64,000 bases of DNA, from contig WQYI01000001.1 in assembly GCA_009781315.1 (NCBI GenBank), positions 347,947-411,946 of the forward strand, written 5' to 3'. The translations under genes were made by a program, and so were the position numbers. The DNA comes from Candidatus Endomicrobium embiratermitis (GTDB lineage Bacteria > Elusimicrobiota > Endomicrobiia > Endomicrobiales > Endomicrobiaceae). Under the pieces are notes generated by a model. It ran no database searches. It was given only the letters and a program-made list of their open reading frames with translations, and was not told the origin of the DNA. Within the stretch, counting starts at the first letter, position 1. Each line of letters starts with the position of its first letter. This document shows positions 1-64,000 of this stretch, piece by piece.

Positions 1-30
1 TTCTTCAGACAAAAAATATTCCATTACCAT
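1..30 (-). CDS. Probable acyl-CoA dehydrogenase, N-terminal fragment cut by window edge
   Basis: Only the first ten codons are inside the window, reading MVMEYFLSEE from an ATG at 30 (a second ATG at 24). A Shine-Dalgarno-like AAGGGG lies just upstream. The phrase M-x-YFLSEE is typical of the start of acyl-CoA dehydrogenases, which oxidise acyl-CoA to enoyl-CoA with FAD. The gene would lie downstream of rnc on the same strand. Ten residues cannot prove the family, so this is a suggestion only. Confidence 0.4.
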   Translation of the reverse strand, partial: MVMEYFLSEE

Positions 31-50
31 TTAAAACCCCTTAGTTACTG

Positions 51-139
51 CAAAGTGTAAAGTGTAAAGTGAAAAGTGAAAATAAAAAACATTGTGTCTT
101 GACGTTATTTTCACTTTCAACTTTTCACTTTTAACTTTG
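51..139. repeat. Heptad palindrome H1 (AAAGTGW flavour)
   Basis: The left arm (51-83) repeats a 7-mer of the type AAAGTGT/AAAGTGA. The right arm (107-139) is its approximate reverse complement (TTTTCAC type), and about 23 bp separate them. The right arm runs into the end of rnc, so the rnc stop codon (131-133) and its last residues lie inside the arm. Confidence 0.8.
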
Positions 140-811
140 TCTTTTTATGTTTTCCAATGCTTTTTTCGCGGCTTCCTGCTGGGCCTCTTTTTTTGAGTGC
201 CCGACGCCTTTTCCCAAAAGCCTGTCTTTTATATAAACTGCAGCCTCAAATTTTTTGTCGTGGTCAGGACCGAATTCTCTTATTATTTTATACTTTGGAA
301 GCTCTTTGCAGTCCGACTGTGAAGATTCCTGCAGCCTGCTTTTATAATCCGTAATTTCTATTTCTTTCTGTCCGTCTAAAAACTTCAAGACAAACTTTTT
401 CGCGTTTTCAAAACCGCCGTCTATATAGATAGCTCCGCTGACGGCTTCAAAAGCGTCGCAAAGCAAACCTTCTCTGTTTCGCGCTTCTTTGCTGTCTTCA
501 CTTTTGCCCAAAAAAATAAAATCGCCGAGATTTATAAGTTTAGCCCAAGAGCTTAAATTTTGGGCTGAAACGATTTGCGATTTTAATTGCGAGAGTTTAC
601 CCTCAGTTTCTTCGGGGTATCTTTTATAGAGAGCGTCAGCGACAACCGCGGACAAAATACTGTCGCCCAAAAATTCCATTCGCTCATTATAATTTTTAAA
701 ACCCGACCCGGCAGCATGCGACTTATGCGTAAGAGCCGTTATTAAAACTTCAAGGTTATTGAACGTATATTCAATAACCTTTTGAAGTTTTTCAATCTCT
801 CTATTTTTCAT
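131..811 (-). CDS. rnc: Ribonuclease III
   Basis: Double-strand-specific endoribonuclease that processes rRNA precursors and structured mRNA. The 226 residues match the usual bacterial length. The signature NERMEFLGDS lies at 42-51, with E46 and D50 as likely metal ligands, and D119/E122 form the second acidic pair. A C-terminal dsRNA-binding domain spans about 155-225, ending in the GKGVGHSKKEAQQEAAKKAL region. The start overlaps the end of fabF by 11 bp, so it is the last gene of the fab operon. The last few codons and the stop fall inside palindromic repeat H1, so the native C-terminus may have been rewritten by that element. Confidence 0.95.
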   Translation of the reverse strand: MKNREIEKLQKVIEYTFNNLEVLITALTHKSHAAGSGFKNYNERMEFLGDSILSAVVADALYKRYPEETEGKLSQLKSQIVSAQNLSSWAKLINLGDFIFLGKSEDSKEARNREGLLCDAFEAVSGAIYIDGGFENAKKFVLKFLDGQKEIEITDYKSRLQESSQSDCKELPKYKIIREFGPDHDKKFEAAVYIKDRLLGKGVGHSKKEAQQEAAKKALENIKRQS

Positions 812-2042
812 ATTTCTTAATAACTACGGTCGAATTATGTCCGCCAAATCCCAGCGAATTTGAAATAGCGCAATGAATTTGCTGTTCTCTTGCTTTATTA
901 GGGACATAATCCAAATCGCACTCAGGATCCGGAGTTTCATAATTTATCGTCGGATGGATGAAACCGCCCTGCATTGAAAGCACGGTCGCGGCAAGTTCTA
1001 CTCCCGCGGCGGCTCCCAAAAGATGTCCCGTCATCGATTTTGTCGACGATATAGGAATCTTGTACGCTCTTTCGCCAAAAACTTTTTTTATCGCGAAAGT
1101 TTCGGTTTTATCGTTCAAGGACGTTGACGTTCCGTGAGCGTTTATATAATCTACTTCGTCTTTTGAAATTCCTGCGTCGGCTATAGCGTTTTCCATAGCC
1201 AAAACAGCGGCTTTACCTTCCGGTTCCGGCGCGGTCATATGATAAGCGTCGTCAGACGCCCCGTAACCCGCGAGTTCGGCGTAAATTTTCGCCCCTCTCG
1301 CCAAAGCGTGTTCTAAAGTTTCTAAAATAATAATGCCGGCTCCTTCACCCATGACAAAACCGTCGCGGTTTTTGTCAAAAGGTCTGGAAGCCTTTTGAGG
1401 CTCGTCGTTTCGTGACGAAACTGCTTTCATATTGCAAAAACCCGCAAGCCCTAGCGGCGTAATTACAGCTTCGGCTCCGCCGGAAACCATAACATCCACA
1501 TAACCGTTGCGAAGCATGTTCAAAGCGTCGCCCATAGCATGGTTTGCGGAAGAGCAAGCGCTGCTAATTGAATAATTTGGCCCGGTAAAACCGTGCTGTA
1601 TGGCTATTTCGCCGGGAAGCATATTGGTTATTATCATAGGAATAAGAAAAGGGCTCACTCTTCTGGGACCTCTTTCAAGAAGAGCCTTCTCTTCTTCTTC
1701 GATAACGTCAAGCCCGCCCATACCCGTGCCGGTTATAACGCCGATTCTTGACATATCTTCTTTTGAAATATCAAGACCGGAATCTTCAATAGCCAGCTTT
1801 GCGGCAGCCATACCTACCTGCGTGAATCTCGCCATTCTTTTGGCTTTTTTCTTATCGACAAACTGCTCGGGGTTAAAATCTTTTATATAACCGCCGATTT
1901 TTGTCGAAAAAGCGCTTATGTCAAAATGTTCAATCGCGGAAATACCGGATTTTCCTTCCTTTAACGCTTTTGCAAATTCGGCATTTCCAATGCCTATAGG
2001 CGTTACTACGCCTATACCTGTTATAACTATTCTCTTTTTCAT
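801..2042 (-). CDS. fabF: 3-oxoacyl-[ACP] synthase II (KAS II)
   Basis: Condensing enzyme that extends acyl-ACP with malonyl-ACP in fatty-acid elongation. It has 413 residues with the full thiolase fold. The catalytic Cys is C163 in SSACSSANHAM, at the same position as in E. coli FabF. The two catalytic histidines lie in NAHGTSTSLND and STKSMTGHLLGAAAG. The start MKKRIVITGIG is the usual one and is preceded by AAGGCG. It follows acpP by 20 bp and overlaps rnc, giving the common acpP-fabF-rnc order. Confidence 0.97.
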   Translation of the reverse strand: MKKRIVITGIGVVTPIGIGNAEFAKALKEGKSGISAIEHFDISAFSTKIGGYIKDFNPEQFVDKKKAKRMARFTQVGMAAAKLAIEDSGLDISKEDMSRIGVITGTGMGGLDVIEEEEKALLERGPRRVSPFLIPMIITNMLPGEIAIQHGFTGPNYSISSACSSANHAMGDALNMLRNGYVDVMVSGGAEAVITPLGLAGFCNMKAVSSRNDEPQKASRPFDKNRDGFVMGEGAGIIILETLEHALARGAKIYAELAGYGASDDAYHMTAPEPEGKAAVLAMENAIADAGISKDEVDYINAHGTSTSLNDKTETFAIKKVFGERAYKIPISSTKSMTGHLLGAAAGVELAATVLSMQGGFIHPTINYETPDPECDLDYVPNKAREQQIHCAISNSLGFGGHNSTVVIKKYEK

Positions 2043-2062
2043 TTTATTAACGCCTTGATATT

Positions 2063-2302
2063 TTACTTTCCGGCATGCGTTTTAATATATTCAACCGCAT
2101 TTCCTACGGTTTGAATTTTTTCAGCTTCCTCATCCGGAATTTCAATACCGAATTCTTCTTCAAAAGCCATTACGAGCTCAACTGTGTCTAACGAGTCAGC
2201 GCCTAAATCATTAACAAAAGATGCTCCTGCTACAACTTCAGCCGGATCAACGCCTAACTGCTCAACAATAATTTCCTTCACTCTAGCTTCAAAGTCTGCC
2301 AT
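2063..2302 (-). CDS. acpP: Acyl carrier protein
   Basis: Carrier of growing acyl chains via a 4'-phosphopantetheine arm. It has 79 residues and is strongly acidic. S37 in [10 protein letters not shown] is the attachment site. A strong ribosome site (GGGAGG) precedes the ATG. It lies between fabG and fabF in the lipid operon. The 100 bp upstream of it hold a decayed heptad repeat (H2). Confidence 0.97.
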
Positions 2303-2360
2303 TTTTACTTCCTCCCTTTTGTTTTTTACAACTGTTCTGTTTATTTTGCTTCTAGTTAAT

Positions 2361-2399
2361 TAAGTGTGAGAAATGTCTTTATCTTCACTCTTCACTTTG
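2361..2399. repeat. Heptad palindrome remnant H2 (AAAGTGA flavour)
   Basis: A right arm built of TCACTCT/TCACTTT heptamers (2381-2399) faces a very short left arm (AAGTGTGAG, 2362-2370). The arm ends 3 bp from the fabG stop codon, matching the placement rule of the better preserved copies. It is a degenerate copy. Confidence 0.5.
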
Positions 2400-2402
2400 A
2401 TG

Positions 2403-3146
2403 TTACATATACATTCCGCCGTTTACCGCTAAAACATGGCCAGTTATATAGGATGAATCATCGCTTGCGAAAAACAGAGCGGCCTTAGCTATATCGGACG
2501 CTTCACCCAGTCTTGAAAGCGGAATTGTGTCCGCCATTGCTTTCTTCTGGTCTTCCGTTAACTTGTCGGTCATTGCGGTGCGGATAAACCCGGGAGCTAT
2601 TGCGTTGACAAGGATATTTCTTGAAGCAAACTCTTTCGCGCATGTTTTTGTTATTGCGATTACTCCGCCTTTTGAAGCGGAATAATTAATTTGTCCCGCA
2701 TTTCCCATCTGACCTACAACAGAAGCTATATTTATTATTCTGCCTTCTCTCTGCTTAAGCATTGGTTTTGAAGCTGCTTTTATACAATTAAATACTCCTT
2801 TAAGGTTAACCGCTATTACCGCGTCCCACTCGGCTTCGGACATTCTTAAAACGAGATTGTCCTTTGTTATTCCGGCATTGTTAATAAGTATATCTATTTT
2901 AGAAAATTTGTCAAGCGAGGACCTGACGAGATTTTCGCAATCTTCAGGCTTTGCAACGTTACATGCCACGGCTATGGTTTCAACGCCGTATTTCGACTTT
3001 ATTTCATCCGCGGTTTTCTGCGAAAGTTCCGCGTTTATATCAGAAATTACCAAATTTGAGCCTTCCTGCGCAAAAGCTTCGGCAATAGCTCTGCCTATTC
3101 CCTGAGCCGAACCCGTAACAACTGCTGTTTTACCTTTAAGTCTCAT
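2403..3146 (-). CDS. fabG: 3-oxoacyl-[ACP] reductase
   Basis: NADPH-dependent first reduction step of fatty-acid elongation. It is a 247-residue classical short-chain dehydrogenase: cofactor motif TGSAQGIG at 11-18, NNAG at 89-92, and a catalytic set of N115 (weakly placed), S142, Y155 and K159 (YSASK). The ATG overlaps the fabD stop codon (ATGA), indicating translational coupling. Its ribosome site lies in the fabD 3' end. In this cluster FabG is more likely than a generic SDR. Confidence 0.95.
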   Translation of the reverse strand: MRLKGKTAVVTGSAQGIGRAIAEAFAQEGSNLVISDINAELSQKTADEIKSKYGVETIAVACNVAKPEDCENLVRSSLDKFSKIDILINNAGITKDNLVLRMSEAEWDAVIAVNLKGVFNCIKAASKPMLKQREGRIINIASVVGQMGNAGQINYSASKGGVIAITKTCAKEFASRNILVNAIAPGFIRTAMTDKLTEDQKKAMADTIPLSRLGEASDIAKAALFFASDDSSYITGHVLAVNGGMYM

Positions 3147-4072
3147 TTACTTAACTCCTGTATTGTTTTTTGTAAACTTGCTTCATCTTCTATATTCAAT
3201 GCTTTTTTAGATCTGTCTATTCTTTTTAAAAGCCCGGCCAAAACTTTTCCGGGGCCAATTTCTATAAAAGTTTCAAAGCCCGAACTTATTATATTTTGTA
3301 TGCTTTCATCCCATTTTACCGCGCTTTTAATCTGTTTTACCAGTTTATCTTTAACAATTGTAGAGTCTTTTGTCAATACTGCGTCGCAATTTGTGTAAGT
3401 GCCGAAAGACGGATTATTAAATGTATGCTTTTTCAGTTCTTCAGCCATCATATCTGCGGCTGAAGACATTAAAGAAGAATGAAAAGGGCCTGAAACGTTT
3501 AAAATTACGCATTTCATGGCGCCTGCGGCTGCCGCAAGTTCAACTGCTTTTTGAACGGCAGCAACCGTTCCGGCTATGACTATTTGCCCGGGAGAATTAA
3601 AATTTACAGCTTCGCATACTCCTAAAACCGAAGCCTGTTTGCATATATCTTCAACCGCCGCTTTTTCCATACCCATTATGGCGGCCATTGTACCGGGATT
3701 TGCTTCGGAAGCCTTTTGTATAAATTCGCCTCTGGCTTTTACCATAGCCAAACCGTCCTGAAAACTGAAAAACCCCGCTGCGCATAAAGCCGAATATTCG
3801 CCCAAAGAATGACCAGCCGAAACAAACTCATATTTTGAAACGTCTATATTTTCTTTCAAAACTTCAAAAGCCGCCATACTTACCGTGAAAATCGCGGGCT
3901 GGGTATATTTTGTTATTTTTAAAGTTTCTTCCGGACCTTCAAATATGATTTTTTTAAGTTCGTCGCCTGCCGAATCTATTATTTCTTTGGCTTTCGGATA
4001 CTTATCATAAAGTTCTTTTCCCATACCTACTGTCTGGCTGCCCTGCCCGGGAAACATTAATGCTATTTTCAT
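3143..4072 (-). CDS. fabD: Malonyl-CoA:ACP transacylase
   Basis: Transfers malonyl groups from CoA to ACP. It has 309 residues from the start MKIALMFPGQGSQ at 4072, which has GGAG upstream. The longer open frame back to 4159 is only translation of repeat H3 and is rejected. The oxyanion motif GQGSQ is at 9-13, the nucleophile S89 is in GHSLGEY and H198 is in SGPFHS. It sits between fabH and fabG and overlaps fabG by 4 bp. Confidence 0.96.
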   Translation of the reverse strand: MKIALMFPGQGSQTVGMGKELYDKYPKAKEIIDSAGDELKKIIFEGPEETLKITKYTQPAIFTVSMAAFEVLKENIDVSKYEFVSAGHSLGEYSALCAAGFFSFQDGLAMVKARGEFIQKASEANPGTMAAIMGMEKAAVEDICKQASVLGVCEAVNFNSPGQIVIAGTVAAVQKAVELAAAAGAMKCVILNVSGPFHSSLMSSAADMMAEELKKHTFNNPSFGTYTNCDAVLTKDSTIVKDKLVKQIKSAVKWDESIQNIISSGFETFIEIGPGKVLAGLLKRIDRSKKALNIEDEASLQKTIQELSK

Positions 4073-4090
4073 TTTTACTCCGTAAAAATT

Positions 4091-4189
4091 AAGAAGTTGG
4101 GATGTTGAGAGGATGAGAAGATGAGCAACAACATCAAAAAAATTTTTGCCTTTGCTCAACTTCCAAACTTCCCATCATCTCATCTTCTG
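4091..4189. repeat. Heptad palindrome H3 (GATGAGA/GAAGTTGG flavour)
   Basis: The left arm (4091-4125) is a run of GAAGTTGG, GATGTTGAG and GATGAGA units. The right arm (4155-4189) is the approximate reverse complement. The core contains a GAGCAA ... TTTGCTC stem. It ends 3 bp short of the fabH stop codon and separates fabH from fabD inside an otherwise tightly packed operon. Confidence 0.8.
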
Positions 4190-4192
4190 TTT

Positions 4193-5182
4193 CTATATCC
4201 GTATTACTGCGGCGCCCCAAGTAAAACCCGCGCCAAAAGCCACAAGTTCTGCTAAATCGCCTTTTTGAATTTTACCTGTTTTTATGGCTTCGTCCAAAGC
4301 TGTTATCGTTGTTGCGGACGAAATATTACCTGTCTTATGAATATTTACAAAAACTTTATCCATTGAAACTTCAAGCCTTTTCGCTACGGCTTCAATTATT
4401 CTCATGTTTGCCTGATGAGGAATAAAAAGTTTTATATCATCGATAATTTTATTTGCAATTTCAAGCGCTTTTTGAGCGGCTAAAACCATTTTAGGCACCG
4501 CTGTTTTAAAAACTTCTTTCCCTTCCATTCTTATATAATGCATTTTCTTTTCAACCGTTTCCGCGCTTGCCGGATTGGCGGACGCGCCGGCCGAAAGATA
4601 TAAAAGATCGGAATGTAAACCGTCCGAACCCATAAACACGGACAATATATCATTATTTTCTTGTGAAGCGGCCAAAACCATAGCGCCCGCGCCGTCTCCG
4701 AATAAAACGCATGTATTTCTGTCCGACCAGTCGGTAAATTTCGACAACTCCTCCGCGCCTACAAGTAAAACCGTTTTATAAATTCCTGATTCTATAAAAG
4801 CTTTTGCTACGCCTATAGCATATATAAAACCGCTGCATGCCGCGGATAAATCAAAAGCAGCGGCATTATACGCGCCAAGTTTATTCTGTAAAAAACACGC
4901 AGTTGAAGGAAACAGCATATCGGGAGTTACGGTGGCTACTAAAATCAAATCTATTTGTTCGGGCGAAATCCCGGCGGTTTTCAAAGCCTCTTTAGAAGCT
5001 TCGCAGGCAATATCGGAAGTAAGCTCGTTTTTTTCCGAAACATGCCTTTCTTTTATACCGGTTCTCGTACTTATCCATTCATCCGAGGTTTCAACGATTT
5101 TTTCCAAGTCAGTATTCGTAAGGACTTTTTTCGGAAAATATGAACCCGTGCCTAAAACTTTTACGCCTGTTTTTTTATTCAT
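4193..5182 (-). CDS. fabH: 3-oxoacyl-[ACP] synthase III (KAS III)
   Basis: Initiates fatty-acid synthesis by condensing an acyl-CoA with malonyl-ACP. It has 329 residues. The catalytic triad is complete: C116 in LSAACSGF, H256 in IPHQANMRI and N286 in KTGNISSATT. The start MNKKTGVKVLGTGSYFP is typical. It begins 4 bp after the plsX stop, so coupling with plsX is likely. Confidence 0.96.
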   Translation of the reverse strand: MNKKTGVKVLGTGSYFPKKVLTNTDLEKIVETSDEWISTRTGIKERHVSEKNELTSDIACEASKEALKTAGISPEQIDLILVATVTPDMLFPSTACFLQNKLGAYNAAAFDLSAACSGFIYAIGVAKAFIESGIYKTVLLVGAEELSKFTDWSDRNTCVLFGDGAGAMVLAASQENNDILSVFMGSDGLHSDLLYLSAGASANPASAETVEKKMHYIRMEGKEVFKTAVPKMVLAAQKALEIANKIIDDIKLFIPHQANMRIIEAVAKRLEVSMDKVFVNIHKTGNISSATTITALDEAIKTGKIQKGDLAELVAFGAGFTWGAAVIRI

Positions 5183-5186
5183 TTAT

Positions 5187-6203
5187 TTAACCGCTTATGT
5201 TGCCGTATTTTGCTATTGCTTCTTTAATTTCATTCGTGATATCGTGTTCGGCTGCCCGCGCGGCGGAAAACACGGCGTTTTTAACGGCTTTAGCTTCAGA
5301 ACGGCCGTGACCTATTAAACATACTCCGTCAACTCCCAGCAAAGGAGCTCCGCCAAATTCGCTGTAATCGACTTTTTTTCTTAAATCGCTTAAAGCAAAC
5401 CATAAAAAAGGAAGAGAAGCCCAAGCTATGGGATGATCCTTAAATCCTTTTTTTATAAGTTTTAACATCATTTCAGCTAAGCCTTCGCCAAACTTTAAGA
5501 TGATGTTTCCGACAAAACCGTCGCATATTACAACGTCGGCCTTGCCTTTGGGAATATCTCTGCCTTCAACATTGCCTATAAAATTAAATTTGCCTTTTTC
5601 CATAAGTTTAAAAGCTCCCAAAGTAAGCTCATTGCCTTTAGTGGACTCTTCACCTATAGAAACCAAACCGATTTTTGGTTTTTCTATACCGATAACTTTT
5701 TTACAAAAAATATTTGCCATAATGGCAAACTGGAAAAGATGTTCCGCTTTGCAGTCCGCGTTTGCGCCCATATCGGCGATTATACAACTGCCGTTAACGG
5801 TAGGAAATCCGGTGGAAATGGCAGGTCTTAAAACGCCGTCTATTCTTTTTAAATAAAATAACGCCGCAGCCATTGCCGCGCCTGAATTTCCCATGGAAAC
5901 GCACGCGTCGGCTTTGCCGTCTGCGACCAACTTTGCCGACACCGACAGAGACGAATCCTTTTTTTGCCTTACGGCTTTGGCCGGATGTTCATCCATGCCG
6001 ATGACTTCAGTGGCATTGATTATTTCAATGTCAAGCGAAGTTACGTCGTACTTTTTATGATACTTTAGAAGTTCTCCGGAAATTAATTTCTCGGGACCTA
6101 CCAGAAGTATTTTATGATTTGAGCTTTTGGCGGCAAGAACCGCTCCTTCAACCGTAGCCTGAGGAGCATTGTCTCCGCCCATAGCGTCAAGGGCGATTAT
6201 CAT
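5187..6203 (-). CDS. plsX: Phosphate acyltransferase PlsX
   Basis: Makes acyl-phosphate from acyl-ACP for the PlsX/PlsY route to lysophosphatidic acid. It has 338 residues starting MIIALDAMGGDNAP, the family hallmark, with VSMGNSGAAMAAA and GADC-type glycine-rich stretches in the middle. The ATG abuts the rpmF stop with no gap. The gene order rpmF-plsX-fabH is widely conserved and supports the call. Confidence 0.96.
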   Translation of the reverse strand: MIIALDAMGGDNAPQATVEGAVLAAKSSNHKILLVGPEKLISGELLKYHKKYDVTSLDIEIINATEVIGMDEHPAKAVRQKKDSSLSVSAKLVADGKADACVSMGNSGAAMAAALFYLKRIDGVLRPAISTGFPTVNGSCIIADMGANADCKAEHLFQFAIMANIFCKKVIGIEKPKIGLVSIGEESTKGNELTLGAFKLMEKGKFNFIGNVEGRDIPKGKADVVICDGFVGNIILKFGEGLAEMMLKLIKKGFKDHPIAWASLPFLWFALSDLRKKVDYSEFGGAPLLGVDGVCLIGHGRSEAKAVKNAVFSAARAAEHDITNEIKEAIAKYGNISG

Positions 6204-6428
6204 TTATTTAGAAGCCTCTTGCTGCTGATTATCCTTAGCGGTCTTTTTTACTTTTCTGGGAACTATGAGTTTTCCGTTGTAAAATCCGCATTCGGGGCAT
6301 ACTCTGTGAGGCTGTTTTGCCGCTCCGCAATTTGAGCATTTGCTTGAATTAGGCATGGCAAGTTTTGAATTTGCCGATCTTCTTGAATCCCTGCGATGAG
6401 GGGTGTGTTTTCTCTTTGGATTTGGCAT
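6204..6428 (-). CDS. rpmF: 50S ribosomal protein L32
   Basis: Small basic ribosomal protein of 74 residues, starting MPNPKRKHTPHRRDSRRS. It has a four-cysteine zinc ribbon, CSNCGAAKQPHRVCPECG, so this is the Zn-binding form. The Lys-rich tail is slightly longer than usual. A GGAGG ribosome site precedes the ATG. It lies 2 bp after yceD and directly before plsX. Confidence 0.96.
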   Translation of the reverse strand: MPNPKRKHTPHRRDSRRSANSKLAMPNSSKCSNCGAAKQPHRVCPECGFYNGKLIVPRKVKKTAKDNQQQEASK

Positions 6429-6430
6429 TT

Positions 6431-6898
6431 TTACTTCCTCCGGTTATTCTTATTTAATAAATTTTCCCATCTTTGTTTTGCAAAATCTTCGTTTTGTTGC
6501 TGCGAGCAATCGCATTTATCGCTTTCTTTGTTATGTTTTCCGCATTCGGGACATATTCCAATACAATCCGGACCGCACAACGGCTTTGACGGTATTTCAA
6601 GAATTATCAATTGGCGTATTTCATCGCCTATATCAGCTTCGCCGTTTAAAAGGTCCATAGAGGACTCTATGTCAATTTCAACAGGGTGACGGTAAATTGA
6701 AAGACAGCGGGAGCACTCTATGTCTATATATCCTTCAACCGCCCCGCTGACATATATTTTATCGTCAGATATTTTAGAAGTCTTGAACCATACAGCAATA
6801 TTTGACGTAAAACCTACATCGCCTTCAAACTTCTCTATCCTTCTTTCAATTGTGCCGGAATTTAAAAAATCCGATGTATTTATTATAAGTTGTTTCAT
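6431..6898 (-). CDS. yceD: YceD/DUF177 family protein
   Basis: The 155-residue protein lies directly before rpmF, the classic position of DUF177, which is linked to large-subunit or 23S rRNA maturation. The CSRC motif sits at the family position. A second C-terminal cysteine cluster (CGPDCIGICPECGKHNKESD and onward) looks like a metal site. Precise function is not visible in the sequence. It is probably the first gene of the lipid/L32 operon, since only 34 bp separate it from the end of ackA. Confidence 0.88.
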   Translation of the reverse strand: MKQLIINTSDFLNSGTIERRIEKFEGDVGFTSNIAVWFKTSKISDDKIYVSGAVEGYIDIECSRCLSIYRHPVEIDIESSMDLLNGEADIGDEIRQLIILEIPSKPLCGPDCIGICPECGKHNKESDKCDCSQQQNEDFAKQRWENLLNKNNRRK

Positions 6899-6932
6899 AC
6901 AAAAGTATAAACTATTTGATTATAAAAATTGT

Positions 6933-8141
6933 CTATTCGTTTGTCAAGACTTTTTTAGATTCTCTGGCTATCATCAATTCTTCGTTTGTAGGGATTATTA
7001 TAACTTTAACTTTAGATTCGGGAGTGGATATAAATCTTTCGCTGTTTAAAGGTTTGTTGTTTTCTTCAACGTTTATTTCTATGCCTAAAGCCTGAAAATT
7101 CGAGCAAATTTGTTCTCTTACCGTTGGAGAATTTTCCCCTATTCCCGCGGTAAAAACAAGAGCGTCGGCGCCGTTTAAAACTCCGAAATACGCGGATATA
7201 TATTTTTTTATGCTGTAGCAAAGCATATTGAAAGCAAGCTTCGCTTTTTTGTTTCCCGCAGCTACGGCTTTTACTATGGTTCTCATATCGCCGGAAAGTC
7301 CTGATATGCCCATAAGCCCGCTTTTCTTGTTCAGTAAAATGTTTAATGCGGCAGCGTCTTTATATTCCGGATAAAACTCAAGCAAATAAGCGATTATCGC
7401 AGGGTCTATATCCCCGCATCTTGTGCCCATTACAACGCCCTGCAAAGGAGTAAAGCCCATTGAAGTATCGATAACTTTACCGCGTTCTATAGCCGTAATA
7501 CTCGAGCCGTTTCCCAAATGGGCAGTAATAAGTTTAAGTTCGCTTAAAGGTTTGCCAAGCATTACCGCAGCTCTTTGAGAAACGTAATTGTGCGAAGTCC
7601 CGTGAAATCCGTATCTTCTTATATGATCTTTTTCGTAAAACTCGTAAGGAAGCGCGTACATATAAGAATAATCGGGCATTGTCTGGTGGAAAGCAGTATC
7701 AAAAACTAAAACCGACGGTATTCCCGGAAGCATTTTTTCTACGGCTTCAATGCCTGCATAATGGGCGGGAGTATGCAAAGGGGCTATGGAAAAGCATTCT
7801 TTCAAACCTTCTTTTACTTCTTCAGTTACCAAAACCGGCTTTGAAAACTTTTCCCCGCCGTGGACGATTCTGTGCCCGACAACGGCAATCTCGTCTATGC
7901 TTTGAATGCTGCCGTTTTCTTTATCGAGCAGTTCTTTTATGACAAGTTCCACCGCCTGAGTATGATTTTTTACTCTTACGGAATCTTCTTTCTCTTCATG
8001 TCCAGCAGACTGCCTTTTATAATATGCCTCGGGAAGACCGATACACTCCACTATCCCCCAAGCTACCTTTTTTTCATTATCCATTTTAAAAAGCGTATAT
8101 TTTACGGAAGACGAACCGCAATTGACCACTAAAACTTTCAT
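6933..8141 (-). CDS. ackA: Acetate kinase
   Basis: Converts acetyl-phosphate and ADP to acetate and ATP, the last step of acetogenic fermentation. It has 402 residues from [15 protein letters not shown] at 8141, which has AGGCGG upstream. The open frame extends to 8180, but the extra residues (MLIVNCSL...) come from repeat H4. Family motifs are [29 protein letters not shown] and THLGNGSS. No pta gene is adjacent in this window. Confidence 0.96.
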
Positions 8142-8162
8142 ATTACCGCCTCTTTTTAAACT

Positions 8163-8289
8163 ACAATTTACAATTAACAATGAACAATTAATAATTATTG
8201 TGTTTTCGCTTTACGAAAACCTGCTAAATATGTTTTGGCTTTGCCGAAACTCCGACATTGTTAATTATTACTTATTAATTGTTAATTGT
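8163..8289. repeat. Heptad palindrome H4 (ACAATTA flavour) with double-hairpin core
   Basis: The left arm 8163-8201 is made of ACAATTT/ACAATTA heptamers and the right arm 8256-8289 of TTAATTG-type heptamers, inverted relative to each other. Between them are two 19-nt hairpins, 8202-8220 (GTTTTCGCTTTACGAAAAC) and 8232-8250 (GTTTTGGCTTTGCCGAAAC). The element ends 2 bp before the ndk stop codon. Confidence 0.85.
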
Positions 8290-8291
8290 CT

Positions 8292-8732
8292 CTATTTCCA
8301 GTCGTTATAATCGTAATTCATTATTTCTTCGGGTTTGAAAAAGAAAGAAACTTCTTTTTTTGCGTTTTCCGGACTGTCGGAAGAATGAAGGGCGTTTTTT
8401 CTGCCGTCCGTTCCGAAAAGATTTCTTAAAGTTCCCACAGCCGCCTCTTTAGAATTTGTCGCGCCTATAATGTTTCTTACTCTCATTATGGCGTTTTCCC
8501 CTTCCCATGCCATAACTATGACCGGAGCCGAACATATAAAACTTATAAGAGGTTCAAAAAACGGTTTGCCTTTATGGACGGCGTAAAACTCTTCCATTTC
8601 CGGCTTAGCAGGCTTTAACATTTTTAAACCCGCAAGCTTTAATCCTTCGTCGTCAAATTTTTTTATTATATCTCCGGAAAATTTACGGCAAACCGCATCG
8701 GGTTTAATTATTACGCATGTTCTTTCAATCAC
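8292..8732 (-). CDS. ndk: Nucleoside-diphosphate kinase (canonical copy)
   Basis: Balances NTP pools by phosphotransfer through a phosphohistidine. It has 146 residues, close to the family norm, with KPDAV near the N-terminus and H116 in NALHSSDS as the phospho-acceptor. The ATG overlaps the isocitrate dehydrogenase stop by 4 bp. A second, longer and divergent NDK lies at 25472. Confidence 0.95.
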
Positions 8733-9781
8733 TTAAGTTTACCTATGATGGCATTGCCCATCTCTTTTGTGCCAGCAGTACCGCCTAAATCGTAAGTCAC
8801 CTGTTTTTTCTCGGCAATAACTTCCGAGACGGCTTTTTCAAGCCTTGAAGCGGCGGCTGTTTCGCCCAAGTAGTCAAGCATTAATTTCGCGGACAATATC
8901 AGAGCCGTCGGATTAACTTTATTTAATCCTTTATATTTCGGAGCAGAGCCGTGAACGGCTTCAAAAACCGCCATATCTTTTCCGAAGTTAGCGCCCGGAG
9001 CAACGCCAAGCCCTCCCACCAAACCCGCGCATAAATCCGAAAGTATGTCGCCGTAAAGGTTAGGCAGCGCTATAACGTCGTAAAGTTCCGGCTTTTGGAC
9101 AAGCTGCATGCACATATTATCTATAAGCCTTTCTTCGTATTCGATTTTTCCTTCAAACTCTTTAGCCACTTCTCTGGCTGTTTTATAAAAAAGCCCGTCC
9201 GTACATTTCATAATGTTGGCTTTTGTAACGGCGGTGACTTTTTTCCTGTTGTGTTTTACCGCGTAATCGAAAGCAAAACGGACTATTCTTTCAGTCCCGA
9301 AAGCGGAAATAGGCTTTATGGATATTGCGGAATGTTCCCTTATTTTATTTTTAGATAATTCGATTATTTTTTTAGATTCTTCGGAGTCCTCGGGGTATTC
9401 TACCCCGGCGTACAAATCTTCGGTATTTTCTCTGACTACGACCAAATCTATATTTTCATATTTTGATTTTACGCCTTTATAAGTTTTACAGGGTCTTAGG
9501 CAGGAAAACAAATCAAGTTCTTTTCTTATCGCGACATTAACCGAACGGAAACCCGTGCCGATAGGTGTGGTTATCGGGCCTTTCAACGCTACTTTATTTT
9601 TCGCTATTGAATCCAAAGTGCTTTGCGGAAGAGGAGTCCCCTCTTTTTCCATTATGTCAACGCCGGCGTGCGCAATTTCCCAGTCTATTTTAACGCCCGT
9701 CGCTTCAACTACTTTTGCGGTAACTTCGGTAATCTCGGGGCCTGTGCCGTCACCCGGAATAAGCGTAACTTTATGAGCCAT
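8729..9781 (-). CDS. icd: NAD-type isocitrate dehydrogenase
   Basis: Oxidative decarboxylation of isocitrate to 2-oxoglutarate. It has 350 residues of the beta-decarboxylating dehydrogenase family, the short form related to eukaryotic IDH3 subunits. [15 protein letters not shown] carries the substrate-loop Ser and Asn typical of isocitrate rather than isopropylmalate enzymes. The metal-site region is [17 protein letters not shown] and the cofactor region GSAPKYKG. 3-isopropylmalate or homoisocitrate dehydrogenase is the main alternative. A good sigma-70 promoter lies about 50 bp upstream. Confidence 0.85.
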
Positions 9782-9827
9782 ATCAAACTCCTAAAACATA
9801 TTTGTTTTTCAATAAAATAACGTGCTG

Positions 9828-9856
9828 ATTGTATCGTTTTTTCGACGAAATGTCAA
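9828..9856 (-). promoter_or_regulatory. Sigma-70 promoter for icd-ndk
   Basis: On the minus strand, TTGACA (9856-9851), a 17-bp spacer and TACAAT (9833-9828). Transcription would start near 9820, about 40 nt before the icd start codon. Confidence 0.75.
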
Positions 9857-9967
9857 GAAATAGTATTAGTCGACATTTTATTATTTTGAGCGATGATTCG
9901 TAAAGATGTTTTTAGGTTTAAAGACAAATAAGTCCGCTTTGCATTATAATAAAAAAATTTACGATCT

Positions 9968-11530
9968 TCACTCTATATTTTCCTTAACTTTATCATAATA
10001 TGTTTTATAACGGATATTTTTGGGATACAAATTTATAAGCCGTTCGGCAAAGTCCAACGCTTCTTTTTTATTTCCGGAAATATAATATAACTGGCTTAAA
10101 GTATATAAAGAAATTTTTCTGTTTGGATTTTTTTGTAAAACAGTTTCAAAAACTTCTTTTGCGCGCTCATAGTCTTTTTCCAATGCGTAAATACAACCTA
10201 AGTTTTCATAATATATCAGTTTGTCAGGCGCAAGTTCTAAAGCGCGAAATATTTCTTTTTTAGCTTCTTCAAACATACCTTTATCAGCATAATATAATGC
10301 GACTCTGGAACGAATATCCGCTATATTCGGCGATTCGATTAATGCGTTTGAAAGGAAATATAGTCTATTTGTAAATTTTTTACTTTGCCAATAAGAAGAT
10401 ATTGAAAATATACATATTAAAACAGAAAACAGTATGACAAAATATTTTTTTAAAAATTCATACTTTTGCAGTAAAACCGTAAAAAATTCCAGAAACATTA
10501 TTATTATTCCGAATGACGCCAGATATAATCTATGAGAATAATAATAATTCAGTTTGACAGAATAGGCAAAAGTGGGAAGCATAAATATAATAAACCAAAG
10601 AGCCCCGAAGATTATTATGTTCTTTCTTTCTCTCTTAAAAAATAGAGTTGATGATAAAGGAATTAGAACAATAATAAGAGAAGCTAAGATTAAAAAATCA
10701 ACAGGCATTTCAACATTAAAAAGGCAGATTCTTGCAGGTATAATAGCAAATTCAATATAACTTAAAAATAAAGGCAGAGAATTTTTAATATTAATTAAAA
10801 TTGCATGCGCAGAAACTCCTAATCCTGAAAGGGCATAGAATCTGGCAGTAAAGTAAATTCCCGACAAGATAAGCAACCCTGCCATAATTACAAAATAATC
10901 CCGGCGTATAACATTTCTGCAAAACAAAAACATAAACGCAGGAACTATTACAATCATAACAACCATAGTTTCTTTGGTAAATAACCCTAACAGACACATT
11001 ACAAAAAACAAAACAATTTTTATATTCCTTTTGCCATAATCAAAATAATCATGTAAAAAAATAAAAGAAGCAAACGTAAATATGGCAATAAGAGTATCAT
11101 TTCTTCCGGGTATCCAAGCCACAGCTTGTACAAAAGCGGGATGAACGGCAAATAAAAGCGTAAAAAAATAAACTACAGTTTTGTTAAAATTTAACCTGTT
11201 AAGCAAAATAAACATCAAAATAGCGGAAATGATATGCAAAATTACGTTTGTCAAATGATAGAGAAAAGGGTTTGCGCCTGAAATAAAAGACTCAATAGCA
11301 AACGAGGTTGTAAGTAAAGGTCTGTAAAACGCTTCGTAAGATTCTAAGAAATATCCAGGGATATTTTTATAATTTTTTAAAACATCAACTTTTTCCAAAA
11401 TAAGTTCATTGTCATCAAAATAAGTGTAATCAAATATAAGGCTCTGCCCATACACCACGGCAATAAGCAGTATTAACACGGAAATAAAAATAAATGTTTT
11501 ATGATTTTTTAAAAAATTTAAGATTTTCAT
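9968..11530 (-). CDS. GT-C type integral membrane glycosyltransferase-like protein with C-terminal TPRs
   Basis: The 520-residue protein resembles bacterial members of the TMTC/O-mannosyltransferase-like group. A signal-anchor helix is at about 12-30, followed by a D39-D40-N-E acidic loop (the usual GT-C first-loop motif). FYRPLLTTSFAIE and AWIPGRNDTL motifs and around ten further hydrophobic segments reach to about residue 390. TPR-like helical repeats fill about 405-515. The family transfers sugars from lipid-linked donors, but substrate and acceptor cannot be read here. It stands alone between icd and serA. Confidence 0.7.
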   Translation of the reverse strand: MKILNFLKNHKTFIFISVLILLIAVVYGQSLIFDYTYFDDNELILEKVDVLKNYKNIPGYFLESYEAFYRPLLTTSFAIESFISGANPFLYHLTNVILHIISAILMFILLNRLNFNKTVVYFFTLLFAVHPAFVQAVAWIPGRNDTLIAIFTFASFIFLHDYFDYGKRNIKIVLFFVMCLLGLFTKETMVVMIVIVPAFMFLFCRNVIRRDYFVIMAGLLILSGIYFTARFYALSGLGVSAHAILINIKNSLPLFLSYIEFAIIPARICLFNVEMPVDFLILASLIIVLIPLSSTLFFKRERKNIIIFGALWFIIFMLPTFAYSVKLNYYYSHRLYLASFGIIIMFLEFFTVLLQKYEFLKKYFVILFSVLICIFSISSYWQSKKFTNRLYFLSNALIESPNIADIRSRVALYYADKGMFEEAKKEIFRALELAPDKLIYYENLGCIYALEKDYERAKEVFETVLQKNPNRKISLYTLSQLYYISGNKKEALDFAERLINLYPKNIRYKTYYDKVKENIE

Positions 11531-11543
11531 TTTATCCGTTAAT

Positions 11544-11583
11544 AAAAAAAGGGCAGCGGTTATTTTTTCCGTTGCCCTTTTTT
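11544..11583 (-). terminator. Rho-independent terminator after serA
   Basis: The hairpin GGGCAACGG / CCGCTGCCC is flanked by an A run on one side and a T run on the other, in the 65-bp gap between serA and the GT-C gene. It has a U-tract on either strand, but both genes run leftward, so it most likely ends serA transcripts. Confidence 0.75.
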
Positions 11584-11595
11584 GAATTATTCATA

Positions 11596-13176
11596 TTACA
11601 AAGCTATGTATTTTGCTTTTTTAATGCCGGGGATTTTTAGAATCTTTTCGGTAGTCGCAGCCGGGACTTCGCTGTCGACTTCTATAATCGTAAGAGCTTC
11701 CCCTCCCGCGTTTTTCCTGCCGACGTTCATTCCCGCTATGTTAATGCCGCTGTCTCCCAGTGCCACGCCGACTTTGCCTACTACGCCCGGCTTATCGTCA
11801 TTGACAATCAGCATTTTGCCGCCTTCGGGAGCCACGTCGACGTTAAGTCCGTTTATTTTTACGATTTTTGCGTTCTTATCGCCGAACAGCGTCGCAGACA
11901 CGGCGATTTCAGCTTTATCGGTAACTATATTCGCGCTGATAAGACCCGTATAATCTTCGGCGGCGTTATCTTTAATTTCTTTTACTTTTATTCCTCTTTC
12001 CTTGGCTATCAGAGGGACATTAACGGAATTTACTTTTATGTCGAGGATACGGCAGAGCACTCCTTCCAGAAACGAAATCGTAAGAGGACTGACGTTATAA
12101 TCCGCGATATTTCCGAAATATCTTATTTCGACGTCTTTAATCGCGCCTTCGGTAATCTGTCCCGCAAACGAGCCTATTTTTCCCGAAAGATCTATGTAAG
12201 GCTTCATTTGCTTGTAAGTTTCCCAGTCTACAGTCGGAACGTTTACGGCGTTTCTTATAAGGCCTTTGGTGAAAAAGTCTATTATAACTTCACTCATTTC
12301 AATGGCGATTTTAACCTGCGCTTCTTCCGTGGAAGCTGCAAGATGAGGAGTTGCTATAATGTTTTCAGTTTCTATCAGACTCCAATCTTCAGGAGGTTCT
12401 TTTACAAAAACGTCAAGCGCCGCCCCCGCTACCTTTCCGCTTTTTACGGCTTCAGCCAAATCTTTATCGTTAATAATCGCTCCTCTTGCGCAGTTGACTA
12501 TTCTCACGCCGTCTTTCATTTTCGCGATATTAGCGGAGTTTATCATTCCCCTGGTATCATCCGTAAGAGGCGAATGTATGGAAATATAATCCGACTGTTT
12601 GAAAACTTCGTCAAGAGACGTTAAATCTATTCCGTGGCTTTTTGCTATGTCGGCGTTTGCGAAAGGGTCGTATGCAACGACTTTCATTCCGAAAGACAAA
12701 AGCCTTTTTGCGACTTCGGTTCCGATTCTTCCAAGGCCGATAAGGCCTAAAGTATTTCCGAATATTTCATGTCCCATAAATTTTTTCTTTTCCCACTTTT
12801 TGCCTTTCATTGAAGTACATGCGTCGGGCAAACTTCTTGCCATGGAAAGAATAAGCCCTATCGTATGCTCCGCGACGGAAATGGTATTTCCTCCGGGAAC
12901 ATTGGCAACTACTATGCCTTTCTGCGTCGCAGCGGCTTTATCCACGTTATCAACGCCCGTTCCCGCGCGGCCGATAAATTTGAGCTTATCGGCGGCTTCT
13001 ATTATGTCCGCGGTAACTTTTACTTCAGAGCGTATCAAAAGACCGTCGTAATCTTTTATGAGTTTTTTAAATTCTTCCGGAGACGGCTTATTATGAACTT
13101 CAATTTTAAATTCTTTATTTGCGACTAATGCGTCCAAACCTTCCATACTGTCGTAAGTCATTAAAATTTTGTACAT
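11596..13176 (-). CDS. serA: D-3-phosphoglycerate dehydrogenase
   Basis: First step of serine synthesis, oxidising 3-phosphoglycerate with NAD. It has 526 residues, the long form: a substrate/NAD-binding core (Rossmann motif GLIGLGRIGTEVAKRL near 145-160), then an intervening domain and a C-terminal ACT domain (about 450-525) that may bind serine. Catalytic elements include NCARGAIINDKDL and TPHLAAST. GAAAGGA precedes the ATG. The aminotransferase directly upstream probably performs the next step. Confidence 0.95.
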   Translation of the reverse strand: MYKILMTYDSMEGLDALVANKEFKIEVHNKPSPEEFKKLIKDYDGLLIRSEVKVTADIIEAADKLKFIGRAGTGVDNVDKAAATQKGIVVANVPGGNTISVAEHTIGLILSMARSLPDACTSMKGKKWEKKKFMGHEIFGNTLGLIGLGRIGTEVAKRLLSFGMKVVAYDPFANADIAKSHGIDLTSLDEVFKQSDYISIHSPLTDDTRGMINSANIAKMKDGVRIVNCARGAIINDKDLAEAVKSGKVAGAALDVFVKEPPEDWSLIETENIIATPHLAASTEEAQVKIAIEMSEVIIDFFTKGLIRNAVNVPTVDWETYKQMKPYIDLSGKIGSFAGQITEGAIKDVEIRYFGNIADYNVSPLTISFLEGVLCRILDIKVNSVNVPLIAKERGIKVKEIKDNAAEDYTGLISANIVTDKAEIAVSATLFGDKNAKIVKINGLNVDVAPEGGKMLIVNDDKPGVVGKVGVALGDSGINIAGMNVGRKNAGGEALTIIEVDSEVPAATTEKILKIPGIKKAKYIAL

Positions 13177-13192
13177 TTTATAATCCTTTCAA

Positions 13193-13271
13193 ATTACAAT
13201 TAACAATTTACAATTTTTAAAGCAGTTTAACAAAATTAATTATTATTTGTTAATTGTAAATTGTCAATTGC
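13193..13271. repeat. Heptad palindrome H5 (ACAATTA flavour)
   Basis: The left arm 13193-13220 and right arm 13235-13271 are inverted copies of ACAATTA/ACAATTT heptamers, without the double-hairpin core. The stop codon of the upstream aminotransferase (13264-13266) lies inside the right arm. Confidence 0.8.
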
Positions 13272-14400
13272 TTTTTAAGAGTTCTTCTTCCGCTGCTGCC
13301 ACGGCTTTGCCTTTTTCAACCTTTACTCCGAGTTCAGCCAAAACCATTTCAAGACACGCAAAACCTACAAGCAGGTCTGCTTTGCCGATATAGCCCATAT
13401 GGGCGAATCTTATGATTTTACCTTTCAAATCGCCCTGTCCGCCTGCGATTGAAACCCCGTATTTTTCTCTTAAAGTTTTTACTATTTTTCCGCCGATAGC
13501 TTCGGGAACTTTCGCGCTTGTAACGACTTCGCACGGAACTTCGCCGTAAATTTCAAGCCCCAAAGCTTTCATACCCGCTCTTGCGGCTTTTGCCAGTAAT
13601 TTATAATCATTCCAAAGATTTTCAATTCCTCTTTCTTTTATAAGCCTTATTGACTCCTGCAAAGCAACTATAAGAGTAACAGGAGGAGTAAAAGGCGTTT
13701 CGTTTGTCGCGTAAGATTTTTTATATTTTTTTATGTCGAAATAAAATTTCGGCATTTTAGATTCTTCAACGGCTTTCCATGCTTTATCGCCGAGCGTAAT
13801 AAAAGCGAGACCCGGAGCAAGCATAAAACCTTTCTGAGAACCCGAAACTACAACGTCGACTTTCCAATCATCCGTTTTAAATTCCTGACCAACAAGACCG
13901 GAAATCGCGTCCACAACCAAAACAGCTTTTGTTTTTGAAACTATTTCGCCTATAGCTTTAATATCATTGGCAACACCCGTCGATGTTTCCGTAAAAGTAG
14001 TATAAACGGCTTTAACGTTAGGATTTTCTTTTAACGCTTTTTCTATTTCAACAGGTTTAACTACGTTTCCCCACGGCGCGGAAGCGGAAATGACTTTCGC
14101 TCCGTAACTTTGGGCAATTTTTACCCATCTGTCGCCGAAATTACCGCAACCGGCGACTATAACTTCATCTCCCGGGCTCAGCAAATTTATTACCGCCATT
14201 TCCATCGCGGCAGTACCGGAACCCGCAAGCATATATACTTCATTTTTCGTTTGGAAAACGTATTTAAGCCCTTCCGCAACGTCTTTATAAATCGCCGCAA
14301 ATTCGCTTGTGCGGTGATGTAGTATGGGCAACGCCTCTTTTAGGGCGACTTCAGGCGGAATCGGCGTAGGTCCGGGAGTCAAAAGATAATGCTTCTTCAT
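13264..14400 (-). CDS. Class V aminotransferase (serine-pyruvate/alanine-glyoxylate type), probable phosphoserine aminotransferase
   Basis: PLP enzyme of 378 residues starting KKHYLLTPGPTPIPPEV, the hallmark of the AGXT/PucG branch. The PLP lysine is in SGSQKGFML. Its position directly before serA suggests it supplies phosphoserine (or makes serine another way), as do AGXT-like enzymes in lineages lacking a standard SerC. Alanine-glyoxylate transamination is the alternative. The last codon and stop fall within repeat H5. Confidence 0.85.
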   Translation of the reverse strand: MKKHYLLTPGPTPIPPEVALKEALPILHHRTSEFAAIYKDVAEGLKYVFQTKNEVYMLAGSGTAAMEMAVINLLSPGDEVIVAGCGNFGDRWVKIAQSYGAKVISASAPWGNVVKPVEIEKALKENPNVKAVYTTFTETSTGVANDIKAIGEIVSKTKAVLVVDAISGLVGQEFKTDDWKVDVVVSGSQKGFMLAPGLAFITLGDKAWKAVEESKMPKFYFDIKKYKKSYATNETPFTPPVTLIVALQESIRLIKERGIENLWNDYKLLAKAARAGMKALGLEIYGEVPCEVVTSAKVPEAIGGKIVKTLREKYGVSIAGGQGDLKGKIIRFAHMGYIGKADLLVGFACLEMVLAELGVKVEKGKAVAAAEEELLKSN

Positions 14401-14422
14401 TTTTACTGCCTCCGTTTTATCA

Positions 14423-14542
14423 GTTAGGAATGAGGAGTTAGGAATTAGGAATGAATGTGTTTCGCCTTCGGCGAAACCTATAACTTGTTTTCGCTTTGCG
14501 AAAACACATACACTCCTAATTCCTCATTCCTCACTCCTAATT
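14423..14542. repeat. Heptad palindrome H6 (TTAGGAA flavour) with double-hairpin core
   Basis: The left arm 14423-14455 is built of TTAGGAA/TGAGGAG heptamers and the right arm 14511-14542 is the inverse. The core holds two 19-nt hairpins, GTTTCGCCTTCGGCGAAAC (14459-14477) and GTTTTCGCTTTGCGAAAAC (14487-14505). It ends 4 bp before the lon stop codon. Confidence 0.85.
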
Positions 14543-14546
14543 GTAT

Positions 14547-16931
14547 TTATTTTTGTTTCTGTTTTTTAGTTTTCTCGGCTTTGCCTAAAGCAAAAGATAT
14601 AACCTCATCCATATGCGATACGGGAATCATTTCAATTTTTTCTTTTATATCTTTGGGAATGTCCGCCAAATCTTTTTTATTGCTGTCTGGAAACAAAACC
14701 GTTTTAATGCCTTCCCTATACGCGGCCAAAACTTTTTCTTTAAGCCCGCCGATGCCAAGCACCCTGCCTCTCAAAGTAACTTCGCCGGTCATAGCGACCT
14801 TTTTCTTAACGGCTTTATTCATACACACCGAAGCAAGAGCGGTAGCCAGCGCTATGCCCGCGCTCGGACCGTCTTTAGGAACCGCGCCTTCGGGAACATG
14901 AACGTGGAAATCAGTCTCTTTAAACAAATCTTCATTTATACCCAGTTTTGCCGCAGATGAACGCACATAAGTAAGCGCAGCATGCGCGGATTCTTTCATT
15001 ACGTCGCCGAGTTTTCCGGTAAGAAAAAGACCGCCTTTGCCTTTCATTCTGTTTACTTCTATGGTAAGCGTTTCCCCGCCGACTTCAGTCCACGCGAGCC
15101 CGGTTACCACGCCGATATCGTTCTCCGTAATTTTTTCTCTTTCAAATACCGGAACGCCCAGATATTTATTTATATTTTCCGTAGTCACCGTTATCTTTTT
15201 TATATTGCCGTCAAAAGCAAGCTCTTTCGCGATTTTCCTGCATAGATTTGCTATTTCCCTGCTCAAATTCCTTACGCCCGCTTCATGCGTGTAACTTTTG
15301 ATTATCGCGTCTAAAGCCGAATCTTCAAGAATAAATTCCTCGTTTTTAAGACCATGTTCGTTAAGCTGTTTCGGGAATATAAAATCCCGCGCTATGCGGT
15401 GTTTTTCTTCGTCTGTATAACCTGAAAATCTTATTGTTTCAAGCCTGTCAAGCAAAGTGGTCGGTATATTATGCAAAGTATTTGCCGTAGTTATAAACAT
15501 AACTTTAGACAAATCAAAATCAACGTCAAGATAATGGTCGCCGAAAGCGTAATTTTGCTCCGGATCGAGCACTTCCAGCAAAGCCGACGACGGATCGCCT
15601 CTCCAGTCCGAACCCATTTTGTCTATTTCGTCAAGAATAAACACGGGATTATTCGAGCCAGCTTTTTTCATAGACTGTATGATTTTTCCGGGAAGAGAAC
15701 CTATGTACGTGCGCCTGTGCCCTCTTATTTCGGCTTCGTCGCGCACTCCGCCCATGGAAATTCTTACGAAATTTCTGCCCAAACTTCTTGCGACGGATTT
15801 TGCTATGGAAGTTTTTCCTACTCCCGGAGGTCCTATAAAGCACAGTATAGGCCCTTTTATTTTGTTGACTCTGGATAATACCGCAAGGTATTCCAAAATT
15901 CTGTCTTTAACTTTTTCAAGGCCGTAATGGTCCTGGTCTAAAATTTCTTTGGCTCTTTTTAAATCCAGATTGTCCTGCGTGGATTTTTCCCAGGGAAGTT
16001 CTACAATCCAGTCGAGATATGTCCTTATAACCGTAGCTTCCGGCGACATAGGCATCATTTTTTCAAGGCGTGAAAATTCTTTTTCCGCCGCATCCCTGGC
16101 GGCTTGGGGCATTTTTGTTTTCTTTAATTTTTCTTTGAGATCGTCTAAATCTTTTTGGGCGTCGTCTTTTTGTTTAAGCTCTTTTTGTATGGCTTTCATC
16201 TGTTCGGTAAGATAATATTCTTTCTGCGTTTTCTCAATCTGGTTTCTTACCCTATTTTGTATTCTGCGTTCAATATTTAATATTTCAATTTCAGCGTTTA
16301 AAATTTGTATTATTTTTTCAAGGCGCTCTACGGGATTTACGAGTTCTAAAATAATCTGTTTATCGTTGTTTTTAATGGCAAGGTGCGAGGCTATGGTGTC
16401 CGCAAGCCTTGCCGGATCTGCGATATTGTTAACCGATATTGAAATTTCCATGGGCATTCTGGGATTAAGTTTTACATACTGCTCGAAAAGCGAAACAACG
16501 CGTCTCATCACGGCTTCCGTTTCGGGCGTTTTTTCAACTTTCTCGTCGAAAACTTTAACGCCTACTTCTATATAACCTCTGTCGTTAAGTCTGTAATCCG
16601 TCCATTGCGCGCGGCTTATTCCTTCGACAAGAGCTTTAAGCGTACCGTCGGGCATTTTGAGAATCTGCAAAACCTCGCAGACAGTGCCTATCGCGTAAAT
16701 ATCGTCGGGCGCAGGGTCTTCAACCTGAACGTTTTTTTGCGTGACGGCAAAAATAAGCCTATTTGAAGACATTGATTCTTCCAAAGCCCTTATGGACTTT
16801 TCCCTGCCGACAGCCAAAGGCAAAACCATAGCGGGATAAAGTATTATTTCACGTACAGGAAGCATTGGCAATGTGTCCGGAATTTTCACGGCTTCGTTTT
16901 TGTCATTATTAAACCTGTCTAATTCGCTCAT
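14547..16931 (-). CDS. lon: ATP-dependent protease Lon
   Basis: Cytoplasmic AAA+ protease for damaged and regulatory proteins. It has 794 residues in the usual layout: an N-terminal substrate domain ([13 protein letters not shown]), a coiled region, AAA+ with Walker [10 protein letters not shown] and Walker B-like VFILDEID, then a C-terminal protease domain. The catalytic Ser is in KDGPSAGIA and the Lys follows in [11 protein letters not shown]. The start overlaps the clpX stop by 4 bp, so lon is the last gene of a tig-clpP-clpX-lon operon. Confidence 0.97.
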
Positions 16932-18163
16932 GCCGTCTCCTTTAACGTAATATTTGGTCTTTCTTTTTTAGCTATGCAGTCCTCGGTAACAACGCATTTC
17001 GCAATCAAATCGTTATCGGGAATTTCAAACATAGTGTCCGTCAAAATATTTTCTATTATAGACCGGAGTCCCCTTGCTCCCGAACCTCTTTTAAGAGCGT
17101 CTTTGGCTATAAGTTCCAAAGCGTTTTTTTCAAAAGAAAGTTCTACGTTTTCAAGCTCGAACATTTTTTTATACTGTTTAACCAAAGCGTTTTTAGGCTG
17201 CGTTAAAATACGGACTAAATCTTCAACGGTCAAATGGTTAAGCGTAGATATCACGGGAAGCCTTCCTACAAATTCCGGGATAAGCCCGAATTTTATTAAA
17301 TCTTCGCTTTCAACTTTGGAAAGCGCGAAATCCTTGTTTTTAAATTTATCCCTGTTGTCGCAATCCGCGTCTTTTATGAACCCGAGGCTTTTTTTGGAAA
17401 GGCGTTTTTCTATTACCTTTTCAAGACCGTCAAAAGCTCCGCCGCATATAAAAAGAATATTTGTGGTATCAATTTTTAAATATTCCTGCTGAGGGTGTTT
17501 TCTTCCTCCCTGAGGAGGAACGCTTGCGACAGTCCCTTCAAGAATTTTCAAAAGAGCCTGCTGTACGCCTTCGCCGGAAACGTCTCTCGTAATAGAGGGA
17601 GAATCGGATTTTCTTGATATCTTATCGATTTCATCTATATAAACTATGCCTTTCTCGGCTTTTTTTACGTCAAAGTTGGCATTTTGTATGAGTCTTAAAA
17701 GTATGTTTTCAACATCTTCGCCGACATAACCCGCTTCCGTAAGAGTCGTAGCGTCGGCAATCGCGAAAGGAACGTTTAAAATTCTGGCAAGAGTTTGGGC
17801 TAAAAGCGTTTTCCCCGTGCCCGTAGGACCGATAAGCAGAATATTCGATTTTTGAAGTTCGACATCGCTCGAATTTTGAGACGTAAATTCTATTCTTCTG
17901 TAATGGTTATAAACCGCTACGGAAAGAGTTTTTTTCGCGTGTTCCTGCCCGATAACGTAATCGTCAAGAAATTTTTTGATTTTGCTGGGCTTTAGAGTTT
18001 TTAAAGGTATCTCTTTTATCGCGTTTTTATCCATGCTGTCAAAAATTTCTTTTGAAGTTTTGGCGCATTCCTCGCAAATATAAACGCCGTTGCTCCCCGC
18101 AAGCTTATGCGGCGCGCCTTTTTTGCAAAACATACAACGTTTGTCGATAGTTGTGGTTTCCAT
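16928..18163 (-). CDS. clpX: ATP-dependent Clp protease unfoldase subunit ClpX
   Basis: Hexameric unfoldase that feeds substrates to ClpP. It has 411 residues. The N-terminal zinc-binding domain carries C10, C13, C30 and C33. The AAA+ module has Walker A GPTGTGKT and Walker [11 protein letters not shown], and there is a late [11 protein letters not shown] sensor-2 motif. It lies 8 bp after clpP and overlaps lon. Confidence 0.97.
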
Positions 18164-18171
18164 TTATAAAC

Positions 18172-18777
18172 CTAACTTTTAATTGTCTTTATCACTTCGT
18201 CTATAATTCCGTAATCTTTCGCTTCTTGCGCGGACATATAATAGTTTCTGTCGGTATCTTTTAAAACCTGCTCGGTTGTTTTTCCCGTATGCTTGGCTAT
18301 AATTTCGGACAGCTTTTGTTTTGTCGAAACAAGTTCTTTTGTTTCAATGTCAATGTCCGAAACCGTGCCGGACAAACCGCCGCCGTAAATCAAAGGCTGG
18401 TGTATCATTATTCTGGAATGCGTTAAAGCGTATCTTTTATTTTTAGCGCCCGCGGCAAGAAGTACCGCGCCAAAAGACATTGCCATGCCCATACAAATAG
18501 TAGTTATCGGACTTTTTATAAACTGCATTGTATCATAAACCGCAAGCCCCGCCGTAACCATTCCTCCGGGAGAATTTATATACAAACTTATGTCTTTGCC
18601 CGGATCTTCGGAATCGAGATATAAAAGCTGGGCTATAAGAATGTTAGCGGAATCAGTAGTAACCGCCCCGCCCTGGCCGCCGACAAAAATAATTCTGTCT
18701 TTAAGCAGCCGCGAATATAAATCATAAGTTACCGCGGCTCCCTGGCTCCATCTTTCTATGACTGTAGGTATTATCAT
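18172..18777 (-). CDS. clpP: ATP-dependent Clp protease proteolytic subunit
   Basis: Serine protease subunit of 201 residues. The catalytic triad is S101 (GMAMSFGAV), H126 (RIMIHQP) and D176 ([10 protein letters not shown]). The loop before the serine reads AMSF rather than the commoner AASM, which keeps the nucleophile. It has no long propeptide. It is separated from tig by repeat H7 and directly precedes clpX. Confidence 0.96.
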
Positions 18778-18787
18778 ACTAAACTCC

Positions 18788-18872
18788 GTTGAAGAAGGTG
18801 AGATGTTGAGAAGTTGGGATGTTGAGCAACGGCTTTGCTTTTACCCATCTTCTCATCTTCCCATCATCTAAC
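18788..18872. repeat. Heptad palindrome H7 (GATGTTGA/GAAGTTGG flavour)
   Basis: The left arm 18788-18826 has GATGTTGAG and GAAGTTGGG units. The right arm 18843-18872 is the inverse (CATCTTC type). The same flavour occurs in H3. The tig stop codon (18868-18870) lies inside the right arm, and the element separates tig from clpP. Confidence 0.8.
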
Positions 18873-20199
18873 CCTCTTTTTTTAGGGGCATCTCTTTCAC
18901 TTCTTCTTTTATTTTGGCGTTATCGAGCAAAAATTTGAAAAGTTTCGTTTCTTTAAGCGAAAGCATTATATTTTCTTTCTTTTCCGCGAAATATTTGTCA
19001 ACCGCTTCCGTTCTTCCGGGATTGGACTCTTTCATTTTGTTCTTTTCGGCTTCAAGATCCGCGTCCGTTACCGCTAAATTTTCGTTAGTATATATTGTAT
19101 TCAAAATATAAGAAAGCCTGACGTTTTTTTCGGCTTCGTCTTTAAATTTATTTTCGCCTGTTTCTACCTGTTTTTCAATAAACTCTTTCGGCATTCCCTG
19201 GTTTTTAAAGTAATTTTTCATTCTTTCTATCAAATGCTCTTTCTGCTGCACAACCAAAGACTGAGGAACTTCAAACTTATTTTTCTCGACAAGATATTCC
19301 ACAACCTGTTTTTCCGCATCCATATCCTGGCGGCGTTTTTCTTCCGTTTCAACGCTTTCTTTCACTTTATTTTTTAAATCTTCAAGATTTTCGGTTCCCA
19401 TATCTTTCGCGAAATCGTCGTTAAGCTCGGGAAGCTCTTTTTCTTTTATTTCGATTACTTTTGTTTTAAAAGTTATTGTTTTTCCGGCAAGCGTTTTATT
19501 CGGGTAATCCGACGGATACTCGACTTTCGCGTCTTTCTCGTCTCCCGCTTTTGCGCCTTTTAACGCTTTGGCAAAACCTTTTAAGGTATTTTCAGAGCTC
19601 AAATCCAGCATATGATTTTTAGCGGTAATTTCAGGAAGCACAACGCCTTTATCGTCAAAAGCGTCATAATCAACGGATACAAAACTCTTTTCAGTGGCTA
19701 TTCCCGTTGAAGAAGGAACGAGCTTTGCGTTCCTGTCTCTCAAAGCGTCCAAAGTCTGGCCTAAGCTTTTATCCGTAACTTTAAATATTTCTTTCCGGAC
19801 GGATATGCCTTTATAATTTTTTACTTCTATTTTGGGGTGGCATTCCGCGGTAAAACGGTATTTCAAAGCTTGCCCGATTTCATATTCAAATTCATCAACA
19901 ATCGGGAAATCTATCGGAACAAAATTTTCTTTGGCAAGAGCGTCAAAAACAGTATTTTTTACTATATTTTCAATAGCTTTATCTTTCGCTTCTTTGGCAT
20001 ATTTGTCTTTTATGAGATTCATCGGAGCTTTTCCCTGCCTGAAACCGTCAAGCCTTGCCTGCTGCTGAAGCTGATTAAAAGCCGAATCTATTTCCTTCCC
20101 CGCAATTTCAGACGACACTTCAATATCTATTGTTATTGAACACAATTTTTTATCCGCGACCGAAGATTTAAAATCGATTTTACCGTTTTCCTGAGCCAT
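18868..20199 (-). CDS. tig: Trigger factor (ribosome-associated chaperone)
   Basis: It has 443 residues. The N-terminal ribosome-binding domain carries the GFRQGKAP motif. A central FKBP-like PPIase region (about 165-250) and a long helical C-terminal domain rich in Lys/Glu follow. It heads the tig-clpP-clpX-lon operon, which couples folding and degradation of new proteins. The last codons overlap repeat H7. Confidence 0.95.
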   Translation of the reverse strand: MAQENGKIDFKSSVADKKLCSITIDIEVSSEIAGKEIDSAFNQLQQQARLDGFRQGKAPMNLIKDKYAKEAKDKAIENIVKNTVFDALAKENFVPIDFPIVDEFEYEIGQALKYRFTAECHPKIEVKNYKGISVRKEIFKVTDKSLGQTLDALRDRNAKLVPSSTGIATEKSFVSVDYDAFDDKGVVLPEITAKNHMLDLSSENTLKGFAKALKGAKAGDEKDAKVEYPSDYPNKTLAGKTITFKTKVIEIKEKELPELNDDFAKDMGTENLEDLKNKVKESVETEEKRRQDMDAEKQVVEYLVEKNKFEVPQSLVVQQKEHLIERMKNYFKNQGMPKEFIEKQVETGENKFKDEAEKNVRLSYILNTIYTNENLAVTDADLEAEKNKMKESNPGRTEAVDKYFAEKKENIMLSLKETKLFKFLLDNAKIKEEVKEMPLKKEG

Positions 20200-20227
20200 T
20201 ATATTTCCCCTTTATATTTATATTAAA

Positions 20228-20353
20228 GACAAAGTGGAAAGTGTAGAGTGAAAAGTGAAGATATTGTGTTTTCACTATGTGAAAACTTATAATTTGTTTC
20301 GGCTTTGCCGAAACACGACATCTTCACTCTTCACTTTTAACTTTTCACTTTTT
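20228..20353. repeat. Heptad palindrome H8 (AAAGTGA flavour) with double-hairpin core
   Basis: The left arm 20228-20262 (AAAGTGG/AGAGTGA units) and right arm 20319-20353 are inverted. The core hairpins are GTTTTCACTATGTGAAAAC (20268-20286) and GTTTCGGCTTTGCCGAAAC (20296-20314). It lies between tRNA-Leu and tig, 14 bp from the tRNA 3' end, and might double as a processing or termination structure. Confidence 0.85.
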
Positions 20354-20367
20354 ATTATTGCCGTTTT

Positions 20368-20448
20368 GCGGACGGAGGGACTTGAACCCCCACACCTTGC
20401 GGTATATGGTCCTAAGCCATACGCGTCTGCCAATTCCGCCACGTCCGC
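20368..20448 (-). tRNA. tRNA-Leu (anticodon UAG)
   Basis: An 81-nt class II tRNA. Acceptor GCGGACG pairs with CGTCCGC. The D-arm is GGCGGAATTGGCAGACGC and the anticodon stem-loop is TATGG-CTTAGGA-CCATA with TAG. A long variable arm follows, and the T-loop is TTCAAGT. CCA is not encoded. Confidence 0.95.
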
Positions 20449-20456
20449 ACTATAAC

Positions 20457-20484
20457 ACTATATGTATGTATTATGCTATGTAAA
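20457..20484 (-). promoter_or_regulatory. Possible promoter of tRNA-Leu
   Basis: On the minus strand, TTTACA (20484-20479), a 16-bp spacer and TATAGT (20462-20457). The predicted start is within a few nt of the tRNA 5' end, which suits a tRNA. Confidence 0.45.
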
Positions 20485-20488
20485 AAAA

Positions 20489-20520
20489 CAACGCATATGG
20501 CTTTTTGCCATAATTGCGTT
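20489..20520. other. Hairpin in the tRNA-Leu / porin intergenic region
   Basis: AACGCA-ATATGGC-TTTTT-GCCAT-AAT-TGCGTT can fold with an interrupted stem. This 311-bp gap between tRNA-Leu and the porin start holds only this hairpin, the tRNA promoter and repeat H9; no gene is visible. Confidence 0.4.
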
Positions 20521-20576
20521 ATAATCCAACGCATTTTTTTATTATAAGGATTTTAACATACTACATGTTAAAAGTC

Positions 20577-20671
20577 AATTACGAATTCAAAATTACAAAT
20601 TACGAATCAACGGCAACAGCAAACAGCTTTTGGGTCTTTGATTCGTAATTCTTCATTCGTAATTCGTAATT
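20577..20671. repeat. Heptad palindrome H9 (AATTACG flavour)
   Basis: The left arm 20577-20610 (AATTACG, AATTCAA, AATTACA, AATTACG) and right arm 20638-20671 (ATTCGTA units) are inverted around a 27-bp core containing AACAGCTTTTGGGT. This copy lies between divergent transcription units and, unlike the others, is not beside a stop codon. Confidence 0.8.
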
Positions 20672-20759
20672 ATCGTTCAATAATTGGCTATTTTTAATTG
20701 TTTTTTGCTAAAATATTTCAAATTTGCCTTTTTGGCAAATAAATAAAAAGGAGGCACTA

Positions 20760-22004
20760 GTGGGTTTAAATTTGAAAATCGCAGTATCATCGTTGCTGGC
20801 GGTAGTTTTGATGTCGGGGACGGTAAACGCAGCAGGGTTTTCTTTGTATGAATGGAGCGCCCGCGGAACCGCGATGGGCGGAGCAGTAATGGCAAACAAA
20901 GCGGAACCCGCGTCAATTGCGGCAAACCCCGCGTTGATTACGAAATTGGAAGGAACACAGGCTCAAGTCGGATTTACTTTGGTTGACGTTTCGGCAAAAA
21001 CAACGGTTGCCGGACAGAGCAGAGAAATTGAAGGAAATATATTTTTCATTCCTAACGCGTACGTAACCGGAAAATTAAATGAAAACGTTTATGTTGGCGT
21101 AGGCTTATTTTCAAGATTTGGTCTGGGAGAAGACTATAAAAATTACAAAACCTGGGTAGGCTCGTTAATCTCTCACTCCGCTCTTTTAGAAACTTTTTCG
21201 GTAAATCCGAACATAGCCGTAAAAATTAATGAAGAATTATCTCTTGCCATGGGACTTGAGGCCATGACCCTTTCTTTCAGTGAAAAGAAATACGCAGATA
21301 CTACTACATTAGGAGCCGTAGGCGAATTAACGCTTGAAGGAGACAGCATATCTTGGGGCGGAAATTTCGGAGCTTATTATACCCCGTCTTGGGCGGAAAA
21401 ATGGGCCGCGGCTTTAACATACAGAACAAAGGTAAAACACGTAGTACAAGGTAAAGTCAATACTTCGGGTGCATTTGCAACGATTATGTCTATTCCGTCA
21501 GGCTATGGCACTGCGCCGCTAACTTTTCCCGACAGCGTAAGTTTCGCCGTAGCGCATAATCCTATAGAAAAACTTATTGTTGAAGCAAATATAACCGGCA
21601 CTTTCTGGAGCAGTTTTAAAACACTGAGAGTAGATTATAATGATACCGATCTCTCGTTGGTTGAACAAAAAAATTACAAAGACGTATTCAAGCTGGCTTT
21701 GGGAGCGGAATATTCACTTACGGAAAACTGGGATCTTCGCGCGGGTTATTATTATGACCAGTCGCCTGTAAATCCCAAATATATGGACACGCTTGTTCCT
21801 GCCCATGACAGAAACGTTTTTAGTATCGGAGCGGGTTATAAAAAAGATAATTGGGGAATTGACTTTTCTTACTCTTATTTAAAAGCAGCCGATTTAAACG
21901 GCTCTTCGGCTCATTCGCTCATACCGCCTATAGACAGCGTGCCTGTCAGCTATGAAAACAGTTCAAGCAATATTGTAGGATTGAACTTTAAATACATGTT
22001 TTAA
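20760..22004 (+). CDS. FadL/TodX-type outer-membrane channel (OmpP1 family)
   Basis: 414 residues from a GTG at 20760, chosen because AAGGAGG ends 5 bp before it; an in-frame ATG at 20724 would translate the ribosome site itself. The signal peptide runs to VNAAG. After cleavage, GFSLYEWSARGTAMGGA matches the FadL family N-terminus (G-F-x-L-x-E-x-S-x-x-x-x-G). The rest is beta-barrel-like with a terminal aromatic (FKYMF). The family moves hydrophobic compounds across the outer membrane; the ligand is not known. It is monocistronic, ending at a strong hairpin. Confidence 0.88.
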   Translation: MGLNLKIAVSSLLAVVLMSGTVNAAGFSLYEWSARGTAMGGAVMANKAEPASIAANPALITKLEGTQAQVGFTLVDVSAKTTVAGQSREIEGNIFFIPNAYVTGKLNENVYVGVGLFSRFGLGEDYKNYKTWVGSLISHSALLETFSVNPNIAVKINEELSLAMGLEAMTLSFSEKKYADTTTLGAVGELTLEGDSISWGGNFGAYYTPSWAEKWAAALTYRTKVKHVVQGKVNTSGAFATIMSIPSGYGTAPLTFPDSVSFAVAHNPIEKLIVEANITGTFWSSFKTLRVDYNDTDLSLVEQKNYKDVFKLALGAEYSLTENWDLRAGYYYDQSPVNPKYMDTLVPAHDRNVFSIGAGYKKDNWGIDFSYSYLKAADLNGSSAHSLIPPIDSVPVSYENSSSNIVGLNFKYMF

Positions 22005-22020
22005 CGTTTTTATTTAACGC

Positions 22021-22060
22021 AAACGCCGCCGCATTATTTTAAATAGTGCGGCGGCGTTTG
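22021..22060 (+). terminator. Strong hairpin downstream of the FadL-like gene
   Basis: AAACGCCGCCGCA pairs perfectly with TGCGGCGGCGTTT, with a further TATTT/AAATA inner stem. The following bases are GGTTTAAAAG, so the U-tract is weak. It is probably a terminator of the porin transcript. Confidence 0.65.
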
Positions 22061-22076
22061 GTTTAAAAGAGGTTTT

Positions 22077-22220
22077 ATGGGATTAGAAAGAATAAAAAAT
22101 TCTATTAAAAAAGGCTGGCGCGTCTGGCTTGCATTGTTTCTTTTAATTTTAATAAGTATTATCGGAATAGTAATACTAACAGGAACAAAACTCACATTTC
22201 TTCAAAAATTTGTTTTTTAA
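22077..22220 (+). CDS. Small single-pass membrane protein (47 aa), unknown
   Basis: ATG at 22077 preceded by AAAGAGG at good spacing; stop TAA at 22218-22220. The protein begins MGLERIKNSIKKGWRVWLA, a basic amphipathic stretch, and then has one long hydrophobic segment (LFLLILISIIGIVIL) and a short tail TGTKLTFLQKFVF. It lies just after the porin terminator and before repeat R1. No family is recognised. The good ribosome site and clear membrane helix argue for a real gene. Confidence 0.55.
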   Translation: MGLERIKNSIKKGWRVWLALFLLILISIIGIVILTGTKLTFLQKFVF

Positions 22221-22259
22221 AGCCATAACCGCCAACTGTCGAAAAACAACAAGAGACCT

Positions 22260-22360
22260 GTCATTCCGGGCTTGACCCGGAATCCATTTTTGCTAAAATA
22301 ATATGTTATTCCTTATGTCTTTTAACAACCAACTTGGATACCCGTTTTCACAGGTATGAC
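22260..22360. repeat. Dispersed palindromic repeat R1 (GTCATTCC...GGTATGAC)
   Basis: It starts GTCATTCCGGGCTTGACCCG, continuing to GGAATCC, and ends GGATACCC...GGTATGAC. The interior shares a long near-identical stretch (AATAATATGTTA ... TTTTAACAACCAACTTGGAT) with R2 at 40393. Such elements resemble palindromic repeats common in Rickettsia and other genomes. Confidence 0.75.
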
Positions 22361-22383
22361 AGCCAAGACGGGAACAAATTTAT

Positions 22384-23313
22384 CTATTGAAAAATAAAAC
22401 GTTTATCTGATATTTTTTCAAGCCAGAATTCTTTTATCTCTTCCGTAACGTCTAATCTGGAATTCCCCCAATTATAGTTTACAAACATCGGCTGTTCATC
22501 CCAATCGGCGTTTATATAACACAATGCTTTAACATTATTATTTTCTATGAATCTGAAAAGTTTTTTATACCAATTTATTTTTCCATCCGGCTTCAAATCA
22601 TGCCCTAACATTGGCGAGCATTCAGCTATCATCAGCGGTTTATTATGCCTCTGCGAAAATTTTAACATAGGAATCCACTGAGGATTGGTAAAATAAGAAA
22701 TAGCGCACCAATCAACATATTCATCGCCCGGATACCATGCCTCTATTCCGCGAGGATTTAGCGCCGCGTAAGAATGCCATACATATGAGACGTTTTTAAC
22801 TTTAAGTTTGTCAAATTTGTCAACTATTCTTTGGTATGCTTTTACATACAGTTCCGGATCGTACCCGTTTTCCGGATAATCAAATTCATATCCGATTCTT
22901 AAAAATACCGGAACGTTTGCTTTTTTAATCCATTCTGCAAATTTACTTATATTATTGTCTAAATACCCGTCTATAACCTTTTGCAAGTCCCCTGCCAGAT
23001 ATAATCCTATCTGTAACGCCGCGCCCGGATACTTTTCCAGAATATGCCTTCCGCTTGTTTCACCCGCGCCGAGATCAACGTTTTCATCAAGCCCTTCCAG
23101 CCTGCTTAACGACGTATAAATCATAAACCCGTACGGCACTCTTCCGTTTATTTTGACAAAATGATCGCTGTCTGCGTTATTTTGTCCGCCGAAAACATAA
23201 GTTTTGCCGTCACTGGGAATAAATCTTCCTGCTTGTTTAGCATCCCTTGCTAAAGTTGCACAAGAGCATAACGACAATAAAACAAAAAAACTAAAAAATG
23301 TTTTTATATTCAT
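22384..23313 (-). CDS. Lipoprotein with GH26-like (clan GH-A) glycosidase fold
   Basis: 309 residues. The N-terminal lipoprotein signal MNIKTFFSFFVLLSLC has a lipobox-like LSLC. The mature part resembles beta-mannanase-type TIM barrels. FLRIGYEFD places E143 as candidate acid/base, and PLMIAECSP places E231 as candidate nucleophile, both at the ends of predicted strands. The substrate (mannan or another beta-glycan) is inferred from fold only. It is monocistronic in an AT-rich patch, anchored in the envelope. Confidence 0.65.
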   Translation of the reverse strand: MNIKTFFSFFVLLSLCSCATLARDAKQAGRFIPSDGKTYVFGGQNNADSDHFVKINGRVPYGFMIYTSLSRLEGLDENVDLGAGETSGRHILEKYPGAALQIGLYLAGDLQKVIDGYLDNNISKFAEWIKKANVPVFLRIGYEFDYPENGYDPELYVKAYQRIVDKFDKLKVKNVSYVWHSYAALNPRGIEAWYPGDEYVDWCAISYFTNPQWIPMLKFSQRHNKPLMIAECSPMLGHDLKPDGKINWYKKLFRFIENNNVKALCYINADWDEQPMFVNYNWGNSRLDVTEEIKEFWLEKISDKRFIFQ

Positions 23314-23457
23314 TTATAAGGCTTCTTTTGTGGATTTTATATCCGATATTATACAAAAAAGAAATTGAAATTTAGTAATTAAACAAGGATAGATAAAAGA
23401 ATAAGGCAAGTAAAATGTTTAACAAGTTTTTCAGTGATATTGTATATTTCAAAATGT

Positions 23458-23685
23458 CTATGTTTTCAAGTTATTTGCCTGATTTATTTTTTGAAATACT
23501 TCTTGAACATCTTCCGTTACAGATACACTGTTTCCATGTACTTTGAATACAATTACTGACCCTCCTGATCTGATTGGCACAACATAGAGGATTTCTTCTG
23601 GATCTACAACTACATCGCCGCTTTTGTTATGTAGAAGTATAAACGAAAAACAAATACATAATAATAAACAAATCAGTTTTTTCAT
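23458..23685 (-). CDS. Small secreted or membrane-anchored protein, unknown
   Basis: 75 residues with a good GGGAGA ribosome site. The N-terminal hydrophobic segment MKKLICLLLCICFSFILL is a signal peptide or anchor, with a Cys pair. The rest, VDPEEILYVVPIRSGGSVIVF followed by a V-x-V-x-E-D segment and a helix, has the look of a small all-beta domain plus C-terminal helix, similar in style to FlbD/LytTR-like minidomains. No firm family assignment. It stands alone in AT-rich DNA between larger accessory genes. Confidence 0.5.
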   Translation of the reverse strand: MKKLICLLLCICFSFILLHNKSGDVVVDPEEILYVVPIRSGGSVIVFKVHGNSVSVTEDVQEVFQKINQANNLKT

Positions 23686-23897
23686 AAAATTTCTCCCGTA
23701 AGGTTAAAAATTGACTACAATTAAATAACACCTACAGCAGTTTTTTTATTGCAAGTACCAACATTTTATAATGATCTAAAAGAATATTATAAAAAATCAG
23801 AATGCAGTCAAAGATATTGCTTTATATTTGAAACTAACTATTTCAGTAACAATATTTTCATTCTGATTATTATAATAACTCAAGATAACGCAAATGA

Positions 23898-24764
23898 CTA
23901 AGACACATATCCTTTCGCATATCTATCTTTTACTATTTCTTGATTTCTAATAAAAATTCTTCCATACAATTGTTCATAATTTTTTGAAGTTTTATATATG
24001 TATTCAATATCTAAAAAATCGTCCCACCAGCTATCATTATAATATTTTAAAGAATCCAATTCTTTAGGATACAACTCTCCTGAAAACAATTTTAAAAAAT
24101 CTTTTTGTGACATTAAAATACCTTTAAACTGACATCTTCTAGTTAATGGATCATTTAATATATACTTAATTGTATCATAAAAATTCACAATATTTGCTCT
24201 ATCAGGTTGCTCATCATCAATTGCAAAGTTAACCGTTAAAGGTAATATAATAAACTCCCAGCCAGAAAGCTTTAAAACAATACCAACTTCCCAATCTTTA
24301 CTTCTAACAAAAAATATTTGTTTTGCACAGGTATCTACAATAACTTGAAAATACTTTCGTGGAGACAAATAAAGTCCTCTATAAGTTACAAACTTATTAC
24401 CTTCACCATGTATAAGCCAAGCTTTTTCTAAACCAAAAAATTTCGCATATCTTTCTATAAAAGGCAACGGTGCTTCTTTTATACCGTCAAAATATTTTTC
24501 TATTTCACCAACCAAACCATAGTTCAAAAAATCCCGAACCTTGCTTAACATTAAAGGATCATTCTTACATGAAAGCAATTGAATAGATAATCTTAACCTT
24601 TCAGATAACTCTTCTTTATATGATTTATTTGTTTTTTCAACAAAAGGAACCTTTATTTCCATTACCGGTTCACTCTTAACATCTTTGATGCTATTAAGTC
24701 TATTTGTCTTAATAAAATCATAGACTATGTTTGCTAATACTCCATTAATAAATCCTTCAAACAT
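23898..24764 (-). CDS. HTH-like protein with a long C-terminal domain, unknown
   Basis: 288 residues from MFEGFINGVLANIVYDF at 24764, which has AAGGAAGGA upstream; the longer frame to 24800 lacks a ribosome site. The stretch LPFIERYAKFFGLEKAWLIHGEG resembles the last helices of Xre-type repressors (family pattern: aeafGvs..WLl.GeG), preceded by predicted helices at about 55-110. The C-terminal ~170 residues are not recognised. It could be a DNA-binding regulator with a sensor domain. Codon use is AT-rich compared with the housekeeping genes, so it may be acquired. Confidence 0.5.
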   Translation of the reverse strand: MFEGFINGVLANIVYDFIKTNRLNSIKDVKSEPVMEIKVPFVEKTNKSYKEELSERLRLSIQLLSCKNDPLMLSKVRDFLNYGLVGEIEKYFDGIKEAPLPFIERYAKFFGLEKAWLIHGEGNKFVTYRGLYLSPRKYFQVIVDTCAKQIFFVRSKDWEVGIVLKLSGWEFIILPLTVNFAIDDEQPDRANIVNFYDTIKYILNDPLTRRCQFKGILMSQKDFLKLFSGELYPKELDSLKYYNDSWWDDFLDIEYIYKTSKNYEQLYGRIFIRNQEIVKDRYAKGYVS

Positions 24765-24969
24765 TTTATATTCCTTCCTTAAAAAAATATTTATGCACAA
24801 TATGCTAAAAATAGAGAAATAGACTTTTGCTGAAGGTTTTGGCGATATTACTCTTCATGGGATTTTGACATAAAAAAAACTTCCACAACTTATCATCGTG
24901 AAAGACTGTAAGAATTTAATTTCTCAATCTCAAAAAATGCTGATTTTTCAATAAATTTTAAAAATATGG

Positions 24970-25044
24970 GGTGGACGACGGAACTTGAATCCGCAACCTT
25001 CGGTTCCACAAACCGACGCTCTAACCAATTGAGCTACGCCCACC
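24970..25044 (-). tRNA. tRNA-His (anticodon GUG)
   Basis: Acceptor GTGGGCG pairs with CGTCCAC. The extra G-1 at 25044 faces C73 at 24970, as in bacterial tRNA-His. The anticodon stem-loop TCGGT-TTGTGGA-ACCGA contains GTG and the T-loop is TTCAAGT. Confidence 0.95.
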
Positions 25045-25206
25045 AACTATGAAGATAAAGTGAAGAGTAAAACGTGGAATTTATTAAATAAAATATTTTA
25101 GCGAAGTATTTTGGATTTAGACGAGTAAGAGGCGAAGAAAGTTTGCAATTGAAAAGCAAATGACTGAGCCTATGACGAAGTATAAATTCAAAAGACGAAG
25201 CCAAAA
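25045..25206. other. Spacer between tRNA-His and tRNA-Arg with repeated CGAAG motif
   Basis: Five spaced copies of a GACGAAG-like word (AGCGAAG, GACGAG, GGCGAAG, GACGAAG, GACGAAG) occur between 25098 and 25202. A short stretch near 25053 also resembles a single AAAGTGA-flavour heptad arm. No open frame with a ribosome site is seen. Confidence 0.3.
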
Positions 25207-25280
25207 CGTCTCCGAGGTGAGTTGAACACCTAACCTACTGCTTAGAAGGCAGTTGCTCTATCCAATTGAGCTACGGAGAC
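25207..25280 (-). tRNA. tRNA-Arg (anticodon UCU)
   Basis: Acceptor GTCTCCG/CGGAGAC, D-arm GCTCAATTGGATAGAGC, anticodon stem-loop ACTGC-CTTCTAA-GCAGT with TCT, T-loop TTCAACT, discriminator G. It is likely co-transcribed with tRNA-His from the promoter at 25309-25337. Confidence 0.95.
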
Positions 25281-25308
25281 TCTCGCATACGTTAACTTAA
25301 GGATTGGA

Positions 25309-25337
25309 ATTATAGCAAAATGAACCTATGCAGTCAA
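25309..25337 (-). promoter_or_regulatory. Sigma-70 promoter for tRNA-Arg/tRNA-His
   Basis: Minus strand: TTGACT (25337-25332), a 17-bp spacer and TATAAT (25314-25309). The predicted start is about 20 nt before the tRNA-Arg gene. Confidence 0.75.
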
Positions 25338-25345
25338 ATTTAGAT

Positions 25346-25374
25346 TTGCAAAAAACTCTCATTTTTTGTATTAT
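25346..25374 (+). promoter_or_regulatory. Probable promoter for ndk2-pckG
   Basis: Plus strand: TTGCAA (25346-25351), a 17-bp spacer and TATTAT (25369-25374), about 90 nt upstream of the second NDK gene. Confidence 0.5.
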
Positions 25375-25471
25375 ATCAAAAATCAATTTATCGTGCGGCA
25401 ACCGATTGCGGCGTAATGATTTTTTATAACGCTGCAATTTTTTATGCGCTGCCTATAAAAGGAGAACTAAA

Positions 25472-25996
25472 ATGGCAATAGAACAATTATTAATTCTAAT
25501 TAAACCCGACGGAATTAAAAAATCTTTAACGGGAAATATTCTGACTAAACTTTCAGAAGCAAGAATGGTCATCATAGGCGCAAAAGTCGTTAAAGTAAGC
25601 AAAGAACTGGCGGAACAGCATTATTATCATTTAAAAGACAAGCCGTTTTTTAGCGAGCTTGTGGATTATATACAGGGAAAACTTTACGGCGAGCCGTGGG
25701 ACAGAGTTCTTGCTTTCGTATATCAGGGCGAAGACGCGATAGCCAGAATGAGAAAAATAGCGGGCGCCACAAACCCTGAGGAAGCAGACCCAGTTTCGAT
25801 AAGAGGCGCATACGGCAGAATTACAACCAAAGGCGTTTATGAAAACGTCGTTCATTGCTCGTCGGACGTCAGCGAAGCGGAAAGAGAAATAAAACTTTGG
25901 TTTAAACCTGAGGAAGTAGTAAAAGAAATGGGAAATAACCTGTATCCTACAAAAGAAGTCATAACGCCTAACAAAAAAGAAATAGTCTGGTCGTAA
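25472..25996 (+). CDS. Divergent, extended nucleoside-diphosphate kinase paralogue
   Basis: 174 residues. The NDK fold is clear: LLILIKPDGIKKSLTG at the N-terminus, IAGATNPEEADPVSIRGAYG, and the phospho-acceptor H128 in ENVVHCSSDV. It differs from the copy at 8292 by an insertion around GKLYGEPWDR (69-78) and a C-terminal extension of about 25 residues after FKPEEVV. AAAAGGAG precedes the ATG. It lies 87 bp before GTP-dependent PEP carboxykinase, which suggests that it keeps GTP/GDP charged for that enzyme; this is inference. Confidence 0.85.
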   Translation: MAIEQLLILIKPDGIKKSLTGNILTKLSEARMVIIGAKVVKVSKELAEQHYYHLKDKPFFSELVDYIQGKLYGEPWDRVLAFVYQGEDAIARMRKIAGATNPEEADPVSIRGAYGRITTKGVYENVVHCSSDVSEAEREIKLWFKPEEVVKEMGNNLYPTKEVITPNKKEIVWS

Positions 25997-26083
25997 AGTT
26001 GCGCGCAGTACGCCCGTAAAGCTTGTCAGTTGTTTATAACAACCGGGGGCAAGGAACTATACTTAATTAGGAAGGACACGCGA

Positions 26084-27862
26084 ATGGCAACACCGATGGA
26101 AAAATTTATTCAGGAAATTGCGGAGCTTACAACGCCGGATAATATTTATATCGTCGATGGTTCCGAAGAAGAAGCAAAAAGGCTTGTGAAAGAAGCCTGT
26201 AAAGAAGACGGCGAAGGAAATTCCGTACTAAAGAAATTAGACGATAAATTTTCCCCTAACTCTTATTATCACCGCTCAAACCCCAACGACGTCGCAAGAA
26301 CCGAACACTTGACATTTGTCTGCACTCCCGACAAAAAACAAGCCGGACCAAACAATCAATGGATCGATCCCAAAACAGCCAAAGAAAAAATGAACGGATT
26401 ATTCAAAGGCTGCATGAAAGGAAGAACTATGTATGTTATTCCTTTTATTATGGGAAATCCCGAATCAAAATACGCGAAAAACTGCGTTGAAATAACAGAT
26501 TCTCTTTACGTCGTGTTAAGCATGAGAATTATGTCCAGAATCGGAAAAGTCGCGACCGACAGAATAGGCGATTCGCCGGACTTTTTCAAAGGCATTCATT
26601 CAATAGGAGACGTTAATCCCGAGAGAAGATTTATAATGCATTTTCCTCAGGAAAACTGCGTTATGAGTTTTGGCTCCGGTTACGGCGGAAACGCGCTTCT
26701 CGGAAAAAAATGTTACGCTTTAAGAATAGCTTCTTATCTCGGATTTAACGAAGGCTGGCTTGCGGAACACATGATTATTATAGGCGTAGAAGCTCCTGAC
26801 GGAAAAGTCACGTATTTTCTCGGAGCTTTTCCCTCAGCCTGCGGAAAAACCAATCTCGCGCTTTTACAGCCGGTATTTCCCGGATATAAAGTCTGGACTA
26901 TCGGCGACGATATAGCCTGGATTAATGTCGGCGAAGACGGACAGCTTTACGCAATCAATCCGGAGGCCGGAATGTTCGGAGTTGCTCCGGGAACAGGTAT
27001 GAAGACAAACCCGGTAATGCTTGACACTCTTAAAAATGATAATTTTTTCCCGACATTATTTACAAATACCGCGTTAGATAACTTTAACAATACTCCGTGG
27101 TGGGAAGGATTATCCGATAAAATTCCGTTCGATATGACGGACTGGCAAGGAAATAAATACGATAAAGCTTCCGGAAAACCCGCGGCTCACGCGAACTCAA
27201 GATTTACGGTTTCAATTTACAATTGCCCTACTCTTTCAAAAGAATATGACAACCCCCAAGGCGTGCCTATTTCAGGCATTATTTTCGGCGGACGCAGAGA
27301 AAGCACGATTCCTCTCGTATATGAATGCAAAGACTGGAACAGCGGAGTATTTACCGCTTCGATTATAGGTTCAGAAACCACGGCGGCGGCATCCGGCGGA
27401 CAAGTCGGAAACGTCAGACGCGACCCTATGGCTATGCTTCCTTTCTGCGGTTACAATATGGGCGACTATTTCCAACACTGGTTAAACATAGGCAAAAAAT
27501 TAAAAAATCCTCCTAAAATATTTATGGTTAACTGGTTCAGAAAAGACGAAAACGGCAAATTTATGTGGCCGGGATTCAGAGATAATTCAAGAATAATTAA
27601 ATGGATGATTGAAAGAATCGAAGGCAAAGCAGGCGCGAAAGAATTCCCCATAGGATTATTTCCTCTAGATAACGCGATAGACACAACAGATCTCGACATT
27701 AAAAAAGAAACTATGGACAAACTGCTTTCATTAAACAAAGACGACTGGAAAAAAGAAGTAGTAATGATTGAAGAATTTTACGCAAAATTCGGCGATAAAA
27801 TACCTCAGGAACTTAGAGATCAGCTTACTGTATTGAAGAAAAAATTAGATATGGTAATTTAA
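26084..27862 (+). CDS. pckG: Phosphoenolpyruvate carboxykinase (GTP)
   Basis: Interconverts oxaloacetate + GTP and PEP + CO2 + GDP. 592 residues from MATPMEKF at 26084, with AGGAAGGA upstream; the frame back to 26030 has no such site. It is the GTP-type family: kinase-1a loop GAFPSACGKTN with SACGKTN at 251-257, kinase-2 IGDDIAWI, FGGRRESTIPLVYE, and the guanine-site region NWFRKDENGKFMWPGF. In fermenters the enzyme often runs in the carboxylating direction towards succinate. It is followed by a long palindrome. Confidence 0.97.
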   Translation: MATPMEKFIQEIAELTTPDNIYIVDGSEEEAKRLVKEACKEDGEGNSVLKKLDDKFSPNSYYHRSNPNDVARTEHLTFVCTPDKKQAGPNNQWIDPKTAKEKMNGLFKGCMKGRTMYVIPFIMGNPESKYAKNCVEITDSLYVVLSMRIMSRIGKVATDRIGDSPDFFKGIHSIGDVNPERRFIMHFPQENCVMSFGSGYGGNALLGKKCYALRIASYLGFNEGWLAEHMIIIGVEAPDGKVTYFLGAFPSACGKTNLALLQPVFPGYKVWTIGDDIAWINVGEDGQLYAINPEAGMFGVAPGTGMKTNPVMLDTLKNDNFFPTLFTNTALDNFNNTPWWEGLSDKIPFDMTDWQGNKYDKASGKPAAHANSRFTVSIYNCPTLSKEYDNPQGVPISGIIFGGRRESTIPLVYECKDWNSGVFTASIIGSETTAAASGGQVGNVRRDPMAMLPFCGYNMGDYFQHWLNIGKKLKNPPKIFMVNWFRKDENGKFMWPGFRDNSRIIKWMIERIEGKAGAKEFPIGLFPLDNAIDTTDLDIKKETMDKLLSLNKDDWKKEVVMIEEFYAKFGDKIPQELRDQLTVLKKKLDMVI

Positions 27863-27867
27863 AATTA

Positions 27868-27914
27868 CCCCTCCCCTCTCACGCTGCTTAATTAAGCAGC
27901 GTGAGAGGGGAGGG
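27868..27914. terminator. Long perfect hairpin between convergent pckG and the giant autotransporter gene
   Basis: CCCCTCCCCTCTCACGCTGC followed by TTAATTAA and the matching inverse arm, about 21 bp of stem with one unpaired C. It has no U-tract, but its position between convergent genes suits a bidirectional terminator. Confidence 0.6.
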
Positions 27915-28023
27915 TACAAAAATTAACAATCTTTACACAATCTTCTTGACAGTCTTTTTATTTATTTCTCTTCGTTTTGCCGTGCCGCCCGTTGTTTTAT
28001 CTACTATCTTTTCTGTCTTGATA

Positions 28024-31000
28024 TTATTCCACAAAAATCTCTACCCTGCGGTTCTGCGCTCTTCCCGCCGCGGTCTTATTGCTCGCTTTAGGCATCGACA
28101 ACCCAAACCCTATATAGGTCAACTTTTCTTCCGGAATTCCGTTTTTCACAAATTCGTCATATACCGCTTTCGCTCTTTGCGTGGATAATCTCTTGTTCAA
28201 TCCTACGCTTCCGGTACTGTCCGTATGTCCTTCTATCGTCATATTCTTATACTCAAACTGTTTTATCTCTTTCGCCTGTAACGCTATGTTTTCTTTTGCT
28301 CTGGCCGATAAGTTCGCGCTTCCTATCGCAAAATTGGCCATATCCATGCTAAACGACTTTAATACCGGTTTCTCTCTTCTTGCCTTTGCCTCTTTGCGGG
28401 CTTGTTCCATCGCCGCTTCATTATCCGCGTCTATTTCAGCCTGCTTCTTTGCTTTTTCGGCTGTCGCTGTCGCTGCCGCTGCCGCGGCTGCCGCTATTTT
28501 TTTCGCTTCTTCCGCCGCTTCAAGCGCGGCTTTCTCGTCCGCGTTATCTTCCGCTTCCACCGCTTCTTTTATGTCCTCGATTTTCTTGCCGCCAAATAAA
28601 TATCTTATCCCTATATTCCCGTACGCATTCTCATATCTCTCTCCGGCATAATACTTCGCGTTTATGAATCCTTTCCAGTTTTTCGCTATCCTTACTTCTC
28701 CTCCCAATCCCGCTCCTATCTCAATATTTCCTTCTTCGGAACTTCTGCTGTAAAAATTCACTCCCGTATCCTCAAACTCGCTCTCTATTTCATACTTCGT
28801 TCCATCTATCTTATACTTTCCTTCCGCATTAGCGTACCATATCCATTTCCCTTTCTCATAACCCAATCCCAATCCTACTCTTGCCGCGCTTCTTAAATAA
28901 TTTCCTTCTCTAACGTCCAAATTGTATTGCCCCGCCCCTTTTTCTTTAAACGCCCCGTACATAGTATTGGCCGCCTCTATTCCTCCGTACGGCCTCATTG
29001 TTATGACCTTGCCCAAACATATATTTATCCCCAGCTCCATATCCGCGCTTACGGTTACAGCGTTTATATCCGCTTTCGCCACGTCCCCGGCATATGTCAT
29101 TCTTTCGGTATTAAACTTATCATAGCTTCCCAACAACATGCCTTTCAATTCCCAGCCGTTTCTCAAATATCCTCCGTATATGCCCAATCCGTTCTTGTTC
29201 CCGTCGGCTTTATGCTCCCCCTGCTCTATATTATCTTTGTTTATCCTTGCGTATATTCCGTACATCATATCTCCGCCGGAATCCCTCTTTATATATCTGT
29301 CATATCCAAACATCACTCCCATCGATATATTTCCGTAATCTTCCAGTGAATTCTCGTCTTTATAAAAACTTTCCATTCCGCCTTTCAACTGCACCCATAG
29401 CCCGGAATTCGTTTCATGCTCTTCCCTGTGATTTCTTATTTTGTCATACACTTCGTTATTCGGGCTGTCCGCCGCTATGTTTCTTATTACATTCGATAAA
29501 AAATATCCCGATGTTCTCGCCAGAAAATCTTTTATTTCGGCTATATCTTTATCCGTTCCGTTGTCCAATTTAATCATCATCTCATTAAATATCGTCTCCC
29601 AGTTTCCGGGTTGTTCGGAAATTATGTCAAACGCTCTCGCCGTCTCACTCTGATTATACGTCAGCGGCTCCAAACTTCTAAAATTCGTCAATATGCTGCC
29701 GTCTAACATAAGCTTTACTATCCCGTCAATATACCTCAGCTGATAGTCGTTTAGATAGCTTTTGCCTAATACGATTATCGTGCTGCTTGCAAATACTCCG
29801 TCCAAAGTGCTGCTGCTGTTCGTTATTATCAAATTATATTCTTCTGCGGTATATGTTCCTATTCCGGCATAGATGTATATATTGCTGCCTCCTATGTATG
29901 CCGTGCCCGATGATTTTATTATGTCATTTTTGCCGTTTGAAAATATGTCCATTTTCAAATTCATATCGTCCGCGATTCTAAAATCTCCGGCTATTTCCAC
30001 CGTGTTCACCGTTTTGTTATGCATATCCAGCGAGCTTGCGCTTCCAAGCTCAAGCGCTTTTCCTTTATATGTCGCGCTTGCCAGCATTATTATGTCCCCG
30101 CCGTTTATATTAAAATCTCCCCACACTTCATTCTCGCCTCCCAAATATATCTTTCCTGTCCCGTACTTGTTTATCTCTATCCCGCTTCCGCTTGCCTCGC
30201 TTAATATTCCGCTTTCAAATCTTATATCATTGCTTCCGCTTATTCCTAACTTCGCATTTATATCCATATACACGTCATTTGCTTTTCCGTCCGCCATATT
30301 GTCTCTAAATGTTACGCTCCCTCCGTCCGTATCAAATGTTATTGCGCTGTCCGCTATATACAACGCTCCGCCTTTACCTACGGCTTTGTTCCCTTCAAAT
30401 ATCACTGTCCCGCCGCAAAAACTCGTATTCGCTCCGCCTTCGGAATATATCGCTCCGCCGCTGGCGCCGGCGCTGTTGTTTATGAAATTTACAATAGTCG
30501 ACGCAAAATCTATAAGCGAATTATTTCTGTTATATACCGCCCCTCCCGAACTTACCGCTACATTATCGTCAAATGTTACTTCGCTGTTTGTAAATGTCAT
30601 TGTCGAATTGGCCGTGTTGTATATCGCTCCGCCGCTGATGCCGGCGCCGTTGTTTATGAAATTTACAATAGTCGACGCAAAGTCTATATGCGAATTGTCT
30701 CTGTTATATACCGCCCCTCCCGAACTTACCGCTACATTATCGTCAAATGTTACTTCGCCGTTTGTAAACGTCATTGTCGAATTGACCGTATTGTATATTG
30801 CTCCGCCGCTGATGCCGGCGCCGTTGTTTATGAAATTTACAACAGTCGACGCAAAGTCTATATGCGAATTGTCTCTGTTATATACCGCCCCTCCTGACCT
30901 TACCGCCACATTGCCGTCAAACATCACTTCGCCGTTTGTAAATGTTATTTCCGAATTAACGGCATTATATACCGCTCCGCCCAATGAAGCGGCGTTGTTT

Positions 31001-34000
31001 CCGATAAACATTGCATCGGCGTTTACGAAAGTCATTGTTGAATTATTCCAGCTGTATATCGCGCCGCCGCTGCCTACCGCCGTATTGTTTATAAAAGATA
31101 CTTCTCCGCCCATATTAACTATTCCGTTATTGTTTATTACCCCTCCGGCACCGCTTGTGTTAAAGTTTTGAAATGTCAGATTTTCTATGTTTATCGTATG
31201 AGTCGACGCTATTGTAAGCCCTTTGTTGAACCGTCCGTTTGAATCTATTATGTATACGTCGCCGTTATAGCCCGCTATCGTTATATCTGTATAATTAGGA
31301 AAATCAAACGGATCTTCATCGTTTGTTACCGCCGTTATATTTTGGTCTAAATATATCGTATTTCCGGTAGTCACCGCTTTATACGCCGCTACAAACTTAT
31401 TCCACGGGCCAAGCATGTCTAATGTCAATAGTCCCATCCATGTATACCCGTAATCATAAAGGCCGGATTGCCATACCAAATTATAAATACTGCTTCCCGT
31501 TGCCACGTCGTATATATTATTGTCGTCAAATGTCCCGTCGTTTTGAGTATTTGAATAAAATATCGCCCTGCTGTATACTCTGGCGTCAAGCGCTCCGGTA
31601 GACGTATTATTGACATACAATACGCTGTTTGCCGTATTTATCGTTATATCGTCAAAATAGAGTATGCTTGTGCGCGAGCCTATAAAATCTACGTCCAAAG
31701 TAAGCGCTCCGGCGGCTCCTACTTCCATACTGCTTATTTTTGCGAACGTTGAAAAATGCACGTTTCCGCCTGCTAAATTAAATCTCCCTCCGAAATCGAT
31801 ATCCGCTCCGGACGTAAAATGCATTTTTCCCGTTCCTGTTTTGTCTATCAGGCCGGTTCCTATTATCTGCCCGCCAAACGCTAAATTATTGCCCGCGCTT
31901 ATTGTCATCGTCGCACTGCTTAACGCGTAATTTGATCCGGCGCTCATCGCCGCTCCCGTAGCCAATTCAAACTCGCTTCCGCTGCTAATATTATGCGCGC
32001 CCGCAAATGTATTGCTCGTTACTACCGTATTTCCGCCTGTTTGCGAAAATACGCCTGTGTATCCGCTGCTGTTTCCGTTTACGTTAAATATTCCCGCGCT
32101 TTTTTCTATTAATCCCAAACCGCTTATTCCGTCGTTTATTGTTACGGTTCCCGATCCGGTTATCATTATCGTTCCCTGCACGGTATTATATATGTCGTTT
32201 CCCTGTCCGCCGGCGCTGTTTCCCGTAAACAATATGCTCTTGCCGCTTGCTGCCGACAACTCTAAAAGTCCGGCATTGTATATAGCTCCGCCGTTTCCGT
32301 TTACCGCTTTGTTCCCAGTAAAAGTTCCTTCGCCTTCCATTATTACCGACGAATTCGCGCCGTTATATATCGCTCCGCCGGTATCTGCGGTATTTCCCGC
32401 AAACGCTGCCGTTACGCCCGTAAAATTTATATTTCCGCTGTTGAAATTATATATCGCTCCGCCGAGTTGCTGCGCGATATTGCCGTTAAATGTTGCTGCG
32501 CTTCCCGTAAATGAAATACTTGAACTGGTAGTATTGAATATCGCACCGCCGCTGGTATTTGCTTTATTGGCGCTAAATATTACATTGGCTGTTGTAAATA
32601 TTATTTCCGAATTAGAATTGACGTATATCGCGCCGCCGCTATTGCTTGACGCACCGTTTCCGATAAATGTTACATTGCCGCCGGTAAACGTCATTATAGA
32701 ATTATTATAACCGTATATCGCGCCGCCGTTGGTATCTGCGGTATTTCCGGTAAATGATATTGCGTCTCCCGAAGACATCTCAAAATTTATTTTACCGCTA
32801 TAATTGTATATCGCTCCCGCTACGCCGGCAAACGCCGTGTTTTTATTAAAGACTACGCTGCCGCTTTTGAATTCCATCACCGAACCCAGATAATTAAATA
32901 TCGCGCCGCCGTTTTTTGCGGTATTTCCGGCAAATGTCGCGCTGTTTCCGGAACCGGCGTCAAAACTTATCAGACTGCTGCTATTGTATATCGCTCCGCC
33001 GTAAGATGTCGCCGTGTTGAGCGCCGTGTTGCTGCTAAACATTATGTCGCCGTTTGCGAAGGTAATTGCCGAATTTCTATAATTGCATATAGCTCCGCTG
33101 GCATATCCCGTATTTCCGGCAAACGTTGCTTTGCCGTCAAAATTTATACCGGCAGCCTCATTGTATATCGCTCCGCCGTGGTTGCCCGACGTATTACCGC
33201 TAAATATTATATTACCCCCTGAAGGCGCATTGAAATCTATCAGCCCGTCGGTATAATTATATATCGCCCCGCCGCTGCCGCCGCTGGCATTGCCCGTAAA
33301 CGCCGCATTGCCGCCGGTAACCGTTATCATTGCGTTATCGCCGTTCAATATCGCTCCGCCCATGCTGTTTGCCGTATTGCTTGTAAACGTTATATCGGCG
33401 TTTGCAAATGTCATTATCGAATTGTTCGTATTAAATATCGCGCCGCCGTCATAATTTTCCGCGCTATTTCCGATAAATGTTACATCGCCGTCCGTAAATG
33501 TCATTTTTGAACGTGAGTAATTGTATATCGCTCCGCCGGTACCTGCCTTATTGCCGCTAAACATTAAACCGGCGGTCGTAAATGACATTTCCGCAAAAGA
33601 AGTATTGTTTATCGCTCCGCCAATCTGCTGCGCGCTATTGCCGTCAAATGTTATATTGCCGTTTGTAAATGTCATTGTCGACATATAATAATTGAGTATG
33701 GCTCCGCCTAATCTTGTCGCGCTGTTTCCGGTAAACATTATGTCCGCGTTAGCAAATGTCATTTTTGAAGCGGTATTTAATATCGCTCCGCCCTCGCTTC
33801 CCGACGTATTTTCGGAAAATGTTATCGAGTTTCCCGAAACCATATTAAAGTCTATCAAACTGTTATTGCCGCTGTATATCGCTCCGCCCAAAAAGCTGCC
33901 TGTCGCGCTGTTTCCGGCAAATATTATATTGCCGTTTGCAAAGGTTGTTGTCGAATTATAATTGCATATTCCTCCGCCGTTGCCCGACGCTGTATTATTT

Positions 34001-37000
34001 ATAAAAGATACGTTGCCGCCTATATTTATTCCCCCGGAACTGAGTATTACTCCTCCGTTTCCGGTTTTGTTAAAGTTTTGAAATGTCAGATTTTCTATGT
34101 TTATTGTCTGCGTAGACGCTATTGTCAAACCTTTGTCCGCGCGTCCGTTTGAATCTATTATGTATACGCCGCCGTTATAGCCCGCTATTGTTATATTTGT
34201 AAAATCGGGAAAACCAAACGGATTTTCATCGTTTGTCGTCGCTATTATATTTTGGTCTAAATATATCGTATTTCCCGCTGTCACCGCTTTATACGCCGCT
34301 ACAAACTGATTCCACGGGCCCATGCTGTCCAGCATTAAAAGTCCCATATAACTGTACCCGTAGTCATAACTTCCCGTCTGCCATACCAAATTGTAAGATC
34401 CGTTTTCGTTTACCGCGTCGTATATTCTGCTGTCGTCAAACGTCCCGTTATTTGCGCTGTTTGAATAAAATATCGCCCTGCTGTATAACCCGACAAGCGC
34501 TCCCGTCGATATATTATTGACATAAAGTTTGCTGTCTGCCATGTTTATCGTTATATCGTCAAAATACAGTACGCTTGTAAGCGAACCTATAAAATCTACG
34601 TCCAAAGTAAGCGATGCCGCGCCTATTTCCATGCTGCTTATTTTTGCGGACGTTGAAAAATACACGTTTCCGCCGGCTAAATTAAAGCTCCCTCCGATAT
34701 CCGTTTTCGACCCGGCTTCAAAATGCACTTTTCCGGTTCCGGTTTTATTTATGTCGCCGTCGCCTTCTATCCCGCCGCTAAATATTATATTGCCAGCTCC
34801 GGTTATATTTATTGTGCCGCCTGAAGCATTATATATGTCCCTGCCGAAAGCAGCCGTATTGCCTGTAAACGTTACCGAGCTTCCCGATGCCATATTAAAA
34901 TTTATCCGGCTGTTCAGTCCGTTGTATATCGCTCCGCCGTCGGAACCCGCGCTATTTCCGCTAAACATTACATTGACGCCTGTAAATGTCATTTCCGCAT
35001 TATCATAATTGACTATTGCTCCGCCGTAAGAAGCCGCGCTGTTTCCAATAAACATTATATCGCCGCTTGTAAATGCCATTGCCGCATGATCATAATTAAA
35101 TATCGCGCCGCCTTGATTTGTCGCGCTATTGTTTATAAAACTTAGCAGCGACGACGGCATAAAATCTATTTCCGAATCATACCAGTTGCTTACAGCCCCG
35201 CCATACTGCGCCGTATTGCTGCTAAATGTTATATCGCCGTTTGCAAATGCCGCTGTCGAATTATTCCAATTATATATCGCTCCGCCGTACCATTGCGCCG
35301 TATTGCCGTCAAATATTACCGTATCGCCCGAAGACATTTCAAAATTTATTTGGGCGCTGCCGTTAAATATTGCGCCGCCGCTGTCCTCTTCCGCGCTATT
35401 TCCGCTAAACATTATATTGCCGTTTGTAAATGTCATAGTTGAATATTCGTTGTATATCGCTCCGCCGTACCATTGCGACGTATTGCTGTCAAATATTATC
35501 GTATTTCCCAAAACCGTTTCAAAATTTATTTGGGCGCCGTAACCGTATATCGCGCCGCCGCCGGCTTTTGAAGTATTGTTTTCAAATATTACCGTATCGC
35601 CCGAAGACATTTTAAAATCTACCAAACCATTTTTACTGAATATCGCTCCGCCGCTTCCTAAATACGCGCTATTTCCGGTAAACTTCATATCTCCGTTTGT
35701 AAACGTCATTATCGAATCTTCGCCGTATATTGCCCCGCCGAAGTAAGCCGCCTCGTTGTTTTCAAATATTAGCGTATCGCCCGAAGACATTTCAAAATTT
35801 ATTAGACTTCCGTTATCGCCGTATATCGCCCCGCCGTAATTTGCCTCGTTTTCGCTAAACGTTATATCGCCGTTTGTAAATGTCATTGTCGAGGCGCTAT
35901 TAAATATCGCGCCGCCGTCAAATGACGCCGTATTGCCGGCAAATATTACATTGCTGTTTGTAAATATTATTGTTGCGTCATCGGAACTGTATATCGCGCC
36001 CCCATTTTTGCCCGACGTATTATCTATAAACTTTATATCGCTGTTTGCGAACTCCATTTCTGATTTCTGCTCGTTAAATATAGCCCCGCCGAGCTCAGCG
36101 CTAGTATTACTGCTGAATATTACTGTGCTTGACGTAAATGAAATATTTGAATTATCACTGTTGTATATCGCTCCGCCGTTCCATCCATCGTTGTTGCTGA
36201 AGGTTACCGTGCTTGCCGTAAACGACATTGCCGTGCTATTCCACCAGACCCCTATATTCGATATCGCTCCGCCGTTCCATCCATCGTTGTTGCTAAAGAT
36301 TACCGCGCTTGACGTAAATGAAATTGTCGAATCATTAGAATTGTATATCGCTCCGCCGCCCCGACCTGCCGTATTCCCGATAAAAGTTACCGAACTTCCA
36401 GTAAATGAGATATTTGCAATATAATTATTGTATATCGCTCCGCCATAGTAGTAAATTGTCGTATTGCCGCTGAATATTACCGTGCTTGACGTAAATAAGA
36501 TATTTGAATTAAAACCATTGGATATCGCTCCGCCGCCGTTATCCAGAGTGTTGTTGCCGGCAAATGTTATATCGCTGCTTGTAAATGTCATTGTCGCATG
36601 ATCATAATTGGATATCGCTCCGTTGAAATCGGCGCTTCCCATATTGCTGCTGAACATTACCGTACTTGACGTAAATGAAATATTTGAATTATCTCTGTTG
36701 CTTATCGCCGCTCCTATGTTTCCGGCAAATGTTATATCGCCGCTTGTAAATGTCATTGTCGCATGATCTTGATTTAATATCGCTCCGCCGCCGTAATGTG
36801 CCGTATTGCTGCTGAATATTACCGTACTTGATGTAAATAAGATATTTGAATAACGATTGGATATCGCTCCGCCGCCGGAGCCGAAACCTGCCGTATTGCT
36901 ACTGAATATTACCGTGCTTGACGTAAATGAAATATTTGAATTAGAACCATTGTATATCGCTCCGCCGCCATATTTGTAGTCAAAAAAACTAGCTATGTTT

Positions 37001-37665
37001 CCGGCAAATGTTATATCGCCGTCTGCAAATGTTATTGTTGAATTAGAATCATTGTATATTGCTCCGCCGACGCCTGCCACATTGCTGCTGAATATTACCG
37101 TACTTGTCGTAAACAAGACACTTGAATTAGAAGCATTGTACATCGCTCCGCCGACGGAGCCGGAACGTGTTGCCGTATTACTGCTGAAAGTTACCGTACT
37201 TCCGGTAAATGATATATATGACTGCTCATTGAATACCGCTCCGCCGGAACTTACCGCAATATTGCCGTCAAAAACTACATTCGCGTCTACGAAAGCTATT
37301 GACGAATTATTGATATTATATATCGCTCCGCCGTTCCCGTTAAAAAAGCCGCCGACAAAATTTATGTCGTCGTGAAACGCAACGTTTGTATTTTCAAAAG
37401 CAAATATTCTGTAAAGGCCGGCGCCGTCCAATGTTACGCCGTTGCCGTAAATATCAATAGGCCCGGCATAATTGATTGACGAAAGAATAGCGGTATAATT
37501 TACGGAGGTTGTGGCAAATGTTATGGTTGTCGTAGCGGCGCTTACGGCATTTGAAAGGTCGTTAAAGTCATATACATCATATGCATGCGTATAATCAACC
37601 TTCACAAAAACAAACGCGGCTACCGCTAATAAGAACGCTTTAAACCTTAAATCTTTTATAAACAT
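28024..37665 (-). CDS. Giant Pmp-like autotransporter adhesin with C-terminal OmpA peptidoglycan-binding domain
   Basis: About 3213 residues from MFIKDLRFKAFLLAV at 37665 (AAGGAG upstream). The signal peptide ends near YTHA. The passenger (to about residue 2700) has 55-60 GGA[IVL]-type motifs paired with FxxN motifs (FSSNTA, FTGNSA), the two signatures of chlamydial polymorphic membrane proteins, which form a beta-helix. Two 970-residue modules share caps such as GPWN(Q/K)FVAAYKAVT. Nucleotides 28590-29415 encode a type V beta-barrel (starting SGLWVQLKGG, ending IGIRYLFGG). An Ala/Glu/Lys-rich helical linker follows (28370-28590), then an OmpA-like domain (IEGHTDSTG...NRRVEIFVE). Barrel topology puts the linker and OmpA domain in the periplasm, so the protein would be tethered to peptidoglycan. 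Its role as an adhesin is inferred. Confidence 0.9.
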   Translation of the reverse strand: MFIKDLRFKAFLLAVAAFVFVKVDYTHAYDVYDFNDLSNAVSAATTTITFATTSVNYTAILSSINYAGPIDIYGNGVTLDGAGLYRIFAFENTNVAFHDDINFVGGFFNGNGGAIYNINNSSIAFVDANVVFDGNIAVSSGGAVFNEQSYISFTGSTVTFSSNTATRSGSVGGAMYNASNSSVLFTTSTVIFSSNVAGVGGAIYNDSNSTITFADGDITFAGNIASFFDYKYGGGAIYNGSNSNISFTSSTVIFSSNTAGFGSGGGAISNRYSNILFTSSTVIFSSNTAHYGGGAILNQDHATMTFTSGDITFAGNIGAAISNRDNSNISFTSSTVMFSSNMGSADFNGAISNYDHATMTFTSSDITFAGNNTLDNGGGAISNGFNSNILFTSSTVIFSGNTTIYYYGGAIYNNYIANISFTGSSVTFIGNTAGRGGGAIYNSNDSTISFTSSAVIFSNNDGWNGGAISNIGVWWNSTAMSFTASTVTFSNNDGWNGGAIYNSDNSNISFTSSTVIFSSNTSAELGGAIFNEQKSEMEFANSDIKFIDNTSGKNGGAIYSSDDATIIFTNSNVIFAGNTASFDGGAIFNSASTMTFTNGDITFSENEANYGGAIYGDNGSLINFEMSSGDTLIFENNEAAYFGGAIYGEDSIMTFTNGDMKFTGNSAYLGSGGAIFSKNGLVDFKMSSGDTVIFENNTSKAGGGAIYGYGAQINFETVLGNTIIFDSNTSQWYGGAIYNEYSTMTFTNGNIMFSGNSAEEDSGGAIFNGSAQINFEMSSGDTVIFDGNTAQWYGGAIYNWNNSTAAFANGDITFSSNTAQYGGAVSNWYDSEIDFMPSSLLSFINNSATNQGGAIFNYDHAAMAFTSGDIMFIGNSAASYGGAIVNYDNAEMTFTGVNVMFSGNSAGSDGGAIYNGLNSRINFNMASGSSVTFTGNTAAFGRDIYNASGGTINITGAGNIIFSGGIEGDGDINKTGTGKVHFEAGSKTDIGGSFNLAGGNVYFSTSAKISSMEIGAASLTLDVDFIGSLTSVLYFDDITINMADSKLYVNNISTGALVGLYSRAIFYSNSANNGTFDDSRIYDAVNENGSYNLVWQTGSYDYGYSYMGLLMLDSMGPWNQFVAAYKAVTAGNTIYLDQNIIATTNDENPFGFPDFTNITIAGYNGGVYIIDSNGRADKGLTIASTQTINIENLTFQNFNKTGNGGVILSSGGINIGGNVSFINNTASGNGGGICNYNSTTTFANGNIIFAGNSATGSFLGGAIYSGNNSLIDFNMVSGNSITFSENTSGSEGGAILNTASKMTFANADIMFTGNSATRLGGAILNYYMSTMTFTNGNITFDGNSAQQIGGAINNTSFAEMSFTTAGLMFSGNKAGTGGAIYNYSRSKMTFTDGDVTFIGNSAENYDGGAIFNTNNSIMTFANADITFTSNTANSMGGAILNGDNAMITVTGGNAAFTGNASGGSGGAIYNYTDGLIDFNAPSGGNIIFSGNTSGNHGGAIYNEAAGINFDGKATFAGNTGYASGAICNYRNSAITFANGDIMFSSNTALNTATSYGGAIYNSSSLISFDAGSGNSATFAGNTAKNGGAIFNYLGSVMEFKSGSVVFNKNTAFAGVAGAIYNYSGKINFEMSSGDAISFTGNTADTNGGAIYGYNNSIMTFTGGNVTFIGNGASSNSGGAIYVNSNSEIIFTTANVIFSANKANTSGGAIFNTTSSSISFTGSAATFNGNIAQQLGGAIYNFNSGNINFTGVTAAFAGNTADTGGAIYNGANSSVIMEGEGTFTGNKAVNGNGGAIYNAGLLELSAASGKSILFTGNSAGGQGNDIYNTVQGTIMITGSGTVTINDGISGLGLIEKSAGIFNVNGNSSGYTGVFSQTGGNTVVTSNTFAGAHNISSGSEFELATGAAMSAGSNYALSSATMTISAGNNLAFGGQIIGTGLIDKTGTGKMHFTSGADIDFGGRFNLAGGNVHFSTFAKISSMEVGAAGALTLDVDFIGSRTSILYFDDITINTANSVLYVNNTSTGALDARVYSRAIFYSNTQNDGTFDDNNIYDVATGSSIYNLVWQSGLYDYGYTWMGLLTLDMLGPWNKFVAAYKAVTTGNTIYLDQNITAVTNDEDPFDFPNYTDITIAGYNGDVYIIDSNGRFNKGLTIASTHTINIENLTFQNFNTSGAGGVINNNGIVNMGGEVSFINNTAVGSGGAIYSWNNSTMTFVNADAMFIGNNAASLGGAVYNAVNSEITFTNGEVMFDGNVAVRSGGAVYNRDNSHIDFASTVVNFINNGAGISGGAIYNTVNSTMTFTNGEVTFDDNVAVSSGGAVYNRDNSHIDFASTIVNFINNGAGISGGAIYNTANSTMTFTNSEVTFDDNVAVSSGGAVYNRNNSLIDFASTIVNFINNSAGASGGAIYSEGGANTSFCGGTVIFEGNKAVGKGGALYIADSAITFDTDGGSVTFRDNMADGKANDVYMDINAKLGISGSNDIRFESGILSEASGSGIEINKYGTGKIYLGGENEVWGDFNINGGDIIMLASATYKGKALELGSASSLDMHNKTVNTVEIAGDFRIADDMNLKMDIFSNGKNDIIKSSGTAYIGGSNIYIYAGIGTYTAEEYNLIITNSSSTLDGVFASSTIIVLGKSYLNDYQLRYIDGIVKLMLDGSILTNFRSLEPLTYNQSETARAFDIISEQPGNWETIFNEMMIKLDNGTDKDIAEIKDFLARTSGYFLSNVIRNIAADSPNNEVYDKIRNHREEHETNSGLWVQLKGGMESFYKDENSLEDYGNISMGVMFGYDRYIKRDSGGDMMYGIYARINKDNIEQGEHKADGNKNGLGIYGGYLRNGWELKGMLLGSYDKFNTERMTYAGDVAKADINAVTVSADMELGINICLGKVITMRPYGGIEAANTMYGAFKEKGAGQYNLDVREGNYLRSAARVGLGLGYEKGKWIWYANAEGKYKIDGTKYEIESEFEDTGVNFYSRSSEEGNIEIGAGLGGEVRIAKNWKGFINAKYYAGERYENAYGNIGIRYLFGGKKIEDIKEAVEAEDNADEKAALEAAEEAKKIAAAAAAAATATAEKAKKQAEIDADNEAAMEQARKEAKARREKPVLKSFSMDMANFAIGSANLSARAKENIALQAKEIKQFEYKNMTIEGHTDSTGSVGLNKRLSTQRAKAVYDEFVKNGIPEEKLTYIGFGLSMPKASNKTAAGRAQNRRVEIFVE
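30481..30975 (-). repeat. Tandem 174-bp repeats inside the giant gene
   Basis: The same block starts at 30481, 30655 and 30829, a 174-bp (58-codon) period. The first two units are nearly identical and the third diverges towards its end. Each encodes two GGA[IV]YN beta-helix rungs with FASTIVNFINN-type strands. Confidence 0.85.
31371..34319 (-). repeat. 2.91-kb module duplication in the giant gene
   Basis: The segment beginning TCACCGCTTTATACGCCGCT recurs at 31371 and 34281, an offset of 2910 bp (970 codons). Flanking sequence for the caps (FDDITIN, AIFYSN, LVWQ, GLTIAST) is alike at both places, so the passenger grew by duplication of whole modules. Confidence 0.8.
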
Positions 37666-37810
37666 TCTTTTTCTCCTTTTTGTAAGTTCCAATTGTTAAA
37701 ACTTATAAAACATACGCTATTTGTAACATAGTATATATATGGGCATCTTGAAAAACCTGATATTTTTAAAAAAAAAGAGTCATTTAAAAACGCCTTTAAT
37801 AAATTATTGC

Positions 37811-37854
37811 CGTTGGTTATGTCAATAACCAACGGTATTGTATACAATACCGTT
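37811..37854. promoter_or_regulatory. Two adjoining palindromes upstream of the giant gene
   Basis: CGTTGGTTAT-GTCA-ATAACCAACG (37811-37834) is followed, sharing AACG, by the perfect 24-bp palindrome AACGGTATTGTATACAATAC plus CGTT (37831-37854). On the minus strand, TTGACA (37825-37820) spans the loop and the edge of the first, with TATTAA 18 bp downstream, so they may overlap the promoter of the giant gene. Confidence 0.4.
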
Positions 37855-37909
37855 TTTAAAATGTTATAATCTTCCGACGATAAAAAGATATTTTAAGTAC
37901 GGAGGAATT

Positions 37910-38185
37910 ATGATAAACGACAGGATAAGTTTTCAGCGTTTTTTAGGATTAGATATGGACAGCTCTATCCCTGACGCAACAACCATATGGTTATTCAGGG
38001 AAAAGCTGACTATAGGCGGTCATCTAAAAGAATTATTTGAGGAATTCAACCGGCAGTTAGACGCTAAAGGATATATAAGGTGCAGGACATTTAAGCGGGC
38101 GCAAGAGTTAATAGCTTTAAAAAATCTTGCTTACAACATTAAGCGAAGCGCTTTTTTGCACGACCATTGGGTTGCTCCGGCATAG
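37910..38185 (+). pseudogene. IS5-family transposase, internally deleted remnant
   Basis: 91 codons from MINDRISFQRFLGLDMDS at 37910, with GGAGG upstream. Residues 1-57 match the N-terminal DUF772-type domain of IS5 transposases (PDATTIWLFREKLT, LFEEFNRQLDAKGYI). The sequence then jumps to CRTFKRAQELIALKNLAYNI, which resembles the extreme C-terminus (ANLAYNxKR). The catalytic DDE core is missing, so it cannot transpose on its own. The frame is intact across the deletion. It lies upstream of, and divergent from, the giant autotransporter gene. Confidence 0.75.
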
Positions 38186-38286
38186 AACACCAATTATATT
38201 GTTTCGTCGGAAATAAGGTTTCCTCCTCGCAATGGCGACGAAATATGCATCGTTTTTACTTTTTACATTTTACTTGTTGCTTGCCG

Positions 38287-39582
38287 TTAAAGCCCCTCAA
38301 GACTTGAAAGTTCCATCTGCTTTAGAAAATCTTTATTTGATTTAGAAGTCATCATTCTTTTGGTAAGTTCTTCCATAACTTCTATGGAATTCATCGAATT
38401 CATCCATTTTCTTAAAATCCACATTTTGTTTTTCTCGTCTTCGCTTAACAAAAGTTCTTCTTTTCTTGTGCCCGAACGCAGCAAATCTATAGCCGGGAAA
38501 ATTCTTCTGTCGGCAAGTTTTCTGTCAAGATAGATTTCGCAGTTTCCGGTTCCTTTAAACTCTTCAAAAATTACGTCGTCCATACGGCTTCCGGTTTCCA
38601 CAAGAGCCGTTCCTATAATCGTAAGACTGCCGCCTTCCTCAATGTTTCTGGCGGCTCCGAAAAATCTTTTAGGCCTTTGCAGAGCGTTTGAATCAAGACC
38701 GCCTGAAAGAACCCTTCCGCTTGAAGGAATAGCGGTATTATAAGCTCTTGCAAGCCTTGTAATGGAATCCAGAAGAACGACAACGTCTTTTCCGTTTTCA
38801 ACCATTCTTTTGGCTTTTTCTATAACCATTTCCGCAACCTGTATATGCCTGTCGGAAGGTTCGTCAAAAGTGGAAGATACTACTTCCCCTTTTACGGAGC
38901 GCTGCATATCGGTTACTTCTTCCGGCCTTTCGTCAATTAAAAGAACCATAAGAATTATATCGGGATTATTTTCCGTAATGGCATTGGCTATTTTCTGAAG
39001 CAATACTGTTTTACCGGTTCTGGGAGCCGCGTTTATCAAAACCCTTTGACCTTTTCCTATCGGAACAAGCATATCTATAATTCTGGTAGATACTTCTTTT
39101 TGAGCGGTTTCAAGAACTATTTTTTCATCCGGATAAAGAGGCGTTAAATTGTCAAACAGGGAACGTTCCCTTATATTTTCAAGGTTTTCCTGACCGTTAA
39201 TGGATTTTACCTGCAAAAGAGCGAAAAACCTTTCCTGCTCTTTCGGAGGGCGCACATATCCGGCAACCGTATCGCCTTTTCTTAAAGCAAACTTTTTTAT
39301 CTGCGAAGGAGATATGTAAATATCGTCCGGACCCGGCAGATAGTTGTAATCCGGCGAACGTAAAAATCCGAAACCGTCCGGCAAAATTTCAAGCACGCCT
39401 TCGTCGTAGACCAGATTGTTTTCTTTTGTTTTGGCTTCAAGGATTTTTGCGATAAGTTCCTGTTTTCTTAAACCCGCAACGGTATCGATTTTCAATTCCT
39501 TGGCAAGTTTCGTAAGTTCCGCCATTGTACTTTTTGACAACACCGATGCGTCAGCGCCGGCGACAGATTTCTCTTTTTCCAT
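38287..39582 (-). CDS. rho: Transcription termination factor Rho
   Basis: RNA-dependent hexameric ATPase that ends transcripts. 431 residues. The N-terminal Rho-N helices ([20 protein letters not shown]) are followed by a cold-shock-like RNA-binding domain ([15 protein letters not shown]) and an ATPase core with Walker [21 protein letters not shown] and the Q/R-loop [17 protein letters not shown] precedes the ATG. About 180 bp of AT-rich DNA without recognised features separate it from coaE. Confidence 0.97.
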
Positions 39583-39761
39583 TAACTCCTCCAGAGTTGT
39601 TTTGGTATGATAAAAAACGATGATAGGTTGTTTTTTAAGGAATGCATAAATAGATTTTTAGTTATCAGATTTGCAGTTTTTTTTCCATTTGGGTTTTTTG
39701 ATTTGAACAATGTTAGTTAAATGTTAGTTTATAGATGTTAATTAAGTTACTGAATTGTATA

Positions 39762-40355
39762 TTATTTTTTTTCGGCTGTCAACAACGCGTACAAATCTCT
39801 CACGCGTTTGGCAAGAGCTTTTCTTGAGCCGGTATTGTCAATCGTATAATCCGCCATTTTTACTTTTTCTTCAATCGGCATTTGCGAGGATATTCTCTTT
39901 TCAACCTGTTCTTTGTTAAGCCCGTCTCTTTTGGCAAGCCTGCGCGCCTGAATGTTGTAAGGCGCCCATATGACGATTATTATATCGCAAATTCTGTCCA
40001 GTCCTACTTCAAAAAGCAAAGGGGCGTTTATAACTATGTCGTATTTTTTTATTTTTTCAGAAATGATTTCGTTTATGCGGGAAATTATATACGCGTGAAG
40101 AATTTTCTCAACTTTAAGTTTTGCTTCTTTATCTGTAAAAATTATTTCGGCAAGTTTTCTCCTGTCCAGCGCACCGTGAGCGCGTAAAATATTTTTGCCG
40201 AAATATTTTACCAGTTCTTTTAACGCGGGCTTTCCTTTTTTTGTAAGCTCGCGCGAAATCGCGTCGGCGTCTATAGTATAGGCGCCAAGTTCTTTAAAAT
40301 GTTTCGCGCTCTCGCTTTTTCCGGTTGCTATTCCGCCTGTTAAACCTATTATCAT
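39762..40355 (-). CDS. coaE: Dephospho-CoA kinase
   Basis: Last step of CoA synthesis. 197 residues, P-loop GGIATGKS at 7-14, the DADAISREL motif and the NAPLLFEVGLD lid region. It lies between polA and rho; the polA-coaE-rho neighbourhood is frequent in bacteria. Confidence 0.95.
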   Translation of the reverse strand: MIIGLTGGIATGKSESAKHFKELGAYTIDADAISRELTKKGKPALKELVKYFGKNILRAHGALDRRKLAEIIFTDKEAKLKVEKILHAYIISRINEIISEKIKKYDIVINAPLLFEVGLDRICDIIIVIWAPYNIQARRLAKRDGLNKEQVEKRISSQMPIEEKVKMADYTIDNTGSRKALAKRVRDLYALLTAEKK

Positions 40356-40392
40356 CTATGATTTCCTTTTATTTTTTAAATACAAGAAGTTT

Positions 40393-40530
40393 GTTATTCC
40401 GGGCTTGACCCGGAATCCATTGTTACTAAAAATAATATGTTACCATTTATGTCTTTTAACAACCAACTTGGATCCCCGCAACTGCCGAAGGCAGAGTTTT
40501 GAAAAAACTCTTAAGACACTCAGGGATGAC
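40393..40530. repeat. Dispersed palindromic repeat R2
   Basis: Starts GTTATTCCGGGCTTGACCCG, continuing to GGAATCC, and ends GACACTCAGGGATGAC. It shares its interior with R1 and its right end with R3. A secondary GAGTTTT...AAAACTC hairpin sits near 40495-40510. It lies between polA and coaE, 17 bp after the polA stop codon. Confidence 0.75.
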
Positions 40531-40547
40531 AAAAGAGAGGAATTACG

Positions 40548-43301
40548 TTATGCTTTTGTCATCTCTCCCCAGTTTTTACCGATTTTAACATCGACAGACA
40601 GAGGCACGCTTAATTTCAGCGCGGTTTCCATTTTTTCTTTTATAAAAACAGCAAATTCACTTTTTGCGTGTTCTTCGACTTCAAAAAGCAAATCGTCGTG
40701 AACCTGCAAAAGCATAACGGCGGGATATTTTTTAATTTTTATTTCATTGTATATGTTTATCATAGCGATTTTTATTATATCCGCCGAAGTCCCCTGGACC
40801 GGAGTATTTAAAGCCATTCTTTCGCCTGCCGCTCTTACCTGATTATTTGCGGCTTTTAATTCCGGCACATACCTTATCCGTCCGGTAATAGTGCTTACAT
40901 AACCGTTATGTTTTGCCTGTTCGACAACAACGGACATCCATTTTTTTACGCCTGCGTATCTTTCAAAATAACCGTCGATATATTCTTTGGCTTTGCCGAA
41001 GGGAATATTTAACTGCCTTGAAAGCCCGAAAGGAGACATGCCGTAAACTATTCCGAAATTTATGGATTTTGCCGCGCTTCTCAAGTCATCCGGGACTTTA
41101 TCGCCTTTAGGAACGTTAAAAACTTCCCTTGCCGTAGCAGAGTGAATGTCTTCCCCCGCTTTAAAAGCTTCGATAAGTTTTTCGTCGCGGGAAATATGCG
41201 CTAAAACCCTTAAATCTATCTGGGAATAGTCCGCCGAAATAAAAATTTTGCCTTTTTCAGCGACAAAAGCTTTTCTAAACTCCCTGCCATATTCGGATTT
41301 TACCGGAATATTCTGCAGATTCGGTTCGGTTGACGAAAGCCTGCCGGTTGTCGTAACAGCCTGATTAAAAACGGTGTGTATGCGGTCGCCGTAATACGCG
41401 CAATAATCCGTTATAGGGTCAATATAAGTGCTTTTAATTTTTTGAAGTTCTCTGTATTTCAAAATTTCCGAAGCAAACTCATAAGAAGAAAGTTCGGTCA
41501 AAACGCCTTCATCCGTGGAGTTGCCGGTTTTAGTTTTCTTTATGACCGGCAAATTAAGCTTTTCAAACATAATATGCGAAAGCTGCTTGGGAGAATTTAT
41601 GTTAAATTCTGTTCCCGCGATACCATAAATATTTTTTTCAACGCCTTTTATTGCCGACACGATTTTTTCGTTAAATTGTCTCAAAAAATCCGTATCGATT
41701 TTTATCCCCGCTATTTCCATTTCCGAAAGAACCTCTATCAAAGGCATTTCAATATTAAAAAACAGCGGTTCAAGTTTATGCTTTTTTATTTCTTTTTCAA
41801 ACAGCCCGTAAATATTATATGCGGCGTAAACTATCGAATTTGCATACCTTGCGGTTTCATGCATGCTTGAATCGGCAAAAGATATTTTTTTCGAAGCTTT
41901 TCCGAGGTAGGCGTCATCGCCCGCGTCAAAATTCAGATATTCTTTCGCCATATCTTTTATATTGTGGGATTTTGACGGGTTTAAACAATACGACGCGAGC
42001 ATCACGTCAAAATATATTCCGTTAAGAGCGATGTTTAAAGAATGATATACGTTTCTTTCTTCTTTTAAATCGCAGCCGGTTTTTTTTATTTTATCGGATG
42101 ATAAGACGGCTGAAAAAATATCTTTAAAATCGTCAAAGCTCATTTGTTTTACGGTCATATCGTTATGACCGAGCGGAATATAAACGCTTCTTCCCGATGT
42201 ATAAAAAGAAACTCCCGTTATTCCTGTTTTTAAAGAATCGTCCGTTGTTCCGACCGTCTTTAAAACAACCCGTCCTTCTTTTTCTATTTCTTTTGCAAGG
42301 AGCAAAGCTCCTTCTTTATTATCAATAATTTCAGATTTAAAATCAATTTTTCTGTCATTCCCGAGAAATCTGGAATCCACGTTGCCGTTGTCTTTATCAG
42401 GCATAAAAGACGAAAATGGATCCCCGATTAAGACACTCGGGGATGACACGGATTGAGGAGCGAATTGTTTAATCAGGCTTTTAAACTCATACTTTTCAAA
42501 AAACGGCAAAGCTTTGCTTATATCAAGGTCTTTGAGTTCAAAATTTTCAAGGTTATAATTTAAAGGCGCTTCTTTATTTAATTCAATAAGTTTCCTGCTC
42601 ATTAAAGCGTCATGAAAACCGTTTTGAATAAGAATTCCGATTTTTCCGGATATAGCCGCGGAATTTTTTAATATTTCTTCCAAACTTCCGAATTCTTTAA
42701 CAAGTTTTACGGCTGTTTTTTCGCCTATTCCTTTAACCCCCGGTACATTGTCGGATGCATCCCCCATCAAAGAGAAAATGTCAATAAGCTGCTTTGGTGT
42801 AACGCCGTACTTTTTCTCGACTTCTTCTTCATCATACATTATGTCTTTGGAATCGTTCCACACCGCGACGACATCGTCTTTTACAAGCTGCAAAATATCT
42901 TTATCGCCGGTCACTATAACGGTATAAATTTCATTTTTTTTGTTATTTTCAACAACAGATGCTATTAAATCATCGGCTTCGTAACCTTTAATTTCAATTT
43001 CGGGTATATTTAAAGATTTAACCGCCTCCCGCGCCAAAGGCATTTGGCTTATTAGCGCTTCGTCAAGAGGTTTTCTGTGGGCTTTATAATCCTGATAGAT
43101 TTCGTGCCTGAAGTTTTTAGCGGGATAATCGAAACAAACCGCGATATAATCGGGTTTAAAATTGTTTTTGATTTTCAAAAGAAGCTTTATAAATCCGAAA
43201 ACGGCGTTAACCTGCGTGCTGTCAGACGTATAAAGCGGCGGCAAAGCGTGATAAGCCCTGTGAATATACGCGTTGCCATCGATAATATAAAATTTTTTCA
43301 T
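40548..43301 (-). CDS. polA: DNA polymerase I
   Basis: 917 residues from MKKFYIIDGNAYIHRAYHAL at 43301 (AAAGGAAA upstream); the frame to 43340 is not supported. N-terminal 5'-nuclease domain (about 1-285: VTGDKDILQLV, GDASDNVPG). The middle domain keeps the 3'-5' exonuclease fold, but the exo motifs are lost: VVLKTVG replaces the D-x-E motif and CDLKEER replaces N-x-x-x-D, so it is probably not proofreading. The polymerase domain is intact: motif A ADYSQIDLRVLAH, motif B RSAAKSINFGIVYG, motif C QVHDDLLFEV. Residues about 286-316 are encoded by repeat R3, inserted in frame in the interdomain linker. Confidence 0.96.
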   Translation of the reverse strand: MKKFYIIDGNAYIHRAYHALPPLYTSDSTQVNAVFGFIKLLLKIKNNFKPDYIAVCFDYPAKNFRHEIYQDYKAHRKPLDEALISQMPLAREAVKSLNIPEIEIKGYEADDLIASVVENNKKNEIYTVIVTGDKDILQLVKDDVVAVWNDSKDIMYDEEEVEKKYGVTPKQLIDIFSLMGDASDNVPGVKGIGEKTAVKLVKEFGSLEEILKNSAAISGKIGILIQNGFHDALMSRKLIELNKEAPLNYNLENFELKDLDISKALPFFEKYEFKSLIKQFAPQSVSSPSVLIGDPFSSFMPDKDNGNVDSRFLGNDRKIDFKSEIIDNKEGALLLAKEIEKEGRVVLKTVGTTDDSLKTGITGVSFYTSGRSVYIPLGHNDMTVKQMSFDDFKDIFSAVLSSDKIKKTGCDLKEERNVYHSLNIALNGIYFDVMLASYCLNPSKSHNIKDMAKEYLNFDAGDDAYLGKASKKISFADSSMHETARYANSIVYAAYNIYGLFEKEIKKHKLEPLFFNIEMPLIEVLSEMEIAGIKIDTDFLRQFNEKIVSAIKGVEKNIYGIAGTEFNINSPKQLSHIMFEKLNLPVIKKTKTGNSTDEGVLTELSSYEFASEILKYRELQKIKSTYIDPITDYCAYYGDRIHTVFNQAVTTTGRLSSTEPNLQNIPVKSEYGREFRKAFVAEKGKIFISADYSQIDLRVLAHISRDEKLIEAFKAGEDIHSATAREVFNVPKGDKVPDDLRSAAKSINFGIVYGMSPFGLSRQLNIPFGKAKEYIDGYFERYAGVKKWMSVVVEQAKHNGYVSTITGRIRYVPELKAANNQVRAAGERMALNTPVQGTSADIIKIAMINIYNEIKIKKYPAVMLLQVHDDLLFEVEEHAKSEFAVFIKEKMETALKLSVPLSVDVKIGKNWGEMTKA
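42354..42447. repeat. Dispersed palindromic repeat R3 inserted in frame in polA
   Basis: GTCATTCCCGAG ... CTCGGGGATGAC forms the outer palindrome, with inner GGAATCC and GGATCCCC as in R1 and R2. The right end GACACTCGGGGATGAC nearly equals that of R2. It encodes a peptide beginning VSSPSVLIGDPFSSF and ending DSRFLGNDR, between the 5'-nuclease and exonuclease-like domains. Confidence 0.8.
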
Positions 43302-43354
43302 ATTTTCCTTTACAGCTAAACTTCGTCTATATTTTAGCAAACTTTTTTAAATCA

Positions 43355-43392
43355 ATAAAACAACCGTACTACCTGATTAACGCAGTACGGTC
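43355..43392 (-). terminator. Hairpin downstream of the thiE fragment
   Basis: On the minus strand CCGTACT ... AGTACGG followed by TTGTTTTATT. It looks like an intrinsic terminator and lies 31 bp after the stop codon of the thiE 3' remnant, so it may be the original terminator of a thiE gene. Confidence 0.6.
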
Positions 43393-43422
43393 GTAAAATC
43401 TTTGCTTTTTAAGATAACAAAA

Positions 43423-43515
43423 TTACGATTTATTCCAAATTTGCGCTAAATTTTTTGCTGCTTCTAAAGGGTTTGCTGATGCGGAAATTGCGGTAACAAC
43501 AAATAACCATGAGCA
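43423..43515 (-). pseudogene. 3'-terminal fragment of a second thiE
   Basis: The minus strand encodes SWLFVVTAISASANPLEAAK followed by NLAQIWNKS and a stop at 43423-43425. This aligns with the C-terminus of the intact ThiE at 44405 (GFFVVSAIAGASDPFVATKE, then LLKEWK). No start codon or upstream part remains. It is diverged from the intact gene, so it is either an old duplicate or the displaced original 3' end. Confidence 0.7.
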
Positions 43516-43580
43516 AGCAATAAAAAAATTATTTTAATCGTTACTTAATTGAATTTAATTTTTATCTACATGGAGGCTTT

Positions 43581-44123
43581 ATGAGAAAATCTATTGTTTT
43601 TATCCTTCTATTTTCAATGATGTTTACAAGTTGCACCACTATAAGTTACCCTATTTACGATAGCAAAGCAAAAGGCATAAATTACGGCTATTCTGATACC
43701 CAACTTCAGCAAGATGTTTACAGAATAACCTATCAAGGCATATATAGAATGCCACAAAAAGAAGTATTGGATATGGTTCTATTGCGAGCCGCAGAAGTTA
43801 CATTAAATAACGGTTTTAGCTACTTTGCCGTAATAGGTCCTAATTCAGAACAATATGTTTATGATCAATACGATACCGGCATAGATTATTTTGTCCAATC
43901 TTCAACAATAAAATGCTTTGAATTTGAAAATGAAGCAACTCCAACGCTATTTTTATATAATGCCTCATCACTAAGAGACAACCTTTATAGTTACTATAAC
44001 TATAAATATACCGAAACTAAAGTAAACCCATTTACAGTAATGGTAGGAATGATAATATTTAGTATTATATTCTATACTATCTGTACGTCAGAGTATGAGA
44101 GAAATATGCGGAAATACCAATAG
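43581..44123 (+). CDS. Lipoprotein, CC0125/CC1285-like family
   Basis: 180 residues with GGAGG upstream. The lipoprotein signal is MRKSIVFILLFSMMFTSC (lipobox FTSC). The central DMVLLRAAEVTLNNGFSYFAV matches the conserved LLRAAELTLxxGYxYF motif of this small alphaproteobacterial-type lipoprotein family of unknown function. A hydrophobic segment near 152-167 (FTVMVGMIIFSIIFYTI) adds a possible second membrane contact. Base composition is AT-rich. It lies between a thiE fragment and a decayed paralogue of itself. Confidence 0.75.
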   Translation: MRKSIVFILLFSMMFTSCTTISYPIYDSKAKGINYGYSDTQLQQDVYRITYQGIYRMPQKEVLDMVLLRAAEVTLNNGFSYFAVIGPNSEQYVYDQYDTGIDYFVQSSTIKCFEFENEATPTLFLYNASSLRDNLYSYYNYKYTETKVNPFTVMVGMIIFSIIFYTICTSEYERNMRKYQ

Positions 44124-44152
44124 TATTTTGATACAAATAGATTGGATGTTTT

Positions 44153-44325
44153 ATGAAAAAATTAATTTTATATTTATTAGCGTTTTTGATATTTATGACA
44201 GGCTGTAACACTATTTGCCTATTTATGTCAGCAAAGCAAATAATAGAGGTTTGTATGGTTACGTAGATTTTCAAATGGTACAGGGTATGGCATTACTACG
44301 TGCCGCAGAAGCCGCTGTAAATAGA
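44153..44325 (+). pseudogene. Decayed paralogue of the CC0125-like lipoprotein
   Basis: ATG at 44153 begins MKKLILYLLAFLIFMTGC, a lipoprotein signal. After NTI the frame shifts by one base. The other frame continues PIYVSKANNRGLYGYVDFQ, then GMALLRAAEAAVNR and a stop, matching PIYDSKA and MVLLRAAEVTLN of the upstream gene with an internal deletion between them. It is a clear frameshifted and truncated copy. Confidence 0.75.
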
Positions 44326-44404
44326 TGATTCAACAAATAATATCTATAATGCAAAATTATTACAGAAAAGCATAAAGAAGACCTATGATATAAAATAAAT
44401 TTAT

Positions 44405-45097
44405 CTATTTCCACTCTTTTAAAAGTTCTTTTGTTGCAACAAATGGATCAGAAGCACCGGCAATTGCGCTAACAACAAAAAAACCGTCAACTCCCGTTGA
44501 TTTCAAGGCAGGCAAATCTTCCGCTTTTACCCCTCCGCCGATTACTACGGGAATAGGACTCAAGTTTTTTAATTTTTTAATTTCGTCAAAAGTACGCTCT
44601 AAAACAACGCCGTCAACCAAACCGCAGTCGGGTTTTGTCGGCGTTGCGCGTAAAGGCCCTGCGCCGAAATAATCTACAATGCCTGTTTTGAAATCCTCTA
44701 TATATTCAAACAAGTCTTTGGCTCTGGCTGAAAGTCCTATAATAGCGTCTTCTCCCAAAATTTGCCTTGCAATTTCAACAGGAATATCGCTTTGTCCTAA
44801 ATGAACGCCGTCAACTTTTACCCCTTCAAGCCTTAATTCTTTTGCAACATCAACTCTGTCATTTATAACCAAAGCTATTTTATCCTGTTTACCCGCTTTT
44901 GCAATTTCTTCAGCGGCAATACGACCTAAATCCATTAATAATTCTTTGGTCTCGACAACTTTAGAACGCACTTGTAAAAACGTTATGCCGCCTTCAATAG
45001 CCTGTCTTATAACTTCTCTGAAATCGCGTCCGCAAGTATTTTCAGGGCCGACAACAAAATAAAATGATAAATCAAACGTCTTTCTTAAACTGTTCAT
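44405..45097 (-). CDS. thiE: Thiamine-phosphate synthase
   Basis: Joins HMP-PP and thiazole phosphate. 230 residues, TIM barrel. ITFLQVRSKV, VINDRVDVAKE, GVHLGQSDIP (substrate loop), GAGPLRATPTKP and VVIGGGVKAED are the family motifs in order. It follows thiM by 27 bp and is under the same TPP riboswitch. The downstream 3' region carries lipoprotein genes on the other strand and no clear terminator of its own. Confidence 0.95.
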   Translation of the reverse strand: MNSLRKTFDLSFYFVVGPENTCGRDFREVIRQAIEGGITFLQVRSKVVETKELLMDLGRIAAEEIAKAGKQDKIALVINDRVDVAKELRLEGVKVDGVHLGQSDIPVEIARQILGEDAIIGLSARAKDLFEYIEDFKTGIVDYFGAGPLRATPTKPDCGLVDGVVLERTFDEIKKLKNLSPIPVVIGGGVKAEDLPALKSTGVDGFFVVSAIAGASDPFVATKELLKEWK

Positions 45098-45124
45098 CGT
45101 TATATTCCTTATTTTGGTATTTTT

Positions 45125-45949
45125 TTAATTTGTAATTGCCGTTTTGGCATATTTTTTTATTATTTCCGCGTCAATAGTACTTAAATTGTCTATAAATGCC
45201 GTTTGAAACGAAAATGTGCCTTTGTTTGACTTTGCCGCAGTTTCCGAAGCCCATTTATATATGACTGAGCTTGCCAAAGCGGCAGTAAGAGGGTCGGCAA
45301 CCGACGAATAAACCGCCATTATGCCGCCTAAAGAACATCCTGCTCCGGTAATCTTTTTCAACATTTCAGAGCCGCCGGTTACGCGATAAATTTCTTTCTC
45401 ATTTAAAACCAAATCAACTTCTCCTGAAACCGCGACAACACCGCCTGTCCATTCGGCAAGAGCTTTTGCGGAATCTAAAGCCGCGTCAACCGTATCGGTA
45501 GAATCAACCCCTTCCACATTGCCTTTTTTATTGGTTTGAAGTTCCCAAAGGTTTGCCAAAGCAATAATTTCAGATGCGTTTCCTCTTATTATGTTTGGTT
45601 TATACTGTTTAAGGTCTTTTAGTAAAGAATTACGGGTATCGCCGAGCCCTGCCGCTACCGGATCTAAAACCCATGGTTTGCCAAGCTCCACAGCGGCTTT
45701 TGCGGCATCTGCCAAAGCCTGTTTTGCTATCGGCTCAAGAGTTCCGGCATTAATGTAAATTGATTTTGAAACTGATGCGAGGGGTTTTGCTTCGTCGGGC
45801 AGAAAACACATTGCGGCTCTTCCGCCAACAGCCAATTGGGCATTGGCAACCAGATTGATTGTTACAAAATTAGTCCACGACCCGGACAGAGGACTTGTTT
45901 CTTTTACATCGTTTACGGCTTTTACAACGGACGACAATACTTTTTCCAT
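45125..45949 (-). CDS. thiM: Hydroxyethylthiazole kinase
   Basis: Salvage kinase phosphorylating the thiazole moiety of thiamine. 274 residues of the ribokinase-like fold: NFVTINLVANAQLAVGGRA at the N-terminus, PWVLDPVAAGLGDTR, NIIRGNASEIIAL, and GAGCSLGGIMA with the catalytic Cys/Gly loop. Together with thiE and no visible thiC/thiG here, it suggests salvage, at least locally. AAGGAG overlapping the riboswitch 3' end precedes the ATG. Confidence 0.95.
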   Translation of the reverse strand: MEKVLSSVVKAVNDVKETSPLSGSWTNFVTINLVANAQLAVGGRAAMCFLPDEAKPLASVSKSIYINAGTLEPIAKQALADAAKAAVELGKPWVLDPVAAGLGDTRNSLLKDLKQYKPNIIRGNASEIIALANLWELQTNKKGNVEGVDSTDTVDAALDSAKALAEWTGGVVAVSGEVDLVLNEKEIYRVTGGSEMLKKITGAGCSLGGIMAVYSSVADPLTAALASSVIYKWASETAAKSNKGTFSFQTAFIDNLSTIDAEIIKKYAKTAITN

Positions 45950-45954
45950 TATTT

Positions 45955-46061
45955 TCTCCTTACGCCGGCATTATCCGGTTCAAGTATATACGGTCTAATC
46001 TCAGCCCTGACACTTTCTTAGCGTCATACAGCAAGCTTCCCGCTTGCGGGCACCCGTGAAC
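45955..46061 (-). promoter_or_regulatory. TPP riboswitch (THI element) of thiM-thiE
   Basis: On the minus strand: ACGGGTGCCC, an enlarged P3 arm, GGCTGAGATTAGACCGT, then TTGAACCGGATAATGCCGGC and GTAAGGAG, all conserved THI-box landmarks in order. P2 is ACGG/CCGT and P4 is CCGG/CCGG. The Shine-Dalgarno GGAG is part of the 3' end of the aptamer, 6-7 nt from the thiM ATG, so control is probably at translation initiation. Confidence 0.92.
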
Positions 46062-46153
46062 TACAATTAACAATTTATAATTTATAAATAACAATTAAAG
46101 ATAAATACTTAACATGCAGTTTTTAATTATTTAATTGTAAATTGTTATTTATT
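46061..46153. repeat. Heptad palindrome H10 (ACAATTA flavour)
   Basis: The left arm 46061-46096 (ACAATTA, ACAATTT units drifting to ATAATTT) and right arm 46124-46153 are inverted. The stop codon of the upstream gene (46145-46147) is inside the right arm. The left arm borders the 5' end of the TPP riboswitch. Confidence 0.75.
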
Positions 46154-47407
46154 ACTTGCTTTTTTTGGAGCTCTCTTTTTTGAATAGCTCACTTTTATAG
46201 TTTCCGTCGGTAAACCTATATTATTTAGCAATTCAAGATAAGGGTCCGGATCAAGCTCTTCGACATTTACCATTTTCTTGGCGTCCCAATCGCCTTTTGC
46301 CACCAAAATTGCCGCGGCAACCGCAGGCACTGCGGCGGTATAACTTATCGCTTGGGATTCAACTTCCTCATAACACGCCTTATGATCGCATACATTGTAT
46401 ATGAAAAGTTCTTCTCTGCGCCCGTCTTTAGTTCCTACTATCAAATCGCCTATGCAGGTATTTCCCGTATAATTAGGCGCAAGAGTTTTCGGGTCAGGCA
46501 GACAAGCTTTCACAACTTTTAAAGGCACAACTTCAAGTCCTTCCGAGGTTTTTACAGGTTTTTCTGAAAGTAACCCTATATTTTTTAAAACCGTGAAAAC
46601 ATTGATATAGTGGTCGCTAAATCCCATCCAAAATCTGACAGAATTTGCGTCCATATATTTTGAAAGCGAATGAATTTCATCATGCCCCGTCAAATAAACC
46701 GTCTGTTTTCCGACAACCGGAAAATCATAAACCATTTTTTCGGAATGCACTGGTTTTTCAACCCATTTTCTGTCTATATAAGCCCAGACTTTGTGAAATT
46801 CCCTGAAGTTAATCTCAGGGTCAAAATTCGTCGCGAAATATTTGCCGTGGCTGCCCGCGTTTACGTCCATTATATCGATTGTGTCGATAGTATCAAAAAA
46901 ATGTTTTTTCGCGTAAGCAGCGTAAGCGTTTACAACGCCCGGGTCAAAACCTGCTCCAAGTATTGCGGTTATTTGCTTTTCATCGCATCTGTCTTTGCGC
47001 TTCCACTCGTAATTGGCATACCATGGAGGATTTTCACAGACTTTGTTAGGCTCTTCGTGAATTGCCGTATCTATATAAGCCGAGCCGCTTTCTATGCATG
47101 CTTCAAGTATAGACATATTACAAAAAGCGGAAGCAAGATTGATTGTAATATCGATATTCCACTTTTTTATCAATTTGGCAAGTTCGGGAACATTCAAAGC
47201 GTCAATTCTTTTTGCGGTTATTTTATTTGAAGGGTCTTTATAATTATTTTTACGTTCTATACTTTCTAAAATATCAGTACAGGCGTCTAAAGAACGCGAA
47301 GCAATATAAATATTGCCGAACAAATCGTTGTTTTGGGCAAGTTTATGAGCCGCCACATGGGCAACTCCTCCGGCTCCTATCAAAAGTACATTTTTTTTCT
47401 TTTCCAA
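46145..47407 (-). CDS. Carboxynorspermidine synthase (saccharopine dehydrogenase family)
   Basis: Reductively condenses a diamine with aspartate semialdehyde, giving carboxy(nor)spermidine in the alternative polyamine pathway. 420 residues, Rossmann motif LLIGAGGVAHVAAHKLA at the N-terminus, then the family core (HEEPNKVCENPPWYANYEWK, GAGFDPGVVNAYAAYA). The adjoining decarboxylase gene makes this call much stronger than the generic saccharopine dehydrogenase label. The C-terminal KKRAPKKASNK tail ends within repeat H10. Confidence 0.9.
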   Translation of the reverse strand: MEKKKNVLLIGAGGVAHVAAHKLAQNNDLFGNIYIASRSLDACTDILESIERKNNYKDPSNKITAKRIDALNVPELAKLIKKWNIDITINLASAFCNMSILEACIESGSAYIDTAIHEEPNKVCENPPWYANYEWKRKDRCDEKQITAILGAGFDPGVVNAYAAYAKKHFFDTIDTIDIMDVNAGSHGKYFATNFDPEINFREFHKVWAYIDRKWVEKPVHSEKMVYDFPVVGKQTVYLTGHDEIHSLSKYMDANSVRFWMGFSDHYINVFTVLKNIGLLSEKPVKTSEGLEVVPLKVVKACLPDPKTLAPNYTGNTCIGDLIVGTKDGRREELFIYNVCDHKACYEEVESQAISYTAAVPAVAAAILVAKGDWDAKKMVNVEELDPDPYLELLNNIGLPTETIKVSYSKKRAPKKASNK

Positions 47408-47420
47408 ATCCGTGTCCCCC

Positions 47421-48524
47421 TTAGGATAAGTTTTTTATAAAATCGGTATATCCAAATTTTCTGATAAGTTCGGTTTTTCCGTTTAACCTTTTCACAACGA
47501 TTGAAGGCATTTTCACGCCGTTAAACCAGTTTTTCTTTACCATAGTATAACCAGCTGCGTCGGCAAAACGTATTTTAGAGCCTGCTTTAAGTTTTTCGGC
47601 AAGTTTATACGTGCCGAAAATATCCCCGGCCAGACACGAACGCCCTGCTATGATATATTCGTTTTTGCCAGCTTTTTCGGCAATTTTTGCGGGAGTTTGA
47701 TATATAAGCAAATCAAGCATATGGGCTTCGGTAGAAGCGTCGACAATCGCAATTTCTTTTTTATTTTTTACTATATCTAAAACAGTTGTCACAAGCTCAC
47801 AGCTTTGAGTAATCGCGGCTTCGCCGGGCTCTAAATAAACCTGAACGCCGTATTCATTGCTGAATTTTTTCAATTTATCGCAAAATTTGTCTAAAGGATA
47901 ACCGTCTTTTGTAAAATACAATCCCCCGCCTAAACTTACCCACTCAATTTTACGCAAAACTTTTTCATATTTCTTTGAAATAAAATCAAGCATTTTAGAA
48001 AAAGAGGCAAAGTCTCCGTTTTCGCAGTTATAATGAAACATCGCTCCGCTGATTTTATCTAAAACCGAAACAACTTTTTTTACGTCGCGCTCGCCAAGCC
48101 GCGAATATTTTCGCGCAGGGTTTGCCAAATCAAAATGAGAATAACTTATTCCCGGGTTTACGCGAAGTCCCAATTTAATATTTTTGACGTCTTTATAAAA
48201 CATATTCAGCTGCGATATCGAATTAAAAATCACTTTATCCGATATTTTTTTTAATGCCGTTATGTCGTCTTTGGAATAGGCTACGCTGAAAGCATGCGTT
48301 TCTTTGCCGAATTCTTCGTATCCTAGTTTCGCCTCATAAAGAGAACTGCTTGTCGTGCCGTCCATATATTTGCTCATCAAAGGAAAAACAGACCATGTCG
48401 AAAAACACTTAAGCGCCAAAACAGACTTAGCCCCTGAATTCTTGCGGACATATTCTATTTTTTTCATATTCTTGAGAAGTTTTTGCTCGTCTATTAAATA
48501 ATAAGGAGTTTCTAGTTTTATCAT
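47421..48524 (-). CDS. nspC: Carboxynorspermidine decarboxylase
   Basis: PLP-dependent decarboxylase (alanine racemase-like fold) that forms spermidine or norspermidine. 367 residues. K39 in VLALKCFSTW binds PLP; FHYNCEN, SLGGGLYFTKDGYP, LEPGEA and GRSCLAGDIFG are conserved NspC motifs. It begins 1 bp before the DUF1805 gene stop and precedes the synthase gene by 13 bp, forming a two-step pathway operon. Confidence 0.93.
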   Translation of the reverse strand: MIKLETPYYLIDEQKLLKNMKKIEYVRKNSGAKSVLALKCFSTWSVFPLMSKYMDGTTSSSLYEAKLGYEEFGKETHAFSVAYSKDDITALKKISDKVIFNSISQLNMFYKDVKNIKLGLRVNPGISYSHFDLANPARKYSRLGERDVKKVVSVLDKISGAMFHYNCENGDFASFSKMLDFISKKYEKVLRKIEWVSLGGGLYFTKDGYPLDKFCDKLKKFSNEYGVQVYLEPGEAAITQSCELVTTVLDIVKNKKEIAIVDASTEAHMLDLLIYQTPAKIAEKAGKNEYIIAGRSCLAGDIFGTYKLAEKLKAGSKIRFADAAGYTMVKKNWFNGVKMPSIVVKRLNGKTELIRKFGYTDFIKNLS

Positions 48525-48525
48525 T

Positions 48526-48816
48526 TCAGTATATTTTTTCCAAAACTTCTTTTACCGGCATACCTTCCGTTATTCCCGACTGCCTTGCGTATGGAGTCAG
48601 CGCAACAATATTTTTTTCCAGCATATCGTCAACGGTCTTTACGCCGGTGGCAATTGCCGCGATATTTTTCATTTTATAGGCTGTTTCCAAATTCAGATAA
48701 CCGCACATAATAAAACCTTTCGAGCCTTTAATAAAAACAAGGCTGCTTCCGGGAGCGATTTCCCCTTCAAAAGCCTGATAATTCTTCCCATTAACAATTA
48801 TATTTTTTATCTGCAT
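48526..48816 (-). CDS. DUF1805 (YunC-like) protein
   Basis: 96 residues from MQIKNIIVNGKNYQAFEG at 48816. The core GFIMCGYLNLETAYKMKNIA with VKTVDDMLEKNI matches DUF1805. Biochemical role not known. The longer frame to 48861 would begin MKSEEWKVE, which is translation of a heptad repeat arm (H11), so the inner start is preferred although its ribosome site is weak. It is translationally close to nspC, but a functional link is not established. Confidence 0.75.
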   Translation of the reverse strand: MQIKNIIVNGKNYQAFEGEIAPGSSLVFIKGSKGFIMCGYLNLETAYKMKNIAAIATGVKTVDDMLEKNIVALTPYARQSGITEGMPVKEVLEKIY

Positions 48817-48834
48817 TTTATCTTTTGCCGTTAT

Positions 48835-48865
48835 TTCCACTTTCCACTCTTCACTTTTCACTCTG
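48835..48865. repeat. Single heptad arm H11 (TCACTTT flavour)
   Basis: Four heptamers CCACTTT, CCACTCT, TCACTTT, TCACTCT in a row, the same flavour as the right arms of H1, H2 and H8. No inverted partner is present. It ends 3 bp from the stop codon of the upstream GH57 gene, like the full elements. Confidence 0.7.
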
Positions 48866-48868
48866 ATT

Positions 48869-51046
48869 TTAAACAGTCCAACTCAAAAAATTAAATTTTT
48901 CCGACGGTTTTGCAAAAACTATTGTAGACTGATACGGCCATCTTTCTATTTCCAAATCATTTTTATCCACGCTTACGGTAAACTCGACATTTTCATAATT
49001 CTGGGGAAATTCAAGGTCTTTAAACGGAATCGCCGCTTCTATAATTTTTGAGAACGAAACGTTACTCACGTCAAGAGCCTTTTCCGAAAAATCCGTTTTT
49101 AAAGTAAATTTTACGACATTCCCCTCGGAACTAAACTTAATTGCGATTTTACATTTGAGAGGATTTAAAAATATTATATAAAACGTCAATTCTTCAAGCG
49201 ATTTCATCGTTATATCGCCGCTTAAATCAAACCTTACGTAAAAATTATCCATATTAAAACCGTAATGAAACGATTTTAGCGCCGTCGACACCTGATGCAT
49301 CGACCCGCCGGAATGTCCGACCTCGTAAAACCCCGCGTTTTTCCATTCGAAAAAACTTGTAACTTTACCGTCGATTACAGGATTTATAAAAGACGTCGGT
49401 TTGAAAACGTTGTATTTTTTCGGAGCGTTCTTTATAGACTTATACAAAATATCCGGCGGCCTTTGCCCGATACATTCGTATACTTTTATAAGATGCTGCC
49501 TGTAAATATAATCAAAAGCGGCATCATTGCCGGAAGAATGGTCGTCTCCGTACCACCAATTCCAGTCCGAACCTTCCGCGGCGTAAAGATTTTCCCAAGC
49601 TTCTTTCTCCTGCTGCGAATCTTTTAACGCGGGATTTTTTTCGATAAAATCCGTAAGGAAGTCTCTCGTCATTGTGAGATAATCCCATGAAGCATTGTCT
49701 TCGGGATGACCTATCCAAACTCCGAAATTTCCGTTTATCCACGAACCGGCCGTAAGATTTGTTATGGTATTTTTAGGAGGAAATTTTTCAAGATAATCGC
49801 TTATCCTCACGGTTTCAATACTGTTATCCGCGCTTAATTTTTCATAAAGTTTAGTCAAAAAATCCCAGCCGTCGTTTTTATAGTATTCCCAACAATTTTC
49901 GCCGTCTAAAATAACAGATATCAAAGGAGCGTCGTAAGAATTACCTACGAAATTTCCTATATTTTTTATTTTATTGATAAAATCGTTCACCGCGTCTTCA
50001 GAGTCCCATCGGGAGTAAACAAAGCCTATGGAATCAGAAAGCCCGTGATCGCGGAAAAGCATATTCAAACTGCTGCCTCCGACGCGGAGATTAAAAGGTC
50101 TGAATAACGCTCTTCTGTCGCTGACGCCGTCTTTCGCGCCAAACAAAATAGCTTCGTCCGTAGCAGTCCATTTTATTCCGGCATCCGCTATAAGCGACGC
50201 GGCTTCGTTTGAAATCGAACCTTCCGACGGCCACATTCCTTTGGGTTTATGCCCGAAAACTTCTTCATAATATTTTACGGCTTTATTTATCTGCCATACG
50301 GCGTCTTCCGTATGAGAAAATCTTTTTGCAGGAAGAGCCATATTCGGAGTAGCCTGATGAGCGGCGTTTGTATCGCATAAAAGAGGAAGTATAGGATGAT
50401 AAAAAGGCGTTATTGAAACTTCAATCTGCCCCCTGTCCTGGGCTTCTTTGTGTTTTTGAACTATCTTGCCGCAGATTTCAAGCTGCTTTCTTACAAGTTC
50501 GTTTTTTTCGTCCTCGGTAAAATCTCTGCCCTTATTGTATAAACCGTCGATAAATTCGTCGGTTTTGCGCCAGTACGGATCCATCCACGTCAAATTAAAC
50601 CACACCTGTAAATCCCTGAAGTCTTCGACTTTGAAATAGTTCAAAGTCTTTCTGATTTCGGCTTCGTTGGTTTGTCTGCCACGTTTTTCAAGCAGCTGTA
50701 AATAGCGGTTGTACGGAAAAATCATATTGTCCCAGTTTGCCATAAAAAAATTCAAAAGTATAAAAACTTTTTCATCGTTGGTAAGCTCGTCGGCGGATTT
50801 AAGCGTAAGTTCCAGAAATTTGTCTTTTGCCAATCCTTTGGCGTACTCGTCAAGCTGGACAAGCAAAGACGGAACAAGATTAAAATTTGATTTGATGTTT
50901 GGGTAATCGTCAAGTATGGCGACCATATCGTAATAATCTTTTGTCGCGTGCAGCCTTACCCACGGGAGTTCGTAAACGTTTGTCGAAGGGTTTTTATACA
51001 TAGGCTGGTGCTGGTGCCATAAGAAAGCAAGATAAATTTTCTTCAT
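48869..51046 (-). CDS. Glycoside hydrolase family 57 (alpha-amylase/amylopullulanase type)
   Basis: 725 residues. YLAFLWHQHQPMY is the GH57 N-terminal motif. E275 in GMWPSEGSIS is the likely nucleophile and D381 in VILDGENCWEYY the acid/base. A C-terminal beta-rich region (about 550-725) follows the catalytic barrel. It has no signal peptide, so it probably acts on cytoplasmic alpha-glucans (glycogen or maltodextrin). The exact bond specificity cannot be read. Confidence 0.88.
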   Translation of the reverse strand: MKKIYLAFLWHQHQPMYKNPSTNVYELPWVRLHATKDYYDMVAILDDYPNIKSNFNLVPSLLVQLDEYAKGLAKDKFLELTLKSADELTNDEKVFILLNFFMANWDNMIFPYNRYLQLLEKRGRQTNEAEIRKTLNYFKVEDFRDLQVWFNLTWMDPYWRKTDEFIDGLYNKGRDFTEDEKNELVRKQLEICGKIVQKHKEAQDRGQIEVSITPFYHPILPLLCDTNAAHQATPNMALPAKRFSHTEDAVWQINKAVKYYEEVFGHKPKGMWPSEGSISNEAASLIADAGIKWTATDEAILFGAKDGVSDRRALFRPFNLRVGGSSLNMLFRDHGLSDSIGFVYSRWDSEDAVNDFINKIKNIGNFVGNSYDAPLISVILDGENCWEYYKNDGWDFLTKLYEKLSADNSIETVRISDYLEKFPPKNTITNLTAGSWINGNFGVWIGHPEDNASWDYLTMTRDFLTDFIEKNPALKDSQQEKEAWENLYAAEGSDWNWWYGDDHSSGNDAAFDYIYRQHLIKVYECIGQRPPDILYKSIKNAPKKYNVFKPTSFINPVIDGKVTSFFEWKNAGFYEVGHSGGSMHQVSTALKSFHYGFNMDNFYVRFDLSGDITMKSLEELTFYIIFLNPLKCKIAIKFSSEGNVVKFTLKTDFSEKALDVSNVSFSKIIEAAIPFKDLEFPQNYENVEFTVSVDKNDLEIERWPYQSTIVFAKPSEKFNFLSWTV

Positions 51047-51090
51047 TTGAATAGCGCGTCCCTTTTGCGTTTATATCAAGATTCCGAGTT

Positions 51091-51158
51091 GTCATTCTGA
51101 ACGAAGTGAAGAATCCACGTCTTTAACGGCTGGATACATTCGCTTCGCTCAGTATGAC
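51091..51158. repeat. Dispersed palindromic repeat R4
   Basis: GTCATTCTGAACGAAGTGAA continuing to GAATCC, and GGATACATTCGCTTCGCTCAGTATGAC-like right half. Same outer GTCAT/ATGAC and inner AATCC/GGAT architecture as R1, with a shorter middle. It lies between the GH57 gene and the beta-barrel gene. Confidence 0.6.
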
Positions 51159-51206
51159 AGACGGTGACGTTTTTGTAACAAGCCTGCAATGTATAGAGTA
51201 AAAAAA

Positions 51207-52523
51207 TTAAAACCTTGAACTAACCTCTACTTGAAATAAATATGACGGTCCGGTATTTCCAAAAACATTTTGCGTATTTGACGGCGGAGTATAAACGGCA
51301 AAATTAAACCCGACGTCAAAATATTTTTTATAACCGTATTTAGCAAAAAAATCAAACTCGTTTCCCAAATCCGCTTTTGCTCCGTACAAAGACGATAATC
51401 CTGCGTCGCCGGCATCACCTGCCCCCCGAAAGTCCGAAGCCGAATATAAATAAAACGCGATTCCTGTCTGCAAAAATCCGAAAGGCTTAATATCAAACAT
51501 TGCGCCTAAAGTGTTTATTCCGTAATAACCATCCGGAAGCGTAAGAAAAGAATCAGCGTTATTTGCGGCAAATAGTTCCCCGTAACCTACTCTTTTTATG
51601 CCGTTATAACGCCTTGCAAAAGACGGATTAAAAGAATTTTCCCCTTCTGCGTTCGCATAGGAAAACAAAAGTTTCGCGTTAGAATCCCTGTTTAAAACTC
51701 TTCCTTTCCAAGAACCTTCAAAAGCCAAAGCGAAATTGTCGTAGTCTACCGTATCTGCCGGACTTCTTACAAGCTCGCCCGTCTGTTTCGCAGCTTCGAT
51801 TTTATAACCGTATTTTGAATTTTCGTCCGTTATTCTTATACTGTAAAAAGTTTTATTATCGTAATCTATCGGCAGATTTTCGTCCCAAATCCCTTTGGAA
51901 TACATAAAGCCCGAATTGTTGCGTTCCTGATATATCCCGATTTCAACTTTCGGTAATACTTTTACCGCCGCGTTAACTCCTAAAACCGTAACGTCGCGGT
52001 CGTTGTCTTTAACAATGAATAAATCCAAATCGGCGTAATTTAAAATATCCGCATTTCCCCTTACGCCGGTTAAACCGTTATTATTGCCGTCAATAATCAG
52101 TCCGTCGCCTTGGGTTATCTCTTGTTTTCCCACATAAACGGTAAAAGGAATTACGTCTTTGTTCTTATAAGTTAAAAAAGCGGTTTGTAAAAAAACAGAG
52201 TTGTTATTGTTGTCATAAGGCATTAAAAAAACGGGATTGGGCTTTCCGGAAATTCCGAAAGACGCGAGTTTAGCGGACATTTCTATTTTGTTGTCGAATT
52301 TTCCGATAATGTTTAACGTAAGATACTGGGAAAATATATCGCCCGACACGCTGCTTGGCGACGTATAATCCAAATTAGAATAAGAAGCCGCTCGGAAATA
52401 CAAATCATAATCGACAGCCAAATAAATATTGCTGACTACAGGTTCTTGAATATTTTTGATTTCCTGAGCAAAAACAACGTTTGAAATAATTAAAAAAAAT
52501 ACTATAAAAAAAACTCTTTTCAT
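51207..52523 (-). CDS. Outer-membrane beta-barrel protein (alginate-export/porin-like), unknown substrate
   Basis: 438 residues from MKRVFFIVFFLIISNVVFAQ at 52523, with a clear signal peptide (FAQ). Alternating strands dominate (VYVGKQEITQGDGLIIDG, FLLTYKNK-like), and it ends in a C-terminal aromatic (SSRF). The VGKQEI..G.G and LDLFIV patterns recall alginate-export-type barrels. The upstream TTG at 52557-52559 is the -35 box of the promoter and not a start. The promoter position implies a leaderless message. Confidence 0.75.
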   Translation of the reverse strand: MKRVFFIVFFLIISNVVFAQEIKNIQEPVVSNIYLAVDYDLYFRAASYSNLDYTSPSSVSGDIFSQYLTLNIIGKFDNKIEMSAKLASFGISGKPNPVFLMPYDNNNNSVFLQTAFLTYKNKDVIPFTVYVGKQEITQGDGLIIDGNNNGLTGVRGNADILNYADLDLFIVKDNDRDVTVLGVNAAVKVLPKVEIGIYQERNNSGFMYSKGIWDENLPIDYDNKTFYSIRITDENSKYGYKIEAAKQTGELVRSPADTVDYDNFALAFEGSWKGRVLNRDSNAKLLFSYANAEGENSFNPSFARRYNGIKRVGYGELFAANNADSFLTLPDGYYGINTLGAMFDIKPFGFLQTGIAFYLYSASDFRGAGDAGDAGLSSLYGAKADLGNEFDFFAKYGYKKYFDVGFNFAVYTPPSNTQNVFGNTGPSYLFQVEVSSRF

Positions 52524-52530
52524 AGAGTAG

Positions 52531-52559
52531 ATTATAGTATTTTCGACATGTTTTTTCAA
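52531..52559 (-). promoter_or_regulatory. Near-consensus promoter directly abutting the start codon
   Basis: Minus strand TTGAAA (52559-52554), exactly 17 bp, TATAAT (52536-52531), then seven bases before the ATG at 52523. The expected start site coincides with the A of ATG, and no Shine-Dalgarno is present. Confidence 0.75.
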
Positions 52560-52591
52560 TCGACAAAAGCAGGGCTTAAATCCTTTCTTTT

Positions 52592-52635
52592 GTCATTTGG
52601 TTTTTGTTTCTTTAAGTAAAGACATCAGCTTTTGG
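52592..52635. repeat. 44-bp direct repeat, copy 1
   Basis: Identical over 44 bp to 54045-54088. It reproduces the last 13 codons and stop of the TPR gene (minus strand KLMSLLKETKTK-stop) as an isolated fragment 1.45 kb downstream of the gene. GACAAAAG...CTTTTGTC (52562-52593) can form a hairpin at its edge. Confidence 0.85.
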
Positions 52636-52670
52636 TCAAGGGGATGGTAAAGCTTAAACTCATTCCGCTT

Positions 52671-53348
52671 TTATGATACTGACTTGCTAAATTTAAATTT
52701 GTATCCCGCGCTGATAGCAAGTCTGCTGTAAGTCATATAACCTTCAGGTTCATACAATGAATTCCAGCTGTAAAGAGCGTCTAAGAAAAAACCTGACGGG
52801 AAGTTGTAACCTGCGCCAAATCCATAATAAAAACCAAGATGATACTCTGAATTACTATAAGTTTTAGCAGGAAATGATCCCCACGCGGGTGTTGTCCCTT
52901 TTGTGCTTATTGTTCCGTAATTAACTCCTATATTACCTTTAAAAAATACTTCAGGCGCGGATCTAATCGGATTAACTTCAATTGTCAAATAAGTAGGAAT
53001 AAAACTATAAGATTGTTTATCAATATAGCTGTCATAACCAATATAACTATCATTAATTAATTTCATGGAACCGTCTAATTTAAGCCCCCTTTCAAATGAG
53101 TATCCGACTCCGGGTCCGATTTTTACAATACCAAAAATCGGAAATAAAAATTCCAGGGCCATTCCTACTCCCACTTCCGAGTCAATGTAAAAGTTATTGT
53201 CGCCTTTGTAATTAAAACCTGCGTTCTCCTTGTAAATAAAAGTTGCGCTCCCTATTGTATCCAAACCGAGTTTAACTTTCATTTCGCCGGCAAAAACAAA
53301 ACCTGCCGTTACCGCAACCGCAATCGCTGCTAATACTAATTTTTTCAA
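52671..53348 (-). CDS. Small outer-membrane beta-barrel protein
   Basis: 225 residues from a TTG start at 53348 with GAGGAG upstream. Signal peptide MKKLVLAAIAVAVTAGFVFA. The mature chain alternates aromatic and small residues (FNYKGDNNFYIDSEVGVGMALEF, GPGVGYSFERGLKLDG) and ends in SAGYKFKFSKSVS, typical of OmpW/Opr-like 8-strand barrels. No specific family is recognised. It is flanked by copy 1 of the 44-bp repeat and shares a cassette with the lipoprotein at 53406. Confidence 0.7.
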   Translation of the reverse strand: MKKLVLAAIAVAVTAGFVFAGEMKVKLGLDTIGSATFIYKENAGFNYKGDNNFYIDSEVGVGMALEFLFPIFGIVKIGPGVGYSFERGLKLDGSMKLINDSYIGYDSYIDKQSYSFIPTYLTIEVNPIRSAPEVFFKGNIGVNYGTISTKGTTPAWGSFPAKTYSNSEYHLGFYYGFGAGYNFPSGFFLDALYSWNSLYEPEGYMTYSRLAISAGYKFKFSKSVS

Positions 53349-53405
53349 GCGTTTCTCCTCTGGTCAAGGGGACGGTCAACACACGGTCTATTAGCCACCG
53401 ATGAT

Positions 53406-53990
53406 TTATTCTTGACTGTCGTTTACATCTGTTTTTACGGCTAAAGTTCCTAAAGTAAAAATATCTTTATTTTCATCAATCTTAAATTCAACACGATAAG
53501 TATTATCAGACTGTTTTAAAGGAATAATTTCAACTTTTGGCAAAACAATCGACTGATTATCCGTAATCGTAAATGATAAAAATAAAGGTTTATTTTCTTT
53601 ATCATCCCATCCGTTTCTAAGAAGATAATGTTTTTTCTGACTAACGATTCCAGAAGCTGTTTGAAACGAATCAAGATAATATGTTCCTGGTTTTAATTTC
53701 ACCGTCTGTGGGAAAGGATCTCTAAAACCGCCGTTCATAAATAACGCCGCTTTAGACGCTCCTCCTATAGAAAACCGCTTGCCTTTTGAACCGTCATCAT
53801 TGATTTTTCTCCAGAATGTCAAAACGGATTTTCCTCCTGACTCAAAATAGAATGTTACGTTACTGTAGTTCGGAACGGATTTAGCAACATCTTCTTTTAC
53901 ATTTTCGGAAACATTATTCTTCGGAGCACTTGCGCAAGATGATAAACTAATTAAAGCCAAAGCAAAAATAAAAAATCCAATCTTTTTCAT
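53406..53990 (-). CDS. Lipoprotein, unknown function
   Basis: 194 residues. Lipoprotein signal MKKIGFFIFALALISLSSC (lipobox LSSC). The mature part has VTFYFESGGKSVLTFWR and KLKPGTYYLDSFQT, a beta-sandwich-like pattern seen in small periplasmic lipoproteins. No family is recognised. It lies upstream of the small barrel gene; a GGTCAAGGGGA-type word (53361-53371) sits between them and recurs at 52633. Confidence 0.65.
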   Translation of the reverse strand: MKKIGFFIFALALISLSSCASAPKNNVSENVKEDVAKSVPNYSNVTFYFESGGKSVLTFWRKINDDGSKGKRFSIGGASKAALFMNGGFRDPFPQTVKLKPGTYYLDSFQTASGIVSQKKHYLLRNGWDDKENKPLFLSFTITDNQSIVLPKVEIIPLKQSDNTYRVEFKIDENKDIFTLGTLAVKTDVNDSQE

Positions 53991-54044
53991 AAGTTACCCC
54001 ATTAATATTAAAACGACCAGACTATCATTTCCTACGTATCCTTG

Positions 54045-54088
54045 GTCATTTGGTTTTTGTTTCTTTAAGTAAAGACATCAGCTTTTGG
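54045..54088. repeat. 44-bp direct repeat, copy 2 (3' end of the TPR gene)
   Basis: Matches 52592-52635 without mismatch. This copy is the native 3' end of the TPR gene including its stop codon. The two copies bracket a 1.41-kb segment with a lipoprotein and a barrel gene. Confidence 0.85.
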
Positions 54089-55077
54089 GCGTTTTCTTTC
54101 ATGAAAGGAGTTTTAGCCTTAGTAAACGCGTTATGGGCATAGCGTCTTGCCTCGTATACTCTTTTCATTTTATAAGATATTTCGGCGTTCAACAAATCCG
54201 TAGCGGCAAAAGACTGATTCAGCACATAAGCTTTGTCTATATAAAACTTGGCCTGTTTATAGTCCCCGGCATCATAATAAATCAAAGCCAGATGAATGTA
54301 AGGAGCGAAATTTTGGTCGTTGAGTTCCACGGATTTAAGAAAATCTCTTTCAGCCAAATCGTAATTTTTCTTATCCAGGTGCAACAAACCCGACAGAAAA
54401 AATATCTCGGCATCCTCGCTTTTTAACAGATACTCGCCGACAAGTTTTAAAGCTTTATCGGTTTCGGAAATATTTCTGTAAGAAACCGCCATGTTGGCGA
54501 CAAGTCCTTTGTTTTCTATATTGTCTATCTGTTCATAATATTCTATTGCTTTTGAATAGAGGCCTCTTTGAAAATATACGTCGCCCAGCCTTTTTTTAGC
54601 ATAATTGGAATTTTTATCAGCGTAAAGAGCTTCCAAAAAACTTTTTTCAGCAAGATTGTACAAATTGCTTGCTAAAAGAATGTCGCCTATTTTAAGATTT
54701 ATTCCCGCGTTTTTTTTATATAAAGATTTCGCTTTGCCGTAATAATCCAAACTTAAAGCAAAATCTTTTTTCAAACCCGCTATATCCCCGAGTTTCGTAT
54801 AATATTCAAAACTTTTCTTTTTTGAAGGCTTGGCGTCAAGCAGATTTTTATATGTCTTTTCCGCTTCTTCATATTGCTTGTCTTCGGCAAGTTTTCCGGC
54901 AAGAAGCTCGGTCAATGTTTTCTTTTCTTTTTTGCTTTTAGCCGCGCTTATAGAAGAGTATATTCCGCTTATTTCCGACTTAAGAGCGGAATCGGAATCG
55001 CCGTCCGCCGCCTTGGCAAACGACAAAAAAGGAATTAACATAAAAACGGCAAGATGTAAAAAACGCAATTTATTCAA
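54046..55077 (-). CDS. Secreted TPR protein
   Basis: 343 residues from a TTG at 55077 with GGAG upstream. Signal peptide MNKLRFLHLAVFMLIPFLSFAKA. Eight or so tetratricopeptide repeats run from about 55 to 335 (YEEAEKTYKNLLDAKP, YSKAIEYYEQIDN, YDLAERDFLKSVELN). It is a periplasmic scaffold of unknown partner. The start overlaps the patatin-like gene stop by 8 bp. Its final 44 bp are duplicated downstream. Confidence 0.85.
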   Translation of the reverse strand: MNKLRFLHLAVFMLIPFLSFAKAADGDSDSALKSEISGIYSSISAAKSKKEKKTLTELLAGKLAEDKQYEEAEKTYKNLLDAKPSKKKSFEYYTKLGDIAGLKKDFALSLDYYGKAKSLYKKNAGINLKIGDILLASNLYNLAEKSFLEALYADKNSNYAKKRLGDVYFQRGLYSKAIEYYEQIDNIENKGLVANMAVSYRNISETDKALKLVGEYLLKSEDAEIFFLSGLLHLDKKNYDLAERDFLKSVELNDQNFAPYIHLALIYYDAGDYKQAKFYIDKAYVLNQSFAATDLLNAEISYKMKRVYEARRYAHNAFTKAKTPFMKENAQKLMSLLKETKTK

Positions 55078-56047
55078 TTAAATTTTTCTCCAGAGTTTTA
55101 TTTATTATTATCATTTTTATCTGTTTTAAAGCTTTTTTTGCGGCAATAGTCCCTTTGTCTATCGTAGCGTACGCGTTATCCATATCAACCGCTTTTATGT
55201 CGCCGACTTCCGGGCGTATAATGACGTCGGCCTGCCTGAGATTTTCGTCGTCTAAAACCTTGCCTTGTATATATATGGACTGCATCAGAGTTTCAAAGAC
55301 ATTATCGGTGTTATTTTTAGTAATATCCGCGGGAACAACTACGGCTATTACAATATCGGGGTCGAAAAGTTTTGCAATATTTACCGGAACGTTTTCGGAC
55401 AGGCCTCCGTCGACAAGATATCTTTGCCTGTATTCTACGGGCTTAAAAAAGCCGGGCAGCGTCGCGCTTGCCCTTGCGGCAAAACTTACGCTTCCTTCCC
55501 TTAAGAGAATCCTCTCGCCGGTATTTAAATCCGTAGCCACGCAGACCAAAGGAATTTTTAGCTGGTCAAAACGCAAATCGCCTATATTTTCATTTAAAAA
55601 GATTTCAATTTTTTCATTTGACAGCAGATTTTCGCTAAAAAGCATCGATAAAATGGACACAGGGTTTAAATTTGATATGGATTTTAACGTGACGTCTTTA
55701 GCCAATTCTTCGACTTTAGACATTGGTATTCCCGCGCAATAAAAAGCGCCCGCTATGGAGCCTATGCTTGTGCCTACTACCAAATCGACGGGAATTTGCT
55801 CTTCCTGTAAAGCTTTAAAAACTCCTATATGGGAAAAACCTCTTGCGCCGCCTCCGCCCAAAACCAACGCTATTTTAGGCCTTTTTTCCTTAGGAAGCTC
55901 AAGTACTCTGCGCCAAATGGAATTAACGGTAAATTCTTCTTCGTCAAAATCAAAAACAAAATCCGCATCCGCGGCTGAAACCTGCGCGGCGCAAAAAACA
56001 ATTAAAGATAAAATAATGATTTTTTTTATGGCGTTAATATGAATCAA
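55070..56047 (-). CDS. Patatin-like phospholipase (RssA/PlpD-type catalytic domain), exported
   Basis: 325 residues from a TTG at 56047 with GGAG 6 bp upstream. Signal peptide to VSAAD. The patatin domain has the oxyanion loop GGGGARG (64-70), S94 in GTSIGS and D213 in DGGLSENVP, a complete Ser-Asp dyad. Hydrolysis of phospholipid acyl chains in the periplasm or at the outer membrane is the likely role. It lacks the barrel domain of PlpD. It is translationally coupled to tolC-like upstream and TPR downstream. Confidence 0.88.
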   Translation of the reverse strand: MIHINAIKKIIILSLIVFCAAQVSAADADFVFDFDEEEFTVNSIWRRVLELPKEKRPKIALVLGGGGARGFSHIGVFKALQEEQIPVDLVVGTSIGSIAGAFYCAGIPMSKVEELAKDVTLKSISNLNPVSILSMLFSENLLSNEKIEIFLNENIGDLRFDQLKIPLVCVATDLNTGERILLREGSVSFAARASATLPGFFKPVEYRQRYLVDGGLSENVPVNIAKLFDPDIVIAVVVPADITKNNTDNVFETLMQSIYIQGKVLDDENLRQADVIIRPEVGDIKAVDMDNAYATIDKGTIAAKKALKQIKMIIINKTLEKNLIE

Positions 56048-57212
56048 GCTGAACTCCTACGGCAAGTTCAAGGGCGAAGAAACTTCTATTTAAATTGTTG
56101 ATTATCTCCAAATCGGATTCCGTGTAACTGCCGTATTTTTCCAAAAGATTGGACGAAACAGCCTGTCTTTTCCAAAAATTATATTCAAGGAGAGCTTTGC
56201 TTACCTCAAGCCGGATGTTTTCCTCGGTTTTAGACCTCTTTAAAGTCGCCTCTCGCGCGCTGATTTTCCCCTGTTTCGATCTTGCTATCATTCCGCCGCC
56301 GTCAAATATAGGAATATTGGCGTTTAACGAAACATACCAGCTGCTTTCGTCGCCTATAACTCTGTCTCCTATCCATTCCTGCGCCGCTCCTATGGAAATG
56401 GTCGGATATTTTTGCTGCGTAAGAAGGCTTACCATAAGAATGTCTATGCTTTCCTGATACTGCGTCATCTGTATTTCGGGTTTAAACTGATAGGCAAGAA
56501 GCAGACACCGGTTTAAATCCAGATTTTTAATCCGCGGCTTAAAATCTCCGGAAACGTCGGCAATCGTATTTAATTCCAAGCCTATGGCGCTTAAAAGATT
56601 AAGCTTTTCTTTATCTAAATTAAATTGCGCTATTTCGATTTTCCTGTCAAGTTCTCCAATTTCGTTTTTAGACAATTTTTTACCAGACAAAACAGAGTTG
56701 TAATATCTGATCTTTTCCTTAAAAAACAAACAATCGTTGAAAATGATCTTTACTTTATTAACAACGCGGATTTTTGCGAGGTTCTCCTCATTTTTTACTT
56801 TGTTTATGTTTATTTCGGCAAGCCTGTTCGTGGTTTTTATTCTTCCGCCCGCGTAAAGGCTTTGCCACACGGAAAGCCTTGTGGAAAAATAAACGTCTTT
56901 ATGAACGCCCGGCATAAATATGGGCGACGGAGAAAGTTCGCCCGTTATTATCATAGGCTCCGAATTGTTAAATCTCGAAACGTTGAGATTTAAATCTACC
57001 TTCGGAAGATATAAAGATTGCGATTCTCTTACTCTCTGTCTGGCAAACTCGATGTTCTGCGATTTGATTAAAATATCATGGTTAATGGCAAGAGCCGTCT
57101 GTATGCTTGAATCTTCCGTCAGCACCCTTTCATAATTTTTCGCATAAGATAAGGATACGGTCAATATAAAAACTAAAGAAATAAAAATTTTAAAAGATAT
57201 TGTTTTTCTCAT
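56034..57212 (-). CDS. TolC-family outer-membrane efflux protein
   Basis: 392 residues with signal peptide to LSYAK. Two repeats of long coiled helices with short strands are typical of OEP: ALAINHDILIKSQNIEFARQ, YLPKVDLNLNVSRFN, and the second set ending LAVGVQLDSY. It forms the outer-membrane duct of efflux or type I secretion systems. No inner-membrane pump or adaptor is adjacent. The start overlaps the argH stop by 4 bp. Confidence 0.85.
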   Translation of the reverse strand: MRKTISFKIFISLVFILTVSLSYAKNYERVLTEDSSIQTALAINHDILIKSQNIEFARQRVRESQSLYLPKVDLNLNVSRFNNSEPMIITGELSPSPIFMPGVHKDVYFSTRLSVWQSLYAGGRIKTTNRLAEININKVKNEENLAKIRVVNKVKIIFNDCLFFKEKIRYYNSVLSGKKLSKNEIGELDRKIEIAQFNLDKEKLNLLSAIGLELNTIADVSGDFKPRIKNLDLNRCLLLAYQFKPEIQMTQYQESIDILMVSLLTQQKYPTISIGAAQEWIGDRVIGDESSWYVSLNANIPIFDGGGMIARSKQGKISAREATLKRSKTEENIRLEVSKALLEYNFWKRQAVSSNLLEKYGSYTESDLEIINNLNRSFFALELAVGVQLDSY

Positions 57213-58567
57213 TTTACATTCCGTTTCAAAATATTTTTCATCAGTGCAATCTGTTTTGCGACTGATTTTTTTGAAGTTCCTCCGTAAGAGGTTTTCGCGG
57301 CGATTATATTTACGGGATTTACAAACTTAAAAATATCGTCTTTAAAAATCGGATATTGCTTAGGATAGAATTTATTATACTCCTGCAAAGAAAGAGAACT
57401 TAAAGTTTTTGAATTCTTTATGCAGTATTCGACAATATTTCGAACAACGCCGTGCGCTTCCCTGAAAGGAATACCTTTCCTTGCCAGATAATCGGCTATT
57501 TCCGTAGCAGCCATAAAACCTTTTTCAGTGCTTTTTAAAGTGTTTTCTTTGACAAATTTCATACCCGCAGTCATTTCATTTACGACTTCCATGCAAAGTT
57601 TGACGGTGTCTGCAGCGTCAAATACGGGCGGCTTGTCTTCCTGTAAATCCCTGTTGTAAGCAAGCGGCAGAGATTTTACTATTGTAAGCATCGCAAACAA
57701 ATCGCCGAACACCCTGCCTGATTTTCCCCTTATGACTTCCGCGCAGTCGGGATTTCTTTTTTGGGGCATTATCGACGAACCCGACGTAAACTTGTCGGCA
57801 ATTTTTATATAGGAAAATTCCGGGTTCATCCATAATATTATTTCTTCGCAAAATCTCGTAAGATGCAAAGCGATTGCCGACATACAAAATACAAACTCTA
57901 TCGCGAAATCCCTGTCGCTTACCGCGTCCAATGAATTTTCGCAGACTTTGTCAAAACCTAAAAGTTTGGCCGTGTAATGCCTGTCTATTTTAAAAGACGT
58001 TCCGGCAAGAGCCGCGCTTCCCAAAGGAAGAATATTTATTCTCTTGCGGCAGTCTAAAAGTCTTTCTTTATCGCGCTGCATCATCCACGCATACGCAAGC
58101 AAATGATGAGCCGCCAAAACGGGCTGGGCAGGCTGTAAATGAGTAAAGCCCGGCATTATAATATCGGAATTCTCTTCGGATTTCTTTACAAGTATCTGCT
58201 GGAATTGATTGATAAGATTTACAAACTCATCGGTTTTTGAACGCAGATAAAGCCTTAAGTCCGTAGAAACCTGATCGTTTCTGCTTCTTGCCGTATGCAT
58301 TTTTCCGCCGAGAGGACCTATTCTTCTTATAAGTTCCGCTTCAACGGCATAATGTATATCTTCTTCTTTCGGCAATTTCCAGCCGCTGCGGACACTTTTA
58401 AGTATGGAGTTAAGTTCCGAGATTATTTTATCTTTTTCCGCCTGCTTTATAATTTTGCATTTCGCAAGCATTTCAACATGCGCGATTGAACCTAAAATAT
58501 CAACTTCGGCAAGCCTCCCGTCAAAAGAAAAAGATCCTATAAACTCTTCAAAATCCATGTTTTTCAT
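57209..58567 (-). CDS. argH: Argininosuccinate lyase
   Basis: Final step of arginine synthesis. 452 residues from MKNMDFEEFIG at 58567, preceded by GGGGAG; the TTG at 58582 would include the ribosome site. The fumarase-superfamily signature GSSIMPQKRNPD carries the catalytic Ser loop, with HTARSRNDQ and TAGFTHLQPAQP-like GFTHLQPAQP. It follows argG by 34 bp and overlaps the TolC-like gene. Confidence 0.96.
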   Translation of the reverse strand: MKNMDFEEFIGSFSFDGRLAEVDILGSIAHVEMLAKCKIIKQAEKDKIISELNSILKSVRSGWKLPKEEDIHYAVEAELIRRIGPLGGKMHTARSRNDQVSTDLRLYLRSKTDEFVNLINQFQQILVKKSEENSDIIMPGFTHLQPAQPVLAAHHLLAYAWMMQRDKERLLDCRKRINILPLGSAALAGTSFKIDRHYTAKLLGFDKVCENSLDAVSDRDFAIEFVFCMSAIALHLTRFCEEIILWMNPEFSYIKIADKFTSGSSIMPQKRNPDCAEVIRGKSGRVFGDLFAMLTIVKSLPLAYNRDLQEDKPPVFDAADTVKLCMEVVNEMTAGMKFVKENTLKSTEKGFMAATEIADYLARKGIPFREAHGVVRNIVEYCIKNSKTLSSLSLQEYNKFYPKQYPIFKDDIFKFVNPVNIIAAKTSYGGTSKKSVAKQIALMKNILKRNVK

Positions 58568-58601
58568 ATATCTCCCCTGCAATACGCCGTGTCGTCAGGT
58601 T

Positions 58602-59822
58602 TTAATTATTTTTTTTATTTCTCATTAATGCCTGTACTTTCGTAGGCAGTCCGAAAAGATTTATAAAACCTTCGGCGTCTTTCTGGTTGTAAACTTCGTC
58701 TTTTTCAAAAGTCGCGAGCTCTTCCCAGTAAAGAGAATATTTCGCATTTCTGGAAACAGGCGTCATATTGCCTTTATAAAGCTTTAGTTTGATTTCTCCG
58801 GTAACATATTTTTGAGTATTGTCTATAAAAGCGTCCAAAGCTTCTCTTAAAGGAGAAAACCATAAACCGTAATACGCAAGCTCGGACCATTTGTGCGAAA
58901 GTTTTTGTTTAAAGTGAAAAGTATCCCTGTCTAAAGCCAGTTCTTCAAGTTTATGATGCGCTTCATACAAAAGAACCGCCGCCGGAGATTCGTAAACTCC
59001 CCTTGATTTCATTCCGACAAGGCGGTTTTCAACCATATCCGTTCTGCCGATTCCGTTGGCGCCCGCTATTTTATTTGCAGTTTCAATAAGTTCAACCGGA
59101 GCAAGTTTTTTTCCGTTTATTGAAACGGGTATGCCTTTTTCAAAAGCTATAGTAACATAAGACGCTCTATCAGGCGCTTTTTCCGGAGAAACGGTCATTT
59201 TAAACATTGATTCGTCATATTCGTTTTTCATATCTTCCATAACGCCGCCTTCGTAAGAAATATGCCAAAGGTTTGCGTCGGAAGAATAAGGTTTCGATTT
59301 TGTTACGGGAACCGGTATTCCTCTTTTTTTAGCGTAATCTATAGCGTCTTCTCTTGAGCGGATATTCCACTCTCTCCACGGAGCGATTATTTTTACTCCG
59401 GGAATTAACGCTTTAAACGCAAGTTCAAAACGCACCTGGTCATTGCCTTTTCCGGTAGCGCCGTGACATACCGCGTCGGCTTTTTCTTTTTTAACGATTT
59501 CAGCGATTTTTTCGGCTATAACAGGCCTTGCGAGCGAAGTACCCAGATAATATTTATTTTCATACAAAGCTTCGGCTTTAATCGCGGGATAAATATAATC
59601 GGTTACAAAGTCTTTTTTTGCGTCGATAATATAAGCCTTTGACGCGCCTGTCTTTTTGGCTTTTTCTTCCAAGCCTGTAAGCTCTTTCCCCTGTCCTACG
59701 TCAACGCATGCCGCTATAACTTCGCATTTATAATTTTCTTTAATCCAAGATAAAATTATAGAAGTATCAAGACCGCCCGAATACGCGACAACTACTTTTT
59801 TAACAGAACCGCCCTTTGCCAT
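58602..59822 (-). CDS. argG: Argininosuccinate synthase
   Basis: Joins citrulline and aspartate with ATP. 406 residues, PP-loop AYSGGLDTS at 13-21, [13 protein letters not shown] and the LWHISYEGG substrate region. AAAGGAG precedes the ATG. It lies between argD and argH. No argF or carB is visible in the window. Confidence 0.97.
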
Positions 59823-59874
59823 TTTAAATGACTCCTTTATACCGATTAAAAAATTCTTTTATATTATAGCATTA

Positions 59875-61050
59875 TTATTTCGCCGCTTTGCTTAAAACGC
59901 CATCCAAAATTTTAACGGCCGCATCTATGTCTTTTTTCGTTATCGTAAGCATAGGCAGCATCCTTACAACGGTATTGTGGGTGCAATTTACAATCAACCC
60001 TTTTTTAAGGCATTCCGCAACGACGGCGGCTCCGGGAATCGTAAGTTCTATGCCGACCATCAGCCCCAGTCCGCGGACTTCTTTTATTATCTCATGTTTA
60101 GCTTTTAAGCTTTCAAGCTTTTGTCGGAGATATTTTGCGGTTTTTACGGAATTGTCCAAAAACTTTTTATTTAAAATTTTAATAACCGCCAAAGCCGCGG
60201 CGCAGGAAACCGGATTTCCGCCGAAAGTCGTACCGTGGTCTCCGTAAGTAAACACTTCGCCGAATTTTTTATTCGCGATAGTCGCGCCAAGCGGTAAACC
60301 GTTGGCTATGGCTTTCGCAAGCGTTATAACGTCGGGTTTAATTCCGGAATGTTCGTAAGCGAAAAACTTGCCGGTCCTTCCCATACCGCACTGTATTTCG
60401 TCAAAAATTAAAACAAGATTATGCTTATTTGCCAAAGCGCGCAAACCTTTTAAGAATTCTTTTGTAGCGGCATAAATGCCGCCCTCGCCCTGAACAGGCT
60501 CGATTATTATGGCTGCTGTTTTTTTATTTATAAGCTTTTTAACCGAATTTATATCATTAATATCCGCAAAAACAAATTTAGGAGGCAAAGGTTTCAAATA
60601 TTCGTGAAACTTTTCCTGTCCGGTCGCGGCGCTTGTCATAACGGTGCGCCCGTGAAAAGAGTTATTAAACGCTATGATTTCATAGCGCCCGCCTGTAACA
60701 TGGCCGAACTTACGCGCTAATTTTATCGCGCATTCATTGGCTTCCGCCCCTGAATTTGACAAAAAGACCCTTCCGCCGAATTTTTTCGCCAAAACTTCGC
60801 CGAGTTTCATCTGCGCCGCCGTGTAATAATGAATTGAAACGTGCGCGTATTCGTCAAGCTGCTTTTTTGCGGCTTTAACAACAACACCGTTTAAATGACC
60901 CAGATTACAAACGCTTACGCCGGTAAAAAAATCAAGATATTTTTTACCTTTATCGTCCCAAATAAACTGCCCTTTGGCTTTCTTAACAATCAAATCCGCC
61001 CGCCTTGTGGTAGGCATAAAATATTTTTTTTCTATCTGCTTTATGTTCAT
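59875..61050 (-). CDS. argD: Acetylornithine aminotransferase
   Basis: Class III PLP aminotransferase, 391 residues. K246 in ITLAKAIANGLPLGA binds PLP; LIFDEIQCGMGRTGKF and SNSGAEANECAIKLAR are the cofactor motifs. The start overlaps the argB stop (ATGA). Activity on other omega-amino acids is possible, but the arg context settles the main role. Confidence 0.95.
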   Translation of the reverse strand: MNIKQIEKKYFMPTTRRADLIVKKAKGQFIWDDKGKKYLDFFTGVSVCNLGHLNGVVVKAAKKQLDEYAHVSIHYYTAAQMKLGEVLAKKFGGRVFLSNSGAEANECAIKLARKFGHVTGGRYEIIAFNNSFHGRTVMTSAATGQEKFHEYLKPLPPKFVFADINDINSVKKLINKKTAAIIIEPVQGEGGIYAATKEFLKGLRALANKHNLVLIFDEIQCGMGRTGKFFAYEHSGIKPDVITLAKAIANGLPLGATIANKKFGEVFTYGDHGTTFGGNPVSCAAALAVIKILNKKFLDNSVKTAKYLRQKLESLKAKHEIIKEVRGLGLMVGIELTIPGAAVVAECLKKGLIVNCTHNTVVRMLPMLTITKKDIDAAVKILDGVLSKAAK

Positions 61051-61796
61051 TTTTTTATAACCGTTCCTTTAATATTCTTTATACCGCTTACTCCGTCGGC
61101 AATCCAAACTTCTTTTACGCCTTTTTTCACGGAAACCGCGCAGCCTTTTATTTTGGGTATCATTCCGCCTGTTATTGTTTCGTCTTTTATAAGCGGTTCT
61201 ATATGTTTAACTTTTATTTCCTTTATAGTCTTTTTATTCTTATCCAAAACTCCGGCTACGTCCGTAAGAAAAACAAGTTTATCCGCTTTAAATGCAACCG
61301 CGATTGCCGTAGCCAGAGTATCGGCGTTGACATTCATAACGTTTCCTCTTGCGTCGCAAGCTATTGAAGCTATCACAGGCAAAAAGTCCGCCTTTATCAA
61401 GACTTCAATGAGCTTTTTGTTCACTTTTACCGGCTCGCCTACATAACCTAAAGATTTAACCTGTCTGCAAACCACGCTCTTTCCGTCTTTACCGGAAATG
61501 CCTGCGGCGTTCGCGTTATTTTTAATAAGTCCCGTAGTTAAAACTCTGTTCACTTTTCCGCTTAAAGCCATTTCCACGACTTCTAAAGCCGGAGCGTCGG
61601 TAAATCTCAATCCGTTGACAAATTTGCTTTTTATGGAAAATTTCTCAAGCAGAAGATTTATTTCAGGGCCTCCGCCGTGAACCAAAATTATGTTTTGTCT
61701 TCGTGAAATCCCCGCAAGCTCTTTTAAAAACTTATTTTGAGCTTTTGGATTCTTAGTCAGGCTTCCTCCGAATTTCACTACCGTTAATTGTTTCAT
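61047..61796 (-). CDS. argB: Acetylglutamate kinase
   Basis: 249 residues. VVKFGGSLTKN and ILVHGGGPEIN form the ATP/substrate glycine motifs; NGLRFTDAPALEVVEMALSG and VNADTLATAIAVAFKADKLV are characteristic. It has the short N-terminus of the non-hexameric (E. coli-like) enzymes. GGAG upstream. It is the first gene of argB-argD-argG-argH; repeat R5 lies just upstream. Confidence 0.95.
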   Translation of the reverse strand: MKQLTVVKFGGSLTKNPKAQNKFLKELAGISRRQNIILVHGGGPEINLLLEKFSIKSKFVNGLRFTDAPALEVVEMALSGKVNRVLTTGLIKNNANAAGISGKDGKSVVCRQVKSLGYVGEPVKVNKKLIEVLIKADFLPVIASIACDARGNVMNVNADTLATAIAVAFKADKLVFLTDVAGVLDKNKKTIKEIKVKHIEPLIKDETITGGMIPKIKGCAVSVKKGVKEVWIADGVSGIKNIKGTVIKK

Positions 61797-61828
61797 CTAT
61801 ATTCTCCGTTTCTATCGTTGACTTTATT

Positions 61829-61909
61829 GTCATTGCGGACTTGATCCGCAATCTATTCCTTATATTTTTTAATGGCTAACATGGATTCCGGCACGGAGGC
61901 CAGAATGAC
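61829..61909. repeat. Dispersed palindromic repeat R5
   Basis: GTCATTGCGGACTTGATCCG with GCAATC at its left half and GGATTCCGGCACGG...AGAATGAC at its right half. Same outer and inner inverted words as R1-R4. It lies between the nuclease gene and argB. Confidence 0.65.
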
Positions 61910-61917
61910 ACGACGAG

Positions 61918-62646
61918 CTATTTTTCATTCGCCGTTGAAAATTTACATTTATTCTTAAAATCGCACATCGGGCATTTTGTGACGTCCGGGTCAAAACTTT
62001 CAGACGTTATTTTACCGGCCGTTTCAAGGCATAAATTTACGGCATTTTCTATCTGGGCTTGAGTTCTTTGCGTATATATTTTTTTATTTTCCGATAAAAA
62101 ATAAACCGATATTTTATCCGGATTAAACCCGAAAACATTTTTACACGCGTACGCGTATATTGTCAGCTGCAAATCGTTATCGACTTTTTCCTGCGGCCAG
62201 ACTTTAGCGTGCGTTTTGTAATCCATAACCTCGTATTTGCCGTCGGGATACCTGTCAATCCTGTCTATAATTCCTATAAATCTGTATTTACCGATGTTGG
62301 CGTCAAAAGATTTTTCCGTGTATACAATTTCCGTTTCAGACTGCATAAAAGATTTATGATAATTTTCAAGCATAACTTTGCCACGCTCGTAATACTCAAA
62401 AATATCCCTAGGGTCTTCAAAGCCGTCGTTTTTCCAGTTTTCGTCGTAACATTCCATCAACTCTTCAAGCGTGCGGCCGTTTTTTGAATGATATTTTTCA
62501 AGAGCGGCGTGAATTATGTGCCCGAAAGTTATATCGGGATTTATCGGGATATGCACGTTATCAACATAAACCAAATTATATTTGTAAGGACAAAACAAAT
62601 AAGCGTTAATCCTCGAATAACTTATTTTAAAATCTTCCCAAACCAC
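61918..62646 (-). CDS. Cas4/RecB-like PD-(D/E)XK nuclease with Fe-S cysteines
   Basis: 242 residues from a GTG at 62646 with GGAG 5 bp upstream; the longer frame (MLTVNCKLL...) reads through repeat H12. ISYSRINAYLFCPYKY holds the first Cys (C19), followed by GHIIHAALE, GIIDRIDRYP and EVMDYKT (the D and D-x-K nuclease core), and C225-x2-C228-x5-C234. This is the 4Fe-4S arrangement of Cas4 and AddB-type nucleases. There is no CRISPR array or cas gene nearby, so it is a stand-alone member, probably in DNA repair. Confidence 0.85.
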   Translation of the reverse strand: MVWEDFKISYSRINAYLFCPYKYNLVYVDNVHIPINPDITFGHIIHAALEKYHSKNGRTLEELMECYDENWKNDGFEDPRDIFEYYERGKVMLENYHKSFMQSETEIVYTEKSFDANIGKYRFIGIIDRIDRYPDGKYEVMDYKTHAKVWPQEKVDNDLQLTIYAYACKNVFGFNPDKISVYFLSENKKIYTQRTQAQIENAVNLCLETAGKITSESFDPDVTKCPMCDFKNKCKFSTANEK

Positions 62647-62653
62647 AAAAACT

Positions 62654-62747
62654 CCAATTAACAATTTACAATTAACAGTTAACAATTATATTGTTATTTG
62701 TATTTGCCGTTGATTCGTAATTCGTAATTTTGAACTCGTAATTATCG
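62654..62747. repeat. Chimeric heptad element H12 (ACAATTA left arm, ATTCGTA right arm)
   Basis: The left arm 62654-62689 is ACAATTA-flavour as in H4/H5, whereas the right arm 62710-62747 is the ATTCGTAATT flavour as in H9. The two arms are not complementary. The right arm ends 7 bp before the rsmD stop codon. Confidence 0.75.
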
Positions 62748-62754
62748 TTTTGTT

Positions 62755-63324
62755 TTATGTTCTTTTGTAAAACAAAACGACTGTGTCGCCGTATTTTTCC
62801 GTTCTGTAATTTTCAAGCCCCGCGACTTTACCGACAGGTTCTTTTATATGTTTCTGCGCTATTAAAACCGAATCTTCTTTTAATATGTCATACTTTACGA
62901 CATTTTTTAACGCGGGATAAGTCAATGCTAACGCTCTTTTATCCCCGTCTTTATAAGGCGGCCCCATAAAAACAATATCGTATTTTCTTTGAAGTATTTC
63001 AAAATCTCTGATAACGTCGCATCTCAATATTTCAGCCCTGTCGTTATATCCGAGCATAGTTACATTATGTTTTATGAGTTTTAAAGACGTTTCGCTAAGT
63101 TCCGCGAAAACGCATCTGTTTGCCCCTCTTGAAAGAGCCTCAACTCCGACCGAACCTACCCCCGCGAACAAATCGAGAAAATCACAATCCGGAACTTTGA
63201 ACTGTATAATGTCAAAGACGGATTTTTTCATTCTGCCAAGCATAGGACGTATAGATAAATCGTCCTGCGGCAAAGTTTTTAATATTCTCCCGCGGGCGTC
63301 TCCTGCTATAACTTTTAATGTCAC
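62755..63324 (-). CDS. rsmD: 16S rRNA (guanine-966-N2)-methyltransferase
   Basis: 189 residues from a GTG at 63324 with GGAG upstream. N-terminal VIAGDARGRILKT is typical. The SAM motif I DLFAGVGSVGVEALSRGA is at 51-68. Motif IV reads MGPPY (120-124) where the family has a [D/N]PPY, so the usual first acidic/amide residue is replaced by Gly. Lies 3 bp after yjbQ. Family assignment is firm; activity may be altered. Confidence 0.88.
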   Translation of the reverse strand: MTLKVIAGDARGRILKTLPQDDLSIRPMLGRMKKSVFDIIQFKVPDCDFLDLFAGVGSVGVEALSRGANRCVFAELSETSLKLIKHNVTMLGYNDRAEILRCDVIRDFEILQRKYDIVFMGPPYKDGDKRALALTYPALKNVVKYDILKEDSVLIAQKHIKEPVGKVAGLENYRTEKYGDTVVLFYKRT

Positions 63325-63327
63325 TTA

Positions 63328-63744
63328 TTATTCTCCGAAAACCTGTACGAAAACTTTTCTGCTTCTGGGTCTGTTGTCAAAATCGATTAAAATTATCTGC
63401 TGCCATGTGCCGAGCATTAAAGATTTTGACGCTATAGGAATGGTTTTTGATGTGCCTATTAATGACGAACGTATATGTGAAAAACCGTTTCCGTCATGCC
63501 ACTTTTCGTCATGAGCGTAAACGCCTTTTTCGGGAGCAATTACATCCAGCGCTTTTCGTAAATCCGACACAAGCCCCGGTTCAAATTCAAGCGTAGAAAC
63601 TGCCGATGTGGAACTTGTAACCGCAATAGTAAGCAAACCGTTCGAAACGCCGGAACGCACAACAATACGCTTAATGTCGTCGGTAATATCAAAAATGTCC
63701 GTGTAACCTTTTGTTTCCCGGTTGATGTATTCAGAATAAATCAT
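63328..63744 (-). CDS. yjbQ: YjbQ/UPF0047 family protein
   Basis: 138 residues. SSTSAVSTLEFEPG, VYAHDEKWHDGNGFSHIRSS, LIGTSKTIPI and LMLGTWQQIILIDFDNRPRSR match UPF0047 throughout, including the conserved His residues. Members complement thiE weakly and are sometimes called secondary thiamine-phosphate synthase, but the true role is unclear. It heads a short operon with rsmD and the Cas4-like gene, driven by a promoter at 63780-63808. Confidence 0.92.
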   Translation of the reverse strand: MIYSEYINRETKGYTDIFDITDDIKRIVVRSGVSNGLLTIAVTSSTSAVSTLEFEPGLVSDLRKALDVIAPEKGVYAHDEKWHDGNGFSHIRSSLIGTSKTIPIASKSLMLGTWQQIILIDFDNRPRSRKVFVQVFGE

Positions 63745-63779
63745 TTTAATCCCCGATTTATATTAAATTTATTTCAAAA

Positions 63780-63808
63780 ATTATACATAAATTAATAAAT
63801 TTTGACAA
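63780..63808 (-). promoter_or_regulatory. Promoter of yjbQ-rsmD (leftward)
   Basis: Minus strand TTGTCA (63808-63803), a 17-bp spacer and TATAAT (63785-63780), about 35 nt upstream of the yjbQ start. Confidence 0.65.
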
Positions 63809-63830
63809 GAACGACATCTTTTTATATAAT
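63802..63830 (+). promoter_or_regulatory. Full-consensus sigma-70 promoter (rightward)
   Basis: TTGACA (63802-63807), exactly 17 bp, TATAAT (63825-63830). It overlaps the -35 box of the leftward yjbQ promoter on the opposite strand. Downstream lie R6 and an IS200-like element. Confidence 0.75.
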
Positions 63831-63856
63831 TAACAAAATTTTAATTGTTTGTGTTT

Positions 63857-63881
63857 GTCATACCCGTGTAAACGGGTATCC
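63857..63881. repeat. Truncated dispersed repeat R6
   Basis: GTCATACCCGTGTAAACGGG followed by TATCC, the left half of an R-type repeat. The right half is absent where the IS200-like left end begins. Confidence 0.55.
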
Positions 63882-63892
63882 ATTAAACCGCA

Positions 63893-64000
63893 GAGGTACC
63901 ACGGGCGTGAGCCCGTGGGGGAATAAAGACCTGAATCTTTGTAGTATAATATAGAGATGGAACTACGGAAACAAGGACACAGCGTATATTATTGCAAGTA
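63893..64000 (+). mobile_element. IS200/IS605-family element, left end
   Basis: The perfect hairpin CCACGGGC-GTGA-GCCCGTGG (63899-63918) lies about 40 bp before a tnpA-like start. This is the layout of the subterminal left-end hairpin recognised by single-strand transposases of this family. The rest of the element is outside the window. Confidence 0.65.
63957..64000 (+). CDS. tnpA: IS200-type transposase TnpA, N-terminal fragment cut by window edge
   Basis: ATG at 63957 reads MELRKQGHSVYYCK, closely matching the start of TnpA Y1 transposases (M-E-L-R-K-x-x-H-S-V-Y). A weak TATAAT-like box (63946-63951 region) precedes it. The HUH motif and catalytic Tyr are beyond the window, so completeness is unknown. 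Confidence 0.65.
   Translation, partial: MELRKQGHSVYYCK

Follow-up and report, generated by a model that had tools for sequence, protein, structure and literature searches.

The 64-kb stretch of Endomicrobium DNA analyzed here (the window) raises the question of what the small palindromes are that recur behind its genes and how they came to lie there. A preliminary description had listed 12 places with arms of degenerate 7-mers, and at all 12 the described content was borne out in outline (Table 1). Heptad phasing stood for most sites but not for 4091-4189 and 18788-18872, both of which are octads (GADGHTGR) with a period of 8. The reported adjacency to stop codons was confirmed at 10 of the 12 places, where the element includes the upstream ORF's stop or is no more than 8 bp away from it (ORFs are uncurated longest-first calls with tRNA genes omitted). 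The element listed as 20228-20353 has no stop nearby; the distance from its end to the 3' end of a tRNA-Leu gene (20366-20449, -) is 12 bp. The element at 20577-20671 is the sole true exception in the window. At the gathering score, the Rfam hits in the 64 kb were limited to a TPP riboswitch and three tRNAs, and the elements match no Rfam model.

Table 1. Palindromic elements of the window; the remnant at 2361..2399 and the hybrid at 62654..62747 were read from the sequence.
Element	Position	Strand	Fold z	Features and neighbors
AAAGTKN heptad palindrome, 4+4 words	51..139 (arms 52-79, 111-138)		-6.1 (DNA)	short core without two mini-hairpins; contains stop of ORF 131-811 (-)
AAAGT-type short remnant	2361..2399			3 bp from stop of ORF 2403-3146 (-)
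Octad palindrome GADGHTGR, 4+4 words of 8 nt	4093..4187		-2.3 (4/200 shuffles fold equally well)	inner ends GCAA..TTGC; 5 bp to stop of ORF 4193-5182 (-)
ACAATTA heptad palindrome, 5+5 words	8163..8289		-6.2	core with two mini-hairpins; 2 bp to stop of ORF 8292-8732 (-)
ACAATTA heptad palindrome, 4+4 words	13189..13271			contains stop of ORF 13264-14400 (-)
GGARTKA heptad palindrome, 4+4 words	14427..14537		-10.5	core with two mini-hairpins; adjoins stop of ORF 14547-16931 (-)
Octad palindrome GADGHTGR, 4 and 3 words	18794..18868			reaches stop of ORF 18868-20199 (-)
AAAGTKN heptad palindrome	20231..20351 (arms 20231-20258, 20324-20351)		-8.2	full core; mini-hairpins 20268-20286 and 20296-20314
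CGAATBA-type heptad palindrome	20577..20671			away from any stop codon
ACAATTA heptad palindrome	46063..46152			contains stop of ORF 46145-47407 (-); touches TPP riboswitch 45940-46067 (-)
Single AAAGT-type arm (half element)	48835..48865	-		3 bp from stop of ORF 48869-51046 (-)
Hybrid, ACAATTA words in left half, CGAATTA words in right half	62654..62747			7 bp to stop of ORF 62755-63324 (-)

Words, arms and position at gene ends

The scan covered 854 kb, or 45% of the 1.9-Mb genome that holds the window (G000, Endomicrobium group). Strict tandem arrays of period 7 numbered 34 in 464 kb, with 0 or 1 for each of the periods 4-6 and 8-13 and 11 for period 14, a harmonic of 7. Under relaxed conditions 67 arrays were found, and three length-matched order-1 Markov controls gave 0, 0, and 0. 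The period of 7 is not a product of chance. The 104 inverted repeats in the 854 kb also display it, as 49 have period 7, 17 have period 8, 31 have no clear period, and 7 have some other period. G000 therefore holds two unit lengths, heptads (7 nt) and octads (8 nt). The words combine fixed and free letters (e.g., AAAGTKN, GGARTKA, and GADGHTGR) and their variation is concentrated at set word positions. They had been taken for unrelated flavours, a view that has to be abandoned: a single pattern, NN-R-R-T-K-A, allowing for rotation and strand, fits 73% of the 67 arrays vs 14% of random 7-mers.

Word patterns applied arm by arm, which were picked after inspecting the data and which exclude arms with fewer than three words and under-count the rarer word families, found 176 arms in the 854 kb. 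These include 57 left/right pairs, and 62 of the 176 arms have no partner under the pattern used. Both arms belong to the same word family in 57/57 pairs and all pairs are convergent, the reverse order being found 0 times. Automated 'reversed pattern' controls, run with other scans, are not independent, since an array of tandem repeats read backwards is almost a match to itself. Most arms have four or five words, and exactly four are present in 112 of the 176 arms, including 47/61 in the AAAGT family and 28/30 in the GADGHTGR family, and AAAGT-type arms have four words in 16/18 cases in the relative G047 and in 16/21 in G049. Octads obey the same rule as heptads, with four words as the mode and same-family convergent pairs. 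The pairs span ~55-140 bp between the outer arm ends and the elements overall measure about 55-150 bp. AAAGTKN and ACAATTA, the families met most often, together account for 121 of the 176 arms, and neither has G-tracts. GG is present in GGARTKA words and GGG in some octads, where two-tetrad G-quadruplex forms may be possible.

Between tandem genes, all 47 of the 47 paired elements start in the interval that runs from 41 nt ahead of the upstream stop to 19 nt past it, and in element-free tandem gaps only 16% of the usable non-coding bases lie within 20 nt of the stop. Within element-bearing gaps the position at the stop is no better than uniform (43 observed, 43.7 expected), a comparison that is not informative since the gap is taken up by the element itself. 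The proposal that the elements target gene 3' ends is thus upheld as to position, whereas target choice and the survival of harmless insertions are not separable by sequence.

The AAAGT family and its counterparts in relatives

Members of the AAAGT family are homologous over their full length of about 135-145 bp and occur in both orientations. Seventeen oriented elements (of 21 pairs) can be aligned end to end, with a median pairwise identity of 0.725 and a best of 0.874, and the orientation defined by the core gives the better alignment in 122 of 136 element pairs. As no pair of copies is more than 87.4% identical, no very recent move is visible. The copies have the outer ends TAAMGRC in common (-5 A 0.93, -1 C 0.81; 42 ends). 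Weaker outer ends, TAACG, are found in the ACAATTA family (-4 A 0.79, -3 A 0.79, -2 C 0.48, -1 G 0.43; n=42), and in the same comparison the consensus of the octads is unclear.

The AAAGT core contains two mini-hairpins whose stems covary and are paired in 98.5% and 99.3% of cells. Changes on both sides of a stem gave GC 11 times and AU 6 times at columns 48-66, and CG 9 times and UA 8 times at columns 83-91, with 0 broken pairs at either. A third small helix in the linker is paired in only 62.7%. For the whole structure, the shuffle control showed pairing not above chance (84.9 vs 84.6% of cells, 152/500) and a covariation score weakly above it (18/500); the slid control, with 35-50% paired, is the only one that separates the whole structure. 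RNAalifold recovers the mini-hairpins and sets the outer stem one word out of register, which indicates that the stem can slide.

The free letters of the two arms were compared within elements and with arms dealt between elements, using arms of equal length from related copies that are not statistically independent. The match within elements was lower for AAAGT (46 vs 58.7, sd 4.6; 15/21 elements) and for the octads (46 vs 56.8, sd 4.5; 10/11), with no effect for ACAATTA (54 vs 55.5, sd 3.5; 7/21), and the result with all pairs included agrees. Selected mismatch between the arms was rejected as an explanation, since two arm types that always occur together, in copies of both orientations, are a simpler account.

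Strict AAAGT palindrome matches (overlaps counted) number 65 in G000, 26 in G047, 16 in G049, and 0 in each of the same-genus G044 and G045; element densities are not comparable across genomes because some stretches of G000, G047, and G049 were chosen for earlier-listed matches. Looser AAAGT-type arms do occur, 8 in 215 kb of G044 and 20 in 421 kb of G045, so the species difference may partly be decay. G000, G044, G047, G049, G066, and G068 rank as element-rich, and G048 and the reduced genus g3 as element-poor. A comparison of occupied and empty sites across related species often found no palindrome or different words. When 29 sites of G000 were viewed in G045, 19 had no palindrome at the threshold used, 5 had another word family, 2 had another palindrome, and 3 had the same family. 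In the related genus g13, whose species are 91-93% identical in serA, an octad family is found at one gene end in G066 and at others in G064 and G068, and each occurrence is absent in the other species compared. No clear target-site duplication was found, the orthologous gaps being too diverged; a possible repeated AAAATT was seen by eye at one g13 site.

Origin of the elements

The suggestion of a mobile or self-amplifying family gains support from the full-length AAAGT homology in both orientations, from the frequency of strict AAAGT palindromes in G000 and their absence in G044 and G045 (where looser arms occur), and from the presence and absence of one octad family at g13 gene ends. We consider it fairly probable that the dispersed palindromes are non-autonomous mobile units, likely copied whole between sites by a trans-acting factor and persisting behind stop codons.

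It is unlikely that the elements are instead a host-owned device at mRNA 3' ends, in which folding of the RNA would protect or process the transcript upstream and the words would drift fast with only the fold under selection. The sequence data lend no support to the transcript-processing structure suggested in the preliminary description. The location at stop codons within gene rows and the covarying mini-hairpins are consistent with such a device. A strand-specific form was rejected, as 6 of the oriented AAAGT copies in tandem-gene gaps run with transcription and 8 run against it. This test has little power where palindromes are concerned; because a palindrome folds on either strand, orientation is no argument against the device in general. 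The 19 of 29 G000 sites without a palindrome in G045 (at the threshold used) do argue against it, since the site evidently does not require one. Additionally, the word families are common to dozens of sites in one genome, which is unexpected from point mutation under fold selection, and partnerless single arms occur within priA and within a DHODB-type gene, in frame in each case.

We give rather little credence to the idea that the sites are old and fixed and are rewritten in place, with word sets swapped between elements via recombination or template switching. Three observations speak for it: the site of ORF 13264-14400 carries AAAGT-type words in G045, G047, G049, and L032 (= G044) and ACAATTA words in G000 alone, the same place inside priA has AAAGTGN words in G000 and CGAATTA words in G044, and the window contains the hybrid element at 62654-62747. 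Several orthologous sites are plainly empty, however, and whole-element gain or loss would thus be needed too. Replication slippage, by which 7-nt microsatellites grow and shrink and form palindromes by chance or template switching, is very unlikely. Many bacteria do have plentiful heptad repeats, for which polymerase slippage has been suggested (PMC4679880, in the portion available), but the unit number here clusters at four, the variation is confined mostly to set word positions, and the pairs are uniformly convergent and same-family in heptads and octads alike. Intrinsic terminators or attenuators are highly improbable despite the location of the hairpins behind genes, since 47/56 elements lie within same-strand gene rows, a share equal to that of all gaps (543/642 neighbor pairs) and hence without gathering at gene-row ends, and most of the remaining inverted repeats from the strict scan have short loops and no period 7.

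If the palindromes are mobile units, whole elements would spread from site to site by transposition, with the fixed word letters serving as a recognition site for the mobilizing factor and the folded single strand as the mobile form. The free letters may keep the stem from turning into a perfect long palindrome. The position at stop codons would owe more to the persistence of insertions that do no harm than to any choice of target, as the least damage would be done there.

The search for transposition and retro genes covered the Y1_Tnp and RVT_1 families. A resident reverse transcriptase was rejected as the mobilizer because G000 contains 0 RVT_1 genes; the family is absent from 71/76 family genomes and present in 5/76, including the element-bearing G068. 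A RAYT is also disfavored, as the one Y1_Tnp gene of G000 is flanked by its own, different inverted ends and Y1_Tnp is absent from the element-rich G044, G066, and G068. In a plasmid collection, one weak single-arm match was found in Sulfurovum, with no such palindrome among those listed in the surrounding 40 kb. The collection also contained a second Sulfurovum match and one in a Monoglobus restriction-subunit-S gene.

Comparison with known repeats and wider meaning

REP and REPIN sequences with RAYTs, as far as the available sources describe them, are likewise small intergenic, non-coding palindromes of high copy number, but the elements here are longer and the element-rich relatives lack Y1_Tnp. 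No GTAG or CGTC tag of the 20-40 bp REP palindrome was noticed in the listed sequences, and the pairs here measure ~55-140 bp. The elements resemble MITEs in being non-coding, dispersed, and bounded by inverted repeats, with the ends TAAMGRC shared by AAAGT copies; they differ in that their arms, built as word arrays, are not constant from one species to another and in that a target duplication was not found. The SDRs of Nostoc punctiforme, which Elhai reportedly described in 2008 as separate small elements in cyanobacteria, are reported to be hairpins of 21-27 nt that show compensatory changes and often lie within tandem heptads. In this they resemble the mini-hairpins of the elements here.

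Among the matches listed in the open-licence literature, as far as their text was available, no report of such elements in Endomicrobium or Elusimicrobiota was found. The closest published parallel, going by the accessible part of Rehm et al. 2015 (PMC4692102), is the four-unit inverted GGGAATC heptads near Xanthomonas stop codons. That text describes the Xanthomonas GGGAATC/GGGANTN and Nostoc GGGGA(C/T)T repeats as having fixed and free positions and a preference for four units, with convergent inverted pairs in Xanthomonas (70 cases in Xcc and 75 in Xac) near or overlapping stop codons. The repeats are G-rich, are treated there as G-quadruplex-forming simple repeats generally without a link to mobile elements, and are reported as stable, 90% of loci lying between the same ORFs in two species. 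Judged against these passages, the elements here share the fixed and free heptads, the mostly four units, the inverted pairs, and the nearness to stops. They differ in that AAAGTKN and ACAATTA have no G-tracts able to form G-quadruplexes, and in having octads, a two-hairpin core in one family, and sites that differ between species. The TAACTGA repeats of Beggiatoaceae, Cyanobacteria, and Bacteroidetes are intergenic heptads too, and in the available part of that study they are direct and mostly placed before start codons, with one indirect repeat beside 169 sets (MacGregor 2015, PMC4679880). The word TAACTGA itself fits NN-R-N-T-K-A.

A wider reading, which we offer only tentatively, is that architecture, rather than sequence, may define a class of mobile DNA that spans phyla, with two arms that typically hold four words of 7 or 8 nt, a tip that is perhaps forked, and words swapped wholesale between species; the four-unit heptads rich in G that are known from Xanthomonas and Nostoc would then be the same thing misnamed. 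In such a class the fixed letters would serve recognition and the free letters would keep the stem imperfect, and an exchange of words might occur even at one and the same stop codon or within a single gene, as though the mobilizer of each lineage had its own alphabet. Heptad repeats have so far been classed as slippage microsatellites or G-quadruplexes. The four-word mode, the two word lengths, and the families without G-tracts point to a small mobile palindrome and make the idea testable. If words are indeed swapped at fixed sites, this would be an undescribed way to spread or rewrite short DNA, the mobilizer would likely be neither a reverse transcriptase nor a Y1 transposase, and the heptads of other phyla would merit re-examination.

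Periodicity and word architecture

The palindromic elements, each made of two inverted arms of 7-nt (heptad) or 8-nt (octad) words around a core, are real and spread across the genome of Candidatus Endomicrobium embiratermitis (G000; 1.9 Mb assembly, 99.97% complete). The 12 noted places in the window were each read per base and set against the ORF table, and the genome-wide work covered 854 kb of G000 (the window, C1:347947-411946, and parts of contigs C1, C2, C3 and C4). Strict tandem arrays in 464 kb had period 7 in 34 cases and 0 or 1 at each of the periods 4-6 and 8-13; the 11 strict arrays of period 14 are a harmonic of 7. Relaxed period-7 arrays numbered 67, against 0, 0 and 0 in Markov controls. 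Scanning the 854 kb for inverted repeats (minimum arm 18, minimum loop 12) returned 104, with period 7 in 49, period 8 in 17, another period in 7 and none in 31. The second regular class, period 8, has words of the GAAGATGA/GAAGTTGA type and of the GATGCATA type. The heptad phasing given in the preliminary description thus stands as an excess of period 7 over chance but fails for two window elements of period 8, 4093-4187 and 18794-18868.

Arms were also searched singly by word pattern, without requiring complementarity, and counted from three words upward. This gave 176 arms in the 854 kb, 112 of them with exactly four words: AAAGT 47/61, GGART 7/10, CGAAT 2/4, GTART 2/4, and the octads GADGHTGR 28/30 and GATGCATR 4/7, while ACAAT arms had four words in 22/60 and five in 28. 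On the plus strand of the 340 kb stretch the patterns found 11, 10, 1, 1, 1, 5 and 4 arms, and column-permuted patterns 0 or 1. All 57 left/right arm pairs were of the same family and none was in reverse order; the remaining arms are partnerless by this pattern. AAAGT-type arms of four words were also frequent in G047 (16/18) and G049 (16/21), from stretches partly chosen for matches, and were found in the same-genus genomes G044 (6/8) and G045 (10/20).

Positions within the words are near-invariant or free. In GADGHTGR, letters 1, 2, 4 and 6 are constant at 0.97-0.98 and letter 5 varies between A (0.37), T (0.41) and C (0.17); letters 4 and 6 of GGARTKA are split about 50:50 (22 words). The two arms agree at fixed letters (AAAGT 0.93, octad 0.95) and not at free ones (0.39 and 0.38), so that in both families the stem alternates between short runs of pairing and mismatches, most of which fall on free letters.

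Order and fold of the AAAGT family

The core allowed 17 of the 21 AAAGT pairs to be oriented, and these align end to end; the core of the other 4 was uninformative. From end to end they read TAAMGRC, four AAAGTKN words, AAATATTGTG, a first hairpin (TTTCGGC-nnn-GCCGAAA), a linker of ~10 nt, a second hairpin (GTTTTYGC-nnn-GCRAAAAC) and ACATAATTT; four complementary words follow, closed by another copy of the end motif. Identity between copies has a median of 0.725 and a maximum of 0.874, and the core-defined orientation gives the better alignment in 122 of 136 copy pairs. Among the 14 copies in tandem-gene gaps, 6 lie along transcription and 8 are opposed.

In alignment A1, 98.5% of cells in the first mini-hairpin and 99.3% in the second are paired, with changes on both sides and three broken cells overall; the outer stem is 80.4% paired, its free letters mostly unpaired, and a third helix in the linker only 62.7%. 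Shuffling the whole structure separates poorly because most alignment columns are invariant or free: the paired share was not above chance (152/500 shuffles reach the observed value) and the covariation score was weakly separated (18/500). A slid control did separate the structure (84.9% paired vs 35-50%). RNAalifold recovered both mini-hairpins unaided and shifted the outer stem out of register by one word; the stem can therefore slide. The mini-hairpin pair was not seen in the listed octad elements. At junctions L206-L209 of the related genus g13, mini-hairpins of the type AAAATTGC-nnn-GCAATTTT lie both beside and within octad elements, like separate tiny inserts.

Positions of elements and other features (bare coordinates are window positions; L-numbers are single sequence stretches)
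Position	Feature	Words	Single-stranded DNA fold z	Remark
51-139	Element	AAAGTKN	-6.1	
4093-4187	Element	octad	-2.3	
8163-8289	Element	ACAATTA	-6.2	mini-hairpins present
14427-14537	Element	GGARTKA	-10.5	mini-hairpins present
20231-20351	Element	AAAGTKN	-8.2	adjoins tRNA gene 3' end; counted as divergent
46063-46152	Element			touched by upstream end of TPP riboswitch 45940-46067 (minus)
27869-27914	Perfect inverted repeat			loopless, 23 nt per arm; either a true palindrome or an artefact of assembly
28024-37692	Window's largest ORF			minus strand, 3222 aa
L113:13643-13761, L113:14839-14946	Two elements	ACAATTA		1.1 kb apart; unusual core in common, inverted, as from one copying event
L114:2823-3660 (G000:C1:62823-63660)	Sole G000 Y1_Tnp			RAYT-like, 250-aa ORF, own inverted ends
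L117:6167-6223	In-frame arm, G000 priA	AAAGTGN		five words
L120:16206-16256	In-frame arm, G000 DHODB-type gene	CGAATTA		four words
L166:5929-6017, L167:8372-8457, L164:17500-17605, L144:11008-11084	Inverted repeats in relatives	GTCATTCCCG..CGGGAATCCA and GTGTCATGCTGAACTCG types		neither period 7 nor 8

Placement relative to genes

Paired elements flanked by a gene on each side number 56: 47 in tandem, 3 in convergent and 6 in divergent gaps. These shares resemble those of gene gaps in general (tandem 543/642), and none of the 56 lies within an ORF. With 5 nt added per end, the element starts at -41 to +19 nt of the upstream stop in 47/47 tandem cases and overlaps that stop in 33. The region within 20 nt of a stop makes up only 16% of the usable non-coding bases across 456 tandem gaps that lack an element, and the placement is therefore far from random over non-coding DNA. 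Inside element-bearing gaps uniform placement does equally well (43 observed vs 43.7 expected at -30 to +10 of the stop) because the elements fill short gaps. The placement at gene 3' ends first described from the window was borne out in that every paired element in a tandem gap begins at or near the upstream stop, but choice of target is inseparable here from survival of harmless insertions.

Single arms were found in frame within genes. At the place of the arm in G000 priA (Pfam PriA domains), G044 has CGAATTA words; the DHODB-type gene has CGAATTA words in G044 too and a different insert in G045. We take such arms to be possibly reminiscent of Rickettsia palindromic elements.

Comparison between species and probable mobility

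After 10 weak short ones were removed from 75 G000 clusters, 65 were used, and for 34 an orthologous junction was fetched in relatives; in G000, 32 of these 34 have words of a listed family, with single arms included in the count. In G045, 29 orthologous sites showed no palindrome (19), another word family (5), another palindrome (2) or the same family (3), and the corresponding counts for 7 sites in G044 were 1, 3, 1 and 2; "no palindrome" denotes a score below 13 and may hide decayed palindromes. The site behind ORF 13264-14400, whose nearest proteins are from Endomicrobium MAGs, several termite-named (own-genome records possibly excluded), has ACAATTA words in G000, AAAGT-type words in G045, G047, G049 and L032, and nothing in G046. 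L032 and a G044 contig are identical in the genes compared. In g13, whose genomes share 91-93% identity in serA, one octad family is present at a first stop codon in G066 and lacking in G064, G067, G068 and G069. At a second it is present in G064, with G066 and G068 empty and another element in G067, and at a third it is present in G068, lacking in G064 and G067, and replaced by another element in G066. The mobile or self-amplifying family proposed initially is supported by these occupied and empty sites.

Strict AAAGT palindrome matches, overlaps counted, numbered 65 in G000, 26 in G047, 16 in G049, 6 in G052, 3 in G050 and 1 in G046. The distant G243 gave 2, and there were none in the remaining 333 of 340 Elusimicrobiota genomes; these include G044 and G045, which do hold looser AAAGT-type arms. 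The two mini-hairpins were absent from the matches shown for G046, G050, G052 and G243.

A mobiliser was sought among 76 family genomes in the RVT_1 and Y1_Tnp families. RVT_1 is present in 5, including the element-bearing G068, and absent from G000. Y1_Tnp is present in 14 at E <=0.001 (13 over the cut-off) and absent from G044, G066 and G068, all rich in AATTA-type word arrays. The G000 copy immediately follows a heptad arm that ends an ORF resembling, by eye, a dihydrolipoamide dehydrogenase, and it looks like a later guest.

Elhai is said to have described SDR elements within Nostoc heptads. According to Rehm et al. (PMC4692102), Xanthomonas GGGANTN heptads prefer four units, form convergent pairs close to stop codons, and are treated as G-quadruplex-forming repeats, generally without a link to mobile elements. 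In contrast, the AAAGTKN and ACAATTA words here lack G-tracts, and the G-quadruplex explanation cannot be general because the G-tract-free AAAGT arms still peak at four words and those of ACAATTA have four or five most often. MacGregor (PMC4679880) reports TAACTGA direct repeats ahead of start codons. Among the literature matches listed, judged by titles and abstract openings, there was no account of these elements in Endomicrobium.

Two readings are put forward, both graded slightly lower because the outer stem is out of register and some word families are GG-bearing. We lean towards regarding the elements as non-autonomous mobile palindromes of little-recognised architecture. More tentatively, they may belong to a cross-phylum class of mobile DNA that would be defined by architecture rather than sequence.
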